Of a DNA stretch of 64,000 bases, positions 1-64,000 are shown one piece after another. The DNA is from a bacterium. GTDB lineage: Bacteria > Pseudomonadota > Gammaproteobacteria > Burkholderiales > Thiobacillaceae. Location: the NCBI GenBank assembly GCA_009772925.1, contig WOUQ01000001.1, positions 248,001 to 312,000 of the forward strand, given 5' to 3'. Each line of letters starts with the position of its first letter. Position 1 is the stretch's first letter. The translations under genes were made by a program, and so were the position numbers. The notes beneath the pieces were generated by a model. The model worked only from the letters and a program-made list of their open reading frames with translations. It was not told the DNA's origin and made no database searches.

Positions 1-934
1 CCAGGCCGCGATAGCGTTGCTCGCTGGCGCTGAGTCCTTCCTCAAACAGGCGACGGCGTCCGATTTCTTCCAACAGGCGGGCATTGGCTGCGCTGAGTTC
101 GGCGGTGCGCGCCGCCACCGCACGCTCCAGTTCTTCGCGGTGCGACTCGGCCGCCTGTTTCAGGCGCCACTCCTCGGTGACGTCGCGGGCGGTGCCGAGC
201 AGGGCCGTAGCGCGGCCTTCGACATCCCGCCGTGCGTGGCCGCGCAGGCGCAGCACGCGTTTGCTGCCGTCGGCGCGCACTTGTCGAACGTCGATATCGC
301 CCGGGTCGTCACCGGCCAGGAGGACTTCCACCGCCGCCAGCATCTTGGGGCGATCATCGGCATGCGCCATCTCCTGGAAGGTCGCGAAACGGGGTTCGAA
401 GCCACCGGGCGTCAGCCCCAGCAGGCGCAGCAGTTCCGCCGACAGCTCCACCCGATCCAGCGTCAGATCCCAGTACCAACTTCCCATCTGCGCCACGGTC
501 TGGGCTTCCGCCAGGTTCGCCTCGCTTGCCTTGAGGCGGCGTAACAGCGTGTGACGGTCGAGCGCCAGTTCGATGGCGCGGCGCAACTCGTGTTCGTCAT
601 AGGGTTTGTGCAGGTAGCCAAGAGGCGAGGTGGCGCGCGCGCGCGCATACAGCTCCTCTTCGGCATAGGCGGTCAGGTACAGCACCGCGATGTCCTGGCG
701 TTGCACCAGGAGGGTGGCGGTTTCGATGCCGTCCTGGCCACCCGGCAACACGATATCCATGATCACCAGGTCGGGCTGGCCGGACTGCGCCAGACGTATC
801 GCTTCCTCGCCACCGCCGGCGATGCCGATGACCTGGTGGCCGGCCTCGCGCAGTTGGGCGGCGAGCAGGCGCGCGAGGTCGGCATCGTCCTCGACGATGA
901 GAATGCGGGCGGGGTTGGCGGTATGACAGGTCAT
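1..934 (-). CDS. Response regulator with PAS domain (3' end beyond window)
   Basis: The minus strand is open from ATG at 934 to the window edge, about 311 codons, so the C-terminus is missing. Residues 9-125 form a receiver domain with the acidic pair EDD near residue 15, the phospho-acceptor Asp in VIMDIVLPGG, and HKPYDEHEL with the conserved Lys. A PAS/PAC domain follows (MGSWYWDL, then GTARDVTEEWRLKQ), then a coiled coil (AAESHREELERAV) and what looks like the start of a second sensor module. The missing part could be a kinase, a GGDEF domain or another output. It reads away from the globin-coupled gene, with a 224-bp spacer that could hold divergent promoters. The receiver and PAS calls are direct; the output is unknown. 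Confidence 0.8.
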   Translation of the reverse strand, partial: MTCHTANPARILIVEDDADLARLLAAQLREAGHQVIGIAGGGEEAIRLAQSGQPDLVIMDIVLPGGQDGIETATLLVQRQDIAVLYLTAYAEEELYARARATSPLGYLHKPYDEHELRRAIELALDRHTLLRRLKASEANLAEAQTVAQMGSWYWDLTLDRVELSAELLRLLGLTPGGFEPRFATFQEMAHADDRPKMLAAVEVLLAGDDPGDIDVRQVRADGSKRVLRLRGHARRDVEGRATALLGTARDVTEEWRLKQAAESHREELERAVAARTAELSAANARLLEEIGRRRLFEEGLSASEQRYRGL

Positions 935-1026
935 CGTGGGTACAGACGGTTATCGCTGGGCGATCTCCAGATTCAATACGAAGCCGACGGCAAGAATAGC
1001 CGACAGATTGGTCATGAATTGCGCGC

Positions 1027-1055
1027 TTGTAAATCCTGTACGAATTGTCTAGCAT
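1027..1055 (+). promoter_or_regulatory. Weak candidate sigma70 promoter
   Basis: TTGTAA at 1027-1032 and TAGCAT at 1050-1055 are separated by 17 bp, each matching 4 of 6 consensus bases. They lie about 100 bp upstream of the globin-coupled GGDEF-EAL gene, in an AT-richer part of the divergent spacer. This is only a positional candidate. Confidence 0.3.
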
Positions 1056-1158
1056 GCCGACGCATCGCCAACCCGGACCTCGTTGGCGCTTTCCCATCGG
1101 CATCAGGAGAGCACATGAGCGTTCGGGTTGTTGCTTTATCGGCAGGGCAGGGCGAAAC

Positions 1159-4100
1159 ATGAAGGCGCCCGGCGCACCCACGAGCGGTACGACGCCATCC
1201 AACGTCTTTGACGCGGAAGAGGTCGCCGAGCGCAAAGCCTTTCTCGAATTCGGCCCGCGGGATGGCGAACGCCTGCTCGCCCTGCATGAGCGCATCGAAC
1301 CCGCGCGCGGCGCCTTCACCGAGTCGTTCTACAGTCATATCCTCACTTTCGAGCCGATGCGCCGGCTGATGCCGGATGACCAATCCCTGCGGCGATTGCG
1401 TGGTGCCCAGTCCGCCTATTTCAGTCAGTTGACCGCCGGCGATTATGGCGAGACCTATGTCGCCAATCGCCTGCAGGTCGGCCAGATGCACCAGCGCATC
1501 GGCCTGGCGCCGAAGTGGTACATCGGCGCCTATCGTAAATACCTGTCCGGGCTGATGCCGCTGGTGTGGGCAGAATGCGATGGCGACGTCGAGCACTTTC
1601 TTGCCAGCTACGACTCCCTGCTGAAGATCGTGCTGTTCGACATGGGTCTGGCGCTGGACAGCTATTTCCAGGCCGAGCACCGGCAGTTGCAGGAAATGAA
1701 GGATTACGCCGACCGGGTGATCTGCAGCATGCCCAGCGGCCTCATGGTGCTGGACGCCGGCTTGCGGCTGCGCACCATCAATCTGGCGGCGCGCGACATG
1801 CTGGGTTTGCTGGAGCTGGATGATCTGCAGGGACGCGCATTGGACGGCCTGCTGCCCAACCCCGCCTTGCTCGAACTGGCACGCGAAGTTTTGCATATGC
1901 GGCAGGCGTCGCGCTCGCTGGTTGTCGGTCCGTTGCCGGAACTGGCGGGCCGCATCCTGTCCTTGACTTTGTCCGCCAGTACGATCGAGGAAACGCCGGT
2001 GCTCATCGTGCAGATCGAGGACGAAACCGAAAGCGTGCGCGCCGAAGCCTATCTGGCGCGCTTCCGCGCCGCGCTGGATGCCACCGATGACGCCATCTTC
2101 CTGATCGACCGCGCGCGCATGCGCTTCGTCGATGTCAATGAAACCGCTTGCAGCCAACTCGGTTATTCCCGCAGCGAGTTGCTGACCATGGGGCCGCAAG
2201 ACATCAAACCCCTGCTGACCGAAGCGGAACTGGCGGCGCGCTTCGATCGCGTGCGCGGCGAGGCGGGCGGTGTCGGTCGCCTGGAAACGCTGCATCAACG
2301 CCATGATGGCTCAACCTTCCCGGTGGAACTGAGCCTGCATGGGTTCATCTCCGAGGGCCGCAAGATGCTGGTGGCGGTGGCGCGCGACATCAGCCAGCGC
2401 AAACAGGCCGAAGCCGCACTGAAGGAGAGCGAGGAGCGTTTCCGCGCCACCTTCCAGCAGGCCGCCGTGGGCATCGCGCATATCGCGCCGGACGGGCGCT
2501 GGCTGCGCGTGAACGACAAGCTCTGCGCGATCGTCGAGCACCCTCGTGAAGAATTGCTGCGCCAGGATTTCCAGGCCATTACCCATACCGAGGATCTGGC
2601 GCGTGAGCTGGCCCTGATGCGTCAGGCCATGGATGGCGAGAGCGACAGCTACCGTCTGGAGAAACGCTTTCTGCGCGCTGATGGCAAGCCGGTATGGACC
2701 GGCGTCACCGTCTCGCTGGCGCGCACGCCGTCCGGACAGCCCAAGTATTTCATCGCGGTGATCGAGGACATTTCCGCGCGCAAGAACACCGAGGAATCCC
2801 TGCGCCTGGCGCAGCGCGCCCTGGAGGCCAGCGGCAACGGCATCGTCATCACCGATTGTCGTCAACCCGACAATCCCATCGTCTACGTCAATCCGGCCTT
2901 CGAGCGCATCACCGGCTACAGCGCGGCCGAGGCGCTGGGCCGCAATTGCCGCTTCCTGCATGGCGAAGATCACAGCCAGGCCGGCACCCGCGCCCTGGGC
3001 GAGGCGGTGGCGAACACGCGCGAAGCCAAGGTGGTGGTGCGCAATTACCGCAAGGATGGCCGCCTGTTCTGGAACGAACTGCTGATCGCGCCGGTGCGCG
3101 CCGAGGACGGCAGCGTCACCCACTTCGTCGGTGTGCAGAACGACATCAGCGAGCAGAAGCAGGCGGAGGAAAGCCTGCTGCATATGGCCACCCATGACGC
3201 GCTGACCGGCCTGCCCAATCGCAACCTGTTGCAGGACCGCATCGCCCAGGCCATCGGCTATGCCGACCGCCTGCGGCACGAGGTGGCGATCCTGTTCATC
3301 GACATCGACCGCTTCAAGAACATCAACGACAGCCTCGGCCATACCGTCGGCGATACGCTCATCACCACCCTGGCGCAACGCCTGCGCGGCGCGGTGCGCG
3401 CGGTCGACACGGTGGCGCGCGTGGGCGGCGACGAGTTCGTCGTGGTGCTGACCGATATCCAGCACGAGGCGGACGTCAACCAGGTCATCTCCGGCCTGGT
3501 GGCCTCCATCAGCCAGCCAGTGCCGGTGGACGGCCATGCGCTGACGGTGACCGCCAGCATCGGCGTCAGCCTGTATCCACACGACGGCCGGGATGTCACC
3601 AGCCTGCTGAAGAACGCCGATACCGCCATGTATCGCGCCAAGGATGCGGGCCGCAACAGTTACCGGTTCTACACCCAGGAGATGAACGCCGACGCGGTGG
3701 CGCGGCTGCGCCTGGAGAGCGACCTGCGCAACGCCATCCAGGGCGAGGAATTGCTGGTGTACTACCAGCCGCAGGTGGATGTCGAAAGCGGCCACATCGT
3801 CGCGGCGGAGGCGCTGCTGCGCTGGCGGCATCCCAGTCATGGCCTGGTGTCCCCGGCCGAATTCATTCCGCTGGCGGAAGAAACCGGCCTCATCGTGCCC
3901 ATCGGCGAGTGGGTGTTGCGCCAGGTCTGCGCGCAGATCCGGGCCTGGCGCGAGGCCGCCCTGCCCGAGGTACGCGTCGCGGTCAATCTGTCGCCGCGCC
4001 AGTTCCGCCAGCCCAACCTGGTCGAGATGATCGTCGGCGCCGTGCGTGACTATGAGTTGCCGGCTAGTTGCCTGGAGCTGGAGATCACCGAGGGCAGCCT

Positions 4101-4512
4101 GATGCACAACCCGGAGGAAGCCGAGCGGCTGTTGACCGAATTGGCGCACCATGGCTTTGATCTGTCGGTGGATGACTTCGGCACTGGCTATTCCAGCCTG
4201 GCCTATCTCAAGCGTTTTCCGCTGCATGCGCTGAAGATCGACCGCTCCTTCGTCAGCGACATCGAAACCAATCGCGAAAGCGCGGCCATCGCCGCCGGCG
4301 TCATCGCCCTGGCACACAGCCTGAACCTGAAAGTTGTGGCGGAGGGTGTGGAACAGCAAGGGCAGGCGGCGTATCTGCGCGCGCAGCGCTGCGACTTCAT
4401 TCAGGGCTATCTATATGGCCGGCCGATGCCGGCTGAAGAGTTCACTGCAAGGGTGGAAACACAGGCATGTCCGACCTCATCGATACCCCAGAGCCACACG
4501 ATACGCTCCTGA
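1159..4512 (+). CDS. Globin-coupled sensor with PAS domains, GGDEF and EAL (bifunctional c-di-GMP protein)
   Basis: 1117 aa, soluble. Residues about 20-170 match the globin-coupled sensor fold: the stretch VGQMHQRIGLAPKWYIGAY carries the proximal heme His at H111. PAS domains follow, roughly 180-300, 315-430, 435-560 and 565-690, several ending in a PAC motif such as VARDISQRKQAE. The GGDEF domain has an intact active site (GGDEF, 756-760) and an RxxD inhibitory site (RAVD) five residues before it. The EAL domain has E884-A885-L886, DDFGTGYSS and VAEGVE, so both synthesis and hydrolysis of c-di-GMP look possible. I chose ATG 1159 because a purine-rich AGGGCG precedes it and the globin fold starts soon after; an in-frame start at 1045 adds a low-complexity extension. 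Heme-bound O2 probably sets the net activity. Confidence 0.93.
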   Translation: MKAPGAPTSGTTPSNVFDAEEVAERKAFLEFGPRDGERLLALHERIEPARGAFTESFYSHILTFEPMRRLMPDDQSLRRLRGAQSAYFSQLTAGDYGETYVANRLQVGQMHQRIGLAPKWYIGAYRKYLSGLMPLVWAECDGDVEHFLASYDSLLKIVLFDMGLALDSYFQAEHRQLQEMKDYADRVICSMPSGLMVLDAGLRLRTINLAARDMLGLLELDDLQGRALDGLLPNPALLELAREVLHMRQASRSLVVGPLPELAGRILSLTLSASTIEETPVLIVQIEDETESVRAEAYLARFRAALDATDDAIFLIDRARMRFVDVNETACSQLGYSRSELLTMGPQDIKPLLTEAELAARFDRVRGEAGGVGRLETLHQRHDGSTFPVELSLHGFISEGRKMLVAVARDISQRKQAEAALKESEERFRATFQQAAVGIAHIAPDGRWLRVNDKLCAIVEHPREELLRQDFQAITHTEDLARELALMRQAMDGESDSYRLEKRFLRADGKPVWTGVTVSLARTPSGQPKYFIAVIEDISARKNTEESLRLAQRALEASGNGIVITDCRQPDNPIVYVNPAFERITGYSAAEALGRNCRFLHGEDHSQAGTRALGEAVANTREAKVVVRNYRKDGRLFWNELLIAPVRAEDGSVTHFVGVQNDISEQKQAEESLLHMATHDALTGLPNRNLLQDRIAQAIGYADRLRHEVAILFIDIDRFKNINDSLGHTVGDTLITTLAQRLRGAVRAVDTVARVGGDEFVVVLTDIQHEADVNQVISGLVASISQPVPVDGHALTVTASIGVSLYPHDGRDVTSLLKNADTAMYRAKDAGRNSYRFYTQEMNADAVARLRLESDLRNAIQGEELLVYYQPQVDVESGHIVAAEALLRWRHPSHGLVSPAEFIPLAEETGLIVPIGEWVLRQVCAQIRAWREAALPEVRVAVNLSPRQFRQPNLVEMIVGAVRDYELPASCLELEITEGSLMHNPEEAERLLTELAHHGFDLSVDDFGTGYSSLAYLKRFPLHALKIDRSFVSDIETNRESAAIAAGVIALAHSLNLKVVAEGVEQQGQAAYLRAQRCDFIQGYLYGRPMPAEEFTARVETQACPTSSIPQSHTIRS

Positions 4513-5297
4513 TCGTCGACGACGAGGCCAACATCCTCGCCGCCCTCGCGCGCCTGTTCCGTCGTGACGGCTATGCGCTGCTGCGCGCCACGAGTGGCCG
4601 GGAAGCGCTCGCGCTGCTCGCCACCCATGAGGTGGGCGTCATCCTCACCGACCAGCGCATGCCGGACATGAGCGGCGTGCAGTTTCTCGCCAAGGCGCGC
4701 GAACGCTGGCCGGACAGCGTGCGCATCATGCTCAGCGGTTACACGGAACTCTCCAGCGTGACGGAGTCGGTCAACCAGGGCGCGATCTACAAATTCCTGA
4801 CCAAGCCGTGGGACGACGAACCCCTGCGACAAACCGTGCGCGAGGCGTTTCAGCTGCATCGCGTGACGCGCGAAAACACCCGGCTCAACGCCGCCCTGCG
4901 CGAAGCCAATGCGGCGCTGACGCTATGGAACCAGGAACTGGAGCAGAGGGTGGCGGAAAAAACCCGTGAAGCGTTGCGCCATCTGCATGTGCTGCGCGCC
5001 GCCCAGGAAGTCGTCGCCCACTTGCCGCTGCCGGTGTTCGGCATCGATTGCGATGGCTGTCTGGTCATGGCCAACCAGGCCGCCGCGCGTCTCTTGCCGG
5101 GCGCCTCCGCCCGGCTCGGTGAAACCGCCGACGAACTCCTGCCCACCACGCTATTCAGCAGCATGCTGGACGCGGCGGGCAAGGGTCGGGGCCGGCTCGC
5201 GGATGGCCGCGGGATCCGCTTCTGGCGCTACCCCCTCGGTGGGGCGTCGGCATCGATTGGCACCGCCTTGGTGATTGAACATGTCGAACCTGAGTGA
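4467..5297 (+). CDS. Response regulator: receiver plus PAS-like domain
   Basis: 276 aa. The receiver (about 12-130) has DDE near residue 19, phospho-acceptor D62 in ILTDQRMPDMSG, and the FLTKPWDDE signature typical of RpfG-type receivers. A coiled coil (about 135-170) leads to a single PAS-like domain (about 172-250), with no recognised effector. The start overlaps the end of the GGDEF-EAL gene by 46 bp, so the two are probably translationally coupled. The absence of an output domain suggests it acts through protein contact, perhaps with the downstream HDOD protein. No other start exists close by in this frame. Confidence 0.88.
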   Translation: MSDLIDTPEPHDTLLIVDDEANILAALARLFRRDGYALLRATSGREALALLATHEVGVILTDQRMPDMSGVQFLAKARERWPDSVRIMLSGYTELSSVTESVNQGAIYKFLTKPWDDEPLRQTVREAFQLHRVTRENTRLNAALREANAALTLWNQELEQRVAEKTREALRHLHVLRAAQEVVAHLPLPVFGIDCDGCLVMANQAAARLLPGASARLGETADELLPTTLFSSMLDAAGKGRGRLADGRGIRFWRYPLGGASASIGTALVIEHVEPE

Positions 5298-6120
5298 ACA
5301 TACGGTGGCCATGACCGCGGTGCCGACCGTGGATGAAATCTTTCGTGGCCTGCACACCCTGCCCGGTCTTTCACCCGCCATAGAGACCATCCTGCCGCGC
5401 CTGGCGGATGACGATTTCGAAGCCGCCGAGCTTTGCCGCATGTTGGCGCGGGATCCCCTGCTGGCCGCGCGGGTGTTGCGGCTGGCGAATTCGCCCTTTT
5501 TTGGCTTGCCCAGACAGGTGGGCAGCCTGCAGGAAGCCGTCATGGTGCTGGGCACCAGCAATCTGCGCGGCCTGGTGCTATCCACCGGCTTGATCGCCGC
5601 ATTCGCCGATGCCGGGGCCACCACGCGCAGTCTCGCCACCGCCGCCGCCGCCGGCGTCCTGGCGCGCACACTGCGGCGCGACGCCGGGCTTGCCTTCACC
5701 ACCGGGCTGCTGCACAACCTGGGGGAACTGCTGCTGGGGCACTTCGCGGCGGCGCGTTGGCAGACCCTGGAAGGCACCGCGGACGAAACCGAGCCCGAGC
5801 GTCTGGAAAGGGAACGGCAGGCATTCGGCTATGACAATTGCGCGCTGGCGGCGGAGATCGCTCGCCAGTGGCGCTTCCCGAGGGAGCTGCAGAACGCCTT
5901 GCGCCAGCACCGCCACCCGTCCGACGATCCCGTCGAGCCACTGGCCGACCTCGTGCACGTGGCCTGGGCCATACAAAGCGGTGACGCGGCGCCGGCACGC
6001 ACCCCGCTGACGCCGACGGTGCTCAGCCGTCTCGGCCTGGACAACGCGGTCGGTGCCGAGGCACTGGACGCCGCCAGCCGCGCCGCGGACGAAAGCCGTC
6101 TGGCGCTGAGGGGGGCATGA
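5281..6120 (+). CDS. HDOD domain protein
   Basis: 279 aa. An HDOD domain (HD-related output domain without phosphodiesterase activity) covers residues about 15-210: LPGLSPAIETIL, RDPLLAARVLRLANSPFF, VMVLGTSNLRGLVL and TGLLHNLGELLLG are its conserved blocks. HDOD proteins usually act as adaptors in signalling or stress responses. The preceding receiver gene ends at 5297, so the two overlap by 17 bp and are probably coupled. ATG 5281 is preferred over a TTG two codons upstream. No membrane segment or signal peptide is seen. Confidence 0.88.
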   Translation: MSNLSEHTVAMTAVPTVDEIFRGLHTLPGLSPAIETILPRLADDDFEAAELCRMLARDPLLAARVLRLANSPFFGLPRQVGSLQEAVMVLGTSNLRGLVLSTGLIAAFADAGATTRSLATAAAAGVLARTLRRDAGLAFTTGLLHNLGELLLGHFAAARWQTLEGTADETEPERLERERQAFGYDNCALAAEIARQWRFPRELQNALRQHRHPSDDPVEPLADLVHVAWAIQSGDAAPARTPLTPTVLSRLGLDNAVGAEALDAASRAADESRLALRGA

Positions 6121-6121
6121 C

Positions 6122-6394
6122 TTGAGCTGGATATGGAACCGCCATCCACGTCGCGATGAGTTGCGCCCGCTCGCCGTGCAACGCTCACAGAGCGCATGGG
6201 GCGACTATTTCCTGGTGTGGGACGGCGAGGTGGTGGACATCGATTTTTTCGAAATCCCGAGCGGGACGGAGGACACGAAGCCGCATAGCGGCTACTGGCA
6301 TAGAACCGGAGTGCGCGCATGGCAGCCCCTGCCTGCACCCCCCAACAATGAAGAGGAGGAAGAACATCATGGTGCATCATGGCGAGGTCGATGA
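6122..6394 (+). CDS. Small hypothetical protein between HDOD and kinase genes
   Basis: 90 codons, start TTG at 6122 one base after the HDOD stop. A GGGGGG run at 6110-6115 gives Shine-Dalgarno spacing of 6, which is why I accept the TTG. The product is rich in Trp and acidic residues (WGDYFLVWDGEVVDIDFF, then a tail with EEEEE). Its last 26 bases overlap the start of the next kinase, and its final codons contain that kinase's AGGAGG ribosome site. I recognise no family. It could be a leader that couples translation of the kinase, or a real small adaptor. The C-terminal tail may be only a by-product of the overlapping Shine-Dalgarno sequence. Confidence 0.5.
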   Translation: MSWIWNRHPRRDELRPLAVQRSQSAWGDYFLVWDGEVVDIDFFEIPSGTEDTKPHSGYWHRTGVRAWQPLPAPPNNEEEEEHHGASWRGR

Positions 6395-7700
6395 TACGAG
6401 GGCGAAGCCCACAATGCCGCTGCAGGCGCCCGGGCGGGCCGGCGGCAAGTGTGACAAGGCCTGGCTGGAATGCATATTCGATGCCATGCCGGCTCCCATC
6501 GCCGTGCTTGACGCGGGCGGCCGGATCATTTCCGTGAACCATGCCTGGCGCGGCTTCACGGAACTGAACGTGGCCAATGCGCAGGTCTGCGCGCCGGGAG
6601 AGAACTACCTGGAGGTGCTGCGCGCCGCGGCCGAACACGGCGACGGCGGCGCGGCGCATGCCCTGGTGGCGCTGACGGCGGCACTGCGGGGCGAGAAACC
6701 CCGCTTCGAACTGGAATACCCTTGCCATGGCGCGCGCCAGGACGACTGGTTCCTGCTAAAAGCTGCTCCCCTGTCCGGTCAGGGCGGTTGCGTGGTCATG
6801 TATGTCGACATCAGCGAGCGCAAACGGGCGGAACAGGAACAGGCGCGACAGGCGGGCGAACTGCGCGAGGCCTACGACGCGCTGCGACATGCCCGTGAAC
6901 AACTGACGCATGCAGAGAAGATGGCCTCCATCGGCCAACTCGCCGCCGGCGTCGCGCACGAGATCAACAACCCCATCGGCTATCTGCATTCCAACCTGGG
7001 CACCCTGGGGCAGTACGTCCAGGACGTGCTGGCCGTGGTCGCCGCGTTCGAGCGGGTCGTGGAAGGAGTGGCCACTCCTGCGTGCCGCGCCGGGCTGGAA
7101 CAGGCCAAGCGGGAGACGGACTTCGCCTTCCTGCTGGAGGACATTCCCAAGCTGCTGGAGGAATCCCAGGAAGGCATCCAGCGCGTGCGCAAGATCGTGC
7201 AGGATCTGAAGGATTTCGCCCACGCCGGCGACAACGAGGACTGGCAATGGCAAGACCTCCGCCACTGCCTGAAACGCACCCTCAACATCGTCCACAACGA
7301 GCTCAAGTACAAGGCCGAGGTGCATCTGGAGTGCGAGGACATCCCGGAAATCCGCTGCCTGCCCGGCCAGCTCAACCAGGTGATCATGAATCTGCTCGTC
7401 AACGCGGCGCATGCCATCGAAACCAAGGGGGTGGTGCGGGTGCGGGCCTGGCGGGAAGCGGAATGGGTGTGGGTGGCGATCTCGGATACCGGTTGCGGCA
7501 TTCCACAGGAGGTCATCGACCGCATCTTCGATCCGTTCTTTACCACCAAACCGGTGGGCAAGGGGACCGGCCTGGGCCTTTCGATTTCCTACGGCATCGT
7601 GAAAAAACATGGTGGCCGCATCGAGGTGGAAAGCCAGGTCGGCCAGGGCACCACCTTCCGCGTCGGCTTGCCCATCGAAGGGCCGGAAGATGCCGAGTAG
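6369..7700 (+). CDS. PAS sensor histidine kinase (soluble)
   Basis: 443 aa. ATG 6369 follows AGGAGG at 8-9 bp, a strong site. PAS domain about 28-150 ([17 protein letters not shown], ending [11 protein letters not shown]), a coiled coil, then a dimerisation region with phospho-acceptor H197 in [16 protein letters not shown]. The catalytic domain has the N box [16 protein letters not shown], the G1 box DTGCGIP and the G2 box [13 protein letters not shown]. The AHEINNP box is the type found in NtrB/ZraS-like kinases. No transmembrane segments, so it senses a cytoplasmic cue. It overlaps the following kinase by 11 bp. The nearest separate receivers are the single-domain protein at 12.9 kb and the REC-HD-GYP protein at 14.9 kb; the pairing is inferred. 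Confidence 0.93.
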
Positions 7701-9816
7701 CACGGGCACCACGGCTGCGACCGTCCCCCCGTCGCAGGCGGAGGACGTGGCCGATGTCGTCCTGAAAAGCTCGACGCGCCCCCTGCTGTTCGGCCTTGCG
7801 AGCATGCTGTTGCTGGTCGGCATCGGCATCGCGGTGGGCGTGTTCCAGTTGCGCCAGATGGCGCAGACGCTGGACGATGTGGTGCGCGAGGACGCCACCG
7901 CCATATCGGCCATCGTCACCATGATGCGCAGTGCGCGTGCCCGCCTGCTGCGCCTGAACGAGGCGCTGGAATTGAGCGATCCGTTCGAACGCGACGAAAA
8001 ACTGCTGGAGTTCGAACGCCTGGAAGGCGAGTTTGGTGGCGCGCGCCTGCGTCTGCTGGCCTTGCCCCTGAGCGCGCAGGAGCAGGCATTGCGCGAGCGC
8101 CAGGATGTTCTGCTGGGACAACTCATGGGGCATTTCGACTGGATCCTCGCGCTGGCCCGCGTGGACGAGCTGAATGCCGCCCGGGAATCCTTCAAGGCCG
8201 ACGCCATCCCGGCGCAAAGCGACATGCTGGATACCCTGATGCACTGGGTGGAACTGCGCCAGGTGCAGCAGGGTGCGCGCGCCGAGCAGGCGCGCGCGCG
8301 GCAACGCGACGCCGTCGGCATGATGCTGGGCGTGGGTCTGGTCGCGGTGCTGCTGGGCGGACTGGTGGCGGCGCTGGTGTATCGCTGGAACCGGCGCGCC
8401 ATCAGCCGTCTCACCGAGCAGCAGGCACGCTTGCGCGCGGCGCTGGCGGAACAGGCCATCCGCCAGCGCGCCCTGGATGAACACTCCATCGTCAGCATCA
8501 CCGATGCCGCCGGCAACATCACCTACGTCAACGACAAGTTCTGCCAGGTCAGCGGTTACCCGCGCGCGGAACTGCTTGGCGCCAACCATCGCATCGTCAA
8601 TGCCGGCCATCATCCGCCCGAGTTTTTCCAGAGCATGTGGCAAACCATCGCCACCGGCCACATCTGGCGGGGTGAGGTGAAGAACCGCGCCAAGAATGGC
8701 CGCCCCTACTGGGTGCAAACCACCATCCTGCCGATGCTCGATGAGCACGGCCTGCCCATGCGCTACATCTCGGTACGTACCGAGATCAGCCACATCATGG
8801 AGCTGGAGGAGAAGGTGCGCGAGGCCAACCTGATCCTGCAAAGCAACGTCATCGAGCGCACGCGCGAGCTGGAACAGGCCAAGCTGGAACTGGAGCGGGA
8901 ACTGGCCGATCGGGTACGCACCCAGGCCGAATTGCAGCGTAGCTACGATGAATTACAGACCCTGCACCACCAATTGCAGGAGACCCAGCAATACCTGATG
9001 CAGTCGGAAAAACTCGCCGCCGTCGGCCAGTTGGCGGCGGGCATGGCGCACGAGATCAACAACCCCATCGGCTTCGTCGCCTCCAATCTGAGCATGTTGA
9101 GCCGCTACCAGGACACCCTGGCCCAGTTGCTGGAGCGCTATCGTCAGGCCGAATCCGGACTCGCGGCGGCGGTGCGCGACGATCTGGCCGACCTGCGCCG
9201 CAAGGCGGATCTGGATTTCGTGCTGGAAGACGCGCGCGCGTTGCTGGCCGAATCCGGTTCCGGCGTCGAGCGGGTGCGCCAGATCGTGCAGGACCTGCGC
9301 GATTTCTCACGGGTGGACAGCAGCGGCGAATGGCAATGGAGCGACCTCAACCATGCCCTGGACAGCACCCTCAATCTGCTCGGCGAGCGCCTCTCCACGG
9401 CGGTGGAGGTGTGTCGCGAGTATGGCGAGCTGCCGCCGGTGCAGTGTCGGCCGGCCGAACTCAACCAGGTCTTCTTCAACCTGCTGAATAACGCGCTGCA
9501 GGCCATGCCCAACGGCGGCCGGCTGACCCTGCGCAGCGGGCATGAGGCTGAGCGGGTCTACGTCGAGATCGAAGATACCGGCATCGGCATTCCCGATACC
9601 GTGCGCCCGCGCATTTTCGAGCCCTTCTTCACGACGCGACCGGTCGGCCAGGGTGCCGGTCTGGGCCTGTCGCTGGCCTATGCCGTGGTGCAGCAGCACG
9701 GCGGCGAGATCGGCGTGCGTAGCCTGGTTGACATTGGCTCCGCGTTCCGTGTCAGCCTACCGGTAAGCCAGGCTGGCCAGGCCGCCGCGCATGTTTCAGC
9801 GGAATCGAGCGCATGA
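7690..9816 (+). CDS. Membrane sensor histidine kinase with periplasmic helical domain and PAS
   Basis: 708 aa. Two transmembrane helices (about 33-54 and 211-233) enclose a roughly 150-residue periplasmic domain rich in Arg, Glu and Leu, likely a four-helix bundle. A PAS domain follows (about 255-375: [36 protein letters not shown]), then a long coiled coil (about 380-440), then H454 in [12 protein letters not shown] and an ATPase domain ([35 protein letters not shown]). ATG 7690 overlaps the previous kinase stop and has a GGCCGG purine-poor ribosome site. It belongs to the same H-box class as the upstream kinase, so the two may be paralogues or form mixed dimers. Ligand unknown. Confidence 0.92.
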
Positions 9817-12800
9817 GCCACATTTCATTCGAGGCACTGCGCGTCCTGCTGCTGCTGGCCATCATCCTGGCGCTCTGGTTGTTTCGGCGCCGCGGCTGCA
9901 AGGCGGGGACGTGCGCTGGGCTGGGCCTGGTCATGGCCGGATTTGGTCTGATGCTGGCCGGCACTCTGCTGCACATCGCAGGCGACTGGCGGGGCGCGGT
10001 GGGATTCGCCTCACCCTGGAACCGGCTGGGCGAGCACCTCGTCGGCTATCTCGGCGGTCTGCTGCTGACCCTGGTGGGCCTGCTGCGCTGGTTCAAGGCC
10101 GTGCGCGCCCAGGAACTCCGCCAGGGCCGCATGCTGAGCGCCATCACACGCTCCCAGGCCAATTTCATCCATACCTCCGACACGCGCCAGGCCTTCGATG
10201 ATTTATTGCGCGACATCCTCGATCTCACCGGCAGCGAGTACGGCTTCATCGGCGAGGTGCACCAGCGAGAAGGTCAGCCTTACCTGAAGACACATGCCAT
10301 CACCAACATCGCCTGGAATGAAGAAACCCGGCGTTTCTTCACCGAGCACGCGCCGCAGGGCATGGAGTTCACCAACCTGAATACGCTGTTCGGCGCCGCC
10401 CTGCGCAGCGGCGAACCGGTCATCGCCAACGATCCCGCCCGGGATCCACGGAGCGGCGGGCTGCCGCCGGGACATCCCGCGCTGCGCAGCTTTCTCGGCT
10501 TGCCCATCCATATGGGCGGCGCCATGGTGGGCATGCTGGGTATCGCCAACCGGCGCGATGGCTACGATCAGGGACTGATCGACTGGCTGGACCCATTGTC
10601 GAGCACCATCGGTCAGCTCTTCGAGGCGCGGCGGGCGGTGTTGGCGCGGCAGGCCATCGAGACCTCGCACCGGCGCCTCTCCCTGGTGGCCAGTCACACC
10701 AACAACGGCGTGGTGATCACCGACCGGGACGGGCGCGTGCAGTGGGTCAACGCCGGTTTCGAGCGCCTCACCGGCTACGCCCTGTCGGAGGTGCTCGGAC
10801 GCAAACCCGGCGGGGTGCTGCATGGCCCGACCAGCGATCCGGCGACCGTGGCGCAGATGCGCGCGGCGTTGCAGCGCGGCGAATCGTTCGAGGTGGAAAT
10901 CCTCAATTACGCCAAAGACGGTCACGCCTACTGGATCAGTCTCAGTGTCGATCCGCTGCGCGACGAGGTGGGACAGATCCAGGGTTACATCGGCATCGAG
11001 ACTGACATCAGCGCGCGCAAGGCGGCGCAAGCCGCGCTGGAGGTGGGCGCCCGGCACACCCAGGCGGTGCTCGACAATGTTCTCGATGGCATCATCACCA
11101 TCGATGGCCGCGGCATCATCGCCTCTTTCAACCTGGCGGCCGAGCGCATCTTCGGCTATGTCGTGACGGAGGTGATTGGCCACAACGTCAGCATGCTGAT
11201 GCCGGAACCGCATCGCGGCCAGCATGATGATTACTTGCGCAATTACCAGGCATCGGGTGTGGCCAAAGTGATCGGCATCGGCCGCGAAGTGGAGGGACAA
11301 CGCAAGGATGGTTCCACGTTCCCGATGGAACTTGCGGTGACCGCCATCGACCGCGACGGTCAGCCCCTGTATATCGGCATCGTGCGCGACATCAGCGAGC
11401 GCAAGCGCATGGAACGCCTGAAGAGAGAGTTCATCTCCACGGTCAGCCACGAATTACGCACGCCATTGACCGCCATCCGCGGCGCCCTCGGCCTCATCGC
11501 CGGCGGTGCGCTGGGTGAGTTGCCTGGGCAAGTCACGCGCATGATCGAGATCGCGCACCGGAACAGTGAACATCTGACGCATCTCATCAACGATCTGCTG
11601 GACATGGAAAAGATGGCGGCCGGCGCCATGCGTTTCGATATGCAGGCACAGGACCTGATGCCGCTGGTGGAACGGGCGATCGAGACCTACCACACTTACG
11701 GCGAGGCGCGCCGTGTCTCCTTCCGGCTGAGCGCGCGCGTCGAACTGGCGATGGTGCGCGTCGATGCCCAGCGTTTTCTGCAAGTCATGGCCAATCTGCT
11801 CTCCAATGCCGCCAAGTTCTCGCCCGTGGATAGTCAGGTCGAGATTGCCGTGACCCGCCTGGATGATCATGTCCGCGTGTCGGTCAGCGATCATGGCCCC
11901 GGCATCCCCGCCCACTTCCGCGACCGCATCTTCGAGAAATTCTCCCAGGCCGATGCTTCCGATGCTCGCCCGCAGGGCGGTAGTGGTCTCGGCCTGGCGA
12001 TCACCCGGGAACTGCTAGAGCGCATGTCCGGACAGATCGGCTTCGACTCACTGGAGGGAGATGGCACCACCTTCCATGTCGATCTGCCCTTGCTGACCGC
12101 CGATGCGTCCGAGGGTGACACCGACGCCACCGCACAGGAATTGCCTGGCGCCCCGCGCCTGCTGGTGGTGGAAGACAATGCCGATGTGGCTGGTCTGTTG
12201 TCCTCCCTGCTGCGGCACGCCGGCTTCAACGTCGACCTGGCCGGCGATGCCCGTTCCGCCCTGGCGCGCCTGCAAGAGCAACGCTATGCCGCCATGACCC
12301 TGGATCTACTCCTACCCGACCAACATGGCATCGAGATCATCCGCACGCTGCGCGCCACGCCCGAACATCGCGACCTGCCGATCATCGTCGTTTCCGCCCT
12401 GGCGCAAGAAGGCCAGCTCACGCTGGCGGGTGAGTTCGATGCGGTGGACTGGCTCGCCAAACCCTTCGACGAAAGCCGGCTGCTGACGTCGGTGCGCCAG
12501 GCGGTGCATGGTGAGGACGGCAGGAAACCGCGCGTGTTGCATGTGGAGGACGATGCCGACCTGTTGCAGGTGGTGTCCACCCTGGCGCGGGAAATCGCCG
12601 AGTTCATCCCCGCGCGCACCCTGGTGGAAGCGCGCGCCCAGTTGCGGCATGGACCCTTCAGCGTAGTGATCCTCGACCTGGATTTACCCGACGGTTCCGG
12701 CTGGAGCCTGATGGCTGACCTGCAAAGCTTGCACCCAACACCGCGCGTGATCGTCTTGTCCGCCCAGGATACCGCGGCGAGCCCGGCCGAGGCGGTCGTG

Positions 12801-12908
12801 GCCACCATGCTGAAATCCCGCATTTCCAATGACGAGTTGCTGGCCACCCTGCAGCGGGCCATCCGGCTCCCCACGAACAGCATGGAACAACCCTATGCCG
12901 AAGCTTGA
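9813..12908 (+). CDS. Hybrid histidine kinase: 3 TM, GAF, PAS, FixL-like PAS, HisKA/HATPase, two receivers
   Basis: 1031 aa, starting in an ATGA overlap with the previous kinase. Three N-terminal helices (about 7-25, 34-55, 75-93), a GAF domain (about 110-285, with GSEYGFIGEV and FLGLPIHMGGAMVGMLGIANR), PAS 1 (about 290-405) and PAS 2 (about 410-535). PAS 2 resembles the FixL heme pocket: H471 in GQHDDYL, then IGIGREVEGQRKDGSTFPMEL. The kinase core has H546 in VSHELRTP and the ATPase boxes NLLSNAAKFS, DHGPGIP and GSGLGLAI. Two receivers end the protein (LLVVEDN with LDLLLPDQ; VLHVEDD with LDLDLPDGSG). The last receiver lacks the usual Lys-Pro pair near its end, so its phosphorylation is less sure. 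It probably feeds the downstream receiver and Hpt proteins. Confidence 0.93.
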   Translation: MSHISFEALRVLLLLAIILALWLFRRRGCKAGTCAGLGLVMAGFGLMLAGTLLHIAGDWRGAVGFASPWNRLGEHLVGYLGGLLLTLVGLLRWFKAVRAQELRQGRMLSAITRSQANFIHTSDTRQAFDDLLRDILDLTGSEYGFIGEVHQREGQPYLKTHAITNIAWNEETRRFFTEHAPQGMEFTNLNTLFGAALRSGEPVIANDPARDPRSGGLPPGHPALRSFLGLPIHMGGAMVGMLGIANRRDGYDQGLIDWLDPLSSTIGQLFEARRAVLARQAIETSHRRLSLVASHTNNGVVITDRDGRVQWVNAGFERLTGYALSEVLGRKPGGVLHGPTSDPATVAQMRAALQRGESFEVEILNYAKDGHAYWISLSVDPLRDEVGQIQGYIGIETDISARKAAQAALEVGARHTQAVLDNVLDGIITIDGRGIIASFNLAAERIFGYVVTEVIGHNVSMLMPEPHRGQHDDYLRNYQASGVAKVIGIGREVEGQRKDGSTFPMELAVTAIDRDGQPLYIGIVRDISERKRMERLKREFISTVSHELRTPLTAIRGALGLIAGGALGELPGQVTRMIEIAHRNSEHLTHLINDLLDMEKMAAGAMRFDMQAQDLMPLVERAIETYHTYGEARRVSFRLSARVELAMVRVDAQRFLQVMANLLSNAAKFSPVDSQVEIAVTRLDDHVRVSVSDHGPGIPAHFRDRIFEKFSQADASDARPQGGSGLGLAITRELLERMSGQIGFDSLEGDGTTFHVDLPLLTADASEGDTDATAQELPGAPRLLVVEDNADVAGLLSSLLRHAGFNVDLAGDARSALARLQEQRYAAMTLDLLLPDQHGIEIIRTLRATPEHRDLPIIVVSALAQEGQLTLAGEFDAVDWLAKPFDESRLLTSVRQAVHGEDGRKPRVLHVEDDADLLQVVSTLAREIAEFIPARTLVEARAQLRHGPFSVVILDLDLPDGSGWSLMADLQSLHPTPRVIVLSAQDTAASPAEAVVATMLKSRISNDELLATLQRAIRLPTNSMEQPYAEA

Positions 12909-13284
12909 ACGCATTCTCTGTGTGGAAGACGATCCGGATATCCAGGCGGTCATCCAGTTGGCCCTGGAGACGGTGGGCGGTTTCACAGTCGAACTGTGCG
13001 CTTCCGGGCGCGCGGCGCTGGCTAAGGTAGCAGGTTTCCAGCCCGACCTGATTCTGCTTGATGTGATGATGCCAGGCCTGGACGGCCCCGCTACGCTGGC
13101 GGCGCTGCGCGCATTGCCCGAGGCTGCCGCGCTGCCGGTGTTCTTCATGACCGCCAAGGTGCAGTCCGATGAGTTGGATCACTTTCTTTCCCTCGGCGCC
13201 CTGGCCGTGATCGCCAAGCCGTTCGATCCCATGACGCTGGCGCAGGATATCCGCGCCCACTGGCAAGCGCACCATGGCGGCTGA
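12895..13284 (+). CDS. Single-domain response regulator (CheY-like)
   Basis: 129 aa, one receiver domain only: ILCVEDDPDIQ, phospho-acceptor Asp in LILLDVMMPGLDG, FMTAK with the conserved Thr, and IAKPFDPMTL with the conserved Lys. It starts inside the end of the hybrid kinase (14-bp overlap), so it is co-translated with it. Without an output domain it probably shuttles phosphate, for example to the Hpt domain at the start of the next gene, which itself overlaps this one by 11 bp. Family and operon position are clear; the relay is inferred. Confidence 0.93.
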   Translation: MPKLERILCVEDDPDIQAVIQLALETVGGFTVELCASGRAALAKVAGFQPDLILLDVMMPGLDGPATLAALRALPEAAALPVFFMTAKVQSDELDHFLSLGALAVIAKPFDPMTLAQDIRAHWQAHHGG

Positions 13285-14905
13285 TTCTTCTCAGGCACGC
13301 CGCATCCTGGAGAATCTGCGGCGGGGCTTCATCGACCAGTTGCCGATGCGTCTGGCCGCCATCGAACAGGCCTGGATCGACTGCTACATGGCCAGCGACC
13401 CGGCGCCGGCGCTGTACGAACTGACCCGCCTGGCGCACAGCCTGCGCGGCAGCGCGACAACCTACGGGCTGCTGGCGCTGGGTGATGTGGCGGCGCAACT
13501 GGAAAACGACTTGCGACCTTGGCTGGCCAGCGAAACGGTGCCCGATCCGCTTGCTCGGGCGGAGCTCGATGCGCTGGTGGCGCGGATGCGAGAGGTGGTC
13601 CATGCCCTGCCGGAATTACCGCCCGAGAGCGGTTCGGAGGAGAACGCGACGACGGCAACCAGGGCGCTCGTTTACATACTGGAAGACGATGTGGCCCAAT
13701 CCCGCTGGTTGCGCGCGCAACTGGGACATTTCGGCTATCAGGCCGAGGTGTTCGACAAGCCGGCCGAACTGTTGGCCCAGGTGGCCCGGCAACGCCCCGA
13801 CGCCTGCGTCCTGGACATCATCATCGGGGCGGATGAACAGGCCGGCATCGCCCTCGGCCATGACTTGCACCGCGACAGCCCCAAGCTGCCGTTGATCTAC
13901 GCCAGCGTGCGTGACGACATCGACGCGCGTCTGGGGGCGGTGCGTGCCGGCGGCCAGGCCTATGTGACCAAGCCCATCAACCTGCTCGGCCTGCTGGAGG
14001 AGCTGGACCGTGTGAGCGGCCACCTGATGGAGGCGCCCTATCGCATCCTGGTGGTGGAAGACGATGCTTCCCTGGCGCGCTATTACGGCGCGCTGCTGCG
14101 TGATGCCGGCATGGAGACACGGACGCTGTCAGAGCCCTTGCGGATATTGGATGCCTTGGCGGAATTCAGCCCCGACCTGCTGCTGATGGATGTCTACATG
14201 CCCGACTGCACGGGCGCGGAGCTGGCCCGGGTGATCCGCCAGCACGCTGTGTATGGCGCCTTGCCCATCGTGTTTCTCTCCGCCGAAGACGACAAGGACA
14301 TGCAGTATGCCGCGCTGCGCCATGGCGGCGACGATTTTCTGACCAAACCCGTCAATGCCCGCGCGCTGATCCGCGCCGTCGGTATCCGCGCGCAGCGCAC
14401 CCGGCTGCTGAACCGGATGATGGTGTGCGATGCCATGACCGGCTTGCTTAATCACGGCCGCATCAAGGAGATTCTGATCGGGGAGGTGGGGCGCGCGCGT
14501 CGTGCCAACACATCGCTGAGCATCGCCATGCTCGACCTGGACCACTTCAAGTCGATCAACGATCGCTTCGGTCACGCGGCCGGCGACCGCGTCATCAAGA
14601 GCCTGGTGCGTCTGCTGCGTCAGCGCCTGCGCGGCAGCGATCTGGTCGGCCGCTATGGCGGCGAGGAATTTCTGGTAATCCTGCCCGATTGCCAGCGCGA
14701 TGCCGCCTGGCACCTGATCGACGGCATCCGCGCCCGCTTCGCCCGCATTGCACATTGCGGTGATGGGCCGAACCAGGTCTTTTCCGCAAGCTTGAGCGCT
14801 GGCCTGGCTGAGTTCCCGTTGGTCGACACGGCGGAAAACCTGCTGCTGGCGGCCGACAATGCACTTTATGAAGCCAAGCGGCAGGGCCGCGACCGTACCT
14901 GTTAA
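13274..14905 (+). CDS. Hpt-REC-REC-GGDEF diguanylate cyclase
   Basis: 543 aa. The Hpt domain (about 8-118) has the relay His H55 in RLAHSLRGSATTYG. Receiver 1 (about 130-250) has EDD, Asp in CVLDIIIG and Lys in YVTKPINL. Receiver 2 (about 255-372) has VEDD, LLMDVYMPDCTG and FLTKPVNA. The GGDEF domain (about 380-540) has an intact GGEEF site (462-466) and an RxxD inhibitory site (RGSD) just upstream, so c-di-GMP synthesis with product inhibition is expected. This layout would let a phosphorelay from the upstream hybrid kinase pass through Hpt and receivers to the cyclase. It overlaps the single-domain regulator by 11 bp. Confidence 0.94.
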   Translation: MAADSSQARRILENLRRGFIDQLPMRLAAIEQAWIDCYMASDPAPALYELTRLAHSLRGSATTYGLLALGDVAAQLENDLRPWLASETVPDPLARAELDALVARMREVVHALPELPPESGSEENATTATRALVYILEDDVAQSRWLRAQLGHFGYQAEVFDKPAELLAQVARQRPDACVLDIIIGADEQAGIALGHDLHRDSPKLPLIYASVRDDIDARLGAVRAGGQAYVTKPINLLGLLEELDRVSGHLMEAPYRILVVEDDASLARYYGALLRDAGMETRTLSEPLRILDALAEFSPDLLLMDVYMPDCTGAELARVIRQHAVYGALPIVFLSAEDDKDMQYAALRHGGDDFLTKPVNARALIRAVGIRAQRTRLLNRMMVCDAMTGLLNHGRIKEILIGEVGRARRANTSLSIAMLDLDHFKSINDRFGHAAGDRVIKSLVRLLRQRLRGSDLVGRYGGEEFLVILPDCQRDAAWHLIDGIRARFARIAHCGDGPNQVFSASLSAGLAEFPLVDTAENLLLAADNALYEAKRQGRDRTC

Positions 14906-14939
14906 TCGACTTACCGCATAGCACCATAGGAAGACCAAG

Positions 14940-16250
14940 ATGGAAACCCACACCGATCCACCCCAACCCCGCGTGCTCCTGGTTGACGACGAACCCAACA
15001 TCCTGACCAGTCTGCGCCGCCTGCTGCGCGCCGAGGGCTATGCCATCCACACCGCGGACGGTGGGGCACAGGCCCTGGCCATGCTCGCCGAGGAACCGGC
15101 CGACGTGATCGTTTCCGACATGCGCATGCCCCACATGAGCGGCGCCGAGTTCCTCAAGCAGGCCCGCGAGCGCTGGCCGGGGACCTTGCGCGTCCTGCTC
15201 ACCGGCTATGCCGACATGGCGTCGACGGTGGCGGCGGTGAACGAGGGTGGCATTCATGCCTACCTGAACAAACCCTGGGATGAAACACAGTTGCTGCAAA
15301 CCCTGCGCGGTTTGGTCGAGCGCAAACGCCTGGCGGACGAGCGCGATGCGCTGCAGGAACTGACCACGCGCCAGAATCAGGAACTGGCTTTCCTCAACGA
15401 GGGGCTGGAGGATGCGGTTCGCGCCCGTACCGCTGAACTCAAGCAGACAGCCACATTTCTTGAATTGAGCAACAAGAAGCTCAAGGAGTCCTTTCTCACC
15501 TCGCTGCGCGTGTTCTCCAACCTGGTGGAATTGCGCCAGAAAAACCTGGGTGGCCATGGCAAGCGGGTCGCCGACCTGGCGCGCAGGATCGCCGTGCACC
15601 TCGACCTGCGCGAGCAGGAAATCAACGACATCACGGTGGCGGGGCTGCTGCATGACATCGGCAAGATCAGTTGGCCGGACGAGATGATCTCCAAGCCGCT
15701 CAGCGTGTTCACCGCGGAAGAGCGCTGGCTGGCCATGAAGCATCCGGTGGTCGCCGAAACGGCGCTGATGGAACTGGAAAGCCTGCGTGGAGGCGCACAC
15801 ATCATCCGCCACCATCATGAGCATTTCAGCGGCAAGGGCTACCCCGATGGCCTTTCCGGTCTTGAAATTCCCATCGGTTCGCGCATTTTGGCGGTGGCCA
15901 ATGACTATGACGGGCTTCAGTTGGGCACGATCACTCAGCGCCGCCGCTCGGCCGCCGAGGCACTGGGCATGATCAAGGAGGGCAGCGGTAGCCGCTATGA
16001 CCCATCCATCGTGACGGCCTTCCTGGAAGTCATGGGTCATGCGGAAGCCCGGGCGAACGTGGGCCCGGAACACTCGATGGAGGTGTCCGAACTAAAGCCC
16101 GGCGACCGACTGTCCAGGACCTTGTTCAGCCACGACGGGGTGATGCTGCTGAACAAGGGATACGTGCTGGATGACCTGTTGATCAGGCAGTTGAAGAAAT
16201 ACGAGGAGAGCGCGGGGAAATTAACGGAAATATGGGTGGCCACCCCCTGA
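14940..16250 (+). CDS. Response regulator with HD-GYP c-di-GMP phosphodiesterase domain
   Basis: 436 aa, RpfG-like. Receiver (about 10-128) with D60 in VIVSDMRMPHMSG and NKPWDETQL, a coiled coil (about 130-185), then an HD-GYP domain: H238-D239 in LLHDIGKI, the HHHEHF stretch and G300-Y301-P302 in GKGYPDGL, all metal and catalytic signatures present. It should hydrolyse c-di-GMP to pGpG or GMP. A C-terminal extension of about 70 residues follows (LKPGDRLSRTLF ... GVMLLNKGYVLDD), as seen in some two-component HD-GYP proteins. AGGAAG lies 8 bp before ATG 14940. It is the hydrolytic counterpart of the cyclase directly upstream, from which it is separated by 34 bp. Confidence 0.94.
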   Translation: METHTDPPQPRVLLVDDEPNILTSLRRLLRAEGYAIHTADGGAQALAMLAEEPADVIVSDMRMPHMSGAEFLKQARERWPGTLRVLLTGYADMASTVAAVNEGGIHAYLNKPWDETQLLQTLRGLVERKRLADERDALQELTTRQNQELAFLNEGLEDAVRARTAELKQTATFLELSNKKLKESFLTSLRVFSNLVELRQKNLGGHGKRVADLARRIAVHLDLREQEINDITVAGLLHDIGKISWPDEMISKPLSVFTAEERWLAMKHPVVAETALMELESLRGGAHIIRHHHEHFSGKGYPDGLSGLEIPIGSRILAVANDYDGLQLGTITQRRRSAAEALGMIKEGSGSRYDPSIVTAFLEVMGHAEARANVGPEHSMEVSELKPGDRLSRTLFSHDGVMLLNKGYVLDDLLIRQLKKYEESAGKLTEIWVATP

Positions 16251-16304
16251 TTTCTGACCCATGCGGTTTGCAACGCTTGCCTAGGGACACCCTGTGGAGC
16301 AGCC

Positions 16305-17153
16305 ATGATCAATGTTACGGCCCAGGAACTCGACACCATACTCACCACCATCGATCGGGCGTTGTCCATGCACGATGCCTGGCGCGAGCAGATACAACGC
16401 ACACTTGCCTGCAAGCTGCCGCCACGCGAGGCGGACATTGCCGACGATGCGCACCATCAGTGTGCCTTCGGCCAATGGTTCTACGGCCCCGCCAATGCCA
16501 GCCTGCGCGGCTTGCCGAGTTTCAGGAAAGTGGAAGAAATGCACCAGATCATGCACAACCGCGCGCGGGAGTTGTGCGTTCGGCTGAAGGGCCATTGGCC
16601 CGTTACGCCCAGTGAGTACGATCCCTATATCGAACAGGTCGCCCGCTTTCGAGCCGAACTGGTGGCGTTGCGGCAGAAGGTGTTCGAAACCCTGCACAAG
16701 ATTGATCCGCTCACGGGCGCCTATTGCAGCGCGTACTTACTACCCGATCTCGAGCGTGAGCAGGCGGTCACGAAAGCCCAGGGGCAGGCCTGTAGCCTGC
16801 TCATGCTGCGCTTCGATCTATACGAGATCAACCAAACGCATGGTCGCGCGAAAGGGGACGAGATTCTGCGCGCGAGTATTTCGGGCATACGCGACGCGCT
16901 CGGTAGGGAACAAAAAGTTTACCGCTACGCCGGCGCTGAATTCGTCATCTGCCTCTCGGGCAAGGATGCCAGCGAGGCACACAAGATCAGGGGAAGCCTG
17001 CTGGCGATCGTCAGCAAGGTGTTGGAGGCTACGCTGGGCGGCTCCAACTCGAGCCTGAACATCTTCTATGCCATCACCGAACTGGATTCTGACACCTACA
17101 TTGAACAACTCATCAGCCTGGCTGAACGTGCCACATACACCATAAAAATCTGA
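16305..17153 (+). CDS. CZB-domain protein with degenerate GGDEF domain (DgcZ-like layout)
   Basis: 282 aa. The N-terminal chemoreceptor zinc-binding domain has H23, C53 (QCAFGQWFYG), H80 and H84, matching the four zinc ligands of E. coli DgcZ. The C-terminal domain (about 125-280) has the GGDEF fold entry DPLTGAY, but the catalytic motif reads AGAEF (209-213), so the metal-binding acidic residue at the third position is lost. The substrate loop is also altered (FDLYEINQTHGRAKGDE). It is therefore probably not a cyclase. It may bind nucleotide, or act as a zinc- or redox-tuned partner of the active cyclases upstream. GGAG precedes ATG 16305 by 7 bp. Its base composition looks less GC-rich than its neighbours. 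Confidence 0.88.
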   Translation: MINVTAQELDTILTTIDRALSMHDAWREQIQRTLACKLPPREADIADDAHHQCAFGQWFYGPANASLRGLPSFRKVEEMHQIMHNRARELCVRLKGHWPVTPSEYDPYIEQVARFRAELVALRQKVFETLHKIDPLTGAYCSAYLLPDLEREQAVTKAQGQACSLLMLRFDLYEINQTHGRAKGDEILRASISGIRDALGREQKVYRYAGAEFVICLSGKDASEAHKIRGSLLAIVSKVLEATLGGSNSSLNIFYAITELDSDTYIEQLISLAERATYTIKI

Positions 17154-17508
17154 AGCAAATCGAACATCGAGTATTGAAGCTCTGCTATCAGGCAACCTTG
17201 CCGTGCGACTGCTCCACTCAGTCTTCTGACTTTAATTTTGACAGACCGATCAGGCCGATCAGCGGGCTCCCAAGACCCTAGGCCCGAAGGTCGTGTGTAG
17301 GTTCTGGTACCAGCCGTTCGGGGCTTCTCCTTCTCAACTCCGAATTTCCACGTTTGAGTCCGCGTTCAGCACTCGATCCACAGTCGGTTTCATCACCAGA
17401 CCTCGAATACCGTTTTTTCAAGCGTGGCCGCCGCTCCGGCCACCGGGGCGGCGGTATCATGCCCCCCTGTTTTGCCGCCGTTCCTTTCGCCACCCTCGCG
17501 GAGTCCAC
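17154..17508. other. Intergenic stretch, 355 bp
   Basis: No convincing gene. It holds a TTGACA at 17238 without a matching -10 box, a short tandem CCGATCAG repeat at 17245-17262, and a GC-rich imperfect hairpin around 17430-17455 (CCGCCGC pairing with GCGGCGG) just before the NrfJ-like gene. The first 130 bp are AT-richer than the surroundings. I see no terminator with a T-run for the signalling operon. Confidence 0.4.
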
Positions 17509-17826
17509 ATGAAAATCCTGTCCCTGCTGTTCGCCCTGTTCCTTGCCGTCCCCGCCTTCGCCACCCCCCCCTCCGGCAAGCCAGCCGCAATGACCCAGAC
17601 CGCGAAGGTGGTGAGCACCATCAAGGCGCCGCCCTACACCTACATCGAGGCTTCCCAGGGCAAGCAGACGCGCTGGCTGGCGGCGACCATCATCGCCGTG
17701 AAGGCGGGCGATACGATCCAGTTCGATGACGGCCTGGAAATGCGCGATTTCCACAGCAAGACGCTGAAGCGCACCTTCCCCAGCATCTACTTCGTCAACA
17801 AGGTGGAGGTGGTTCCGGCGCGCTAA
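17509..17826 (+). CDS. Small periplasmic NrfJ-related protein
   Basis: 105 aa. A signal peptide (about 1-19, MKILSLLFALFLAVPAFA) is followed by a small beta-rich domain: VVSTIKAPPYTYIE, GKQTRWLAA, VKAGDTIQFDDGLEM and RDFHSKTLKRTFPSIYFVNKVEV. Short periplasmic proteins of this kind are annotated in betaproteobacteria as NrfJ-related; a biochemical role is not known to me. It contains no Cys and no heme motif. The start is fixed by the signal peptide. It converges on pcm with a hairpin-rich spacer between. Confidence 0.7.
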   Translation: MKILSLLFALFLAVPAFATPPSGKPAAMTQTAKVVSTIKAPPYTYIEASQGKQTRWLAATIIAVKAGDTIQFDDGLEMRDFHSKTLKRTFPSIYFVNKVEVVPAR

Positions 17827-17874
17827 CGGGCATGTCTTTTTATGACACCCCTGAGTATGAAAGTCATGCCCGTT
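17825..17874. terminator. Inverted repeat, possible terminator of NrfJ-like gene
   Basis: A perfect 10-bp stem, AACGGGCATG at 17825-17834 and CATGCCCGTT at 17865-17874, encloses a 30-nt loop and overlaps the stop codon of the NrfJ-like gene. There is no strong T-run after it. Confidence 0.4.
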
Positions 17875-17888
17875 TCCCTCACCCTCAA

Positions 17889-17939
17889 CCCCTCTCCCGC
17901 ACGCGGGCGAGGGGAGCTTCGAGAAGTCGCTGTGCGACT
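17889..17939. repeat. Two adjacent palindromes downstream of pcm
   Basis: CCCCTC-T-CCCGC at 17889-17900 pairs with GCGGG-C-GAGGGG at 17903-17914. A second small hairpin (AAGTCGC, tgt, GCGACTT) follows at 17923-17939. They sit at the 3' ends of two convergent genes and resemble the CCCTCTCCCG repeat found between narG and narH. Confidence 0.55.
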
Positions 17940-17945
17940 TTCACG

Positions 17946-18617
17946 TTAATTGCCGTCGCAATGCGGGCCGGTGAGGGGCACGAAGGCGACGTCCAGCACG
18001 GTCCGTGCATCCAGCCCGCCGTCGACGCGCCTCTCCAATACGCGCAGTTCCTGCGACCAGCCCTGTCGGCCGACCGGGATGACCAGGCGGGCGCCTGGCG
18101 CGAGTTGTTCTGTCAGGGCGGGCGGCACATGTGGCGCGGCGGCGGTGACCAGGATGCCGTCGTAAGGCGCGTGTTCCGGCAGGCCGGCATAGCCGTCGGC
18201 GTGGCGCACCTCGACGTTGTCGTAGCCCAGTTCGGCCAGGCGCGCGGCGGCCGCGGCCGCCATCTCGGGGATGATCTCCAGGCTGTAGACGCGCCGCACC
18301 AGCCGGCTCAGCACCGCCGCCTGGTAGCCGGAACCGCAGCCGATTTCCAGCACCGTGTCGCCGGCGCGCGGCCGCAACAGGTCGGTCATCAGGGCGACGA
18401 TGAAGGGCTGCGAAATGGTCTGGCCGTGGCCGATGGGCAGGGGACCGTCGTCGAAGGCGCGCGGCCGCAGGCCGGGAGGCACGAAGGCCTCGCGCGGCAC
18501 CGCCGCGATGGCCGCCATGACCCGCGCGTCGATGACATCCTTGCCCAGCCAGTGGTGGGTCAGTTCCGCCTCGCGACGGATGTCCCGCAGCATGCCTTCG
18601 CGTTCGTCCATGTCCAT
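17946..18617 (-). CDS. pcm: Protein-L-isoaspartate O-methyltransferase
   Basis: 223 aa. Transfers a methyl group from SAM to abnormal L-isoaspartyl residues, a first step in protein repair. Conserved blocks: VPREAFVPPGLRPRAFDDGPLPIGHGQTISQPFIV near the N-terminus and the SAM-binding motif VLEIGCGSGYQAAVLSRL (about 89-106), followed by VYSLEI and PYDGILVTAAAP. Length is normal for the family (about 210-225 aa). It is transcribed divergently from truC with little room between, and convergently with the NrfJ-like gene. Cytoplasmic enzyme. Confidence 0.95.
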   Translation of the reverse strand: MDMDEREGMLRDIRREAELTHHWLGKDVIDARVMAAIAAVPREAFVPPGLRPRAFDDGPLPIGHGQTISQPFIVALMTDLLRPRAGDTVLEIGCGSGYQAAVLSRLVRRVYSLEIIPEMAAAAAARLAELGYDNVEVRHADGYAGLPEHAPYDGILVTAAAPHVPPALTEQLAPGARLVIPVGRQGWSQELRVLERRVDGGLDARTVLDVAFVPLTGPHCDGN

Positions 18618-18685
18618 GTGCCGCTCCCAGGCCGATGGCGCCTACCTTACGCTCGACGCGGGCGCTCCGCCAAGGCCTCGCGAAC

Positions 18686-19429
18686 GTGAGCGATCTGCCC
18701 GTTCTCTATCGCGACGACTGGCTCATCGCCATCGACAAGCCCAGCGGCCTGCTGGTGCATCGCAGCGACCTCGATCGCCACGAAACCCGCTTCGCCTTGC
18801 AACTGCTGCGCGACCAGATCGGCCGGCCGGTGTATCCCGTGCACCGGCTGGACAAGGGCACTTCGGGCGTGCTGCTGTTCGCCCTCGACCCCGAGGTGGG
18901 CCGCGAACTCGGCCGCCAGTTCACCGCGGGAACCGTGGACAAACGCTATCTCGCGGTGGTGCGTGGATATCCGCCGGAAGCCGGAGTGGTGGAGCATCCC
19001 CTGGCGCCGATGGCGGATGCCCGTGCCGGCGTAGCGTCTGGCGGCGCGCCGCGGCCGGCGGTCACCCATTTCCGCCTGCTGGCGCGCGCGGAACTGCCGT
19101 ATCGCGTCGACCGCTATCCCAGCAGCCGCTATGCCCTGGTCGAACTGCGCCCGCTGACCGGGCGACGGCACCAGTTGCGCCGGCACATGAAATACATCGC
19201 CCATCCCATCATCGGCGACGCCACCCACGGCAAGGGTTGCCACAACCGCCTGTTCACCGAGCTGTTCAACTCGCGCCGCCTGCTGCTGGCGGCGGTGCGG
19301 CTGCGGCTGCGGCATCCGGTGACCGGCCAGTCCCTCGATGTGCGGGCGCCGCCGGCGGCGGATTTCACCCATGTATTGGAAAGCCTTGGCTGGGTAGGTC
19401 TTGCCAGTGGCTCGGGCAGAGTGCCATAG
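18686..19429 (+). CDS. truC: tRNA pseudouridine synthase C (tRNA U65)
   Basis: 247 aa from GTG 18686. The protein matches E. coli TruC nearly block by block: LYRDDWLIAIDKPSGLLVHRS at the start, the catalytic Asp in VYPVHRLDKGTSGVL, the late block GRRHQLRRHMKYIAHPIIGD, and LGWVG near the end. It converts U65 of some tRNAs to pseudouridine. I prefer the GTG because the family begins a few residues before the LYRDDW block; an in-frame ATG at 18635 would add 17 unaligned residues and crowd the pcm start. RluA-family enzymes of similar length exist, but the RRHMKYIAHPIIGD block favours TruC. Confidence 0.88.
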   Translation: MSDLPVLYRDDWLIAIDKPSGLLVHRSDLDRHETRFALQLLRDQIGRPVYPVHRLDKGTSGVLLFALDPEVGRELGRQFTAGTVDKRYLAVVRGYPPEAGVVEHPLAPMADARAGVASGGAPRPAVTHFRLLARAELPYRVDRYPSSRYALVELRPLTGRRHQLRRHMKYIAHPIIGDATHGKGCHNRLFTELFNSRRLLLAAVRLRLRHPVTGQSLDVRAPPAADFTHVLESLGWVGLASGSGRVP

Positions 19430-19805
19430 GTCTGCACGTACAGCATTTCCCATGCGTGCGGCTGCACAGCAGCCGTGAGCAATGCTCACCCCAGGTCCGC
19501 CTTCGCCGCCACAGCAGGGGCCATGTTGTCGGGGCGATGAGGGGACAGCATCCCTATTGCTCCCACGCTGATCTGCTAACCTTCAAATGGGAGGAAACAA
19601 GAAGAACAGGTAGGAAGGGCTGTGTGCGGTTACTGCTTTTTCAAGCGAATGCTGTGTCGGGATTTCGGCATGCTGTTTGATTCCTGATCCATCCGTCGCA
19701 ATACAGAATGTCAAACCATTGATGTGTCAGGGAAACAGGGTGGTATGGTTCTTGCGGGCTTTGATTCGTGTAGATATTCAACAACACGGGGTAGTGGAAC
19801 AGGCA
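19430..19805. other. Intergenic stretch, 376 bp
   Basis: No convincing gene on either strand. The stretch is visibly AT-richer than its surroundings, especially from 19570 onwards. It carries a GGGAGGAAAC run near 19590 that is followed only by a stop after eight codons. No clear promoter, hairpin or RNA gene stands out. It probably holds the promoter of the small gene at 19806. Confidence 0.4.
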
Positions 19806-20204
19806 ATGCGCACGAACAAGTGGTTTACATCCTTCCTGGGGAAGATGGGGCGAATCCTCAAGTCCAAAGGCCGCTTGTCCAGGCTGGAAGGGGATACGTT
19901 GCGTTTCGGCTATCCCTCCTCCGGCCCGGAGGATGGCCTGCAGAATCTTGTGCGCTTTTCCCATACCCAGGAGATCCAGGTCGAGGAGATTGACCAGGAA
20001 GTCTTCGTGCGTGAGTGGAGCCAAACTCAGGTCGATCTAGTCGCCGACGAGGCCTCGCATGCCGACGCGGCAGGGCCGCATGTCGTCGACCGCCGGCTGC
20101 CCAACTTCGAACGGCGCCAGCCCATGAACGACCGGCGGGCCGGCAATGGCCATGACCGGCGAGCGAACGGCAAGGCCGGTAGCCTTCGCTCCAGCGGCAA
20201 GTAG
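19806..20204 (+). CDS. Hypothetical protein with Arg-rich DRR repeats
   Basis: 132 aa, unrecognised. The N-terminal half looks folded (WFTSFLGKMGRILKSKGRLSRLEG, then VEEIDQEVFVREWSQTQVDLV), with a basic helix first. The C-terminal 45 residues carry repeated RR pairs (VVDRRLPNFERRQ, MNDRRAG, HDRRANG), a low-complexity tail seen on several small regulatory or PilZ-like proteins. No signal peptide or membrane helix. The start is uncertain because only a weak CAGG precedes ATG 19806; the frame is open further upstream. Nucleic-acid binding is possible from its charge, but nothing stronger can be said. Confidence 0.55.
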   Translation: MRTNKWFTSFLGKMGRILKSKGRLSRLEGDTLRFGYPSSGPEDGLQNLVRFSHTQEIQVEEIDQEVFVREWSQTQVDLVADEASHADAAGPHVVDRRLPNFERRQPMNDRRAGNGHDRRANGKAGSLRSSGK

Positions 20205-20298
20205 CATCCGTTTCCCGCTTTTCCGCGACGGGCCGGCCGCGCAAGGCTTGGGCCGCCGTCCTTGGGGCCATACAATCCAGGCTTTTCCGCCGCCCCGA

Positions 20299-20628
20299 AT
20301 GCCCATGACCGATGACGACGCCATCCTGCGCGCCAAGCTCAACGCCGACACCGGCCAGTTGGAATGGCGGGAGTTGGAGCGCCATTTCGCGCGCGGCGTG
20401 GTGATCCGGGTGGCGGCCGGCGTGGACCTGGTGGAGGTCGCCCTGGCCATGGCCAGGGATGACGCGGCGACCCTGCGTGCCTGGCTGGCGGACGGCCGCG
20501 TCGCCCAGGCCGGCGCCGCCGAGGCCGGCCTCTGGCACGCCGCCGGCAGCCGTTTCTGGGCCGTGGTGGTGGCGCCCTGGGTGCTGGTCCAGGAAGTCGC
20601 CGGCCATCCTTCCCATCGACCCAACTAG
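20299..20628 (+). CDS. DUF2288 family protein
   Basis: 109 aa (107 if the second ATG at 20305 is used, which fits the usual MTDD start). The body matches the DUF2288 family: LRAKLNADTGQLEWRELERHFARG, VIRVAAGVDLVEVALAMARDD and the C-terminal WAVVVAPWVLVQEV. Function unknown; cytoplasmic. It precedes yaeQ by 14 bp, and the two probably share a transcript. Confidence 0.78.
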   Translation: MPMTDDDAILRAKLNADTGQLEWRELERHFARGVVIRVAAGVDLVEVALAMARDDAATLRAWLADGRVAQAGAAEAGLWHAAGSRFWAVVVAPWVLVQEVAGHPSHRPN

Positions 20629-20642
20629 CCGGGCCGCAACGC

Positions 20643-21191
20643 ATGGCGCTCAAGGCGACCATCTTCAAGGCCGAACTCGAGGTCGCCGACATGGACCGCG
20701 AGCATTACGCGGCCTACAGCCTCACCCTGGCGCGGCATCCTTCCGAGACCGACGAGCGCATGATGGTCCGCCTGCTCGCCTTTGCCCTGTTTGCCGATGC
20801 AGGGCTCGCCTTCGGCAAGGGACTCTGCGTCGATGACGAGCCGGAGCTTTGGCAAAGGGATGCGACCGGCGCCATCGAGCGCTGGATCGACGTCGGCCTG
20901 CCGGACCCGAAATGGATACGCAAGGCCTGCAACCGTGCGCGGCGTGTGGTGATCGTCGCCTACGGCGGGCGCCAGGCGGAGATCTGGTGGCGGCAGGCCG
21001 GCGCCGACCTGGGGCGCCTGGACAATCTGCGCGTCCTTGCCCTGCCTCAGGAGGCCAGCCGCGCGCTGGCGGCCATGGCGGCGCGCGGCATGCGTCTGCA
21101 ATGCAGCATCCAGGACGGCATCGCCTGGGTGACGGACGGGAACAGCTCCGTGCAGGTCGAGCCGATCCTCCTGCGCGAGGAGACGGGCTGA
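20643..21191 (+). CDS. yaeQ: YaeQ family protein
   Basis: 182 aa, the normal YaeQ length. Conserved blocks: MALKATIFKAELEVADMDR, LARHPSETDERMMVRLLAFALFA, FGKGLCVDDEPELWQRD and WIDVGLPDPKWIRKACNRA. YaeQ has a PD-(D/E)XK nuclease-like fold, and E. coli YaeQ can compensate for loss of RfaH in haemolysin expression; its reaction is not established. Here it lies in a small cluster with DUF2288 and an S4-domain protein. Confidence 0.92.
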   Translation: MALKATIFKAELEVADMDREHYAAYSLTLARHPSETDERMMVRLLAFALFADAGLAFGKGLCVDDEPELWQRDATGAIERWIDVGLPDPKWIRKACNRARRVVIVAYGGRQAEIWWRQAGADLGRLDNLRVLALPQEASRALAAMAARGMRLQCSIQDGIAWVTDGNSSVQVEPILLREETG

Positions 21192-21205
21192 GCGCCCGCG
21201 TCCGC

Positions 21206-21424
21206 ATGCGCAGGCTCGAATTCAGATTGCGGGGCGACTACGTCGCGCTCTGCGATCTGCTGAAACTGGTCGGCCTCGCCGATAGCGGCGGCCAGGGCAA
21301 GGCCCTGGTGGCATCCGGGCGGGTGCGCGTCAACGGCCAGCCGGAAAGCCGCAAGACCGCGAAGATTCGCGCCGGACAATGGGTGGAATGCGACGGCACG
21401 GAAATCCGCGTCGAGGCGGCCTGA
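21206..21424 (+). CDS. S4-domain RNA-binding protein (YbcJ-like)
   Basis: 72 aa, a single S4 RNA-binding domain: EFRLRGDYVALCDLLKLVGLADSGGQGKALVASGRVRVNG, then ESRKTAKIRAGQWVE. This is the YbcJ/RlbA type of free-standing S4 protein, thought to bind structured RNA during ribosome or RNA metabolism. ATG 21206 is 14 bp after the yaeQ stop. The GAGGAG at the end of yaeQ is a little far for a standard ribosome site, so translation may be coupled to yaeQ. Confidence 0.85.
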   Translation: MRRLEFRLRGDYVALCDLLKLVGLADSGGQGKALVASGRVRVNGQPESRKTAKIRAGQWVECDGTEIRVEAA

Positions 21425-21476
21425 TCTCCGCTGAAATTGGCTCTAAGATTGCGGTGTTACCCACAGGAGAAGGTTC

Positions 21477-21884
21477 ATGTCCGACGACCCCCTCATCCGC
21501 GCGACCCTGGTGCCCAAGGCCGGCATGATCAAGCTGACCCACGTGATGTACGCCCTGCACGCCTTCAGCGCCCTGACCGGTCTGGTCAGCGCCGCCTTCA
21601 TCGTCACCGCCTTCCTGTCCGGATGGCCGTCCATCATCGCCGTGGCGCTGAATTTCATGAACCGCGGGGAAGTGCGGGAAACCTGGCTGGATTCGCATTT
21701 CCGCTGGCAGATGCGGACCTTCTGGTATGCCCTCGTCTGGATGCTGGTGGCGGGCCTGCTCGCCCTGACCCTCATCGGCATCCCCGCGGCCATCGTGCTC
21801 CTGCTGGGTGTTGGCATCTGGGTGCTCTATCGTCTGGCGCGCGGCTGGAGCGCGCTCGGCGCCGAGCGTCCGATGGCAATCTGA
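21477..21884 (+). CDS. Small integral membrane protein (DUF4870-like)
   Basis: 135 aa with AGGAG placed well before ATG 21477. Membrane helices at about 26-50 (TGLVSAAFIVTAF), 78-95 (YALVWMLVAGLLALTLIGI) and 98-115 (IVLLLGVGIWVLYRLA). The loop FMNRGEVRETWLDSHFRWQMRTFWY is typical of the small DUF4870-like membrane proteins. Function unknown. The ribosome site is the best in this cluster. Confidence 0.72.
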   Translation: MSDDPLIRATLVPKAGMIKLTHVMYALHAFSALTGLVSAAFIVTAFLSGWPSIIAVALNFMNRGEVRETWLDSHFRWQMRTFWYALVWMLVAGLLALTLIGIPAAIVLLLGVGIWVLYRLARGWSALGAERPMAI

Positions 21885-21967
21885 GGAACGGGCCGTAATT
21901 GCAGAGTTATGATGACGCCGTGCCTACCCGGAGCGCGCGCATTCGCAACCAACAGGAGGAGTACCCC

Positions 21968-22474
21968 ATGAGGAACCAGGCAATTGCGGCGCTGGCGCTC
22001 GCTCTGGCCATGGCCAACGCCCCCGCGCTGGCCGAGGAGGATGCCTTCGACAAGGCCATTCATGCCTATGGCTGCGCCGATTACCCCAAGGCCTTCGCCA
22101 TGATCACCCCCCTGGCCGAGAGCGGCCATGCCCTGGCGCAATACCAGATGGCGCTGATGCTGGAACAGGGGCAAGGCACCGCCGCCAACCTGGCGGAAGC
22201 CTACCAGTGGTATGGCAAGGCCGCCGCGCAGGGCGTGGCCGACGCCTATTTCGCCCTGGGACAGATGTATACCCGCGGAGTCGTGGTGCCGCGGGATGAC
22301 ATCCAGGCTTTTGCCGCGTTCGACGTCGCCACCCGCCTGGGCTACGCCGTGGCCGGTGACTGGCGCGGCATGGTGGCCAAGACCCTGAACGACGAGCAGA
22401 TGGCCAAGGCCCGGAAGGCCGCGGCGGAACTGCTGGCCCGGCGCCCGGCCAACGCGCTCGACCGCATCCGCTGA
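21968..22474 (+). CDS. Periplasmic Sel1-repeat protein
   Basis: 168 aa, with AGGAGGAG 8 bp before ATG 21968. Signal peptide 1-22 ending NAPALA. Two or three Sel1-like repeats: YPKAFAMITPLAESGHALAQYQMALMLEQGQGT, LAEAYQWYGKAAAQGVADAYFALGQMYTRG, then DIQAFAAFDVATRLG. Sel1 proteins are alpha-solenoid scaffolds that bind other proteins, often at the cell envelope. No close partner is evident from the neighbours. Confidence 0.83.
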   Translation: MRNQAIAALALALAMANAPALAEEDAFDKAIHAYGCADYPKAFAMITPLAESGHALAQYQMALMLEQGQGTAANLAEAYQWYGKAAAQGVADAYFALGQMYTRGVVVPRDDIQAFAAFDVATRLGYAVAGDWRGMVAKTLNDEQMAKARKAAAELLARRPANALDRIR

Positions 22475-22490
22475 GCCCGCGGCGGAATTT

Positions 22491-23177
22491 CTACTGACGC
22501 CGCGTCTGCCTTGGCAGCGCGGCGCCTGCCGATTCGGCTCCCGCCGGATCGCAAGGGCTTTGCGCCCGGCGCAGGGCGACGTGGGCGCGCACCATGGCCG
22601 GAATGCGTCGCGGCCAGTCCCGCTCCTCAGGGCTTGCCAGCAGCTGGTGAAACAGGCCGCGCACGAAGGCCAGGGTGTCCATGGCCAGGGCGCGCGGGTC
22701 CAGGCCGTCGCGCAAGGTGCCCTTGGCCTGCGCGCGCCGATAGGCGAGTTCGGCGTCCACCAGGAATTGCAGGCCGGGCTTGTTGAGTTCCTCCAGCACG
22801 CCGGCGAAGTCATCCACGTATTCACAGCGCAGGAAGATGATCTCGAACATCTGCCGCACCCGTTCGCTTTCCAGAATGGCCTGGAACAAGGCCAGGATGC
22901 TTTGCTCGATGCCGTCCAGGGGATCGGCCAGATTTTCCGCCAGGATCAGGCTGTGGCCCTTGTCCAGCAGGGGCAGGGAAATCTGCTCGCGCATGGCGAA
23001 GAACAGTTCCGTCTTGTTGGCGAAATGCCAGTACACCGCGCCACGCGTGACGCCAGCGGCCTTGGCGACTTCCTCCAGGGTGGTGCGGCTGACGCCGCGG
23101 GCGTGAAACGCGCGCAGCGCCGCCTCCAGAATCTGCTGGCGGGTCAGTTCCGCCTCAGCCTTGGTCTTACGCGCCAT
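22491..23177 (-). CDS. TetR/AcrR-family repressor of the RND efflux operon
   Basis: 228 aa. HTH region TTLEEVAKAAGVTRGAVYWHFANKTELFFAM (about 32-62) with the YWHF recognition motif typical of AcrR, TtgR and MexR-like TetR proteins. The C-terminal ligand domain is helical (QSILALFQAILESERVRQMFEIIFLRCEYVDDF). It is divergent from the adaptor-RND-outer membrane operon, and the operator overlaps the operon promoter, so it very likely represses it and is relieved by drug or aromatic ligands. Autorepression is also plausible. The last 35 residues are low complexity. Confidence 0.92.
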   Translation of the reverse strand: MARKTKAEAELTRQQILEAALRAFHARGVSRTTLEEVAKAAGVTRGAVYWHFANKTELFFAMREQISLPLLDKGHSLILAENLADPLDGIEQSILALFQAILESERVRQMFEIIFLRCEYVDDFAGVLEELNKPGLQFLVDAELAYRRAQAKGTLRDGLDPRALAMDTLAFVRGLFHQLLASPEERDWPRRIPAMVRAHVALRRAQSPCDPAGAESAGAALPRQTRRQ

Positions 23178-23272
23178 GGCGGCGCCTCCCGGGAGTTGTC
23201 CGCATGGCGCGGGTTCGCTCGAAGCCTGTTGTCATCCTGCGCATCCTCGAAGGCGATTGAGATGCCCGTCAT

Positions 23273-23300
23273 TTTACATACATGCATGGTTGTATATACT
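23273..23300 (+). promoter_or_regulatory. Efflux operon promoter overlapped by AcrR-like operator
   Basis: TTTACA at 23273-23278 (5 of 6 match) and TATACT at 23295-23300 (5 of 6) are 16 bp apart. A 24-bp near-palindrome at 23275-23298 lies across both boxes: left half TACATACATGCA, right half TGGTTGTATATA. It resembles the E. coli acrR operator (TACATACA ... TGTATGTA). Repressor binding here would occlude RNA polymerase. Confidence 0.85.
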
Positions 23301-23334
23301 GCGGGGACCCGTTTCTCCATCCGGAGTCGTAGTC

Positions 23335-24552
23335 ATGCCCGCCCCCACCGCCCGCATTCCCAGCGTCCTGGCTGGCACGAGTTTGGTCTTGCTGCTGGGA
23401 GTCCTGCTTGGCTGTGCGGACCCGGGGGCCGATGCGCGCGGCCAGCAAGACGGGCAGGGCGGCATGCCGCCGCTGCCGGTGACGGTGATCGAGGTCCAGC
23501 CCAGTCGCGTGCCCATCGCCGTCGAAGTCATGGCGCAGACCGAAGGCGCCCGCGAGACCGAGGTGCGTGCGCGCGTGGGAGGGCTGCTGCTGAAACGCCT
23601 GTTCGAAGAGGGCATGCCGGTGCGCGCCGGCCAGCCGCTGTTCCAGATCGACCCGACGCCGCACGAGATCGCCCTCGCCCAGGCCCGCGCCAACCTGGAG
23701 GAGGCGCGGGCACGCGCCGAGCAGGCCGCGCGCGAGGTCGCTCGCATGAAGGGTCTGCTTGACCGGCAGGCCATCAGCCGCCGCGAGTCCGATGACGCCA
23801 GCTCGCACGATGCGGTGTCGCGCGCGGCGGTGCGTGCGGCGGAAGCGGCGGTGCGCCAGGCCGAGCTGAATCTGTCCTGGACCACGGTCACCGCGCCGGT
23901 GTCGGGGCAGAGCGGGCGCGCGGTGAAATCCGAGGGCAATCTCATCGTCGCCGGCACGGCGGACAGCCTGCTCACCACCATTCACCAGTCCGACCCCATG
24001 TGGGTGCGCTTCAGCCTGGCGGAGAGCGACGTCGCCAAGTTGCCGGGCGGACGCCTGAACGCCCGCGCCATCCAGGGCGTGGAACTGGTGCTGGCGGACG
24101 GCTCCCTCTATCCACGCCGCGGGCGCGTGAATTTCCTGGCCGGACAGATCGATCCGGGCCTGGGCACACAGGCGATGCGGGCCGAATTCGACAATCCGGA
24201 CGGCCGCCTGCTGCCCGGCCATTTCGTGCGTGTGCGCCTGCTGGCGGGCCAGCGTGACAACGCTTTCCTGGTGCCGCAGGCGGCCGTGCAGGAGAGCGAA
24301 CTGGGGCGCATGGTCATGCTGGCGGGCGCCGACGACAAGGTGGTGCCGCGTCCGGTGGTCGCCGGCGAATGGCTGGGCCGCGACTGGGTGATCCTGGAAG
24401 GCTTGCAGGCCGGCGACCGCGTGATCGTCGACAATCTTATGAAGCTGCGTCCCGGCGCCTCGGTGCTACCGCACAAGCCGGGTGAGATGCCGGCGGGGAT
24501 GGGGCAGCCGCCGGGGGCGGGTGGTACCGGCAAGCCGGCGGCCAAGGGCTGA
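23335..24552 (+). CDS. RND efflux periplasmic adaptor (MexA/AcrA-like lipoprotein)
   Basis: 405 aa. Lipoprotein signal with lipobox LLGC at about residue 27, so it is anchored by lipid to the inner membrane. Barrel-sandwich and hairpin regions: VEVMAQTEGARETEVRARVGGLL, the coiled coil ALAQARANLEEARARAEQAAREVARM, then LNLSWTTVTAPVSGQSG and the beta-barrel DPMWVRFSLAESDV. It bridges the RND pump and the outer membrane channel. It begins the operon, and its signal peptide fixes the start. The C-terminus has a short Gly/Pro tail. Confidence 0.95.
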   Translation: MPAPTARIPSVLAGTSLVLLLGVLLGCADPGADARGQQDGQGGMPPLPVTVIEVQPSRVPIAVEVMAQTEGARETEVRARVGGLLLKRLFEEGMPVRAGQPLFQIDPTPHEIALAQARANLEEARARAEQAAREVARMKGLLDRQAISRRESDDASSHDAVSRAAVRAAEAAVRQAELNLSWTTVTAPVSGQSGRAVKSEGNLIVAGTADSLLTTIHQSDPMWVRFSLAESDVAKLPGGRLNARAIQGVELVLADGSLYPRRGRVNFLAGQIDPGLGTQAMRAEFDNPDGRLLPGHFVRVRLLAGQRDNAFLVPQAAVQESELGRMVMLAGADDKVVPRPVVAGEWLGRDWVILEGLQAGDRVIVDNLMKLRPGASVLPHKPGEMPAGMGQPPGAGGTGKPAAKG

Positions 24553-24563
24553 GGTAGATCGCG

Positions 24564-27500
24564 ATGTCCCGCTTCTTCATCCACCGTCCTATCTTCGCGG
24601 CGGTGCTCTCCATCATCATCGTCATCGCCGGCCTGGTTGCGTCGCAGGTACTGCCAGTCGCCCAATATCCCCAGATCGCGCCGCCGACGGTGTTGATCAC
24701 CGCGACCTATCCGGGCGCTTCCGCCGAGACCCTGATGCGCACCGTCGCGGCTCCCATCGAGGAACAGTTGAACGGCGTCGAGGGCATGTCGTATTTCGAA
24801 TCCTCCTCCTCGGCCAACGGAAGCGTGGTCATCACCGCCACTTTCGCGGTGGGTGCCGACGTCGATCAGGCCACGGTCAACGTCAACAACCGGGTGAAGG
24901 CGGCGGAGCCGCGCCTGCCCGAGGAGGTGCGGCGCAACGGCGTGCTCGTGCAGAAGCGCTCCAACGACTTTCTGCAGGTCATCGGCATGGAGGCCCGGGA
25001 TGCGCGCTACGACACCCTGTTCCTGTCCAACTATGCCAGCCTCAACATCGCCGACGAGCTGAAGCGGCTGCCGGGCGTCGGCGACGTCGTCGTCTTCGGT
25101 GCCCAGGACTACGCCATGCGCATCTGGCTGAAGCCCGACCGCATGGCGCAACTGGGTCTCACCACCAGCGATATCGCCGCCGCCATCCGCACCCAGAATG
25201 CGCAGAACGCGGCCGGCAAGATCGGCCAGGAGCCGGCGCCGGCCGACCAGGTGCTGGTCTACACCGTCACCGCCAAGGGCCGCCTGCTGACCCCGGAGCA
25301 GTTCGGCGACATCGTCCTCCGCGCCGGCGGCCCCGACGGCCTGCTGCGCCTGCGCGACGTGGCGCGCATCGAACTGGGCGCCAACAGCTACGAGCAGAGC
25401 GTCACCCTGGACGGACGTCCCACCATCGCCCTGGGCGTGTTCCTGCAGACCGGCGCCAACGCGCTGGAAACCGCGCAGCGGGTCAACGCCAAGATGGAGG
25501 AGTTGAAGAAGAAATTCCCCGAGGGGCTCGGCTACATCATTCCCTACGACACCACCCGCTTCATCAGCGCCTCGATTTACGAGGTCGAGCACACCTTGGC
25601 GGTCGCCGTCCTGCTGGTGCTGGGCGTGGTCTACCTGTTCCTGCAAAGCTGGCGGGCGACGCTGATCCCCATGGTGGCGGTGCCGGTCTCGCTCATCGGC
25701 AGCTTCGCCGGGCTGTGGCTGTTCGGTTTTTCCATCAACACCCTGACCCTGTTCGCCCTGGTGCTGGCCATCGGCATCGTCGTCGACGACGCCATCGTCG
25801 TGCTGGAGAACGTCGAGCGGCACATCGCCGAGGGTCTGAAACCCTTCGACGCCGCCGTGCTGGCGATGAAGGAGGTTCAGGGCGCGGTCGTCGCCATCGT
25901 CCTGGTGCTGTGCGCGGTGTTCATTCCTGTCGCCTTCATGGGCGGCATCGCCGGCACCCTCTACCGCCAGTTCGCGGTGACGGTGGCCATCGCCGTGGTC
26001 ATCTCCGGCGTCGTGGCGCTGACCCTGACGCCGGCCCTGTGCGCCCTGCTGCTCAAGCCCGGGCACAGGGAATCGCGTCTGTTCCGGCCCTTCAACCGCT
26101 TGTTCGCGGCCTTCACCCGCTCCTACGTGGCCACCGTGGGGCTCGGCCTGCGCCACGGCATCGTCGGCCTGGCGCTGTTTGGCCTGGTCATCGGCGCCGG
26201 TGCCTGGCTGCTGCGCGGCATCCCCGGCAGTTTCGTACCCGAGGAGGACCAGGGCTACCTGATCGCCGCCCTCCTGCTGCCGGACGGCGCCACCCTCAAG
26301 CGCACCGCCGCCACCGGCGAGCAGTTGCGCCAGGCGCTCATGCGCGACCCCGCCGTCGCCCACACTTTCGTGGTCTCCGGCTTCGACCTCATCGGCGGCG
26401 GCAACAAGCCCAACGCCGGCACCATCTTCATTCCGCTGAAACCCTGGAACGAACGCCAGTCCAGCGCGGGCGAGCTGGCCGCCAGGTTCATGGGCGCCGG
26501 CATGATGCTGCCGGACGGTCTCGGCCTGGTGTTCAACCCGCCGCCCATCATGGGCCTGGGCACCGCCGGCGGCTTCGAGGTCTTTGTGCAGAACAAGGCG
26601 GACGGCGACCCCATGAAGCTCAATGCGGTGGTCCAGGATTTCATGGCCGCGCTGCAAAGCCGCAAGGAGTTCTCGCGCATCAATACCTTCTTCCGCCCCA
26701 CCATCCCCCAGCTCTACGTGGAAGTGGACGAGGCCAAGGCGCTGTCGCTGGGCATACCGCTCTCCAGTATCTACGAGACCCTGCAGAGCACCATGGGCTC
26801 CCTGTACGTCAACGACTTCAACAAGGCGGGTCGCGTCTACCGCGTGCAATTGCAGGCCGAGGCGGCCTACCGCCTGAAGCCGGAGGACCTGGGCAAGGTC
26901 TACGTGCGCAGTGCCACCAGCCACGCCATGATTCCTTTGGCGGCGGTGAGCAGGGTGAAGCACATCGTCGGACCCGAGCAGGTGGAACGCTTCAACGGCT
27001 TCGTCGCCGCGAAGATCCTGGGCGACAGCGTGCCTGGCGTGAGCTCGGGTGATGCCCTCAAGCTGGTCGAGGAGGTGGCCGCGAAGACCCTGCCCGCCGG
27101 CTACGAGATCGCCTGGACCGGCCAGGCCTACCAGCAGAAGCAGACCGGTTCGTCCTCGACGCAGGCCTTCGTCTTCGCCATCGTCATGGTGTTCCTGATC
27201 CTGGCCGCCCAGTTCGAGAAGTGGTCCCTGCCGCTGGCGGTGATCATGGCCGTGCCCTTCGCCCTGCTCGGCGCCCTGGTCGCGGTGTTCCTGCGCGACA
27301 TGCCCAACGACATCTACTTCCAGATCGGCCTGGTGGTGCTGATCGGCCTGGCTTCGAAGAACGCCATCCTCATCGTCGAATTCGCCACACAGAAGCTGGA
27401 GCAGGGCATGAGCCTGGTGGAGGCGGCGAAGGAGGGCGCGCGCCTGCGCCTGCGGCCCATCATCATGACCTCGATGGCCTTCATCCTCGGCGTCTTCCCG

Positions 27501-27692
27501 CTGGTCATCGCCACCGGCGCCGGTGCCGCCGCCCGCCGCTCCATGGGTACCGGCGTGTTCGGTGGCATGCTCGCCGCCACCTTCGTCGCCACCCTGTTCA
27601 TCCCGTTGTTCTTCAAATGGCTGTCGCGCGGCAAGGCCACCCGCGTCGTCGCCCGGCCGGAACCGGCTGCCGTCGCCGAGGACCAGGCATGA
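24564..27692 (+). CDS. RND multidrug efflux pump, inner membrane subunit (AcrB/MexB-like)
   Basis: 1042 aa, the standard HAE1-family length. Starts MSRFFIHRPIFAAVLSI, ends with the helical bundle of TM12. Signatures include the proton-relay Asp pair in LALVLAIGIVVDDAIVVLENVER, the TM10 region (VVLIGLASKNAILIVEFA, with the Lys of the relay), and FVPEEDQGYL of the porter domain. It exports hydrophobic drugs or other amphiphiles with proton import. The preceding adaptor is 11 bp away and the outer membrane gene overlaps by 4 bp, so the three form a single operon. Substrate cannot be told from sequence. Confidence 0.96.
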   Translation: MSRFFIHRPIFAAVLSIIIVIAGLVASQVLPVAQYPQIAPPTVLITATYPGASAETLMRTVAAPIEEQLNGVEGMSYFESSSSANGSVVITATFAVGADVDQATVNVNNRVKAAEPRLPEEVRRNGVLVQKRSNDFLQVIGMEARDARYDTLFLSNYASLNIADELKRLPGVGDVVVFGAQDYAMRIWLKPDRMAQLGLTTSDIAAAIRTQNAQNAAGKIGQEPAPADQVLVYTVTAKGRLLTPEQFGDIVLRAGGPDGLLRLRDVARIELGANSYEQSVTLDGRPTIALGVFLQTGANALETAQRVNAKMEELKKKFPEGLGYIIPYDTTRFISASIYEVEHTLAVAVLLVLGVVYLFLQSWRATLIPMVAVPVSLIGSFAGLWLFGFSINTLTLFALVLAIGIVVDDAIVVLENVERHIAEGLKPFDAAVLAMKEVQGAVVAIVLVLCAVFIPVAFMGGIAGTLYRQFAVTVAIAVVISGVVALTLTPALCALLLKPGHRESRLFRPFNRLFAAFTRSYVATVGLGLRHGIVGLALFGLVIGAGAWLLRGIPGSFVPEEDQGYLIAALLLPDGATLKRTAATGEQLRQALMRDPAVAHTFVVSGFDLIGGGNKPNAGTIFIPLKPWNERQSSAGELAARFMGAGMMLPDGLGLVFNPPPIMGLGTAGGFEVFVQNKADGDPMKLNAVVQDFMAALQSRKEFSRINTFFRPTIPQLYVEVDEAKALSLGIPLSSIYETLQSTMGSLYVNDFNKAGRVYRVQLQAEAAYRLKPEDLGKVYVRSATSHAMIPLAAVSRVKHIVGPEQVERFNGFVAAKILGDSVPGVSSGDALKLVEEVAAKTLPAGYEIAWTGQAYQQKQTGSSSTQAFVFAIVMVFLILAAQFEKWSLPLAVIMAVPFALLGALVAVFLRDMPNDIYFQIGLVVLIGLASKNAILIVEFATQKLEQGMSLVEAAKEGARLRLRPIIMTSMAFILGVFPLVIATGAGAAARRSMGTGVFGGMLAATFVATLFIPLFFKWLSRGKATRVVARPEPAAVAEDQA

Positions 27693-29161
27693 TGCGCATC
27701 TCGCCATGGCTCCTGGCCTGTCTGGCGCTGGCCGGCTGCCAGGCCGTGGGGCCCGATTACACACGCCCCGCCGTCGCCCTGCCCGCCAGCTATGCCGCTG
27801 CTTCGGAGGAGGGCCAGGCGCGCGTCCGCGCGGATTGGTGGACGCTGTTCGGCGATCCCCTGCTGGACGAGTTGATCGCCCGCACCCAGGCCGGCAACTT
27901 CGATCTCCAGGCCGCCGTCGCCCGAGTCGAACAGGCCGAGGCTGCCCTGCGCGTTGTCGGCGCCGCCCAGGCGCCCTCGCTGGACCTGGATGCCGGCGCC
28001 CGGCGCATGCGTTCCAGCACGGAAACCGGCATGCCCATGCCGCAGTACAGCAGCGAGTTCGGGCTGGGCCTGTCGACGGCTTTCGAGCTCGATTTCTGGG
28101 GACGCCTGCGGCGCGCCGAGGAAGCGGCGCGCGCCAATTTCCTGGCCAGCCGGCATGCGCGGGATAGTCTGCGGATCTCCCTGGCGGGCATGCTGGCCAA
28201 CACCTATTTCAGCCTGCGTGCCCTGGACGCCGAACTCGCCGTCAACCGGGAGGCCCTGGTCAGCCGTGAAGAGACCCTGCGCATCGTCGGCAGCCGCGTC
28301 GAGGGGGGGGTGGCCTCGCCGCTGGACCTGCGCCAGGCGGAGGGCGACCTCGCCGCCGGCCAGGCCCAGCTCGCCAACCTGCGTCGACTGCGTGCCCTGG
28401 CCGAAAGCCAGCTGGCGCTGCTGGTCGGCACGCCGGGCCTGCGTATCGACGCAGGCAGCTTGTATGACCTGCCGCTACCCCCGCCGCCGCCGCCCGGCCT
28501 GCCCTCGGACTTGCTGCAAGCGCGGCCCGATCTGCGCCAGGCCGAAGAGGAACTGATCGCCAACAATGCCCGCATCGGCGTCGCCAAGGCCGCTCTCTAT
28601 CCCAACATTTCCCTGACCGGCGCCCTCGGCTCGCGCAGTCAGGACCTGGCCAATCTTTTCAGTGCTGGGGCGCAGACCTGGTCCCTGGGTGTCGGCCTGC
28701 TGCTGCCGGTGTTCGATGGCGGGGCCGGGCGGGCCCGCGTCGATCAGGCCAGCGCCCGCCAGAGGGAGGCGCTGGCCGCCTACCAGCAGGCCATCCACAA
28801 CGCCTTCAGGGAGGTCGGCGATGCCCTCGTCGAGGTGCGCGAGCACGCCATCGCGGAAGCCGCCCAGGACCGTCGCGTCGGGGCCACCGCCCAGGCCCTG
28901 GAACTGGCGCGGGTGCGCTATGAAGCCGGCTATTCCGGCTATCTGGAGGTGCTCGTGGCGCAGCGCGGCCTGAACGAATCCCAACTCGCCCAGGTGCTCA
29001 CGCGCCGCGCCCGGCTGATCGCCGCGGTCGACCTGTTCAAGGCGCTGGGCGGCGGCTGGCTGGAAGCGGAGGCGGGCGCGTCCGCCGGGGTTGAAGCGCC
29101 TATTCGCCGCGCCGACGATCCACCGCCCACACCGCCGCCTCCACGCGCGAGCGCAGGTTGA
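27689..29161 (+). CDS. Outer membrane efflux channel (OprM/NodT family lipoprotein)
   Basis: 490 aa. Lipoprotein signal with LALAGC at about residue 17, then VGPDYTRPAVALPASY, the usual NodT start. Helical repeats of the TolC fold: FDLQAAVARVEQAEAALRVV, LGLSTAFELDFWGRLRRAEEAARANFLAS, LQARPDLRQAEEELIANNARIGVAKAALYPNISLTG and LLLPVFDGGAGRA. Completes the tripartite pump. ATG 27689 overlaps the pump stop (ATGA). The C-terminal 20 residues are Pro-rich and run 62 bp into the convergent narL; this tail may be an artefact of the antisense gene, although the frame has no earlier stop. Confidence 0.93.
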   Translation: MMRISPWLLACLALAGCQAVGPDYTRPAVALPASYAAASEEGQARVRADWWTLFGDPLLDELIARTQAGNFDLQAAVARVEQAEAALRVVGAAQAPSLDLDAGARRMRSSTETGMPMPQYSSEFGLGLSTAFELDFWGRLRRAEEAARANFLASRHARDSLRISLAGMLANTYFSLRALDAELAVNREALVSREETLRIVGSRVEGGVASPLDLRQAEGDLAAGQAQLANLRRLRALAESQLALLVGTPGLRIDAGSLYDLPLPPPPPPGLPSDLLQARPDLRQAEEELIANNARIGVAKAALYPNISLTGALGSRSQDLANLFSAGAQTWSLGVGLLLPVFDGGAGRARVDQASARQREALAAYQQAIHNAFREVGDALVEVREHAIAEAAQDRRVGATAQALELARVRYEAGYSGYLEVLVAQRGLNESQLAQVLTRRARLIAAVDLFKALGGGWLEAEAGASAGVEAPIRRADDPPPTPPPPRASAG

Positions 29162-29753
29162 GCTTGCGCAGCAGGTGCTTGACGTGCACCTTGACGGTGC
29201 CCTCGGCGATGCCCAGTTCGCGCGCGATCACCTTGTTGCTGCGGCCCTGCGCAATCTGTTCGAGGATGCGCCGCTCCTGGTCGGTGAGACCGGCCTGCTC
29301 CAGATCCTTGGGCTTGTTCTCCTCACGCAGCGAATGCGCGAGCTTGCGCGTCAGGCGCTCGGTGAGGGTGATCTGACCGGCGGCGGCTTCCTTCAGCTTG
29401 AGCAGCAGATCTTCCGGTTCCATTTCCTTCAGCAGGTAGCCGTCCGCCCCGGCGCGCAGGGCAGCCACCAGGTCGCTGGCCTCGTCCGAGACGGTGAGCA
29501 TGACCACGCGGCTGTCCAGGCCCCAGGCCTTGATCGCCTTGAGCACCTCGATGCCACCCATGGGCTTCATGTTGAGATCCAGCAGAATCATGTCGGGATG
29601 CAGGCTACGCGCGAGTTCCAGGCCTTCGGCGCCGGAGGAGGCCTCGCCGGCGACGACGAAATCTCCGGTCATGTCCACCAGTTGCAGGACCGCCTTGCGG
29701 AACAGGGGATGGTCGTCGATGACCAGCAGGGTCTGCGGGGTGTCCGCCGTCAT
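29100..29753 (-). CDS. narL: Nitrate/nitrite response regulator
   Basis: 217 aa, NarL length. Receiver (about 8-125) with D in MILLDLNMKPMGG and YLLKEMEPEDL. LuxR-type HTH at the C-terminus: LTDQERRILEQIAQGRSNKVIARELGIAEGTVKVHVKHLLRKLNLRSRVEAAVWA. Binds TACYYMT heptamers to turn on nitrate respiration and turn off alternative pathways. ATG 29753 follows GAGGAG of TTGCGAGGAGAACC and lies 1 base after the narX stop, so narX and narL are one operon. A TTG six codons upstream is less likely. The HTH is well conserved in the family, so NarL rather than NarP is my choice, based on the adjoining narX. Confidence 0.95.
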   Translation of the reverse strand: MTADTPQTLLVIDDHPLFRKAVLQLVDMTGDFVVAGEASSGAEGLELARSLHPDMILLDLNMKPMGGIEVLKAIKAWGLDSRVVMLTVSDEASDLVAALRAGADGYLLKEMEPEDLLLKLKEAAAGQITLTERLTRKLAHSLREENKPKDLEQAGLTDQERRILEQIAQGRSNKVIARELGIAEGTVKVHVKHLLRKLNLRSRVEAAVWAVDRRRGE

Positions 29754-29754
29754 G

Positions 29755-31677
29755 TCAGGTTCTCCTCGCAATCCTGGTCTCGGCCATGCCGCCGCGCCGG
29801 CTCGCCGGCCGGAACATCAGGGCGACGCGGGTGCCGCCGGCGGCGGATCGCGTGAAGGCGATGCTGCCGGAAAGGGTGCGCGTGCGCTCTTCCATGATGG
29901 TCATGCCATAGTGGTGCAGATCGGCGCTCTTGGCGATGCCGACGCCGTCATCCTCCACCGCCACCTCCACCTCGCCCTCCGCCAGGCAGGCGAGGCGGAC
30001 CGCGGCCCGCTTGGCGCGGGCGTGGTTGAGCACGTTGGAGAGGGCCTCGCGCACCACGTGCAGCACGTGGATTTCCTCGTTGGGCGTCAGCGCGCAGCCC
30101 TCCAGGTTGATGTCGAGGTCGATCTCCAGTTCGCCGCGCTCGGCGAATTCGTCCACCGTCTGGCGCAGGGCGCTGGCCAGGTTCTGGCCGTCCATTTTCA
30201 GGCGGAAGGTGGTGAGCAGTTCGCGCAACTGGCGGTAGGCGCCGCTCATGCCCTCGCGCAGTTCCAGCAGGATCCTGTCGGCCTGCGCGCGCTGGTCCTC
30301 CGCCTTCAGGGCGTTCTGCAGGCGGCTGACCTGGATCTTCATGTAGGCCAGCGACTGCGCCAGGGAGTCGTGCAGTTCCCGCGCGATGACCGCCCGCTCC
30401 TCCAGCAGGGCGACGCGCCGGTTCTGCTCGCCGCGCCGCTCGGCGCCGATGGCGACGCCGATGTGGCGGGACAGGGCCTCCAGCAGTTGCACCTGCCAGG
30501 CTTCCAGCTGGCGGCCGTCGGGGATGTCCAGGATGAGCACGCCGTACTGGTGTTCGGCATCGGCCAGCGGCAGGGTGAGGCGGCGATGGAAGTCGCTGGC
30601 CATGCTGATGCGCGTCTGGTCGGTGCCGTGACACCACAGGCAGGCGGCGTGGTCACAGGGGCTGGCGTCGCCGGGGCGCATGGTGGTGGCGACGGCGACG
30701 CCGTCGCCGGCACCGAATTCGCCCAGACAGATGATGCCCGGCCCCAGGCCGAGCAGTTGCTCGATGTCGCGCAGTACCGCCAGATAGACCGCCTTGCCCG
30801 GGGGTTCGCCATGCAGCCGGGCGATGGAGTGGTAGAGCAGTTCCAGGGACTGGTTGCTGCGCGTGAGCTCCGCGGTCTTCTGGCGCACGCGCTCCTCCAG
30901 GTCCTCGTACATGCGGGACAGGTCGCCGGCCATGTGGTTGAAGGCGCGCCCCACCTGGCCGAGTTCGTCGTCGCCGGTATGCGGTGTGCGCGCCGACAGG
31001 TCGCCGGCGCCGACGCTGTCGGCGAGGGACTGCAAGCCGCGCAGGGGCTGCACCAGGTGGTTGTGGATGAGTTGCACCGTCAGCAGCACCACCAGCACGG
31101 TGAGGAGGAGGGCGGCACCCAGCACCACGCGCATGACCAGGATCTTCGCCTCGGTGGTGTCTTCCATCTGCTGTACCAGGCGGTTGAGTTGGCCGACGAA
31201 ACGCCCCATGTCATCGAGCAGAGCGATGCGCGTCGCCGCATCCGGCGCCATTACGGTCCCGCTTGCCATGGTCGCGAAACGTGGCTGGATGCGTTGCCGC
31301 CATTCATCCCATACCGCGCGGTAGGTGGTGGCCAAGTCGGTATCCCCGGCGCGCGGCAGCATGGCCAGGATGGCCTCGCTTTGCAGCGTGGCCTCGAAAC
31401 GGCGCAGGCTTTCGGCCATGCGTTGGCGCACCTCCTCATGCTCCGGCAGGGGGCCGGCGAGATAGAGGCCGGCCATCTGCCAGCTCTGCATGCGCAGGCT
31501 GCCCGCCTTGTTGATGGCCTCGCCGCTGCCCTGGGTGGATTCTGCCACCAGGCCGGACACCGACATGCCGAGCACCGCCAGCAGGGCGATGGCGGCGATG
31601 GCACCGCCGATGCGCAGCAGCAGGGAATTCTGCAGCGCATTCCAGTTCTGCCTGGGCAGTCGGTGTTTAGGCCACAT
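29755..31677 (-). CDS. narX: Nitrate/nitrite sensor histidine kinase
   Basis: 640 aa. Two membrane helices (about 22-44 and 176-199) flank a periplasmic sensor whose P-box reads INKAGSLRMQSWQMA, the NarX/NarQ nitrate-binding motif. A HAMP segment (LVQPLRGLQSLADSVGAGDLSARTPHTGDDELGQVGRAFN) and a Cys-containing central region (about 290-400, with CDHAACLWC) follow. The kinase core has ARELHDSLAQSLAYMKIQ with the phospho-acceptor His, and an ATPase domain (VVREALSNVLNHARAKRA, DDGVGI). This HPK7-type core pairs with NarL/LuxR-type regulators. Co-transcribed with narL and divergent from narK1. Confidence 0.95.
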   Translation of the reverse strand: MWPKHRLPRQNWNALQNSLLLRIGGAIAAIALLAVLGMSVSGLVAESTQGSGEAINKAGSLRMQSWQMAGLYLAGPLPEHEEVRQRMAESLRRFEATLQSEAILAMLPRAGDTDLATTYRAVWDEWRQRIQPRFATMASGTVMAPDAATRIALLDDMGRFVGQLNRLVQQMEDTTEAKILVMRVVLGAALLLTVLVVLLTVQLIHNHLVQPLRGLQSLADSVGAGDLSARTPHTGDDELGQVGRAFNHMAGDLSRMYEDLEERVRQKTAELTRSNQSLELLYHSIARLHGEPPGKAVYLAVLRDIEQLLGLGPGIICLGEFGAGDGVAVATTMRPGDASPCDHAACLWCHGTDQTRISMASDFHRRLTLPLADAEHQYGVLILDIPDGRQLEAWQVQLLEALSRHIGVAIGAERRGEQNRRVALLEERAVIARELHDSLAQSLAYMKIQVSRLQNALKAEDQRAQADRILLELREGMSGAYRQLRELLTTFRLKMDGQNLASALRQTVDEFAERGELEIDLDINLEGCALTPNEEIHVLHVVREALSNVLNHARAKRAAVRLACLAEGEVEVAVEDDGVGIAKSADLHHYGMTIMEERTRTLSGSIAFTRSAAGGTRVALMFRPASRRGGMAETRIARRT

Positions 31678-31707
31678 GGAGAGCGACGTCGCGACGGATT
31701 AGGGATG

Positions 31708-31726
31708 TACTCCTTTTTATGCCCAT
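31708..31726 (-). promoter_or_regulatory. NarL-like heptamers in the narX leader
   Basis: TACTCCT at 31708-31714 matches the NarL consensus TACYYMT exactly, and TGCCCAT at 31720-31726 matches 6 of 7. They lie within 50 bp of the narX start. NarL autoregulation is possible. The sequence match alone is weak evidence because heptamers are short. Confidence 0.45.
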
Positions 31727-31743
31727 GTCGGCGGCGAGGAAAT

Positions 31744-31844
31744 ACCCACAAAGTTTCCGTGCCCGCCGCCATCCCCCGAACGTAGGAAATCAATGCATTA
31801 AAAACAATGAGATAGAGCCATATCCCCGTACCACTTTGTGGGTA
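31744..31844. promoter_or_regulatory. Paired NarL-like arms around an IHF site in the narX-narK1 spacer
   Basis: TACCCACAAAGT at 31744-31755 and its exact reverse complement ACTTTGTGGGTA at 31833-31844 form a 12-bp inverted pair. Each contains TACCCAC, which matches NarL TACYYMT in 6 of 7 positions. AATCAATGCATTA at 31789-31801 matches the IHF consensus WATCAANNNNTTR exactly and lies at the dyad centre (31794-31795). E. coli narK is known to use NarL and IHF in its divergent narX-narK spacer, which supports the reading. Confidence 0.75.
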
Positions 31845-31949
31845 ATCCAGGCCTCGTTCGCCACTACACCCCCCCTGGCAGCGATTTTTTCGCTCCCTAC
31901 ACTGCGTCATAACGATTTTCGGATATCGAAGTTATTTGTGGGGGAAGCC

Positions 31950-33215
31950 ATGACGCCACATGCGCAGAAACAGCTCTCGGTGCTGGTGATGAGCACCCTG
32001 TCTTTCACGGTGTGTTTTGCCGTGTGGATGATGTTCGCGGTCATCGGCATCCCGATCAAATCCCAGCTCGGCCTCAACGAAACCCAGTTCGGCGTGCTTA
32101 TCGCCACGCCGGTGCTGACCGGCTCGCTGATCCGCCTGCCGCTGGGCATGCTCACCGACAAGTTCGGCGGCCGCGTGGTGTTCTTTGTGCTGATGCTGGC
32201 GACGGTGGGGCCGATCTGGCTGATGTCCGCCGCCACCGAGTTCTGGCATTTCCTGGTGATCGGCCTGTTCGTCGGCCTCGCCGGCGGCTCCTTCTCGGTC
32301 GGCATCGCCTACTGCGCGCGCTGGTACGAGAAGGCGCGCCAGGGCATGGCGATGGGCGTGTTCGGCGTCGGCAACGTTGGCGCGGCGGTGACCAAGCTGG
32401 TGGCGCCGGCCATCGTCGTCGCCTACGGCTGGACCATGGTGCCGCAGGTCTACGCCGCCGCCATGCTGGTCACCGCCCTGCTGTTCTGGCTGTTCAGCTA
32501 CGACGATCCGGCGCACAAGGTGCCTGCGCACGTCACCGTGCGCGACCAGCTCGCGGTGCTGAAGGATCCGGCAGTGTGGAAGTACTGCCAGTACTACTCC
32601 ATCGTTTTCGGCGGCTACGTCGCGCTGGCGCTGTGGATGACCAAGTACTACGTCAGCGAGTACGAGTTCGACCTCACCACCGCCGCCCTGCTCGCCACCG
32701 CCTTCTCGCTGCCGGGCGGCATCCTGCGCGCGGTGGGCGGCTGGATGTCGGACAAGTGGGGCGCGCACCGGGTGACCTGGTGGGTGCTGTGGGTGTCGTG
32801 GATCTGTCTGTTCATCATGTCCTACCCGCAGACCGAATTCACCGTGCATACCGTGACCGGCCCGCAGACCTACCAGATTCACCTGTCGCCGGAGCTGTTC
32901 ACGGCGCTGCTGTTCACCGTCGGCGTCGCCTTCGCCTTCGGCAAGGCCAGCGTATTCAAGTACATCTCCGACGAATACCCGCACAACATCGGCGTGGTCT
33001 CCGGCATCGTCGGCCTGGTCGGCGGCCTCGGCGGCTTCCTGCTGCCGATCATGTTCGGCGCCCTGGTCGATCTGACCGGCATCCGCTCTTCCGCCTTCAT
33101 GCTGATGTACGGCGTGGTCTGGGTCAGCCTGATCTGGATGTACACCACCGAGGTGCGCAAGCTCGACTACATGGGCAAGAAGCTCGTGGAAAGACCCGCC
33201 GACGCCATGGAATGA
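31950..33215 (+). CDS. narK1: Nitrate/nitrite transporter NarK1 type
   Basis: 421 aa major facilitator with 12 helices. Signature blocks: FAVWMMFAVIGIPIKSQLGLNETQFG, TGSLIRLPLGMLTDKFGGR (with the nitrate-binding Arg), YCARWYEKARQGMAMGVFGVGNVGAA, and later PGGILRAVGGWMSDKWGAHR with the second Arg. NarK1-type carriers are considered proton-nitrate symporters. GTGGGGGAAGCC precedes ATG 31950, so the start is firm. It opens the nar operon and is followed by narK2 after 55 bp. The 1/2 split is inferred from its size and order. Confidence 0.93.
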   Translation: MTPHAQKQLSVLVMSTLSFTVCFAVWMMFAVIGIPIKSQLGLNETQFGVLIATPVLTGSLIRLPLGMLTDKFGGRVVFFVLMLATVGPIWLMSAATEFWHFLVIGLFVGLAGGSFSVGIAYCARWYEKARQGMAMGVFGVGNVGAAVTKLVAPAIVVAYGWTMVPQVYAAAMLVTALLFWLFSYDDPAHKVPAHVTVRDQLAVLKDPAVWKYCQYYSIVFGGYVALALWMTKYYVSEYEFDLTTAALLATAFSLPGGILRAVGGWMSDKWGAHRVTWWVLWVSWICLFIMSYPQTEFTVHTVTGPQTYQIHLSPELFTALLFTVGVAFAFGKASVFKYISDEYPHNIGVVSGIVGLVGGLGGFLLPIMFGALVDLTGIRSSAFMLMYGVVWVSLIWMYTTEVRKLDYMGKKLVERPADAME

Positions 33216-33270
33216 CCGCCTTCCCAACACAAGTCCCCCCGAAACCGACCCGCAACAGGAGAACACCATC

Positions 33271-34992
33271 ATGGCCAGGCTCACCCGCTGGGAACCCGAA
33301 GATCCGAAGTTCTGGCAGGAAACCGGTAGCAGAATCGCCTGGCGCACCTGCGGCATCACCACGTTCTCGCTGATCTTTTCCTTCGCCACCTGGTTCGTGA
33401 TGAGCGCGGTGGTGGTGCGCATGCCCGCCATCGGCTTCCAGTTCACCACCATGGAACTGTTCTGGCTGGCGGCGATTCCGGGCCTGGCCTCGGGCATCCT
33501 GCGCCTGATCCATTCCAACTTCATCCCGGTGCTGGGCACGCACCCGGTGGTCAGCATCGCCACCATCATCAAGGTGCTGCCCATGATCTGGCTGGGCTTT
33601 GCCATCCAGGACCTGAACACGCCCTGGATCACCTTCATGATCATCGGCTTCCTGTGCGGCATGGGTGGCGGCGACTTCTCGTCCTTCATGCCCTCGACCA
33701 GCATATTCTTCCCGAAGCGCTTGCAGGGGCTGGCCATGGGCATCCAGGCGGGCCTGGGCAACTTCGGCGTGTCCATCGTCCAGTTCGTCGCGCCGTGGAT
33801 CATCGGCTTCGCCGCCATCGGCACCATCGCCGGGGGCCCGCAGGTATTCACCAAGGCGGAGCCGGTCAAGGGCGCCATCACGGTGACCAAGGATGCCCAG
33901 ACCAAGCGGGTCACCGACGTGGTGGTCAGCAAGCCTGAACTGGCTGCGGCCATCGAGGTGATCCGCGACGAGAGTGGAATGCTCAAGGACGTGGTCCTGC
34001 ACGAGACCGACACCGTCAAGAAGATCCGGGAAGAGGTGAAGCGGGATGCGCAGGGCAAGATCGTCGAAGTCACGCCCTCCAAGGGCATGAGAATCGACGT
34101 CAAGCGCAACGACAAGGGTGAGATCACCGACGTGGTCGTGCTGAACGTGGCCAAGAAGGCGATGTGGCTGCAGAACGCCGCCTACATCTGGGTGCCCTTC
34201 CTAGTGATCGCCTTCATCCTCGCCGTACTGTTCCTGAAGAACGTGTCGCTGCCCTCGCGCGGCTTCAAGGGCCAGTTCGAGATCCTCTCCAGCAAGAACC
34301 GGGCGCGCACCCATACCTGGAACTGCACGATGACCTACATCACCTCGTTCGGTTCGTTCTCCGGTTTCGCCGCGGCCTTTCCGATGCTGATCAAGACCCT
34401 ATACGGCGGTTTCGAAGGCGCGCCCGACCCCCTCGCCTACGCTTACCTGGGCCCGCTGATCGGCGGCGCGGTGCGCGTCATCACCGGCGGCATGTTCGAC
34501 AAGATCGGCGGCAGCAAGGGTATGCACTGGACCACGCTGGGACAGATCGGCGGCGTGTTGTTCCTGGCGTTCGGCGGCTATCTCACGCCGACCTCGGTGG
34601 AGCAGTTCCAGGGCTTCCTGTGGGGCATGCTGTGGATCTTTCTGATGTCCGGCACCAACAACGCCGCGACCTTCCGCCAGTACCCCATCGTCTTCGCCTA
34701 CTCGCCCGGCAAGGGCGCGCAGATGCTGGGCTGGACCGGGGCCTGGGCGGCATTCGGGCCGTTCGTATGGAACGTCCTGATCGGCCAGTCGATCGCGATT
34801 ACCGGCAATGCCAAGCTGTTCTTCCTGGGACTGAGCGCGTTCTACGTCTACACCCTGTTCATCAACTGGTGGTACTACACGCGCAAGGGCGCCGAGCGCT
34901 TCGACTACGGCAACAGCGGCGGCACCTGGTGGGACAAACTGTCCGATGCCGAGAAGAACCGCATGCGCCAGATCGACCTGGGCAAGGCTTGA
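33271..34992 (+). CDS. narK2: Nitrate/nitrite transporter NarK2 type, with large loop insertion
   Basis: 573 aa major facilitator. N-terminal half: FATWFVMSAVVVRMPAIGFQFTTMELFWLAAIPGLASGILRLIHS and FCGMGGGDFSSFMPSTSIFFPKRLQGLAMGIQAGLGNFGVS. C-terminal half: YLGPLIGGAVRVITGGMFDKIGGSKG and the nitrate signature LMSGTNNAATFRQYPIVFAYSP. Between them residues about 191-295 form a hydrophilic insertion (KRVTDVVVSKPELAAAIEVIRDES, DTVKKIREEVKRDAQGKIVEV, GEITDVVVLN), much longer than the loop of E. coli NarK. NarK2-type carriers are nitrate-nitrite antiporters. AGGAG precedes ATG 33271. A C-terminal extension (WWDKLSDAEKNRMRQI) is also present. Confidence 0.93.
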   Translation: MARLTRWEPEDPKFWQETGSRIAWRTCGITTFSLIFSFATWFVMSAVVVRMPAIGFQFTTMELFWLAAIPGLASGILRLIHSNFIPVLGTHPVVSIATIIKVLPMIWLGFAIQDLNTPWITFMIIGFLCGMGGGDFSSFMPSTSIFFPKRLQGLAMGIQAGLGNFGVSIVQFVAPWIIGFAAIGTIAGGPQVFTKAEPVKGAITVTKDAQTKRVTDVVVSKPELAAAIEVIRDESGMLKDVVLHETDTVKKIREEVKRDAQGKIVEVTPSKGMRIDVKRNDKGEITDVVVLNVAKKAMWLQNAAYIWVPFLVIAFILAVLFLKNVSLPSRGFKGQFEILSSKNRARTHTWNCTMTYITSFGSFSGFAAAFPMLIKTLYGGFEGAPDPLAYAYLGPLIGGAVRVITGGMFDKIGGSKGMHWTTLGQIGGVLFLAFGGYLTPTSVEQFQGFLWGMLWIFLMSGTNNAATFRQYPIVFAYSPGKGAQMLGWTGAWAAFGPFVWNVLIGQSIAITGNAKLFFLGLSAFYVYTLFINWWYYTRKGAERFDYGNSGGTWWDKLSDAEKNRMRQIDLGKA

Positions 34993-35020
34993 GTCAGGCG
35001 GATCGGACGGAGCGTCGGCC

Positions 35021-35236
35021 ATGAACCAAACGGATCTGCTGATCAACCTCCTGGGCTGCACCTACGGAGTGGTCTTGATCGCCGCGATGTTTCTGCGCAC
35101 CCCGCTGACCGAGGCCATGCGCATCGACGCCCTGTTCATCCCCCGTTACTCGGAAAAAACCCGGCCGCTTAACCTGCTGGCCGGCCTGTTGATCGCGGGT
35201 TACGCCCTCCATTCACTCCTCACCCCTCACCCCTAA
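35021..35236 (+). CDS. Small membrane protein between narK2 and narG
   Basis: 71 aa, two helices: about 6-25 (LLINLLGCTYGVVLIAAMFL) and about 52-67 (LNLLAGLLIAGYALHSLL), joined by a conserved-looking basic loop (RIDALFIPRYSEKTRP). The start ATG 35021 follows narK2 by 28 bp; CGGAGCG is a fair ribosome site. It occurs exactly between transporter and reductase genes, so it may be part of the nitrate uptake or reductase assembly, but I know of no experimental role. Its last codons run into a C-rich short tandem repeat (about 35212-35250). Confidence 0.7.
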   Translation: MNQTDLLINLLGCTYGVVLIAAMFLRTPLTEAMRIDALFIPRYSEKTRPLNLLAGLLIAGYALHSLLTPHP

Positions 35237-35250
35237 CTCCTCACCCCCGG
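35212..35250 (+). repeat. Short C-rich tandem repeat before narG
   Basis: CTCCTCACCCC-type units are repeated about three times between 35214 and 35248 (ACTCCTCACCCCTCACCCCTAACTCCTCACCCCC region), covering the stop codon of the small membrane gene and ending just before the narG ribosome site AAGGAG. It may be a degenerated copy of the genome's dispersed palindromes. Confidence 0.45.
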
Positions 35251-35263
35251 CAAGGAGCCCAAT

Positions 35264-38200
35264 ATGAGTCACTTTCTCGACCGACTGACCTACTTCACCC
35301 ACCCGCGCGAGCCGTTCTCCAGCGACTACGGCGTGATGACCATCGAGGATCGCAAGTGGGAAGACGCCTACCGCAACCGCTGGCGCCATGACAAGGTCGT
35401 CCGTTCCACGCACGGCGTCAACTGCACCGGTGGATGCTCCTGGAAGATCTTCGTCAAGAACGGCCTGGTCTCGTTCGAGATGCAGCAGACCGACTACCCG
35501 CGCACCCGCGAGGACATGCCCAATCACGAGCCGCGCGGCTGCCAGCGTGGGGCGTCCTTCTCCTGGTATCTGTACAGCCCGCATCGCATCAAGCACCCGA
35601 TGATTCGCGGCCGCCTGCTCGACCTCTACCGCGCCGAGAAGAAGAGCGGCAAGGATCCGGTGGAAGCCTGGCGCGCCATTCAGGCGGACACCAGCAAGCG
35701 CGACAAATACGTCAAGGTGCGGGGTCTGGGCGGCTTCGTGCGCACCTCCTGGGACGAGGTCCTGGAGATCGTCGCCGCCGCCAACGTGCACACCATCGAC
35801 AAATGGGGCCCGGACCGCATCTACGGCTTCTCCCCCATCCCCGCCATGTCGATGATCTCCTACGCCGCCGGCTCGCGTTACCTGTCGCTGATCGGCGCCG
35901 CCTGCGGCTCCTTCTACGACTGGTACTGCGACCTGCCCATCGCCAGCCCGCAGACCTGGGGCGAGCAGACCGACGTGCCGGAAGCGGCCGACTGGTACAA
36001 CTCCACCTACCTGATCATCACCGGCGCCAACCTGCCGATGACGCGGACACCCGATGCGCACTTCGCCATCGAGACCCGCTACAAGGGCACCAAGATCGTC
36101 TCCATGGCGCCGGACTACGCGGAATACGTGAAGTTCGCCGACCTCTGGATGCCAGTGAAGCAGGGCACCGACTCCGCCGCCTTCATGGCCATGGGCCACG
36201 TCGCGCTGAAAGAGTTCTACATCAACCAGCGGACGCCGTACTTCCAGGAGTACGCGCGCAAGTACACCGACCTGCCCATGCAGGTGATGCTGCGTAGCCA
36301 CGAGAACGGCTATGTCAGTGACCGCAACCTGCGCGCCTCCGACTTCGCCAACAACCTGAACGAGGCCAACAACCCGGAATGGAAGACCATCGCCTTCGAT
36401 GAGACCTCCGGCCAGTTCGTCGCCCCCAACGGCTCCATCGGCTTCCGCTGGGGCGAGGAAGGCAAGTGGAACCTGCTGGAGAAGTCGGCCAATGCCGACA
36501 CGAGCCTGGAGCTCACCTGCCAGGGCAAGGCGGGCATCGAGGTGGTTTCCGTGGGCTTCCCCCACTTCACCCCGGGCGAGCCCGACCTGCTCTATCGCCA
36601 TGTGCCCGCGCGCCGCGTCAAGCTGGTGGACGGCAGTGAAGTCCTGGTCACCTCGGTGTTCGACCTGCTGGTGGCGCAGTACGGCGTCGATCGCGGCCTC
36701 GGCGGCGACAATGTGGCCGGCTCCTACGACGACGCCAACGTGGCCTACACCCCGGCCTGGGCGGAGAAGGTCACCGGCGTGAAGCGCGCCGACCTGGCCC
36801 GCACCGGGCGCGAGTTCGCCGATAACGCCGCCAAGACCCAGGGCAAGTCCATGGTCATCCTGGGCGCGGCCATCAACCACTGGTACCACCACGACCAGTC
36901 CTACCGCTCGATCATGAACCTGCTGCACCTGTGCGGCTGCGTCGGCCAGAGCGGCGGCGGCTGGGCGCATTACGTCGGCCAGGAGAAGCTGCGTCCGCAG
37001 GCCGGCTGGGCGCCCATCGCCTTCGGCCTCGACTGGCATCGCCCCCCGCGCCACATGAACTCCACCTCGTTCTGGTACTTCCACACCGACCAGTGGCGCT
37101 ACGAGACCATCAAGCCGGACCACCTGCTCTCCCCCGCGGGCAAGAACCGCAACAAGGGCTATGCGCTGGCGGACTACAACGTGGTCTCCACGCGCCTGGG
37201 CTGGCTACCTTCCGCGCCCCACTTCAACCGCAACCCCATCGAATTGGCCGCCGAGGCCGCCAAGGCCGGCGCCACCGACGAGGCCGGCGCGGCGAAATAC
37301 GTGGCCGAGCAGCTCAAGTCCGGCGCCCTGGACGTGGCCTTCGCCGACCCGGACAACCCGGTGAACTGGCCGCGCAACCTGATCGTCTGGCGCGGCAACC
37401 TGATCGGCACCTCGGCCAAGGGCCACGAGTACTTCCTCAAGCACCTGCTCGGCGCGCAGAACGGTGTGCTGCAGGAGAGTGGTCCCGGCAACGACTGCAA
37501 GGAAGTGAAGTGGCACGAGCACGCCCCGGCCGGCAAGCTGGACCTAATGGTGGACATCAACTTCCGCCTCAACTCCACCGGCGCCTACTCCGACATCATC
37601 CTGCCCACCGCCACCTGGTACGAGAAGAACGACCTCAACACCACGGACATGCACCCCTTCATCCACCCCCTGGGCGAGGCGGTGTCTCCGGGCTGGGAGT
37701 CCAAGTCCGACTGGCAGATCTTCAAGGCCCTGGCGAAGAAGTTCTCCGGCCTGGCGGGCAAGCACCTGGGCGTCCGCCGCGACCTGGTGGCCCTGCCCAT
37801 GCAGCACGACTCCCCGTTCGAGCTGGCGCAGCCCCTGGGCCAGGTCAAGGACTGGAAGAAGGGCGAGTGCGACCCCATCCCCGGCAAGACCATGCCGCTG
37901 ATCAAGCTGGTGGAGCGTGACTACGGCAGCACCTACAACAAGTTCATCGCCCTCGGGCCGTTGATGACCAAGCTCGGCAACAACATCAAGGGCATCGACT
38001 GGAACACCGAGCAGGAGTACGAGGAACTCAAGAAGTGCAACTTCACGGTGAAGGAACCCGGCGTGTCCTTCGGCATGCCCAGCCTGGAAGAGGACATCGG
38101 CGCCTGTGACGCGGTGATGCGCATGGCGCCGGAGACCAACGGCGAGGTGGCGCACAAGTCCTGGTCGGCCTTGAGCAAGAAGACCGGCATCGACCACCAT

Positions 38201-39016
38201 CACCTGTACGCCGGTCGCCACGAGGACAAGTTCACCTTTCGCGACATCGTCGCCCAGCCGCGCAAGATCATCACCGCGCCGACCTGGTCCGGCATCGAGT
38301 CGGAGCATGTGTCTTACAACGCCGGCTATACCAACATCCACGAACACATCCCGTTCCGCACCCTGACCGGCCGCGCCCACTTCTATCAGGACCACGAGTG
38401 GATGCTCGACTTCGGCGAGGGCTTCTGCGTGTTCCGCCCCGGCGTGGATATGCAGGACCACAAGAAGATCCCGGACAGCGTGAAGAGCAAGCCGCATCTG
38501 GTGCTGAACTGGATCACGCCGCACTCCAAGTGGGGCATCCACTCCACCTACCAGGACAACCTGCGCATGCTCAACCTGTTCCGTGGCGGTCCTTACTTCT
38601 GGATCTCGGAGGACGACGCCAGGAGCGTGGGCATCCAGGACAACGACTGGGTCGAGGCGCTCAACGCCAACGGCGCCACCGTGGCGCGGGCGGTGGTCTC
38701 GCAGCGCGTGCCACGCGGCATGGCGCTGATGTACCACGCCCAGGAGAAGAACGTGAACGTGCCGGGCTCGCCGACCACGGGCAAGCGTGGCGGCATCCTC
38801 AACTCCGTGACCCGCATCGTCGTCAAGCCCACCCACATGATCGGCGGCTACGCCCAACTGGCCTACAGCTTCAACTACTACGGCCCGGTGGGCAGCAACC
38901 GCGACGAGTTCGTGGTGGTGCGCAAGATCGAGGACCGCGACGTGGACTGGCTGGAGCGGCCGCTGACCCCGGAACGGGAACAGCAGCGCAATCCCGTCGG
39001 GGTGGGGCCGAAGTAA
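35264..39016 (+). CDS. narG: Respiratory nitrate reductase alpha subunit
   Basis: 1250 aa (E. coli 1247). The molybdenum bis-MGD subunit reducing nitrate to nitrite on the cytoplasmic side. The N-terminal FS0 cluster region STHGVNCTGGCSWKIFVKNG has the characteristic His-Cys-Cys ligands; the fourth Cys lies in NHEPRGCQRGASFSWYLYSPHRIKHP. The cofactor region includes TDVPEAADWYNSTYL, with the Asp region near the Mo ligand, and NLPMTRTPDAHFAIETRYKGTK. AAGGAG precedes ATG 35264, so the start is firm. It forms a complex with NarH and NarI. No twin-arginine leader, as expected for the cytoplasm-facing type. Confidence 0.98.
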   Translation: MSHFLDRLTYFTHPREPFSSDYGVMTIEDRKWEDAYRNRWRHDKVVRSTHGVNCTGGCSWKIFVKNGLVSFEMQQTDYPRTREDMPNHEPRGCQRGASFSWYLYSPHRIKHPMIRGRLLDLYRAEKKSGKDPVEAWRAIQADTSKRDKYVKVRGLGGFVRTSWDEVLEIVAAANVHTIDKWGPDRIYGFSPIPAMSMISYAAGSRYLSLIGAACGSFYDWYCDLPIASPQTWGEQTDVPEAADWYNSTYLIITGANLPMTRTPDAHFAIETRYKGTKIVSMAPDYAEYVKFADLWMPVKQGTDSAAFMAMGHVALKEFYINQRTPYFQEYARKYTDLPMQVMLRSHENGYVSDRNLRASDFANNLNEANNPEWKTIAFDETSGQFVAPNGSIGFRWGEEGKWNLLEKSANADTSLELTCQGKAGIEVVSVGFPHFTPGEPDLLYRHVPARRVKLVDGSEVLVTSVFDLLVAQYGVDRGLGGDNVAGSYDDANVAYTPAWAEKVTGVKRADLARTGREFADNAAKTQGKSMVILGAAINHWYHHDQSYRSIMNLLHLCGCVGQSGGGWAHYVGQEKLRPQAGWAPIAFGLDWHRPPRHMNSTSFWYFHTDQWRYETIKPDHLLSPAGKNRNKGYALADYNVVSTRLGWLPSAPHFNRNPIELAAEAAKAGATDEAGAAKYVAEQLKSGALDVAFADPDNPVNWPRNLIVWRGNLIGTSAKGHEYFLKHLLGAQNGVLQESGPGNDCKEVKWHEHAPAGKLDLMVDINFRLNSTGAYSDIILPTATWYEKNDLNTTDMHPFIHPLGEAVSPGWESKSDWQIFKALAKKFSGLAGKHLGVRRDLVALPMQHDSPFELAQPLGQVKDWKKGECDPIPGKTMPLIKLVERDYGSTYNKFIALGPLMTKLGNNIKGIDWNTEQEYEELKKCNFTVKEPGVSFGMPSLEEDIGACDAVMRMAPETNGEVAHKSWSALSKKTGIDHHHLYAGRHEDKFTFRDIVAQPRKIITAPTWSGIESEHVSYNAGYTNIHEHIPFRTLTGRAHFYQDHEWMLDFGEGFCVFRPGVDMQDHKKIPDSVKSKPHLVLNWITPHSKWGIHSTYQDNLRMLNLFRGGPYFWISEDDARSVGIQDNDWVEALNANGATVARAVVSQRVPRGMALMYHAQEKNVNVPGSPTTGKRGGILNSVTRIVVKPTHMIGGYAQLAYSFNYYGPVGSNRDEFVVVRKIEDRDVDWLERPLTPEREQQRNPVGVGPK

Positions 39017-39024
39017 TGCTTTTC

Positions 39025-39050
39025 GCCCTCTCCCGCCAGCGGGAGAGGGC
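39025..39050. repeat. Palindromic repeat unit 1 between narG and narH
   Basis: Perfect 11-bp stem GCCCTCTCCCG (39025-39035) and CGGGAGAGGGC (39040-39050) with loop CCAG. Related to the palindrome at 17.9 kb. It starts 9 bp after narG and could stabilise or trim the mRNA. Confidence 0.7.
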
Positions 39051-39142
39051 GGTTACCGGGTTTAACCGCCGGGGTTCAGAGGTCACGGGTCTCAATGAGG
39101 CTGGGTGCTCGCACCCGAGGGCCCCGGTGGTTAACAAGTCTG

Positions 39143-39220
39143 TCGTAGGGCGGATTAGCGAAGCGTAATCCGCCGCCATGCATCCGGCGGATTACGGCTG
39201 ACGCCTGATCCGCCCTACGA
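39143..39220. repeat. Palindromic repeat unit 2 between narG and narH (MITE/REP-like)
   Basis: Terminal inverted repeats TCGTAGGGCGGAT (39143-39155) and ATCCGCCCTACGA (39208-39220) are perfect over 13 bp. Inside, CGTAATCCGCCG and CGGCGGATTACG give a second pairing. It looks like a small non-autonomous repeat. Elements with GTAGGGCGGATTAGCG are frequent in proteobacterial genomes, though only one copy is visible here. Confidence 0.75.
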
Positions 39221-39235
39221 GATAGGAGAAGTCAT

Positions 39236-40783
39236 ATGAAAGTCAGAGCGCAATTCGCCTTCGTCTTCAACCTGGACAAGTGCATCGGTTGCCACACCTG
39301 TTCGGTGACCTGCAAGAACGTCTGGACCAACCGAAAGGGTGTCGAATACGTCTGGTTCAACAACGTCGAATCGAAGCCCGGCATCGGCTATCCCAAGCAA
39401 TGGGAGAACCAGGAGGTCTGGCGCGGCGGCTGGGAGCTGAAAAACGGCAAGCTGCAACTGAAATCCGGCTCCAAGCTGGACCGGTTGCTGAACATCTTCG
39501 CCAATCCGGATATGCCGGAGATCGACGATTACTACGAGCCGTTCACCTTCGATTACGCGCATTTGCAGAACGCCAAGCTGTCGGAAGCGTGCCCGACCGC
39601 GCGACCGGTGTCGCAGATCACCGGCGAGAAGATGGAAAAGATCACCTGGGGCCCGAACTGGGAAGACGACCTGGCCGGCGAGTTCGAGAAGCGGTCCAAG
39701 GACCGCAACATGCACAACCTGGAGAAGGCGATCTACAAGCAGTTCGAGAACACCTTCCACATGTACCTGCCGCGGATCTGCAACCACTGCATCAACCCGG
39801 CCTGCGTCGCGGCCTGCCCGTCCGGCTCGCTGTACAAGCGGGAGGAGGACGGCATCGTCCTGGTGGACCAGGACAAGTGCCGGGGCTGGCGCATGTGCGT
39901 CAGTTCCTGCCCCTACAAGAAGGTGTTCTACAACTGGGAGTCCGGCAAGGCGGAGAAGTGCATCGGCTGCTATCCGCGCGTCGAATCGGGCATGCCGACC
40001 GTGTGTTCCGAATCCTGCGTCGGCCGCATCCGCTACAACGGCATCATGCTGTACGACGCCGACAAGATCGAGGCGCTGGCGTCCACCCCCAACGAGCAGG
40101 ACCTCTACCAGGCCCAGCTCGACATCTTCCTGGACCCGAACGATCCGGAGGTCATCAAGCAGGCGCGCATCGACGGTGTTCCTGAGGACTGGATCACCGC
40201 GGCCCAGAAATCGCCCATCTACAAGATGGCGGTGGACTGGAAGATCGCCTTCCCCATGCACCCGGAGTTCCGCACCCTGCCCATGGTCTGGTACGTGCCG
40301 CCGCTGTCGCCGGTGCAATCGCACATCGACCAGGGCGCCCTGTCCTCCGATCCCGGCAGTGTCATTCCGCCGGTGGAAAACCTGCGCATGCCGCTGAAGT
40401 ACCTGGCCAACCTGCTCACCGCCGGCAAGGAAGCGCCCATCGTCTCCGCCCTCAAGCGGATGATCGCGATGCGCGCCTACCAGCGTTCGGTGCACGTGGA
40501 AGGCACGCCCGACACCCGCGCCCTGGACGAGATCGGCATGAGCGTGGACATGGCCCTGGAGATGTACCGCTACCTGGCCATCGCCAACTACGAGGACCGC
40601 TTCGTCATTCCCACCGGCCACCAGGAAGTCACCCTGGAAGACTTCTACGGCCACCAGGGCCAGAACGGCTTCACCTTCGGCAACGACTCCTCGCCCGGCA
40701 TCTCGCCCAACTCCCTGTTCCCGGAACGGCGCAAGGAGACGGTGGAACCCTGCGAACCCGCCCCCGCCGCCGACGAACGCTGA
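39236..40783 (+). CDS. narH: Respiratory nitrate reductase beta subunit
   Basis: 515 aa (E. coli 512). Iron-sulfur electron transfer subunit. Cys clusters: CIGCHTCSVTCKNVW near the N-terminus, CNHCINPACVAACPSGS, CRGWRMCVSSCPYKK, where Trp replaces one Cys as expected for the 3Fe-4S centre, and CIGCYPRVESGMPTVCSESC. It passes electrons from NarI to NarG. AGGAG precedes ATG 39236. The gap to narG is 219 bp and repeat-filled; most nar operons have these genes nearly touching. Confidence 0.98.
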   Translation: MKVRAQFAFVFNLDKCIGCHTCSVTCKNVWTNRKGVEYVWFNNVESKPGIGYPKQWENQEVWRGGWELKNGKLQLKSGSKLDRLLNIFANPDMPEIDDYYEPFTFDYAHLQNAKLSEACPTARPVSQITGEKMEKITWGPNWEDDLAGEFEKRSKDRNMHNLEKAIYKQFENTFHMYLPRICNHCINPACVAACPSGSLYKREEDGIVLVDQDKCRGWRMCVSSCPYKKVFYNWESGKAEKCIGCYPRVESGMPTVCSESCVGRIRYNGIMLYDADKIEALASTPNEQDLYQAQLDIFLDPNDPEVIKQARIDGVPEDWITAAQKSPIYKMAVDWKIAFPMHPEFRTLPMVWYVPPLSPVQSHIDQGALSSDPGSVIPPVENLRMPLKYLANLLTAGKEAPIVSALKRMIAMRAYQRSVHVEGTPDTRALDEIGMSVDMALEMYRYLAIANYEDRFVIPTGHQEVTLEDFYGHQGQNGFTFGNDSSPGISPNSLFPERRKETVEPCEPAPAADER

Positions 40784-40794
40784 AGCACGCCCCA

Positions 40795-40925
40795 CCCCCA
40801 CCGGGGGCGGAGGGAAAGGGAATTCGGCTTGATCCAGCCAACCCGGTAAATCAAGCCTGGCTCCCTCTCCCTGACCCTCCCCCGAGGGAGGAGGGGGCCA
40901 AAACCCGCCCTCCGGGGAGGGAACT
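40795..40925. repeat. Repeat-rich spacer between narH and narJ
   Basis: Holds CACCCCCACCGGGGG-type short palindromes, a hairpin GGCTTGAT ... ATCAAGCC at about 40826-40857, and CCCTCCCCCGAGGGAGG-like units near 40876-40920. It resembles the dispersed palindromes near narG and in mutL. No promoter was recognised in it. Confidence 0.55.
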
Positions 40926-40944
40926 GAATCGAAGGAGATCGACC

Positions 40945-41484
40945 ATGTTCTACCCACTGCTTTCCAAACTGCTCGACTACCCCGACGCGGGGCTCATGGA
41001 AGCCCTCGCCGAGCTTCGCGCCAGCCTGCGCCAGGGCTTCGAGGCCAGCGAGTGGATCGTCCTGGACCGCTTCATGAAGGAACTGTCCGAGCAGGACATG
41101 ACCCAGGTCCAGGCCAGCTATGTCCTGACCTTCGACCTGACGCCGGAACACAGCCTGCACCTCACCCACCACCTGTTCGGCGACGACAAGAACCGTGGGC
41201 CCGCGCTCATCGATCTCGCCGAGTACTACAAGGCCTGCGGCCTGGAACTGCCGGTGAAGGATACGGCGGTGGAGGACGACGCGCCGAACGAGCTGCCGGA
41301 CTACCTGCCGCTGATGCTGGAGTTCTGCGCGCAACTCGACGAGGAGGAAGCCCGCATCTTCCTGTCGCGCTGGGGCAAGGTGCTGAACCAGCTCGCCGCC
41401 AACCTGGAGGAGGCCGCCAGCCCCTACGCTCCCCTCATTCGTCTCGTCGAACATCGCAGCCAACTGGTGATGGCGACGGCCTGA
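40945..41484 (+). CDS. narJ: Nitrate reductase assembly chaperone
   Basis: 179 aa, shorter than E. coli NarJ (about 236). Helical TorD-type chaperone that keeps NarG ready for Mo-cofactor insertion. Recognisable blocks: LSKLLDYPDAGLMEAL, YVLTFDLTPEHSLHLTHHLFGDDKNRGPALIDLAEYYK and ELPDYLPLMLEFCAQLDEEEA. AAGGAGATCGACC precedes ATG 40945. The short C-terminus lacks the extension seen in enterobacteria, which is common outside them. Followed by narI after 41 bp. Confidence 0.93.
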   Translation: MFYPLLSKLLDYPDAGLMEALAELRASLRQGFEASEWIVLDRFMKELSEQDMTQVQASYVLTFDLTPEHSLHLTHHLFGDDKNRGPALIDLAEYYKACGLELPVKDTAVEDDAPNELPDYLPLMLEFCAQLDEEEARIFLSRWGKVLNQLAANLEEAASPYAPLIRLVEHRSQLVMATA

Positions 41485-41525
41485 CCCTCATCACCGTTCT
41501 TCGAATCACGTACTAGGAGCACATC

Positions 41526-42215
41526 ATGGACCTGCACACCCTACTCTTCGGGGTCTACCCCTACCTGGCCCTGGCCACCTTCGTTCTCGGCAGCTGGATC
41601 CGCTTCGACCACGAGCAATACACCTGGAAAAGCGATTCCAGCCAGCTCCTGTCCAAGCAGTACATGCGCTTCGCCAGCAACGTCTTCCACATCGGCATCC
41701 TGGGCATCTTCTTCGGCCACTTGGTCGGCCTGCTCACACCTCACTCGGTGTTCCTCGCCCTGGGCATTTCCGACGCGGCCCACCAGGGCATCGCCATCTT
41801 CGCCGGCGGCGTCTTCGGCCTCATGGTGATCCTCGGCGGTACCATCCTCTGGCTGCGTCGTTTGTTCAATCCGCGCGTGCGCGCCGCCAGCCGCTGGATG
41901 GACATCAACATTCTGGGCTGGCTGGTGCTGACAGCCTGTGTTGGCTTTGCCACCATCTTCTGGTCGATGGGCCACGCCGGGCAGAAGGACTTCACGGTGA
42001 TGCTTCGCCTGGCCGAGTATGTGCAGAGCATCGTCATCCTGCAGCCCAATCCGGAGCTGCTGCGCAATATCGATACGGTGTACAAGCTGCATATCTTCTT
42101 CGGCCTGTCGGTATTCCTGTTCTTCCCCTTCACGCGCCTGGTGCACATCTGGAGCGCGCCCGTCGGCTACCTGTTCCGCGCCTATCAGGTCGTACGCGCC
42201 AAACGCACCGCCTGA
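41526..42215 (+). CDS. narI: Respiratory nitrate reductase gamma subunit (cytochrome b)
   Basis: 229 aa, five helices. The diheme quinol-oxidising subunit; oxidises quinol at the periplasmic face and passes electrons to NarH. Blocks: LHTLLFGVYPYLALATFVLGSWIRFDHEQYTWKSDSSQLLSKQYMR, ASNVFHIGILGIFFGHLVGLL with two heme His residues, and a C-terminal VYKLHIFFGLSVFLFFPFTRLVHIWSAP with two more. TAGGAGCACATC gives a good ribosome site for ATG 41526. Quinol comes from the ubiquinone pool, for which ubiT/U/V at 58-60 kb can provide anaerobic supply. Confidence 0.97.
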   Translation: MDLHTLLFGVYPYLALATFVLGSWIRFDHEQYTWKSDSSQLLSKQYMRFASNVFHIGILGIFFGHLVGLLTPHSVFLALGISDAAHQGIAIFAGGVFGLMVILGGTILWLRRLFNPRVRAASRWMDINILGWLVLTACVGFATIFWSMGHAGQKDFTVMLRLAEYVQSIVILQPNPELLRNIDTVYKLHIFFGLSVFLFFPFTRLVHIWSAPVGYLFRAYQVVRAKRTA

Positions 42216-42224
42216 GCCCTTGCC

Positions 42225-42306
42225 GCCGCCGTGGATGGACCCGTCCGCCACGCACGCCTCCTCTCCGCGCAACTCCTTCGCGCGGCGGATGCCACGGCGG
42301 CCTTTT
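42225..42306 (+). terminator. Structured spacer after narI, possible weak terminator
   Basis: Outer arms GCCGCCGTGG (42225-42234) and CCACGGCGGC (42292-42301) enclose an inner CGCGC/GCGCG hairpin and are followed by CTTTTC. It could attenuate transcription between narI and the DsrC-like gene. Confidence 0.4.
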
Positions 42307-42374
42307 CATCCTCTCTCCCGCGGTGCGGGCTGACGTTCGCGCCCGGGGGGCCACTATCGCAACCGGAGCCCTGA

Positions 42375-42818
42375 ATGACCATGTCACACAAGGAAACGCC
42401 ACCCAAACCCAAGCTGCAAACCCCGAAAAGTATCTTTCTGGAAGAGGCCAGGGAAAGCACCAATCCCTATGCCATCTATACGAAGTCCCTGATGGTGGAC
42501 GGACGCAAAGTGCTCACCGACCCCGAGGGCTACATCCTCAACATGGACGAATGGAGCGAGGACTTTGCCCGCGCCCAGGCCGAGCGCGAGGGCCTGGTGC
42601 TCACCGACGAGCACTGGCAGGTGATCCACTTCATCCGCGAGTATTACGAGGACCACAACGTGCAGGCCCAGGTGCGCGACATGGTCATGCATTTCCGTAC
42701 CCTGTGGGGGCCGGACAAGGGCAACAGCCGCCATCTGCACGACATCTTCCCGATGGGCGGTCCGCAGAAGCAGGGCAACCGCGTCGCCGGCATACGCAAG
42801 ACCAAGGGCGAGCACTGA
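42375..42818 (+). CDS. DsrC/TusE-like protein lacking C-terminal cysteines
   Basis: 147 aa. Core matches DsrC/TusE: VLTDPEGYILNMDEWSEDFARAQAEREGLVLTDEHWQVIHFIREYYEDHN, then LHDIFPMGGPQKQGNRVAGI. True DsrC has two C-terminal Cys and TusE one; here the tail ends GIRKTKGEH and the whole protein contains no Cys. It therefore fits the third, cysteine-free class (called RspA in the DsrC literature), which cannot carry persulfide and may be regulatory. N-terminal 30 residues are extra. GGAG precedes ATG 42375; it is downstream of narI, so probably part of the nar transcript. Confidence 0.85.
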   Translation: MTMSHKETPPKPKLQTPKSIFLEEARESTNPYAIYTKSLMVDGRKVLTDPEGYILNMDEWSEDFARAQAEREGLVLTDEHWQVIHFIREYYEDHNVQAQVRDMVMHFRTLWGPDKGNSRHLHDIFPMGGPQKQGNRVAGIRKTKGEH

Positions 42819-42980
42819 GCCGGATGCCGCGCGCCGATTGCGCCACTCACCTTCGCCGGCACGCGCCACACCAACCCGGTTGCTGGAAGCGGGATGGCTG
42901 GGCGCGCAGCATGAGTCACGCAGGGCTGCCTGCATGCTTCATGACTGATCTCCTCAACACCCGCGTCCGTCGCGGTTTCG

Positions 42981-43007
42981 AACCCGGCCTGGCGCCGGGT
43001 TTTTTTT
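42981..43007 (+). terminator. Rho-independent terminator at end of nar cluster
   Basis: AACCCGGC (42981-42988) pairs with GCCGGGTT (42993-43000), loop of 4, followed by a T-run through 43007. This is the clearest intrinsic terminator of the window and closes the nar-DsrC-like transcript. Confidence 0.9.
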
Positions 43008-43047
43008 CGGGGGAACATACGGACAGCCCCACTACAGGAGTACCCCC

Positions 43048-43299
43048 ATGAAAGCCCTGACCGTGACCATCCGCGCCGAGCTGCAAGTGCCTGACGACTG
43101 GGAACTGGTGGAGCACCCCTCCGGCATGCTGGTCCTGCGGATCGGCGACCAGTACGTGGATTTCGACATCGCCCCGCTGGCCACCCGCTCCGATGACCCG
43201 GAGGCGGAATGGTCAGACGACGACAGCACTCTCGTGGGCAAGGTCCTCGATACCGTCGCCGGCATCGAAGTGGAACTGGAAAGCCACGCCCTGCAATAA
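43048..43299 (+). CDS. Small hypothetical protein
   Basis: 83 aa, acidic. AGGAG is 9 bp ahead of ATG 43048, so it looks translated. The sequence (MKALTVTIRAELQVPDDWELVEHPSGMLVLRIGDQYVDFDI, then EAEWSDDDSTLVGKVLDTVAGIEVELES) suggests a small beta-sheet protein. No family recognised, no signal peptide. It stands alone between a strong terminator and a strong hairpin, so it is a single-gene transcript. Confidence 0.65.
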   Translation: MKALTVTIRAELQVPDDWELVEHPSGMLVLRIGDQYVDFDIAPLATRSDDPEAEWSDDDSTLVGKVLDTVAGIEVELESHALQ

Positions 43300-43358
43300 G
43301 CCTTCTCCACGCCTAACGGGGTGAAGCCCGGGGAAGGGCTCAGAAGCCGCCCGGCAAT

Positions 43359-43390
43359 GCAAGACGGACACCCATCGGTGTCCGTCTTGC
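43359..43390. terminator. Perfect 14-bp hairpin between convergent genes
   Basis: GCAAGACGGACACC (43359-43372) and GGTGTCCGTCTTGC (43377-43390) with loop CATC. It lies between the small ORF and the convergent ProQ-like gene, so a bidirectional terminator is likely even though no strong T-run follows on the plus strand. Confidence 0.7.
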
Positions 43391-43449
43391 TTGGCGATAT
43401 GGGTGTGGGTCATGGCGGAAGGCGCGGCGCGTCCCACCCGAGCCCAAGA

Positions 43450-43887
43450 TCAACGCTTGCCGAATTTCTCCGCCAGTTGCTGGAGCTTGGCTTGGCGCAT
43501 GGCGGCCTCTTCCTCGGCTTTGCGCCGGGACGCTTCCGCCTTCTGGCGCTCCTTCACCAGCTTGATGCGGTCGCGCAGGGTTTTCACCGCCACGTCCTGC
43601 TGCTCCGCTGTCACCTCCCCCGCCGGCTGGCCGTCCAAGTCCAGACGCGGCGCCCCTTCCGTCAGAGCCTTCAGGTAGCGGGTGGAAGCCGTGTGGCCGT
43701 GCAGGGCTACACGCACCTTGTTCTTGTCCAGGTCCGGCTTGCGCTCCAGCAACTGCTTGTGGATACCTATGGCGAGGGGCTTGCAGTCACGAAAGACGGC
43801 AAACTCGGCTTGCAACTGCGCCAGCAGGGCATTGCCACGGGCGGATTTGGAGGCGGATGGGGTGAGCTCAGAATTGCTGTTGCACAT
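43450..43887 (-). CDS. ProQ/FinO-domain RNA-binding protein
   Basis: 145 aa. The ProQ/FinO core covers LLAQLQAEFAVFRDCKPLAIGIHKQLLERKPDLDKNKVRVALHGHTASTRYLKAL (about 22-76), which matches the RNA chaperone fold that binds structured sRNAs and mRNA 3' ends. A charged coiled coil follows (KERQKAEASRRKAEEEAAMRQAKLQQLAEKFGKR). A start at GTG 43899 would add four residues; I use ATG 43887, though neither has a convincing ribosome site. The gene is a likely post-transcriptional regulator; its targets cannot be read from sequence. Confidence 0.85.
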   Translation of the reverse strand: MCNSNSELTPSASKSARGNALLAQLQAEFAVFRDCKPLAIGIHKQLLERKPDLDKNKVRVALHGHTASTRYLKALTEGAPRLDLDGQPAGEVTAEQQDVAVKTLRDRIKLVKERQKAEASRRKAEEEAAMRQAKLQQLAEKFGKR

Positions 43888-43946
43888 AAGTCGGGACACT
43901 ACCCTATTTCATCATCGTGGATTGGTTCTGTATCGATCCAACAGGT

Positions 43947-45428
43947 TCAGAGTGTTCGGGCTAAACGCATACTTTTTACCAACCAAGTCAATCCGAAGCC
44001 CACCAGAAAAATGGTGAGTGTGCCCATGACAATAGTCATGTTGGTGTGCAGAGGATTGGCGAGATTATCAGGGAGGCCATTTTCTACCAAGAACGGAGAT
44101 AAACTCATCCAGCCGATAACCAATACCCCCAGAATAACCGAGAAAACCGCCTGCGGTTTTGTTGTTTGCGAAAGCAAGCCCAATAGAAAAAGTCCGAGAA
44201 TACCTCCGCTGAATATCGAAGAAAGCGCCCACCATGCATTCAGCGCGCTGCTAACTCCGTTAAAGGCCAATCCGACCAAGATACCGAGCAAAGCCATGCA
44301 CATCGAAGCAAGTCGGAGTACCCGCAGGGAGAGTTTTTCAGAAGGGTTGCGATGAATGTATGCCCGGAAATGATCCGATAGAATCACGGTCGCCGAACTG
44401 TTGACGCTGGTGGAAATTGTGCTCATTCCTGCTGCAAATATGGAAGCAATCAACAGGCCAGTGAACCCAACGGGAAGTTGATTCACAATGAAATATGGAA
44501 ATACCCGGTCTCCACTGACTCCCTCTGGAAGAAGTCCCGGTTGTGATTGATAGTAGGCATACAAGGCTGTCCCAATGAAAAAGAAGACAAAAGAAACCGG
44601 CAAGTACAGGAGAGCACCCAGCCAAGTCGATTTCTTTGCTTCTTTTTCTGTTTTGGCCGTGATATAGCGCTGCACATAACTCTGGTCGATGCCAAAATTC
44701 TGAATATTGATGAACAGGCCATACACCAAGATCATCCAAAATGTAGCGCTGGTAAAGTCGAGATCGAAACTTCCCAGGCTGAATTTTTCAGATTCTTGCG
44801 CTATGCGGAACACCTCTCCCGGGCCTCCGGGAATGGAAATAAAAATTATCCCTAGGCAAGCCAAAGCCCCGACAATAAGCAGAATCCCTTGTGCGGTATC
44901 CGTCCAGATGACGGCTTCGATACCCCCCAGCATGGAATACACCATCACGCTGATCCCCGTCACCACAATAATCATTGGAATGTTCCAGCCCAAGAGTGCA
45001 TTCATGGGCAGCGCCAGCAGGTACATGATTGCCCCCATGCGGGCCAGTTGGGTAAGGAGATAGCATGCAGAGGCGTAGATTCTTGCCCAACTGCCAAATC
45101 GTAGCTCAAGGTAATAATAGGCCGATTCGCTATTTAATTTCCGGTAGAGTGGGACAAAAAACTTGACTGCTATCCAAGCTGCAAGTGGAATGGAGAGACT
45201 GAAAACGAACCCGTTCCAGTTGCCCGAATAGGCATTGCCTGGCAAAGCCAAAAAGCTGATGCTGCTGACGAAGGTTGCAAAAATAGACATCCCGATTGCC
45301 CAGGAGGGAAGTCTGCCACCTCCGGTTGTAAAGTCAGAGGCTGAGCGTTTGCGGAAGGAAAAAGAGACCCCAAAACCTACAATTGCCAGCATGTAACCAA
45401 GGAAAATAAGGAGATCTAGTGCGGGCAT
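43947..45428 (-). CDS. Sodium:solute symporter family protein (AT-richer than neighbours)
   Basis: 493 aa, about 13 helices, LeuT-fold SSS family. N-terminal LIFLGYMLAIVGFGVSFSFRKRSASDFTTGGGRLPSWAIGMSIFATFVSSISFLALPGNAY is the family signature region for Na+ binding. Substrate might be a sugar, proline-like amino acid, carboxylate or sialic-acid-like compound; sequence alone does not tell. Base composition is clearly lower in GC than all neighbours (about 43-50 percent by sampled lines against about 65 percent), and codon use differs. It sits directly next to tRNA-Thr, so it was probably acquired horizontally. No integrase remains beside it. Confidence 0.88.
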   Translation of the reverse strand: MPALDLLIFLGYMLAIVGFGVSFSFRKRSASDFTTGGGRLPSWAIGMSIFATFVSSISFLALPGNAYSGNWNGFVFSLSIPLAAWIAVKFFVPLYRKLNSESAYYYLELRFGSWARIYASACYLLTQLARMGAIMYLLALPMNALLGWNIPMIIVVTGISVMVYSMLGGIEAVIWTDTAQGILLIVGALACLGIIFISIPGGPGEVFRIAQESEKFSLGSFDLDFTSATFWMILVYGLFINIQNFGIDQSYVQRYITAKTEKEAKKSTWLGALLYLPVSFVFFFIGTALYAYYQSQPGLLPEGVSGDRVFPYFIVNQLPVGFTGLLIASIFAAGMSTISTSVNSSATVILSDHFRAYIHRNPSEKLSLRVLRLASMCMALLGILVGLAFNGVSSALNAWWALSSIFSGGILGLFLLGLLSQTTKPQAVFSVILGVLVIGWMSLSPFLVENGLPDNLANPLHTNMTIVMGTLTIFLVGFGLTWLVKSMRLARTL

Positions 45429-45593
45429 GGGAAAAAATCCGACTGGGAATGGTCTTCCGGGACAAAGGATTTTCTGGATTTTATATTTTGAGAAGCTTGG
45501 CGGACTGATTCAGTGGACCGCCCCAGTATGAACTTGGCAATGGCTTATTCCACTCATGCGGGATTGCCGATGTTGGGGCCTGGGAAGTGTTGA

Positions 45594-45669
<76 letters not shown>

Positions 45670-45697
45670 GGATGGCGCGGGCGCCGCTGGGTGCATG

Positions 45698-46153
45698 CTA
45701 TTTGACGACGCGCAGACGGGGTTTGCCCTTGGGCGGCTGGGGCGGTGATGGGTTCCCGGCCTCGGACGGGACGGTCTCGTCCTGCGCGCTGGTGGACGAG
45801 GTGGCGTCGGTCTCGGCTTCGGCGGTTGCGTCGCCGGGACGCGGCAGGAATTCGAAGCTCATGCCCTCGCCGGTTTCCTTGGCGTAGATGGCGAGTACGT
45901 TGCCGACGGGGACCTCGATGACATGCGAGGCGCCACCGAAGCGGGCGGAGAAGGTCACCCACTCGTTGTCCATCTGCATGTTGCGCACGGCGCTGGGGCC
46001 GACGTTGAGGACGATCTGGCCGTCCTTGACATAGCCCTGCGGGACGCGCGTGCGGCTGTCCACCTTGACGGTCAGATAGGGGGTCAGGCCGCTGTCGACA
46101 CACCACTCGTAGAGCGCGCGCAGGAAGTACGGTTGCTGGGAAAGCGCGCTCAT
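45698..46153 (-). CDS. sspB: ClpXP specificity-enhancing factor SspB
   Basis: 151 aa. SspB core about 1-105: QPYFLRALYEWCVDSGLTPYLTVKVDS, GQIVLNVGPSAVRNMQMDNEWVTFSARFGG and VPVGNVLAIYAKETGEGMSFE. It binds ssrA-tagged peptides and hands them to ClpXP. A long flexible acidic linker (ATAEAETDATSSTSAQDE) leads to a C-terminal basic/hydrophobic tail (KPRLRVVK) that matches the ClpX-binding module. Follows sspA after 10 bp in the common betaproteobacterial order. Confidence 0.95.
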   Translation of the reverse strand: MSALSQQPYFLRALYEWCVDSGLTPYLTVKVDSRTRVPQGYVKDGQIVLNVGPSAVRNMQMDNEWVTFSARFGGASHVIEVPVGNVLAIYAKETGEGMSFEFLPRPGDATAEAETDATSSTSAQDETVPSEAGNPSPPQPPKGKPRLRVVK

Positions 46154-46163
46154 GGACGAGCCC

Positions 46164-46763
46164 TTACTTGCGCATGGCTTTTTCGACGGGCGTCAGGGCC
46201 TCGATGAAGGCCGGCCGGGCGAACAGGCGCTCGGCGTATTTCAGCAGCGGGGTGGCCTGCTTGGGCAGCTGGATGCCGTAATGGTTGAGACGCCAGAGCA
46301 GGGGGGCGATGGCGACGTCGAGCATGGAGTATTCGTCGCCCAGCATGTACTTCTGCTTGCCGAAGATGGGGGCGATCTGCGTCAGGTTGTCGCGCACGAT
46401 GGTGCGGGCCTTCTCGGCGGCCTTGGGCGTGCCGTGCACGATGTCGCCCAGATGGGAGAACAGGTCGCTCTCGAAGTTGTGCAGGAACAGGCGCGCCCGC
46501 GCGCGCATGACGGGGTCGGCCGGCATCAGCTGGGGATGCGGGAAACGCTCGTCGATGTACTCGTTGATGATGTTGGATTCGTACAGGGTGAGGTCGCGCT
46601 CCACCAGGATAGGTACCTGGCCATAGGGGTTCATCGCGGCGATTTCATCCGCCTTGTCCTGCGGATCCATGTCGCGGATGTCGAAATCCATGCCTTTTTC
46701 GTAGAGCACGATGCGACAGCGCTGGCTGAAGGGACAGGCGGTCCCCGAATACAGAATCATCAT
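46164..46763 (-). CDS. sspA: Stringent starvation protein A (GST-fold)
   Basis: 199 aa from ATG 46763, with GAAGG upstream. GST-like N-domain: MMILYSGTACPFSQRCRIVLYEKGMDFDIRDMDPQDKADEIAAMNPYGQVPILVERDLTLYESNIINEYIDERFPHPQLMPADP; helical C-domain: FESDLFSHLGDIV, YSMLDVAIAPLLWRL. SspA associates with RNA polymerase and affects stress gene expression; it keeps no GST activity. The pairing sspA-sspB after petC is the usual betaproteobacterial arrangement. Its upstream end is 21 bp from petC, so it may share the bc1 transcript. Confidence 0.95.
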   Translation of the reverse strand: MMILYSGTACPFSQRCRIVLYEKGMDFDIRDMDPQDKADEIAAMNPYGQVPILVERDLTLYESNIINEYIDERFPHPQLMPADPVMRARARLFLHNFESDLFSHLGDIVHGTPKAAEKARTIVRDNLTQIAPIFGKQKYMLGDEYSMLDVAIAPLLWRLNHYGIQLPKQATPLLKYAERLFARPAFIEALTPVEKAMRK

Positions 46764-46783
46764 TTTGTGTTCAACCTTCGTGC

Positions 46784-47515
46784 CTAGTGCACGTCTTTCC
46801 AATATTCCTTCTTGAGATAGAAGGCGACTACGTAGAACAGTCCGAGGAACAGCAGGACGGCCACGCCGATATGCATGCGCTGGCTCTTGGCGGGTTCGCC
46901 CATCCAGGCCAGGTAATTCACCAGGTCGCCGACCAGGGCGTCGTATTCGGCCAGGGTCATGCTGCCAGGCCGCGCCAGTTCGAGCCGATCCAGTACCTTG
47001 TGTTCGACGCCGTCCGCGCTCTTCTCGACGCGATAGACGGGAACCATCTGGCCTTGCAGATCGTGCAGGACGTGCGGCATGCCGACGTTATCGAAGACCT
47101 TGTTGTTCCACCCCATGGGCCGGCTGTTGTCACGGTAGAAACCGCGCAAATAGGTATAGACCCAGTCTGCGCCGCGCGAACGTGTGATCACGGACAGGTC
47201 GGGAGGGGGGACACCGAACCATTCCTTGGCATCCTTGCCGCGCATGGCCACCTGCATGGTTTCGCCCGGCTTGTCCGAGGCGAACAGCAGGTTTTCCTTG
47301 ATCAGCGCTTCGCTGAGGCCGAAGTCCTGCATGCGGTTGTAGCGCATGTAGCTGGCTGCATGGCAGTTCAGGCAGTAATTGACGAAGACACTGGCGCCGC
47401 GCTGCAGGGATTCCTGGTTGTGCGGGTTGACCGGGGCGCGATCCAGCGGGACGCTGGCCCCGGCGGCCCAGACCGCGGTGGGCAGGGCGAGGAGCAGGAA
47501 AAGCAGCTTTTTCAT
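46784..47515 (-). CDS. petC: Ubiquinol-cytochrome c reductase, cytochrome c1
   Basis: 243 aa. Cleavable signal peptide (MKKLLFLLLALPTAVWA), heme c motif CLNCH (about 48-52) in VNYCLNCHAASYMRYNRM, and a C-terminal membrane anchor (IGVAVLLFLGLFYVVAFYLKKEYW). Passes electrons from the Rieske centre to soluble cytochrome c in the periplasm. Overlaps petB by 4 bp on the minus strand, so translation is coupled. Confidence 0.97.
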   Translation of the reverse strand: MKKLLFLLLALPTAVWAAGASVPLDRAPVNPHNQESLQRGASVFVNYCLNCHAASYMRYNRMQDFGLSEALIKENLLFASDKPGETMQVAMRGKDAKEWFGVPPPDLSVITRSRGADWVYTYLRGFYRDNSRPMGWNNKVFDNVGMPHVLHDLQGQMVPVYRVEKSADGVEHKVLDRLELARPGSMTLAEYDALVGDLVNYLAWMGEPAKSQRMHIGVAVLLFLGLFYVVAFYLKKEYWKDVH

Positions 47516-48735
47516 TTCGTCACCCTTTCCGGAACCGGCTTGACGGAGTCGTTCCTGGTGTACCAGGGCATCAGCAGGAAGAAGGCGAAATAAACCACCG
47601 AAAGGACGCGCGAGATCCAGGTGTACAGCTCGGTGGCGGGCAGGATGCCGAGGATGCCGAGGCCGATGAAGGCGATGACGAACAGGGTCAGGGCGATCTT
47701 GAACTTGGGGCCGCGGTAGCGGATCGACTTCACCGGGGATTTGTCCAGCCAGGGCAGCAGGAAGAAGATCAGCACCGCCACGCCCATCAACGCCACGCCC
47801 GGGAACTGCGAGCCGAGGATGGGCGGCACCGCGCGCAGGATGGCGTAGTAGGGCGTGAAGTACCAGACCGGGGCGATGTGCTCGGGGGTCTTCAGCGGAT
47901 CGGCGGGGATGAAGTTGTTGTATTCCAGGAAGTAGCCGCCCATCTCCGGGGCGAAGAAGACGATGGCGGCGAACACCATGAGGAAGACCACCACGCCGAG
48001 GATGTCCTTCACCGTGTAGTAGGGGTGGAAGGGGATGCCGTCCAGCGGCTTGCCCTGCTCGTCCTTGAGCTTCTTGATCTCGACGCCGTCGGGGTTGTTG
48101 GAACCGACTTCGTGCAGGGCCACCAGGTGAGCCGCCACCAGGCCCAGCAGCACCAGCGGCAGGGCGATGACGTGCAGGGCGAAGAAGCGGTTGAGGGTGG
48201 CGTCGCCGACCACGTAGTCGCCGCGGATCCAGATGGACAGGTCCTCGCCGATGAAGGGCACGGCGGCGAACAGGTTGATGATGACCTGCGCGCCCCAGTA
48301 GGACATTTGCCCCCAGGGCAGCAGGTAGCCCATGAAGGCCTCGGCCATCAGCACCAGATAGATGATCACGCCGAAGATCCAGATCAGCTCGCGCGGCTGC
48401 CGGTAGGAGCCGTAGATCATGGCGCGGAACATGTGCAGGTAGACCACCACGAAGAACATGGAGGCGCCGGTGGAGTGGATGTAGCGCACCAGCCAGCCGT
48501 AGTCGACGTCGCGCATGATGTACTCGACGGAAGCGAAGGCCAGGGCCGCGTCCGGCTTGTAGTGCATGGTCAGGAAGATGCCGGAGACGATCTGGATGAC
48601 CAGCACCAGCAGGGCCAGGGAGCCGAAGAAGTACCAGAAGTTGAAGTTCTTCGGCGCGAAGTATTCCGACAGGTGCGCCTTGTAGGAGGCGGTGAGCGGG
48701 AAGCGCTCATCGACCCAGTTGAGCAGTTTTTCCAT
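47512..48735 (-). CDS. petB: Ubiquinol-cytochrome c reductase, cytochrome b
   Basis: 407 aa, eight helices. Four heme-ligand His in helices B and D (IHSTGASMFFVVVYLHMFRAM; HVIALPLVLLGLVAAHLVALHEVG), the Qo-site motif PEMG replaced here by APEMGGYFLEYNNFIP ... containing the PEMG core, and LPWGQMSYWGAQVIINLFAAVPFIG. Houses the two quinone sites. The order petA, petB, petC and the 22-bp spacing to petA point to a single operon. Confidence 0.97.
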   Translation of the reverse strand: MEKLLNWVDERFPLTASYKAHLSEYFAPKNFNFWYFFGSLALLVLVIQIVSGIFLTMHYKPDAALAFASVEYIMRDVDYGWLVRYIHSTGASMFFVVVYLHMFRAMIYGSYRQPRELIWIFGVIIYLVLMAEAFMGYLLPWGQMSYWGAQVIINLFAAVPFIGEDLSIWIRGDYVVGDATLNRFFALHVIALPLVLLGLVAAHLVALHEVGSNNPDGVEIKKLKDEQGKPLDGIPFHPYYTVKDILGVVVFLMVFAAIVFFAPEMGGYFLEYNNFIPADPLKTPEHIAPVWYFTPYYAILRAVPPILGSQFPGVALMGVAVLIFFLLPWLDKSPVKSIRYRGPKFKIALTLFVIAFIGLGILGILPATELYTWISRVLSVVYFAFFLLMPWYTRNDSVKPVPERVTK

Positions 48736-48757
48736 GTGTGTTGTCCCCTCTTCGAAA

Positions 48758-49354
48758 TCAGGCCGCGCCCTGGTCCTCGCCGATCAGCACCTTGCTCTCG
48801 GACAGGTACTTGTGCGGCGGAATGACCAGATTGGTGGGGGCGGGCGAACCGTTGAAAACCCGTCCGGCCAGGTCGAAGCGGGAGCCGTGGCAGGGGCAGA
48901 ACCAGCCGCCCGCCCAGTCCGCGCCAAGGTCGGCGGCGCCGATTTCCTTGCGGAAGGTGGGCGAGCAGCCCAGGTGGGTGCAGATGCCCACCACGATGAG
49001 GTATTCGGGCTTGATCGAACGCGTCGGATTCTTGCAGTACTCGGGCTGCTGGCCGCTGTTGTCGGAGGCCGCATCCATCAGCTTGTTGTCATGCTTGGCC
49101 AGCAGTTCGAGCATTTCCGGGGTGCGCTGCACCACCCAGACCGGCTGACCGCGCCATTCCACGGCCAGCAGCATGCCGGGCTCCACCTTCGACAGGTCCA
49201 CTTCCACCGGGGCGCCGGCCGCCTTGGCGCGGGCGCTGGGGTTCATGCTCAGCACGAAGGGGACCGTCGCGCCCAGGGCGGCGACACCGCCCACCGCCGA
49301 AGTCATGGTCACCAGAAAGCGGCGTTTGGAAGCATCCACGCTTGTTTCGCTCAT
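48758..49354 (-). CDS. petA: Ubiquinol-cytochrome c reductase, Rieske iron-sulfur subunit
   Basis: 198 aa. A Tat-type N-terminus with SKRRFLVTMTSAVGGVAALGATVPFV anchors the protein. The Rieske 2Fe-2S ligands are in VGICTHLGCSPTF and GGWFCPCHGSRFDLAG, with the two extra Cys that form the disulfide. It shuttles electrons from quinol at the Qo site to cytochrome c1. First gene of the bc1 operon; its promoter must be in the 201-bp spacer to the divergent protease gene. Confidence 0.97.
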   Translation of the reverse strand: MSETSVDASKRRFLVTMTSAVGGVAALGATVPFVLSMNPSARAKAAGAPVEVDLSKVEPGMLLAVEWRGQPVWVVQRTPEMLELLAKHDNKLMDAASDNSGQQPEYCKNPTRSIKPEYLIVVGICTHLGCSPTFRKEIGAADLGADWAGGWFCPCHGSRFDLAGRVFNGSPAPTNLVIPPHKYLSESKVLIGEDQGAA

Positions 49355-49555
49355 AACGTCTGTCCTGCCTGAGGGATGAATATTCTGGGCCGCGGCCAGG
49401 TTGGCGGTGTCCCGCCGTCCGGCCCGATCCCGGGCAATTTACAAAAACCGGCATTTTACAGACAAACGACAGGGAACTTAAAGCCTGGATTTCAGTATGG
49501 GATTGGCCTCTCCCGCCTGCGCTAGAATTAATCACTTTTTTTGCTCCGCACAAAC

Positions 49556-50722
49556 ATGCACAAGGCTTGGCTGATCTTCGCCCAGTGCGTGGCTGCCCTG
49601 GTGGTGGTGGCCGCCGCGCTGCTGGCACTGAACCGCTTCATCCCAGGTCTGCTGCCCTTCGACGGCGCCGCCGTGACCATCCGCGAGGTGGTCGGCGCGC
49701 ATCCCGGCGTTGCCCCGCCGTCCAGCCTCGCCGAGGCTGCCGCCCGCTCGCGCCCCTCGGTGGTGAACATCTTCACCAGCAAGCAGGTGCGGGTGCAGCG
49801 CAGCCCGTTCATGGACGACCCGGTGTTCCGCCGCTTCTTCGGCGACCAGATGCCCCAGCAGAACCGCGCCCAGCGGGTGTCGAACCTGGGCTCCGGGGTC
49901 ATCGTCAGCGAGGATGGTTTCATCCTCACCAACCACCACGTCATCGAGGCGGCGGATGAAATCCAGGTGGCCCTGCCCGACGGCAAGACCGTCGCCGCGG
50001 AGATCGTCGGCACCGATCCGGAGACCGATCTGGCGGTGTTGAAGGTCCAGCGCAAGGGCTTGCCGGCGATTCTGTTCGCGCCGCCCGACGGCCTGCGCGT
50101 CGGCGACCTGGTGCTGGCCATCGGCAATCCCTTCGGCGTCGGCCAGACGGTCACCATGGGCATCATCTCCGCCCTGGGCCGCAGCCATCTGGGCATCAAC
50201 ACCTTCGAAAGCTACATCCAGACCGACGCGGCCATCAATCCGGGCAACTCGGGCGGCGCGCTGGTGGACAGCGCCGGCCACCTGATCGGCATCAACACGG
50301 CGATCTTCTCCCGTTCCGGCGGCAACCTCGGCATCGGCTTCGCCATTCCCGTGTCCATCGTCCGCCAGGTCATGGAGCAGATCATCCAGCACGGCGCGGT
50401 GACGCGCGGCTGGGTGGGCATCGAGGTGCAGGAGATCACGCCCGAGATCGCCGAGTCCTTCAACCTGAAGTCCACCGAGGGCGCCCTCATCGCCGGCGTG
50501 CTGCGCGGCGGCCCCGCCGACCGCGCCGGCATTCATCCCGGCGACGTGCTGGTGGGTGTGGGCGACAAGCCGGTGACCGATTCCTCTTCCCTGCTCAACC
50601 TGATCGCCGCCCTGCCGCCGGGCAAGGTGGCCCAACTCAGGCTGATTCGCGAGCAGGCCGAGATGCGGGTGGGGGTGACGGTGGAAAAACGCCCGGTGTT
50701 GCGCAAGAGCGCCCGCGAATAA
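49556..50722 (+). CDS. DegS/HtrA-like periplasmic serine protease with one PDZ domain
   Basis: 388 aa. One N-terminal anchor helix (about 6-27) and a trypsin-like domain with catalytic H128 (TNHHVIEA), D158 (ETDLAVLKV) and S232 (INPGNSGGALVD). One PDZ domain (about 285-375: RGWVGIEVQEITPEIAESF, GPADRAGIHPGDVLVGVGDKPV). Single PDZ plus anchor is the DegS layout, and DegS starts the sigmaE cascade by cutting anti-sigma factor; DegP-like quality control remains possible. No strong ribosome site is visible for ATG 49556, and a TTG five codons upstream is an alternative. Divergent from petABC. Confidence 0.9.
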   Translation: MHKAWLIFAQCVAALVVVAAALLALNRFIPGLLPFDGAAVTIREVVGAHPGVAPPSSLAEAAARSRPSVVNIFTSKQVRVQRSPFMDDPVFRRFFGDQMPQQNRAQRVSNLGSGVIVSEDGFILTNHHVIEAADEIQVALPDGKTVAAEIVGTDPETDLAVLKVQRKGLPAILFAPPDGLRVGDLVLAIGNPFGVGQTVTMGIISALGRSHLGINTFESYIQTDAAINPGNSGGALVDSAGHLIGINTAIFSRSGGNLGIGFAIPVSIVRQVMEQIIQHGAVTRGWVGIEVQEITPEIAESFNLKSTEGALIAGVLRGGPADRAGIHPGDVLVGVGDKPVTDSSSLLNLIAALPPGKVAQLRLIREQAEMRVGVTVEKRPVLRKSARE

Positions 50723-50803
50723 GACACCTGGCCTGCCTCGGCCGCGCCCGGTTAAAGATCGTCCGGCAATGATCCGATATGCGGGTATTGCCCGGAGACC
50801 GCC

Positions 50804-51859
50804 ATGCGCATCGTGATCGTCGACGACAACTCGGTGAACCTCAAGCTCATGGAGAGCCTGGTCCGGCGCGCCGGCGATTTCACCCCGCAGGTGTTTCAGG
50901 ATTCCGCGCAGGGCCTGGCCTGGGTGCTGGACAACACACCGGACGTGCTCATCGTCGACTACATGATGCCGCCGCCGGACGGGCTGGAATTCATCCGCCG
51001 CTTCCGCGCCGTGCCGGCCTATGCCGACATCCCCTTGCTGATGATCACCGCCGACCATGAGAAAAACACACGCTACGCGGCCCTGGAATCCGGCGCCAAC
51101 GATTTCCTGACCAAGCCCATCGACAGCGCGGAATTCCGCGCCCGCCTGCTCAACATGGTGTCCCTGCGGCGCAACCAGAAAGCCCTGCAGGATCGCGCCG
51201 CCTGGCTGGCGGAGAGGGTCGCCGAGGCCACCGTCGAGATTCTCGATCGCGAGCGGGAAATGATCACCCGCCTGTCTCGCGCCGCCGAATTCCGCGACCC
51301 GGAGACCGGTGCCCACATCCAGCGCATGGCCTACTATTCGCGCCTGATCGCCGAGCAACTCGGACTGTCGGGCGAGGAACAGGATCTCATCCTGCGCGCC
51401 GCCCCCATGCACGACGTCGGCAAGATCGCCATTCCCGATCAGATCCTGCTCAAACCCGGGCGGCTCGACGACGCCGAACTGGTGATCATGCGCACGCATG
51501 CCGAGAAGGGCTACGAGATCCTGCGCGAAAGCAAGTCGCGCCTGCTCGATCTGGCCGCCCTGATCGCCTGGACCCATCACGAGAAATTCGATGGCAGCGG
51601 TTATCCGCGCGGACTGCCGGGCGAGGCAATTCCCCTGGAGGGGCGCATTGTCGCCGTCGCCGACGTGTTCGACGCGCTCACCTCCGAGCGACCCTACAAG
51701 AAAGCCTGGGAAATTCCGCGCACCCTGGAGTGGCTGCGGCAAAACGCCGGCGGACATTTCGATCCGGCCTGTGTGCAGGCCTTTCTCGCGCGCCTGGACG
51801 ATGTCCTGGAGATTCGCCGCAGTTACCAGGACGAGGTTCTGTCCAACGCTCATCTATGA
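50804..51859 (+). CDS. Response regulator with HD-GYP phosphodiesterase domain
   Basis: 351 aa. Receiver (about 2-120) with D52 in VLIVDYMMPPPDG and LTKPIDSAEF; HD-GYP domain (about 150-345) with MHDVGKIAIPD and THHEKFDGSGYPRGLPGE. These signatures predict c-di-GMP hydrolysis under control of phosphorylation. It overlaps the next gene by ATGA. It is more classical than the 14.9 kb HD-GYP protein and lacks its C-terminal extension. Confidence 0.95.
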   Translation: MRIVIVDDNSVNLKLMESLVRRAGDFTPQVFQDSAQGLAWVLDNTPDVLIVDYMMPPPDGLEFIRRFRAVPAYADIPLLMITADHEKNTRYAALESGANDFLTKPIDSAEFRARLLNMVSLRRNQKALQDRAAWLAERVAEATVEILDREREMITRLSRAAEFRDPETGAHIQRMAYYSRLIAEQLGLSGEEQDLILRAAPMHDVGKIAIPDQILLKPGRLDDAELVIMRTHAEKGYEILRESKSRLLDLAALIAWTHHEKFDGSGYPRGLPGEAIPLEGRIVAVADVFDALTSERPYKKAWEIPRTLEWLRQNAGGHFDPACVQAFLARLDDVLEIRRSYQDEVLSNAHL

Positions 51860-52703
51860 GGCCATTTTTCGCTCAGCGTCGATTGCTGTGCCGGATTGCC
51901 TGGCTGCTGGCCCTGGTTTCGCCGGCCTGGGCAAGCACGCAGACCTACAGTTTCGCCGTCGAACCTCGCCATACGCCGGTGCAGATGGGCATGCGCTGGA
52001 CTCCCCTGCTGGACCGCCTGGAGACGGAAACCGGTGAACGCTTCCTGCTGCGTGTGCAGGACAAGGCCACCGTCTTCGAAGCCGACCTCAGTCGCGGCGT
52101 GCCGGATTTCGTCTTTCTCGACCCCTACCAGATGGTGCGCGCCGCCGAGGCGCACGGCTACATGCCCCTGGTACGCGGAGGCGCTGCGTTGAGAGGCATC
52201 CTGGTGGTGGAGGCAAACGGGCCGGTGCAATCCCTCAAGGATCTCGCCGGCGCCAGGCTGGCCTTCCCCTCGCCCAACGCCTTTGCCGCCTCGCTGTATC
52301 TGCGGGCCCTGCTGGCCGAACGGGAGGGCCTCTGTTACACACCGGTTTATGTCGGTGGCCACGGCAATGCCTACCGCCATGTGCGCCATCGCGACGTCGC
52401 CGCCGCCGGCGGCGAGGCGGCGACCCTGGCGCAGGAACCCGCATCGCTGCGCACGGCCCTGCGCGTGCTGTACACCACCCCGGAGATGGCGGCGCATGCC
52501 GTCGCCGCGCATCCGCGGGTGCCGAGCGAGGCGCGGGAAAAGGTGCGGCGGGGGTTGATCGCCCTGAACGGGGATGCCGCAGGCCGGAAACTCCTGCAGG
52601 ACGCGGAACTCGGCGGCGCCCTGAGCGCCGACTTCACGCGCGACTATCTGCCTATCGCGCGCCTGCGTATCGACGCATATCGGGTCGAGGCGGGGGGAGC
52701 ACC

Positions 52704-52707
<4 letters not shown>
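51856..52707 (+). CDS. PhnD-like periplasmic binding protein
   Basis: 283 aa. Signal peptide (about 1-26, ending SPAWA). Mature protein resembles phosphate/phosphonate ABC substrate-binding proteins: YSFAVEPRHTPVQMGMRWTPLLDRLETETG, GVPDFVFLDPYQMVRAAEAHGY, VQSLKDLAGARLAFPSPNAFAASLYLRALL and a C-terminal LKPIARLR-like end. No ABC permease or ATPase lies nearby, and it overlaps the hybrid kinase start by ATGA, so it is more likely a ligand-binding partner of that kinase than a transporter part. The real ligand is unknown; it need not be a phosphonate. Confidence 0.82.
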
Positions 52708-55030
<2,323 letters not shown>

Positions 55031-55034
<4 letters not shown>

Positions 55035-55789
55035 GCGGCAGCCCGAAACTCCGCATCCTGCTGGTCGAGGACAACAAGGTGAATCAGACCCTGGCTGCCA
55101 TCGTGCTCGAGCAGGGCGGCCACCGCGTGAACGTGGCCGACAACGGCCGGCTGGGCCTGGAGGCATGGCGAGGCGACCGCTTCGACCTGATCCTCATGGA
55201 CATGATGATGCCGGAGATGGATGGCCTCGAGGCCACCCGCCGGATCCGCGCCGAGGAAGCGGAGCGCGGTGCCGGGCGTATTCCCATCGTCGCGGTCACC
55301 GCCAGTGTCATGCCGGGGGACCGGGAGCGCTGCCTGCGGGCGGGCATGGATGGTTTTGTCGGCAAACCGTTCACACCCGAAGTCCTGTTGCGGGAAATCG
55401 ATCGCGTCCTGGGCCGGGTCGTCCCTGCCGGCGGCGACTCGGATCGTTCCGCGAATATGGCTACGCCGGTCTTCGATCGTGACGATGCCCTGTTACGCAT
55501 CGGCGGTGACGAGGAATTGCTGGGCACGCTGATCGACATGTTCGTCGACGACACCCCGCGTTACCTGGCCGAACTCGACGCCGCCCTGGATGCCGCCGAC
55601 TGGCCGCGTCTGGCGCGCGGCGCGCATGACCTCAAGGGTGTGCTCGCCACCTTCTCCGCGCGGCGCGCCGAGGCGCTGGCCAGGGAGTTGGAGCAAGCCG
55701 GCAAGGCGGGCCGGGGCGTTGCCGCCGCGGAGTTGATATCGCCCTTGCGGCGAGAGCTGGAAATGTTCCTGTGTGAGGTGGTGCGCTGA
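55031..55789 (+). CDS. REC-Hpt phosphorelay protein
   Basis: 252 aa. Receiver (about 8-128) with D57 in LILMDMMMPEMDG, FVGKPFTPE; then Hpt domain (about 155-250) with H199 in GAHDLKGVLATF. It could take phosphate from the hybrid kinase's receiver and pass it on, perhaps to the HD-GYP regulator at the start of the same operon. Overlaps the kinase stop (ATGA). The operon converges with the S24-like gene 3 bp beyond. Confidence 0.93.
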
Positions 55790-55792
55790 GGT

Positions 55793-56197
55793 TTACGCGT
55801 AGGTTTTCATGGCCCGGCGCCGCCCCGGCTTCTTCTTCATGATGACTACGCCCTTGACCACACCCTCCAGGCCATCGATGGGAATGTTGGGATAGAGCGG
55901 GTTGAGCGGCTTCAGCATCCAGCCGTCCGCGTGTTTCATCAACTGGCGGAAGACATGGCGCTCGTCCTCCTGTTCCACGTGCTCCAGATAGGCGATGACG
56001 AAGGAGCCGTCGCGCGCGACTCCCTCCGGCTCGACGACGATGACCTCGCCTTCCTCGAACTCGGGCAGCATGGAATCGCCCAGCACCATGAGGGCGTAGG
56101 GCTCGCCGCTGGCACAGGCGGAGGTGGCCAGGTCGTCTTGCGAAGGGGCCTCGACGGCGGGTTTGACGGGGATGGGGAAGGGTTTGGGCATCATCAT
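55793..56197 (-). CDS. S24/LexA-like protein lacking the catalytic Lys
   Basis: 134 aa. C-terminal LexA/UmuD-type fold only, with no HTH: EPYALMVLGDSMLPEFEEGEVIVVEP carries the Ser nucleophile, and DGSFVIAYLE follows. The segment aligned with the catalytic Lys (VKRL in LexA, TVKKL in UmuD) reads VFRQL, with Arg in place of Lys, so self-cleavage is doubtful. Starts at 56197, 56194 or 56191 are all possible; 56197 overlaps the mutL stop, with GAGGAA upstream. It follows mutL, so it could be co-expressed with repair functions. Its role is unknown. Confidence 0.75.
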   Translation of the reverse strand: MMMPKPFPIPVKPAVEAPSQDDLATSACASGEPYALMVLGDSMLPEFEEGEVIVVEPEGVARDGSFVIAYLEHVEQEDERHVFRQLMKHADGWMLKPLNPLYPNIPIDGLEGVVKGVVIMKKKPGRRRAMKTYA

Positions 56198-58032
56198 TTT
56201 CCTCGCATGAACATGCGGTCCAGGTCGGCCAGGCCGAGCTGGAACCAGGTCGGCCGGCCGTGGTTGCATTGGTCCGCCCGCTCGGTGGCCTCCATGTCGC
56301 GCAGCAGGGCGTTCATCTCCGGCAGGGTCAGGCGCCGGTGGGCGCGCACCGCGCCATGACAGGCCATGGAGGCCAGCAGTTCGTTGCGGCGGGCGGTCAT
56401 GGCGCCGGTGATACCCGACTCGCGGATGTCTTTCAACACCTCCCGCGCCAGGGTTTCCACCTCGGCATCCTTGAGCAGGGCGGGCAGGGCGCGCACCGCC
56501 AGGTGGGTGGGGGATACGGCGGAGAGTTCGAAGCCCATGTCCGCGAGCCCTTCCCGGGCCTCCTCGGCGGTGGCCATTTCCAGGGACGAGGCCTGGAACA
56601 CCACCGGGATCAGCAGCGGCTGGCTGCCCACCTGGCGGCTGTCCAGGGCGGTCTTCAGGCGCTCGTAGAGGATGCGCTCATGGGCGGCGTGCATGTCCAC
56701 CACGATCAGGCCCCTGGCGTTCTCGGCCAGGATGTAGAGGCCGGAGAGCTGGGCGAGGGCATAGCCGAGAGGCGGGATGGTTCCCGCGTTTTCCGGGTGC
56801 GGCGGTGTGGCATGGGTTGTTCCCTCTCCCCCGGCCCCTCCCCCGGGGGGGGAGGGGGGAGAAGCGAGGGCTTCGGCGACCATGCCGTAGTAGCTTGCCG
56901 GTTCGCTCGCCAGGGCCATGGGTTGCTGGCGCCAGGCAGGAGTGGGTTGGTCTCCCGTTACCCGTTCCCCCCCTTCATAAAGCCCCCATTCGGGGATAAA
57001 GGGGGTTAGGGGGGATTTCTCCACCGCCACCTCCCCCGATGAGGCCAGCTTCCCCCCCAACCCCCTTTCCAGCACATGGAACACAAACTGGTGCACGCCC
57101 CGCCCGTCGCGGAAGCGCACCTCGGTCTTGGCCGGATGCACGTTCACGTCCACCCCTTCCGGCGGCAGTTCCAGGAACAAGACGAAGGCCGGGTGGCGCT
57201 CGTGGTGCAGCACGTCCCGGTAGGCTTCGCGGATGGCGTGGGCCAGCAGTTTATCGCGGACAAAGCGGCCATTGACGAACAGGTACTGGGCGTCGCGGCC
57301 GGCGCGGGAATAGGCGGGCAGGCCGGCCAGGCCGAACAGGCGCAAGGGGCCGGCGGTTTCGTCGACACTGCGGGCGGCCTCGGCGAAGTCCTCGCCCAGC
57401 ACTTCCAGGGCGCGGGCCTGCCAGTCGGTGGTCGGCAAGCGTCGCGCCACCCGGCCATTGTGGGCCAGGGTGAAGGCACAGGCCGGATGGGCCAGGGCCA
57501 GGCGACGCAGGGTCTCGTCGCAATGGCCGTACTCGGTGGCGGCGGTCTTCAGGAATTTGCGTCGCGCCGGGGTGTTGAAGAACAGGTCGCGGGCCTCCAC
57601 CACCGTACCCATGCCCAGGGCGGCGGGTTCGGGTTTGCCCAGGCGGCCGTCGAGGGCGCCGATCTTCCAGGCGTGGGGCTGCTCGCCGACGAGGCTGCTG
57701 AGCACCACCCGCGCCACCGAAGCGATGCTGGCCAGGGCCTCGCCGCGGAAGCCCAGGCTGGCCACCCGCTCCAGATCGTCCAGGCTGGCGATCTTGCTGG
57801 TGGCGTGCCGGGTCAGGGCCAGGGCCAGGTCGTCCGGGGCGATGCCGGCGCCGTCGTCGGCCACCCGGATCAGCTTGATGCCGCCTTCCTCCAGGTCCAC
57901 CCGGATGTCGCGGGCGCCTGCGTCCAGGCTGTTTTCGATGAGTTCCTTGAGGGCCGAGGCCGGCCGCTCCACCACCTCGCCGGCGGCGATCTGGGAAACG
58001 AGCAGGTCGGGGAGGAGACGGATGGCGGGCAT
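56194..58032 (-). CDS. mutL: DNA mismatch repair protein MutL
   Basis: 612 aa. GHKL ATPase start: AIRLLPDLLVSQIAAGEVVERPASALKELIENSLDAGARDI, DDGAGI and RHATSKI, then GFRGEALASI; the MutL transducer follows, with FVNGRFVRDKLL and VNVHPAKTEVRF. The C-terminal domain (about 430-612) has MHAAHERILYERLK and QPLLIPV. The start is ATG 58032, in line with the family; an upstream in-frame start adds an unaligned stretch. The linker between the domains (about 335-420) is partly encoded by two palindromic repeats (56.82 and 56.97 kb). Confidence 0.96.
   Translation of the reverse strand: MPAIRLLPDLLVSQIAAGEVVERPASALKELIENSLDAGARDIRVDLEEGGIKLIRVADDGAGIAPDDLALALTRHATSKIASLDDLERVASLGFRGEALASIASVARVVLSSLVGEQPHAWKIGALDGRLGKPEPAALGMGTVVEARDLFFNTPARRKFLKTAATEYGHCDETLRRLALAHPACAFTLAHNGRVARRLPTTDWQARALEVLGEDFAEAARSVDETAGPLRLFGLAGLPAYSRAGRDAQYLFVNGRFVRDKLLAHAIREAYRDVLHHERHPAFVLFLELPPEGVDVNVHPAKTEVRFRDGRGVHQFVFHVLERGLGGKLASSGEVAVEKSPLTPFIPEWGLYEGGERVTGDQPTPAWRQQPMALASEPASYYGMVAEALASPPSPPGGGAGGEGTTHATPPHPENAGTIPPLGYALAQLSGLYILAENARGLIVVDMHAAHERILYERLKTALDSRQVGSQPLLIPVVFQASSLEMATAEEAREGLADMGFELSAVSPTHLAVRALPALLKDAEVETLAREVLKDIRESGITGAMTARRNELLASMACHGAVRAHRRLTLPEMNALLRDMEATERADQCNHGRPTWFQLGLADLDRMFMRGK
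56819..56862. repeat. Palindromic repeat inside the mutL linker, copy 1
   Basis: CCCTCTCCCCC and CCCCTCCCCC units pair with the GGGGGGGAGGGG that follows. It encodes the Ser/Pro/Gly-rich linker segment SPPSPPGGGAGGEG in MutL. It resembles the repeats at 17.9, 39.0 and 40.9 kb. Confidence 0.65.
56966..57019. repeat. Palindromic repeat inside the mutL linker, copy 2
   Basis: CCCCCCTTcATAAAGCCCC and GGGGATAAAGGGGG pair around a short ATTC loop, then GTTAGGGGGGATT continues. It is translated in MutL as SPLTPFIPEWGLYEGG. A related fragment (CCTTTACAAAGGGGGG) lies just upstream of ubiU at about 60616. Confidence 0.6.
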
Positions 58033-58071
58033 GGCCGGGATTCTACCCGGCCCGGCACCAGCCACCTCCGC

Positions 58072-58545
58072 TCAGGTCGTGGCCGGCAGCAGGCGTTGGC
58101 GCGCGGCCTGGGCGATCCGCCCCAGCGCCAGGGGCATGCGCCGGGCGAGTTCGTCCCAGTCCACGGCGTCGAGCAGATTCTTCAGGGTCAGGCCCAGGTC
58201 GGTGTCGCCCTCGATGAGCAGACGGCGATTGAAGAACAAGGTGTCCGGATCTTCCAGGCGCAGGGAGAGGCGGGCGAAGTCTTCCGCCGTGGCGGTGAAG
58301 GTGACGTCCACCGGGCCGGACTTCTCCGCCTTGAGGCCGTCGGGCGTGACGGAGAGGTACATGGACAGGCCGATGTCCTTCACATGGACGCGGAAGCGCT
58401 TGCCGTGGGCCGCGCTCCAGTCCAGCTCCCCCAGGGTGGGCCAGGCGGCGCGGTTGCACGCGGTGGCGAAGGCGGCGGAGGGCGGCCAGGCCGGCAGGCG
58501 GGCGATCAGGCGGGCGAGTGAGGTGGGGAAGGTGGGGAGTTTCAT
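58072..58545 (-). CDS. ubiT: Ubiquinone anaerobic biosynthesis accessory factor UbiT
   Basis: 157 aa. SCP2-type lipid-binding domain: LARLIARLPAWPPSAAFATACN, GKRFRVHVKDIGLSMYLSVTPDGL, TFTATAEDFARLSLRLEDPDTLFFNRRLLIEGDTDLGLTLKNLLD. Required for O2-independent ubiquinone biosynthesis and thought to hold the lipophilic precursor. GGAGA sits 6 bp before ATG 58545, so I chose that start. Forms a group with ubiV and ubiU. Confidence 0.92.
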   Translation of the reverse strand: MKLPTFPTSLARLIARLPAWPPSAAFATACNRAAWPTLGELDWSAAHGKRFRVHVKDIGLSMYLSVTPDGLKAEKSGPVDVTFTATAEDFARLSLRLEDPDTLFFNRRLLIEGDTDLGLTLKNLLDAVDWDELARRMPLALGRIAQAARQRLLPATT

Positions 58546-58571
58546 GCGGGTCTCCATGTCACTGGACCAGG

Positions 58572-58645
58572 AATGAGTGCTGAGCGATGAGTGCTGAGTG
58601 ATGCTTGTGTGTTTCTCGGCACTCGTTACTGAGTACTCAGTCCTG
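58572..58645. repeat. 74-bp repeat, copy A (downstream of ubiV)
   Basis: Begins AATGAGTGCTGAG and ends CTCAGTCCTG. It aligns without gaps to copy B (59526-59599), about 53 of 74 positions identical by eye, including TTTCTCGGC and CTCAGTCCTG. Its end supplies the last codons and stop of ubiV. Confidence 0.75.
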
Positions 58646-59522
58646 AATACGCCATGCCGGCTTCGCCCAGCCAATAGCCGTCGCAGGGCTGGGCGGGCAG
58701 GAAGGGGGCGAGCTTGGCGGGGGTTTCGGCGGCGGTGTGGCTGCCGTCGAGCAGGGCGCGGAACAGCGCGACGATCTTTTCCGTGTGGCGGGATTGGGGT
58801 GACAGGCGCAAGACCGACACGTTCGCGGCGTGCAACTCGTCCAGGCGGTGGGCCAGGCTCATGACCCGGGCCGACTGGGTCTGGATGCCGTTGATGCAGA
58901 GGAAATCCTCGCCCTCGCGGGAGGCCAGGACCAGGCCGTCGGGATGGTCGATGCAGCGGAACTGGCAGTCGTCCTTCTGCAGGTTGTAGTGGCGGGCGGT
59001 GAAGCAGCGCGCCGAGAACGCCAGGGGCAGGCGGCCGTAGGCGAACAGTTCGGTCTGCATGCCTTCTGGAATCGGCATGGCGGCGATCATGTCGCGCGGC
59101 ATTTCCACCGGTGGCACCCAGCGCACCGCCCCCAGTTCCGCCAGCAGGGCCAGGGTGTCCGGGTTGTAGGCGTTCAGGGTGGGCCCGGCGACGAAGGGGC
59201 GCTTGGCTTCGGCCAGCAGGCGCACCGCGCCCCATTCGTTGGCTTCCACCAGGAAACGCTCGTCGGCGACCACCTTGCGCAGGGCTTTCAGGTCGGATTC
59301 GGACTCGATCAGGGTCTGGCTGGCCAGCACTGCCTGCTTGCCGGCGGCGGTGAATTGCTCCGCCAGATCGATCCAGTCCGGCAGGCGCAGCAGATGCCGG
59401 CGGGAACAGACCGTCTCACCCAGGTAGACGATGTCCACCGGCCAGCCCAGGGCGGCCTCGTAGAAGGCCAGGGTGTCCTCGCGGGACCAGTAGTAGAGGA
59501 GGGGGCCTAGGCTTAATTTCAT
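58626..59522 (-). CDS. ubiV: Ubiquinone anaerobic hydroxylase component UbiV (U32 family)
   Basis: 298 aa. U32-type protein with C39 (GETVCSRRH), C173, C186 and C190 (ARCFTARHYNLQKDDCQFRC), matching the four Cys that bind a 4Fe-4S cluster in E. coli UbiV. With UbiU it carries out hydroxylation without O2, using prephenate as the hydroxyl donor in E. coli. The start ATG 59522 agrees with the family (MKLSLGPLLYYWSRED). The C-terminal residues SGLSTQ come from the repeat copy A, so the repeat insertion has changed the tail of the protein. Confidence 0.94.
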   Translation of the reverse strand: MKLSLGPLLYYWSREDTLAFYEAALGWPVDIVYLGETVCSRRHLLRLPDWIDLAEQFTAAGKQAVLASQTLIESESDLKALRKVVADERFLVEANEWGAVRLLAEAKRPFVAGPTLNAYNPDTLALLAELGAVRWVPPVEMPRDMIAAMPIPEGMQTELFAYGRLPLAFSARCFTARHYNLQKDDCQFRCIDHPDGLVLASREGEDFLCINGIQTQSARVMSLAHRLDELHAANVSVLRLSPQSRHTEKIVALFRALLDGSHTAAETPAKLAPFLPAQPCDGYWLGEAGMAYSGLSTQ

Positions 59523-59525
59523 AGC

Positions 59526-59599
59526 AATGAGTATCGAGTAGCGAGGACTGAGTGGGCGCGTGGTGTTTCTCGGCCCTCGCTACTCAGTCCTCAGTCCTG
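59526..59599. repeat. 74-bp repeat, copy B (between ubiV and ubiU)
   Basis: Begins AATGAGTATCGAG and ends CTCAGTCCTG, same orientation as copy A and lying immediately before the ubiV start codon. Contains internal pairing (AGTAGCGAGGACTGAGT with parts of CTCGCTACTCAGTCCTCAGT). Confidence 0.75.
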
Positions 59600-60604
59600 T
59601 CATTTCCACGGCCGGTAATACGCCCCAAGTGTGTTCATGCTGCCTTCCGAAACCTTGGCCAGTTCGGCCATCCAGGCGGGCAGGGCCTTGAACTGTTCGG
59701 GTGCGCGTTTCACGGAATCGATGGCGGCGCGCCAGACCCGGGTGACCTGGGCGACGTAGGCGGGGCTGCGCTGGCGGCCTTCGATCTTGACGGCGGCGAT
59801 GCCCATGCGGGCCATTTCCGGCAGCATCTCCAGGCTGTTCAGGCTGGTGGGTTCCTCCAGGGCGTAGTAGGTCTCGCCCTGGACTTCGAAGCGGCCCTTG
59901 CACAGGGTCGGGTAGCCGGCCTTCTCGTGGTCGGCGTAGCGGTCGATGAGCACGCCGTTGAGGCGCGTTTCCATGCCCGTGGCGGTTTGTTCCCAGCGCA
60001 CCGCGTGACCGGGGGAGCAGGCGCCGAAGGTGTTGGGCGAGTCTCCGCAGGCGTAGGAGGACAGCAGGCAGCGGCCCTCCACCATGACGCAGAGGCCGCC
60101 GAAGCCGAACAGCTCGATCTCCACGTCGGTGTTGTCGACCACGTTTTCCACCTGGGGCAGGGACAGCACACGCGGCAGCACGGCGCGCTGGATGCCGAAG
60201 CGCTCGCGGTAGAAGTTGACCGCCTCGTAGCTGGTAGCGGAGCCCTGCACCGAGAGGTGCAGGCGCAGGCCCGGATGGGTCTTCACCGCGTAGCCCATGA
60301 GGCCCGGGTCGGCCAGGATGATGGCGTTCACGCCCAGCTCGGCAGCGGTGTCCACCGCCTTGTGCCAGCGCGGCAGGGTGGCGGGCTGGGGATAGGTGTT
60401 GAGGGCCATGAGCACCTTGCGGCCTTTGCCCTGGGCGTAACGGATGCCCTCCTTGAGCGACTTCTCGTCGAAGTTGAGGCCGGCGAAATTGCGCGCGTTG
60501 GTGTTGTCCTTGAGGCCCAGGTAGACGCCGTCGGCGCCGTGGTCCACGGCGGCCTTGAGGGCGGGCAGGCTGCCGGCGGGGCAGATCAGTTCGAGCAGGG
60601 GCAT
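59600..60604 (-). CDS. ubiU: Ubiquinone anaerobic hydroxylase component UbiU (U32 family)
   Basis: 334 aa. MPLLELICPAGSLPALKAAVDHGADGVYLGLKDNTNARNFAGLNF opening, and Cys C172, C179 (GLCVMVEGRC), C196 and C235, the same spacing (+3) as the four cluster ligands of E. coli UbiU (C169, C176, C193, C232). Works as a heterodimer with UbiV in anaerobic ubiquinone hydroxylation. The gene stands 78 bp upstream of ubiV, with repeat copy B filling the gap. Confidence 0.95.
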   Translation of the reverse strand: MPLLELICPAGSLPALKAAVDHGADGVYLGLKDNTNARNFAGLNFDEKSLKEGIRYAQGKGRKVLMALNTYPQPATLPRWHKAVDTAAELGVNAIILADPGLMGYAVKTHPGLRLHLSVQGSATSYEAVNFYRERFGIQRAVLPRVLSLPQVENVVDNTDVEIELFGFGGLCVMVEGRCLLSSYACGDSPNTFGACSPGHAVRWEQTATGMETRLNGVLIDRYADHEKAGYPTLCKGRFEVQGETYYALEEPTSLNSLEMLPEMARMGIAAVKIEGRQRSPAYVAQVTRVWRAAIDSVKRAPEQFKALPAWMAELAKVSEGSMNTLGAYYRPWK

Positions 60605-60659
60605 TGGTTATCCCCACCTTTACAAAGGGGGGAGCGCGTTGTCGGGGAAAGGGGATCGG

Positions 60660-61643
60660 TCATGCTTGGACAGGGGTTTCGATTTCAGTTATTTCGGCGT
60701 TAACCACACCTTCTTGTCCCGAATTATGCCCAATAAAAGCCTGGCCCTGGCGGCTGCCGCGCCGTTCCAGCTCGGCGACGATGGCGTTCACCACCGGCCA
60801 CTTGCTCGCGCACCAGGCGGGGGCCAGCAGGAGATGGGCGGGGGCGGTACCAGTGACCCGGTGATAGACGATGTCCCAGGGCGTGCGCTCGATCAGGTCT
60901 GCGGCGATGTCCACGTAGGCTTCCTGGCTGAGGGGCGCGTATTCAGCCCGGCGCCACTCGTTGGCGAGCTGGGTGCCTTTCACCACGTGCAGCGGATGCA
61001 GCTTGAGGCCGTCGGTGCCGATGTCCAGCACGATGTCCAGGGTCTCGCGGGCATGCCAGGCCTCTTCGCCGGGCATGCCGACGATCAGGTGGGTGCAGAC
61101 CGGGATGTCCAGGCGCCGCGCGGCCAGGGTGGTGTTCACGTATTCCTTCAGGCCGTGGCCCCGGTTGACGCGGGCGAGACTCTCGTCGAAGGCGGACTGC
61201 AGGCCCAGTTCCAGCCACACCTCCATACCCCGGTCGTGGTACTCCGCCAGCAGGTCCAGCACCGCCGGCGGCACGCAGTCGGGCCGGGTGCCCACTGACA
61301 GGCCGATCATTCCCTCCATGGCCAGGGCCTGGTCGTAGAGGGCCTTGAGTTGGGCCACGTCGGCGTAGGTGTTGGTGTAGGCCTGGAAGTAGGCCAGGTA
61401 CTTGCGTGCCCGGGTACGCCGGTCGATGCCGCGCCGGCCGGAGTCGAGCTGGGCGGAGAGGGGCGCGGGCTGGCGACCGTTGGGGCTGAAGGACGAGTTG
61501 TTGCAGAAGGTGCAGCCGCCGATGCCCTTGGCCCCATCCCGGTTGGGGCAGGTGAAGCCCGCGTCCAGGGCGATCTTGTGCACCCGTTCGCCGTGCTTGT
61601 TGAGCAGGTATTGGCCGAAGGTGTGGACAACTTCAGAGAGCAT
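60660..61643 (-). CDS. Radical SAM protein of the YhcC/TIGR01212 type
   Basis: 327 aa. FGQYLLNKHGERVHKIALDAGFTCPNRDGAKGIGGCTFCNN gives the radical SAM Cys group; further blocks are AYFQAYTNTYADVAQLKALYDQAL, GLSVGTRPDCVPPAVLDLLAEYHDRG and MEVWLELGLQSAFDESL. E. coli YhcC is the nearest described relative; its substrate is not firmly known, though an oxygen-sensitive role is expected. It overlaps the membrane-protein gene by 11 bp and is 55 bp from ubiU. A suggestion of a role in anaerobic metabolism comes from context only. Confidence 0.9.
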   Translation of the reverse strand: MLSEVVHTFGQYLLNKHGERVHKIALDAGFTCPNRDGAKGIGGCTFCNNSSFSPNGRQPAPLSAQLDSGRRGIDRRTRARKYLAYFQAYTNTYADVAQLKALYDQALAMEGMIGLSVGTRPDCVPPAVLDLLAEYHDRGMEVWLELGLQSAFDESLARVNRGHGLKEYVNTTLAARRLDIPVCTHLIVGMPGEEAWHARETLDIVLDIGTDGLKLHPLHVVKGTQLANEWRRAEYAPLSQEAYVDIAADLIERTPWDIVYHRVTGTAPAHLLLAPAWCASKWPVVNAIVAELERRGSRQGQAFIGHNSGQEGVVNAEITEIETPVQA

Positions 61644-62745
61644 TCTTGTCGCGGTAAAGCCAGATCCCGAACACGATGCCGAACCACACCAGGGCGGTCA
61701 AGGCCGGCATGCCCGCGCACTTGTAGCCGAACAGGGGCAACAGGGCGGCGGTGAGGAAAAGCAGGGCGCGGGGGCCGTTCCAGCGGGTGATCCTGGCTCG
61801 GTCCTCGGCGTGCCGGGCATAGGGGCGGCCGGCTTCCACCCAGACCGGGGCGAGCTGGCCGGCGGCGCCGGTGACCAGCGGCATGAGGAAGCCGGGCAGG
61901 AAGAGGGTCAGCGGCCCCAGGCTGTCCGGGCCGAACAGCGTGCCGGCGAGGGCGCAGAGGAAACCGATGGCGGCAACCGCCAGCACCGGCTCGGCACCAT
62001 GCCAGGCGAGGATGCGGGTCCGGTGCAGCCGCCACCAGGCCAGCATCATGCGGCCCACCACCCAAGCCCAGAGGAGCCCGCCCGCCCAGGCCAGTGGCGG
62101 CAAGACCGCCTGGCCCGAAGCCAGCAACAGGCTGCCTGTCAGGGCCCATTTCAGGTCAAGGCGCAGCCGGGTGGCCACTTCGGGATCGGGCTGGTTCGCG
62201 GCGGTGGGCATGAGCACCTGCAAGGTGCCCACGGCAGTGAGGCCGACGAAGCCATATAGATTGATTTGCACGTGGAAGGAACGCAGGCCGGTATGCCATT
62301 CGGGAAATACCGGGATCAGGATGGCGGCGACGAGGGCCAGGCCCAGGCAGGCCATGGCCGCCACGTACCAGGCCAGTCCGGGATGGGGCTTGCCCAGGGC
62401 CTTGCCTGCCATGACGCGCATCCAGGCCAGCATGGCCACGGCGCCGGCCAGGGCCAGGCCGGCCGGCAGTGCGATCCAGGCGAAATCCAGCCGACCGTGG
62501 AACACGGCCAGGGCGAGCAGGCCGGATGCCAGCATCAGGTAAGGCAGGCGGCCGGTCCAGCGACCGGCGCCGCGCCCGCGCGTGAGCACCGGCACGAAAT
62601 GCTGCATGGCGGCGGTGATCAGGCTCATCACCCCCACCGCCAGCACCAGGTGCGCCCAGAACGCCGGCGCCGCGCCGATCGCCTTGGGCAGCGCCTGCCC
62701 TGCCAGGAAGGCGAGCAGGGTGGCGACGATGAGGGCGATCAGCAT
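61633..62745 (-). CDS. Polytopic membrane protein, NnrS/heme-copper oxidase subunit I-like
   Basis: 370 aa, about 11-12 helices with very little soluble sequence. His-containing helices look like heme sites: FWAHLVLAVGVMSLITAAMQHFVPVL and GLRSFHVQINLYGFVGLTAVGTLQVLMPTA. The second resembles the H-x-x-x-N-x-x-G-F-x-G helix of NorB/cbb3-type subunits and NnrS. NnrS proteins protect denitrifiers during NO stress. I cannot tell NnrS from a heme-copper relative by eye. It lies upstream of YhcC (overlap 11 bp) and downstream of DUF2249, a pair often seen in denitrifier gene sets. Confidence 0.65.
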   Translation of the reverse strand: MLIALIVATLLAFLAGQALPKAIGAAPAFWAHLVLAVGVMSLITAAMQHFVPVLTRGRGAGRWTGRLPYLMLASGLLALAVFHGRLDFAWIALPAGLALAGAVAMLAWMRVMAGKALGKPHPGLAWYVAAMACLGLALVAAILIPVFPEWHTGLRSFHVQINLYGFVGLTAVGTLQVLMPTAANQPDPEVATRLRLDLKWALTGSLLLASGQAVLPPLAWAGGLLWAWVVGRMMLAWWRLHRTRILAWHGAEPVLAVAAIGFLCALAGTLFGPDSLGPLTLFLPGFLMPLVTGAAGQLAPVWVEAGRPYARHAEDRARITRWNGPRALLFLTAALLPLFGYKCAGMPALTALVWFGIVFGIWLYRDKNAL

Positions 62746-62768
62746 GGTGTCTACCGACCGCGCGCGGA

Positions 62769-63047
62769 TTACGTGGCCTTCACCACGAAATCGATCATTA
62801 CCCCCTGCGGCCCCTGGTCCAGGTAGTGGATCTCGATCTTGTCGCCATAGCGGGCCTGCATCTGCTGCAGCAGGGGAATGGGATTGTGGTCGTTGACGAA
62901 GCGCATGCGCTCGCCGGCCTGCAGGTTGTCCAGGGCGCCGAAAATGGCGGCGTGGCGGAAGCGCTTGGCGATGCCGCGGGCGTCGAACTCGTAGATGCCG
63001 TCCGGGCGGTTGTGGTTGTGCACGGGGATGGTGAATGACGTTGGCAT
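62769..63047 (-). CDS. DUF2249 protein
   Basis: 92 aa. DUF2249 signature: YEFDARGIAKRFRHAAIFGALDNLQAGERMRFVNDHNPIPLLQQMQARYGDKIEIHYLDQGPQGVMIDF, a small TusA-like fold. DUF2249 domains occur with NO and heme proteins in denitrifiers. It precedes the NnrS-like membrane gene by 23 bp and presumably shares its transcript. ATG 63047 gives a start consistent with the family. Confidence 0.82.
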   Translation of the reverse strand: MPTSFTIPVHNHNRPDGIYEFDARGIAKRFRHAAIFGALDNLQAGERMRFVNDHNPIPLLQQMQARYGDKIEIHYLDQGPQGVMIDFVVKAT

Positions 63048-63469
63048 GGCGCGGATATCCGAGATGAGGAGCCGCGATGCTGAGCCGGAACGCCGCGCGC
63101 GGCCTTGATGGAAGTCAGGGTATGGCCATGCGGCCAGCATGGGCGTATGGCGCGGAGTCCCGAAGTGGCAGCCGGATCACGGCGATTCCCTGGGGGCTGT
63201 CGGCATGGGGTTGCATGTCCGTGCGCTTGCGGATCTTGTCGTGCAGGCTGGTGGCCAGGAGCCAGTTGTCGCCCGTGTTCACCACCACGACGCCGGTCTC
63301 GGTGGGGATGAAGCCGAAATTGTTGTTGTCGCCCGAGTTCTCTTAGGTGGCGGCCGCGGTCCGGCATGCGCACCGGCCCGCCGGCGGCCGACAACCCAGA
63401 TTGCCACAACGCGGGCATGATTCCCGAATTGGCACTACATTGAAGGCAAGCAAGGAACCCCGCGCAGAC
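63048..63469. other. Gene-poor stretch, 422 bp
   Basis: Contains the MBL-like fragment listed separately. The rest, about 63350-63469, is GC-rich spacer with a purine-rich CAAGGAACC shortly before the cation diffusion facilitator start. No promoter or terminator could be supported. Confidence 0.4.
63115..63345 (-). pseudogene. Fragment resembling an MBL-fold hydrolase N-terminal region
   Basis: On the minus strand a frame opens after TAA at 63345-63343 and runs to TGA at 63117-63115. The middle reads SGDNNNFGFIPTETGVVVVNTG and then DNWLLATSLHDKIRKRTDM, which resembles the first strands and helix of metallo-beta-lactamase-fold proteins (GF..T..GVVVV..G). No start codon precedes it in this frame, and the metal-binding HxHxDH that should follow is missing. 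I read it as a decayed remnant; a chance open frame cannot be excluded. Confidence 0.45.
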
Positions 63470-64000
63470 ATGCTCTCTCCTCACCTGAAACGTTACGCCT
63501 GGCTGTCCATTGCCGCCGCCCTGGCCACCATCCTGCTGAAGGGCGTGGCCTGGTGGATGACCGGTTCGGTGGGCCTGCTGTCCGATGCCCTGGAATCCTT
63601 CGTCAACCTGGCGGGCGCCCTGATGGCCCTGGCCATGCTGACGCTCGCGGCGATGCCGGCGGACGCCGAGCACGCGCATGGCCATGGCAAGGCGGAATAT
63701 TTCTCCAGCGCCTTCGAGGGCTTCCTCATCTTCGCGGCGGCCCTCGGCATCGCCTATGCCGCCTTCGATCGCCTGCTGCATCCACAGCCCCTGGAGGCGG
63801 TGGGCATTGGCCTCGGCGTGTCGGTGCTGGCCTCCCTGATCAACCTCCTGACCGCGCGCACCCTCATGACCGTCGGCCGCGAGCACCATTCCATCACCCT
63901 GGAGGCGGACGCCCACCACCTGTATGCCGACGTGTGGACCTCGGCCGGCGTCATCGTCGGCGTCGGCCTGGCCTGGCTCAGCGGCTGGCTATGGCTGGAC
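63470..64000 (+). CDS. Cation diffusion facilitator family transporter (partial, runs off right edge)
   Basis: 177 residues visible of about 300-400. Helices with the family metal-site motifs: [31 protein letters not shown] (with the Asp of TM2) and [21 protein letters not shown], a His-rich stretch ahead of TM3. TM5 shows [23 protein letters not shown], the second metal-binding pair. CDF proteins export Zn2+, Fe2+, Co2+ or Mn2+ with proton antiport; the metal cannot be named here. AAGGAACC lies upstream of ATG 63470. Confidence 0.93.

Follow-up and report, generated by a model that had tools for sequence, protein, structure and literature searches.

A composite block of c-di-GMP and phosphorelay genes, about 22.5 kb long and possibly oxygen-tuned, that is absent from a close relative

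Does the dense run of signalling genes at the beginning of this locus constitute a unit, and if so, how was it assembled and what would it sense? The messenger concerned, c-di-GMP, is the bacterial sit-or-swim signal. In the window (the whole stretch of 64,000 nucleotides that was analysed), the first-pass annotation had reported eleven or twelve consecutive signalling genes, most of them in one direction, and our analysis confirms this signalling block, with corrections. The block has twelve genes in about 22.5 kb, ten co-directional and two divergent. The single direction stands for the ten genes at 1159-17153, all on the + strand, but not for the first 934 nt, which belong to the opposite strand; there a PAS-rich kinase, followed by an ANTAR regulator beyond the window edge, runs the other way. 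The overlaps of 4-46 bp described earlier are found at six junctions (46, 17-23, 11, 4, 14, and 11 nt with the starts chosen here), but three junctions are gaps, namely 34 nt before the HD-GYP gene, 54 nt before the CZB gene, and a larger one before HK4 that measures at least 35 nt and probably about 230-290 nt. This last gap, between the HDOD and HK4 genes, could provide room for a second promoter. Terminator-like sites between 800 and 17900 were no more frequent than chance (10 found, 10.2 expected). The block had also been said to combine making, breaking, and sensing of c-di-GMP; cyclase and phosphodiesterase domains are indeed there, but sensing is not borne out, as the c-di-GMP receptor domain PilZ is absent by Pfam from the ten + strand proteins, the divergent kinase, and the ANTAR protein. 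With the GGDEF and EAL domains of the globin gene counted, the tally of intact domains is two cyclases and two phosphodiesterases, and the catalytic motifs of the block enzymes are present in the sequence. In agreement with the earlier statement that no described operon has exactly this content, none was found among the papers listed from open PMC text.

Signalling genes are abundant in the source genome, which has 25 GGDEF domains and several signalling genes at other loci too, and conceivably they could have come to lie side by side by chance. We regard such clustering as highly improbable, as the order is kept in a second species (G021), the core order is kept in 18 families, and neighbouring genes occur fused to one another. 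The core begins with RR276 (4467-5297, +), a REC-coiled coil-PAS regulator with a PAS-like C-terminal part; the PAS domain was detected in 9 of 20 aligned homologues, the window's copy not being among them, and in 6 of 34 homologous loci RR276 is fused C-terminally to EAL or GGDEF-EAL proteins. It is followed by an HDOD protein (5281-6120, +; by eye, HN instead of HD), the PAS histidine kinase HK4 (6348-7700, +; start likely within 6348-6414), the 4-helix-bundle/PAS histidine kinase HK5 (7690-9816, +), and, further downstream, a REC-HD-GYP phosphodiesterase (14940-16250, +) with HD and GYP motifs present. REC-PAS and HD-GYP genes are no more than 12 kb apart in 40 of the 48 genomes that have both, across 18 families (Burkholderiales), against about 0.7% expected under random placement; this count used 58 of 68 match rows, the ten REC-part-only rows being excluded and each genome retaining another row (the HD-GYP search gave 62/399). 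Among 37 loci chosen for their hits and not at random, 34 had RR276 by the gene picker, and in these HDOD was the next recognised gene (the next same-strand gene with a recognised domain) in 28 and HD-GYP lay downstream in 29. The other three were L132, L137, and L146, the last being a miss of the picker, as a separate search places an RR276 match there.

These comparisons reveal a mosaic with five parts: (i) the globin-GGDEF-EAL gene, (ii) the conserved core REC-PAS / HDOD / kinase / kinase / REC-HD-GYP, (iii) a phosphorelay of hybrid kinase / REC / Hpt-REC-REC-GGDEF, (iv) a CZB pseudo-cyclase, and (v) the divergent kinase/ANTAR pair. The core, with a GGDEF-EAL protein at its head, recurs across Burkholderiales; a globin heads it in G144 and in G130 (the latter without HD-GYP) and is fused to RR276 in G434, and other block parts are found separately too. 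The first-pass annotation held that an order conserved among relatives would support a unit and scattered homologues would not. The full order, bar one gene, is kept in G021 and the core order in many families, so the block is a unit rather than a set of scattered homologues; few genomes carry it in full, however, and one close relative lacks it at this site, and the earlier interpretation is thus supported in part.

That relative (G014) is a congener with 93-96% identity on both flanks. Its matches run to window position -5037 on the left and from 17410 on the right and abut each other, such that the end of norB directly meets window position ~17,426 and the whole ~22.5 kb is missing. In our sequence, the left edge falls before the window starts, at about -5042 (L001:10958) and directly past a terminator-like hairpin (by eye) behind norB; the right edge is the non-coding stretch 17154-17426, homology to the empty site resuming at about 17427. 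When four block genes were searched in G014, no close orthologue appeared; the best matches were 46% (partial) for Hpt-REC-REC-GGDEF, 32% for HDOD, and 29% for CZB, and HD-GYP had no match at E<=1e-80. Genomic islands are recognised by this pattern of a contiguous segment that a close relative lacks although its flanks match. Since the source genome (G000) is a draft in 76 contigs, a mis-join at the block edges is possible. G021 carries the block from ANTAR to CZB, lacking only the HD-GYP gene, at another chromosomal position with different neighbours; collinear matches share 72-77% DNA identity, and homology ends at the outer genes of the block. Both comparisons show the block to be discrete: a close relative has the site without it, and a second species carries it elsewhere on the chromosome.

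Alternatively, the block could be an ancestral chromosomal segment that was deleted from G014 and most congeners rather than acquired. No mobility genes were seen in it, its G+C content (64.3%) differs little from that of the flanks (66.3-66.7%), and neither terminal repeats nor a clear target duplication was found; none of the twelve block proteins has an integrase domain, the sole tRNA in the window (the range scanned) is at 45594, only a 7-nt TTTTTTC occurs at both edges, and terminal inverted repeats gave nothing past an 11-nt imperfect match. Deletion, however, would have to accommodate a G021 block at a different chromosomal position bounded by the same outer genes, and the presence of the Hpt-REC-REC-GGDEF gene (>=60% identity) in only G000 and G021 among 23 genomes of the genus; we consider it a secondary and rather unlikely explanation. 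Carriage on plasmids was also considered and rejected, RR276 matching 5 of 72,556 plasmid records (E<=1e-30), all at <60% identity; the globin protein matched 1381 plasmid records at E<=1e-60, all at <60% identity among the matches listed.

Concerning what the block senses, the first of the ten genes (1159-4512, +) encodes a protoglobin-PAS-PAS-PAS-GGDEF-EAL protein (PF11563, 3.5e-35) with GGDEF, RxxD, and EAL motifs present. Its open frame extends back to a TTG at 1045, and we favoured the start at 1159 because of homology and a conserved leader element. The earlier label of an O2-type globin sensor is correct insofar as this is a protoglobin with its heme residues, and has to be amended to include the intact GGDEF and EAL on the same protein. 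The proximal His and distal Tyr are retained in the window's protein, and 12 of the 13 distinct proteins whose alignment covers the region have both. The G434 globin that is fused to RR276 has lost the two residues, which means that the core can do without a gas ligand. DosC and DosP of E. coli (DgcO/PdeO) are encoded together. They are a globin cyclase and a heme PAS phosphodiesterase, both O2-tuned according to the open text of PMC8846402; the likeness is in this O2-tuned pairing, whereas they are two genes and the block is twelve, with kinases, receivers, HDOD, HD-GYP, and a pseudo-cyclase. Another counterpart, compared here by its published description, is DcpG of Paenibacillus dendritiformis, with globin sensor, GGDEF, and EAL on one protein, in which O2 favours the phosphodiesterase and NO the cyclase as far as the open text reports (PMC10882959). 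Unlike DcpG, the block protein has three PAS domains between globin and GGDEF, and its gene heads a kinase/receiver gene set with a separate REC-PAS partner.

The second putative gas sensor is HK6 (9813-12908, +), a GAF-PAS-PAS(FixL-type)-HK-REC-REC hybrid kinase followed by a stand-alone REC (12895-13284, +) and an Hpt-REC-REC-GGDEF diguanylate cyclase (13274-14905, +) in which GGEEF is present. The description of its PAS as FixL-like holds (E=4.8e-34 against FixL), as the heme His and distal Arg, which we take to be H200 and R220 of FixL, are retained; this is so in all 6 HK6-like proteins having the domain, window included. HK6 has N and K at FixL positions 206 and 214, where R206 and H214 are presumably propionate contacts, and because of these two changes we call the domain a FixL-type PAS and not a FixL. 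HK6 also differs from FixL in being a hybrid kinase with GAF and two REC domains, and in having a diguanylate cyclase as its neighbouring output instead of FixJ. That heme residues are conserved in the globin as well as in the FixL-type PAS lends support to the oxygen link that the first-pass annotation had raised as a possibility.

Nitric oxide made by neighbouring gene products could instead be the signal, which would tie the block, beside nirS/norCB as it is, to denitrification. At window -14555 to -5100 are nirJ, a gene for a nirDL-like siroheme decarboxylase, genes for nirF- and nirS-like cytochrome d1 proteins, and norCB-like genes; nirJ and the decarboxylase pass curated cut-offs, and the other names are assigned from domains. 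DcpG offers a precedent for a globin GGDEF-EAL protein that answers NO, and the HD-GYP protein falls in the NCBIfam 'NosR family' (NF053512, score 552, cut-off 400). The block resembles NosP-NosK-NosR of Burkholderia in having a kinase plus a REC-HD-GYP regulator. It differs from it in that FIST (NosP) domains, two of which occur elsewhere in the source genome, were found in none of the block proteins, and in that the HD-GYP motif is intact here and degenerate in NosR according to the open text of PMC12570481. The 'NosR' label is broad, because every HD-GYP from a core locus that was tested (10 of 10) also scores above that cut-off. Moreover, the adjacency in the source genome exists because the block sits at that site; G021 has no nirS, norB, or norC match in the 39 kb around its block (its nirS is elsewhere), and in G144 and G434, where a globin heads the core, nirS gave no match at E<=1e-60. 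The nirS/norCB adjacency is lineage-specific. As it is not in G021 and the NosR model fits all ten core HD-GYPs tested, denitrification was dropped as the main reading, and we think this NO circuit improbable.

We therefore favour, with a probability only somewhat above even (roughly 0.55), an oxygen-tuned (possibly NO-tuned) c-di-GMP switch that is a composite, transferable unit of ~22.5 kb built from existing modules. The globin would bind O2 (or NO) and thereby switch the GGDEF-EAL protein from synthesis of c-di-GMP to its breakdown or back. RR276 may be the detached receiver of that enzyme, phosphorylated by HK4/HK5, which may also set the HD-GYP enzyme. HK6 would be turned on at low O2 through its FixL-type heme PAS and send phosphate to the second cyclase by way of Hpt/REC. 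On the assumption that each enzyme responds in the direction known from DcpG and FixL, c-di-GMP would rise at low O2 (attachment) and fall with O2 (dispersal). A further input could come from the protein at 16305-17153 (+), a CZB domain with a degenerate GGDEF (AGAEF). The earlier name, CZB protein, is sound as regards the zinc ligands (three His and one Cys, all kept) and needs the degenerate cyclase motif added. It shares the CZB-GGDEF layout and the retained zinc ligands with E. coli DgcZ, but has AGAEF in place of GGEEF; given this replacement and degenerate motifs in 8 of 8 aligned CZB proteins, window included, it is probably not a cyclase and could add zinc/redox input via protein contact.

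A bolder and quite tentative extension is that a complete O2-to-c-di-GMP circuit moves from chromosome to chromosome as one cassette, equipped with sensors, a pair of phosphorelays, two enzymes each for making and breaking the messenger, the zinc pseudo-cyclase, and a leader element acting in cis, and that it gives the recipient an attachment/dispersal programme, the leader repeat being the site of a shared regulator at the DNA or RNA level. Networks of c-di-GMP are usually viewed as scattered genes, each tuned singly. If a whole circuit with several inputs is either there or missing in one piece among close relatives, this would show that networks also change by transfer of a pre-wired package. 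No experimental description of the widespread core was found in the open PMC text that our searches covered, and the block therefore offers a concrete set of partners to study jointly.

Transcription is probably set by the ANTAR pair. The divergent kinase, a 1655-aa REC-PAS(about 8)-HisKA_2-HATPase protein on the - strand, runs from window 934 back to -4033 (L001:11967), its N-terminal part lying at 1-934, and beyond it is the ANTAR response regulator (-; L001:11395-12126, to window -4605). G021 has both homologues at the same place, with a shorter kinase (1260 aa). Target RNAs of the ANTAR type (tandem hexaloop hairpins, simple pattern) were sought in 80 kb on both strands and none was found. 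Rfam at gathering thresholds gave no match in L001 and window 1-20000, the three matches on the leader being all far below cut-offs, and the predicted folding of the leader is hardly stronger than that of shuffled sequences (z -1.2). A promoter-like TTGTAA-17-TAGCAT at 1027-1055 (+) has 8/12 consensus letters by eye and is kept in G021, and scores below the threshold of the promoter scan. Behind it, at 1067-1087 (+), is the inverted repeat GCCAACCCGGACCTCGTTGGC with the core CAACC-N7-CGTTG, common to the leaders of five globin genes (the window's and those of G021, G013, G130, and G144). Around the remaining 22 GGDEF genes of the source genome, just two looser copies were seen. The loose core occurs 11 times in 2.30 Mb of loci against about 9 predicted (1.6 per 400 kb, from single-base shuffles of 34 upstream stretches, L111 counted twice), and so the copies outside the five globin leaders may be chance, as may the PilZ-side copy in G140. 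The tighter form of the repeat, among the same 2.30 Mb of loci, occurs in four globin leaders only.

From our analysis of the window (C26:248001-312000 of the 3.22 Mb, 76-contig Thiobacillaceae genome G000), ten signalling genes run on the plus strand from 1159 to 17153, and a REC-PAS-HisKA_2 kinase of 1655 aa followed by an ANTAR regulator diverges from them on the minus strand, from 934 to about -4605, past the left window edge. Six junctions in the plus-strand run are overlaps of 4 to 46 nt; of the gaps, the largest lies before the kinase gene HK4 (6348-7700), and those ahead of HD-GYP and CZB are short. The co-directional, overlapping run reported in the first-pass annotation was thus recovered, although that annotation had omitted the GGDEF and EAL domains of the globin protein.

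We then inspected which of the proteins look active, using their catalytic, receiver and kinase residues. The globin domain retains the proximal His and distal Tyr of AfGcHK and HemAT, and the same protein carries the GGDEF motif and the EAL residues. The Hpt-REC-REC protein has GGEEF, the HD-GYP protein has both its HD and GYP motifs, receiver aspartates are present in all five plus-strand proteins checked, and the kinase histidines are present in HK4, HK5 (7690-9816) and HK6 (9813-12908). The second PAS domain of HK6 matches FixL most closely (4.8e-34); it retains the heme His and distal Arg, and two propionate contacts are changed. The REC-PAS regulator RR276 (4467-5297) has itself no Pfam PAS match, but its C-terminus is probably a PAS domain, since 9 of 20 aligned members of its family have one. 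The HDOD protein has HN at the position of HD; HDOD domains are described as relatives of HD phosphohydrolases without key active-site residues (PMC4114195). The CZB protein (16305-17153) retains four of four zinc ligands and has AGAEF as its cyclase motif, and intact zinc ligands with a degenerate GGDEF motif recur in all eight aligned members (the window protein, L069 and L138-L143), which indicates a family of zinc-site pseudo-cyclases, six of the eight lying outside the block cluster.

Comparisons within the genus show the block to be a discrete unit. The same-genus genome G014 has sequences that match the left flank as far as -5037 (93-94% identity) and the right flank from 17410 (94-96%), and these two lie next to each other, the junction being directly past a terminator-like hairpin 3' of norB. 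Close orthologues of the Hpt-REC-REC-GGDEF (best match 46%), HDOD (32%) and CZB (29%) proteins are missing from this 98% complete genome, as is any HD-GYP match at E<=1e-80. When the 23 genus genomes were searched with a DNA query spanning its junction, G014 alone gave a full-length match. The block, recognised by an Hpt-REC-REC-GGDEF identity of >=60%, is present in 2 of these 23. The second carrier, G021, keeps the order ANTAR, kinase, globin, RR276, HDOD, HK4, HK5, HK6, REC, Hpt-REC-REC-GGDEF, CZB at 41-80% protein identity; its copy lacks the HD-GYP gene, and its divergent kinase matches over only 1056 of 1655 residues. Homology between the two stops at the outer block genes, and the neighbours differ. 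Either gain in G000 or loss from G014 would produce the abutting flanks; movement of the block is favoured because its chromosomal position differs in G021. An integrative element is not supported: no integrase domain was found in the block proteins and no terminal repeats or clear target duplication at the edges, which share only TTTTTTC. In G021 (L068:8537-11677), G011 (L138:14619-17759) and the window (24564-27692), a long frame that by eye resembles an RND efflux pump is located no more than about 10 kb from the block or from its CZB gene, and these frames may mark a former common neighbourhood.

Parts of the block are also found apart from one another. RR276-like proteins were found in 54 and the HD-GYP in 62 of 399 order genomes; 48 have both, within 12 kb in 40 (18 families, 21 genera) and further apart or on other contigs in eight, and six have RR276 alone. 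A 258-genome class sample yielded RR276-like proteins in 17 genomes besides G000. Across 34 annotated loci, selected because of their hits, RR276 is followed by HDOD as the next recognised gene in 28, and 29 have the HD-GYP downstream. A joint action of RR276 and the globin enzyme is best supported by its place in these loci: in six, RR276 is the C-terminal portion of a protein with EAL or GGDEF-EAL domains, and in 14 more it follows an EAL-bearing gene. A globin gene heads this core in G144 and G130 (the latter without HD-GYP), and a globin-GGDEF-EAL-REC fusion in G434 (L155:6800-9499) lacks the heme His and distal Tyr, its globin being probably a heme-less sensor domain. The HK6-REC-Hpt-REC-REC-GGDEF set occurs without the remaining block in G011, G094 and G104, CZB homologues do so in G011, G006, G001 and others, and in G013 a globin gene and divergent ANTAR regulator adjoin no other block gene. 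Judged by these occurrences, the block is a mosaic of modules also found apart. Conservation of gene order, on which the proposal of a unit hung, holds for G021 (except HD-GYP) and for the core in many families, and the full block is rare, with an Hpt-REC-REC-GGDEF gene at >=60% identity in two of 23 genus genomes. All of the domains, and several of the gene pairs, have been described before. Neither the core operon nor the composite was found described in open PMC text, also when searched for the CZB protein, in agreement with the earlier statement that no described operon of exactly this content was known. In G095 (L134:8494-10123), a REC-HD-GYP region split by a frame change (REC 71% to RR276, HD-GYP 64% to that of the window) may be a fusion remnant of a core operon. 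In L127, L133, L149, L153 and L156, the core operon is followed by a REC gene, a frame of 214-219 aa that begins with M(A/P)E(F/Y)D and looks MglA-like by eye, and a kinase; in four of these loci a 742-754-aa REC protein is also present.

In the likeliest mechanism, O2 on the globin heme would shift the GGDEF-EAL enzyme. DcpG, which has domains of this kind, degrades c-di-GMP in the presence of O2 and synthesises it in that of NO (PMC10882959). HK6, through its FixL-type PAS, would be on without O2, as FixL is, and drive the Hpt-REC-REC-GGDEF cyclase. RR276 and the HD-GYP would be set by HK4 and HK5, and the CZB protein, through contact with a partner protein, would bring in zinc or oxidants as a further signal. 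These inputs would converge on a single c-di-GMP output, with attachment at low O2 and dispersal with O2. A nitric-oxide system is not supported as the main reading: the adjacency to nirS/norCB-like genes does not recur in G021, and the NosR label also covers the ten core HD-GYPs tested. The block has no FIST protein; two FIST-domain (NosP-type) proteins lie elsewhere in G000 (C1:158853-159425 and C26:191634-192122).

The globin gene also has a leader element. The inverted repeat GCCAACCCGGACCTCGTTGGC (1067-1087) follows a promoter-like TTGTAA-17-TAGCAT and precedes the start codon; it is identical in G021 (L068:19076-19096) amid much divergent sequence. Its core, CAACC-N7-CGTTG, occurs a short way 3' of promoter-like sequences in the five globin leaders (G000, G021, G013, G144 and G130, including L085, L086 and L087) of the genes most similar to that of the window with leader sequence; L033, which ends inside the gene, was left out. 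A loosely fitting repeat was found in 2 of 29 other upstream stretches, or 7 of 34 overall against a shuffled rate of 3.7%, and the tighter form in four globin leaders only among all loci scanned. The loose core occurs 11 times across these loci, near chance expectation, and twice in 396 kb around 22 other GGDEF genes of G000. One loose copy (L144:17571), near the core operon of G140 and 5' of a frame with PilZ-like motifs by eye, may be chance. The whole leader folds barely better than shuffled sequences, and the repeat may act as an operator close to where transcription starts or as a 5' hairpin.
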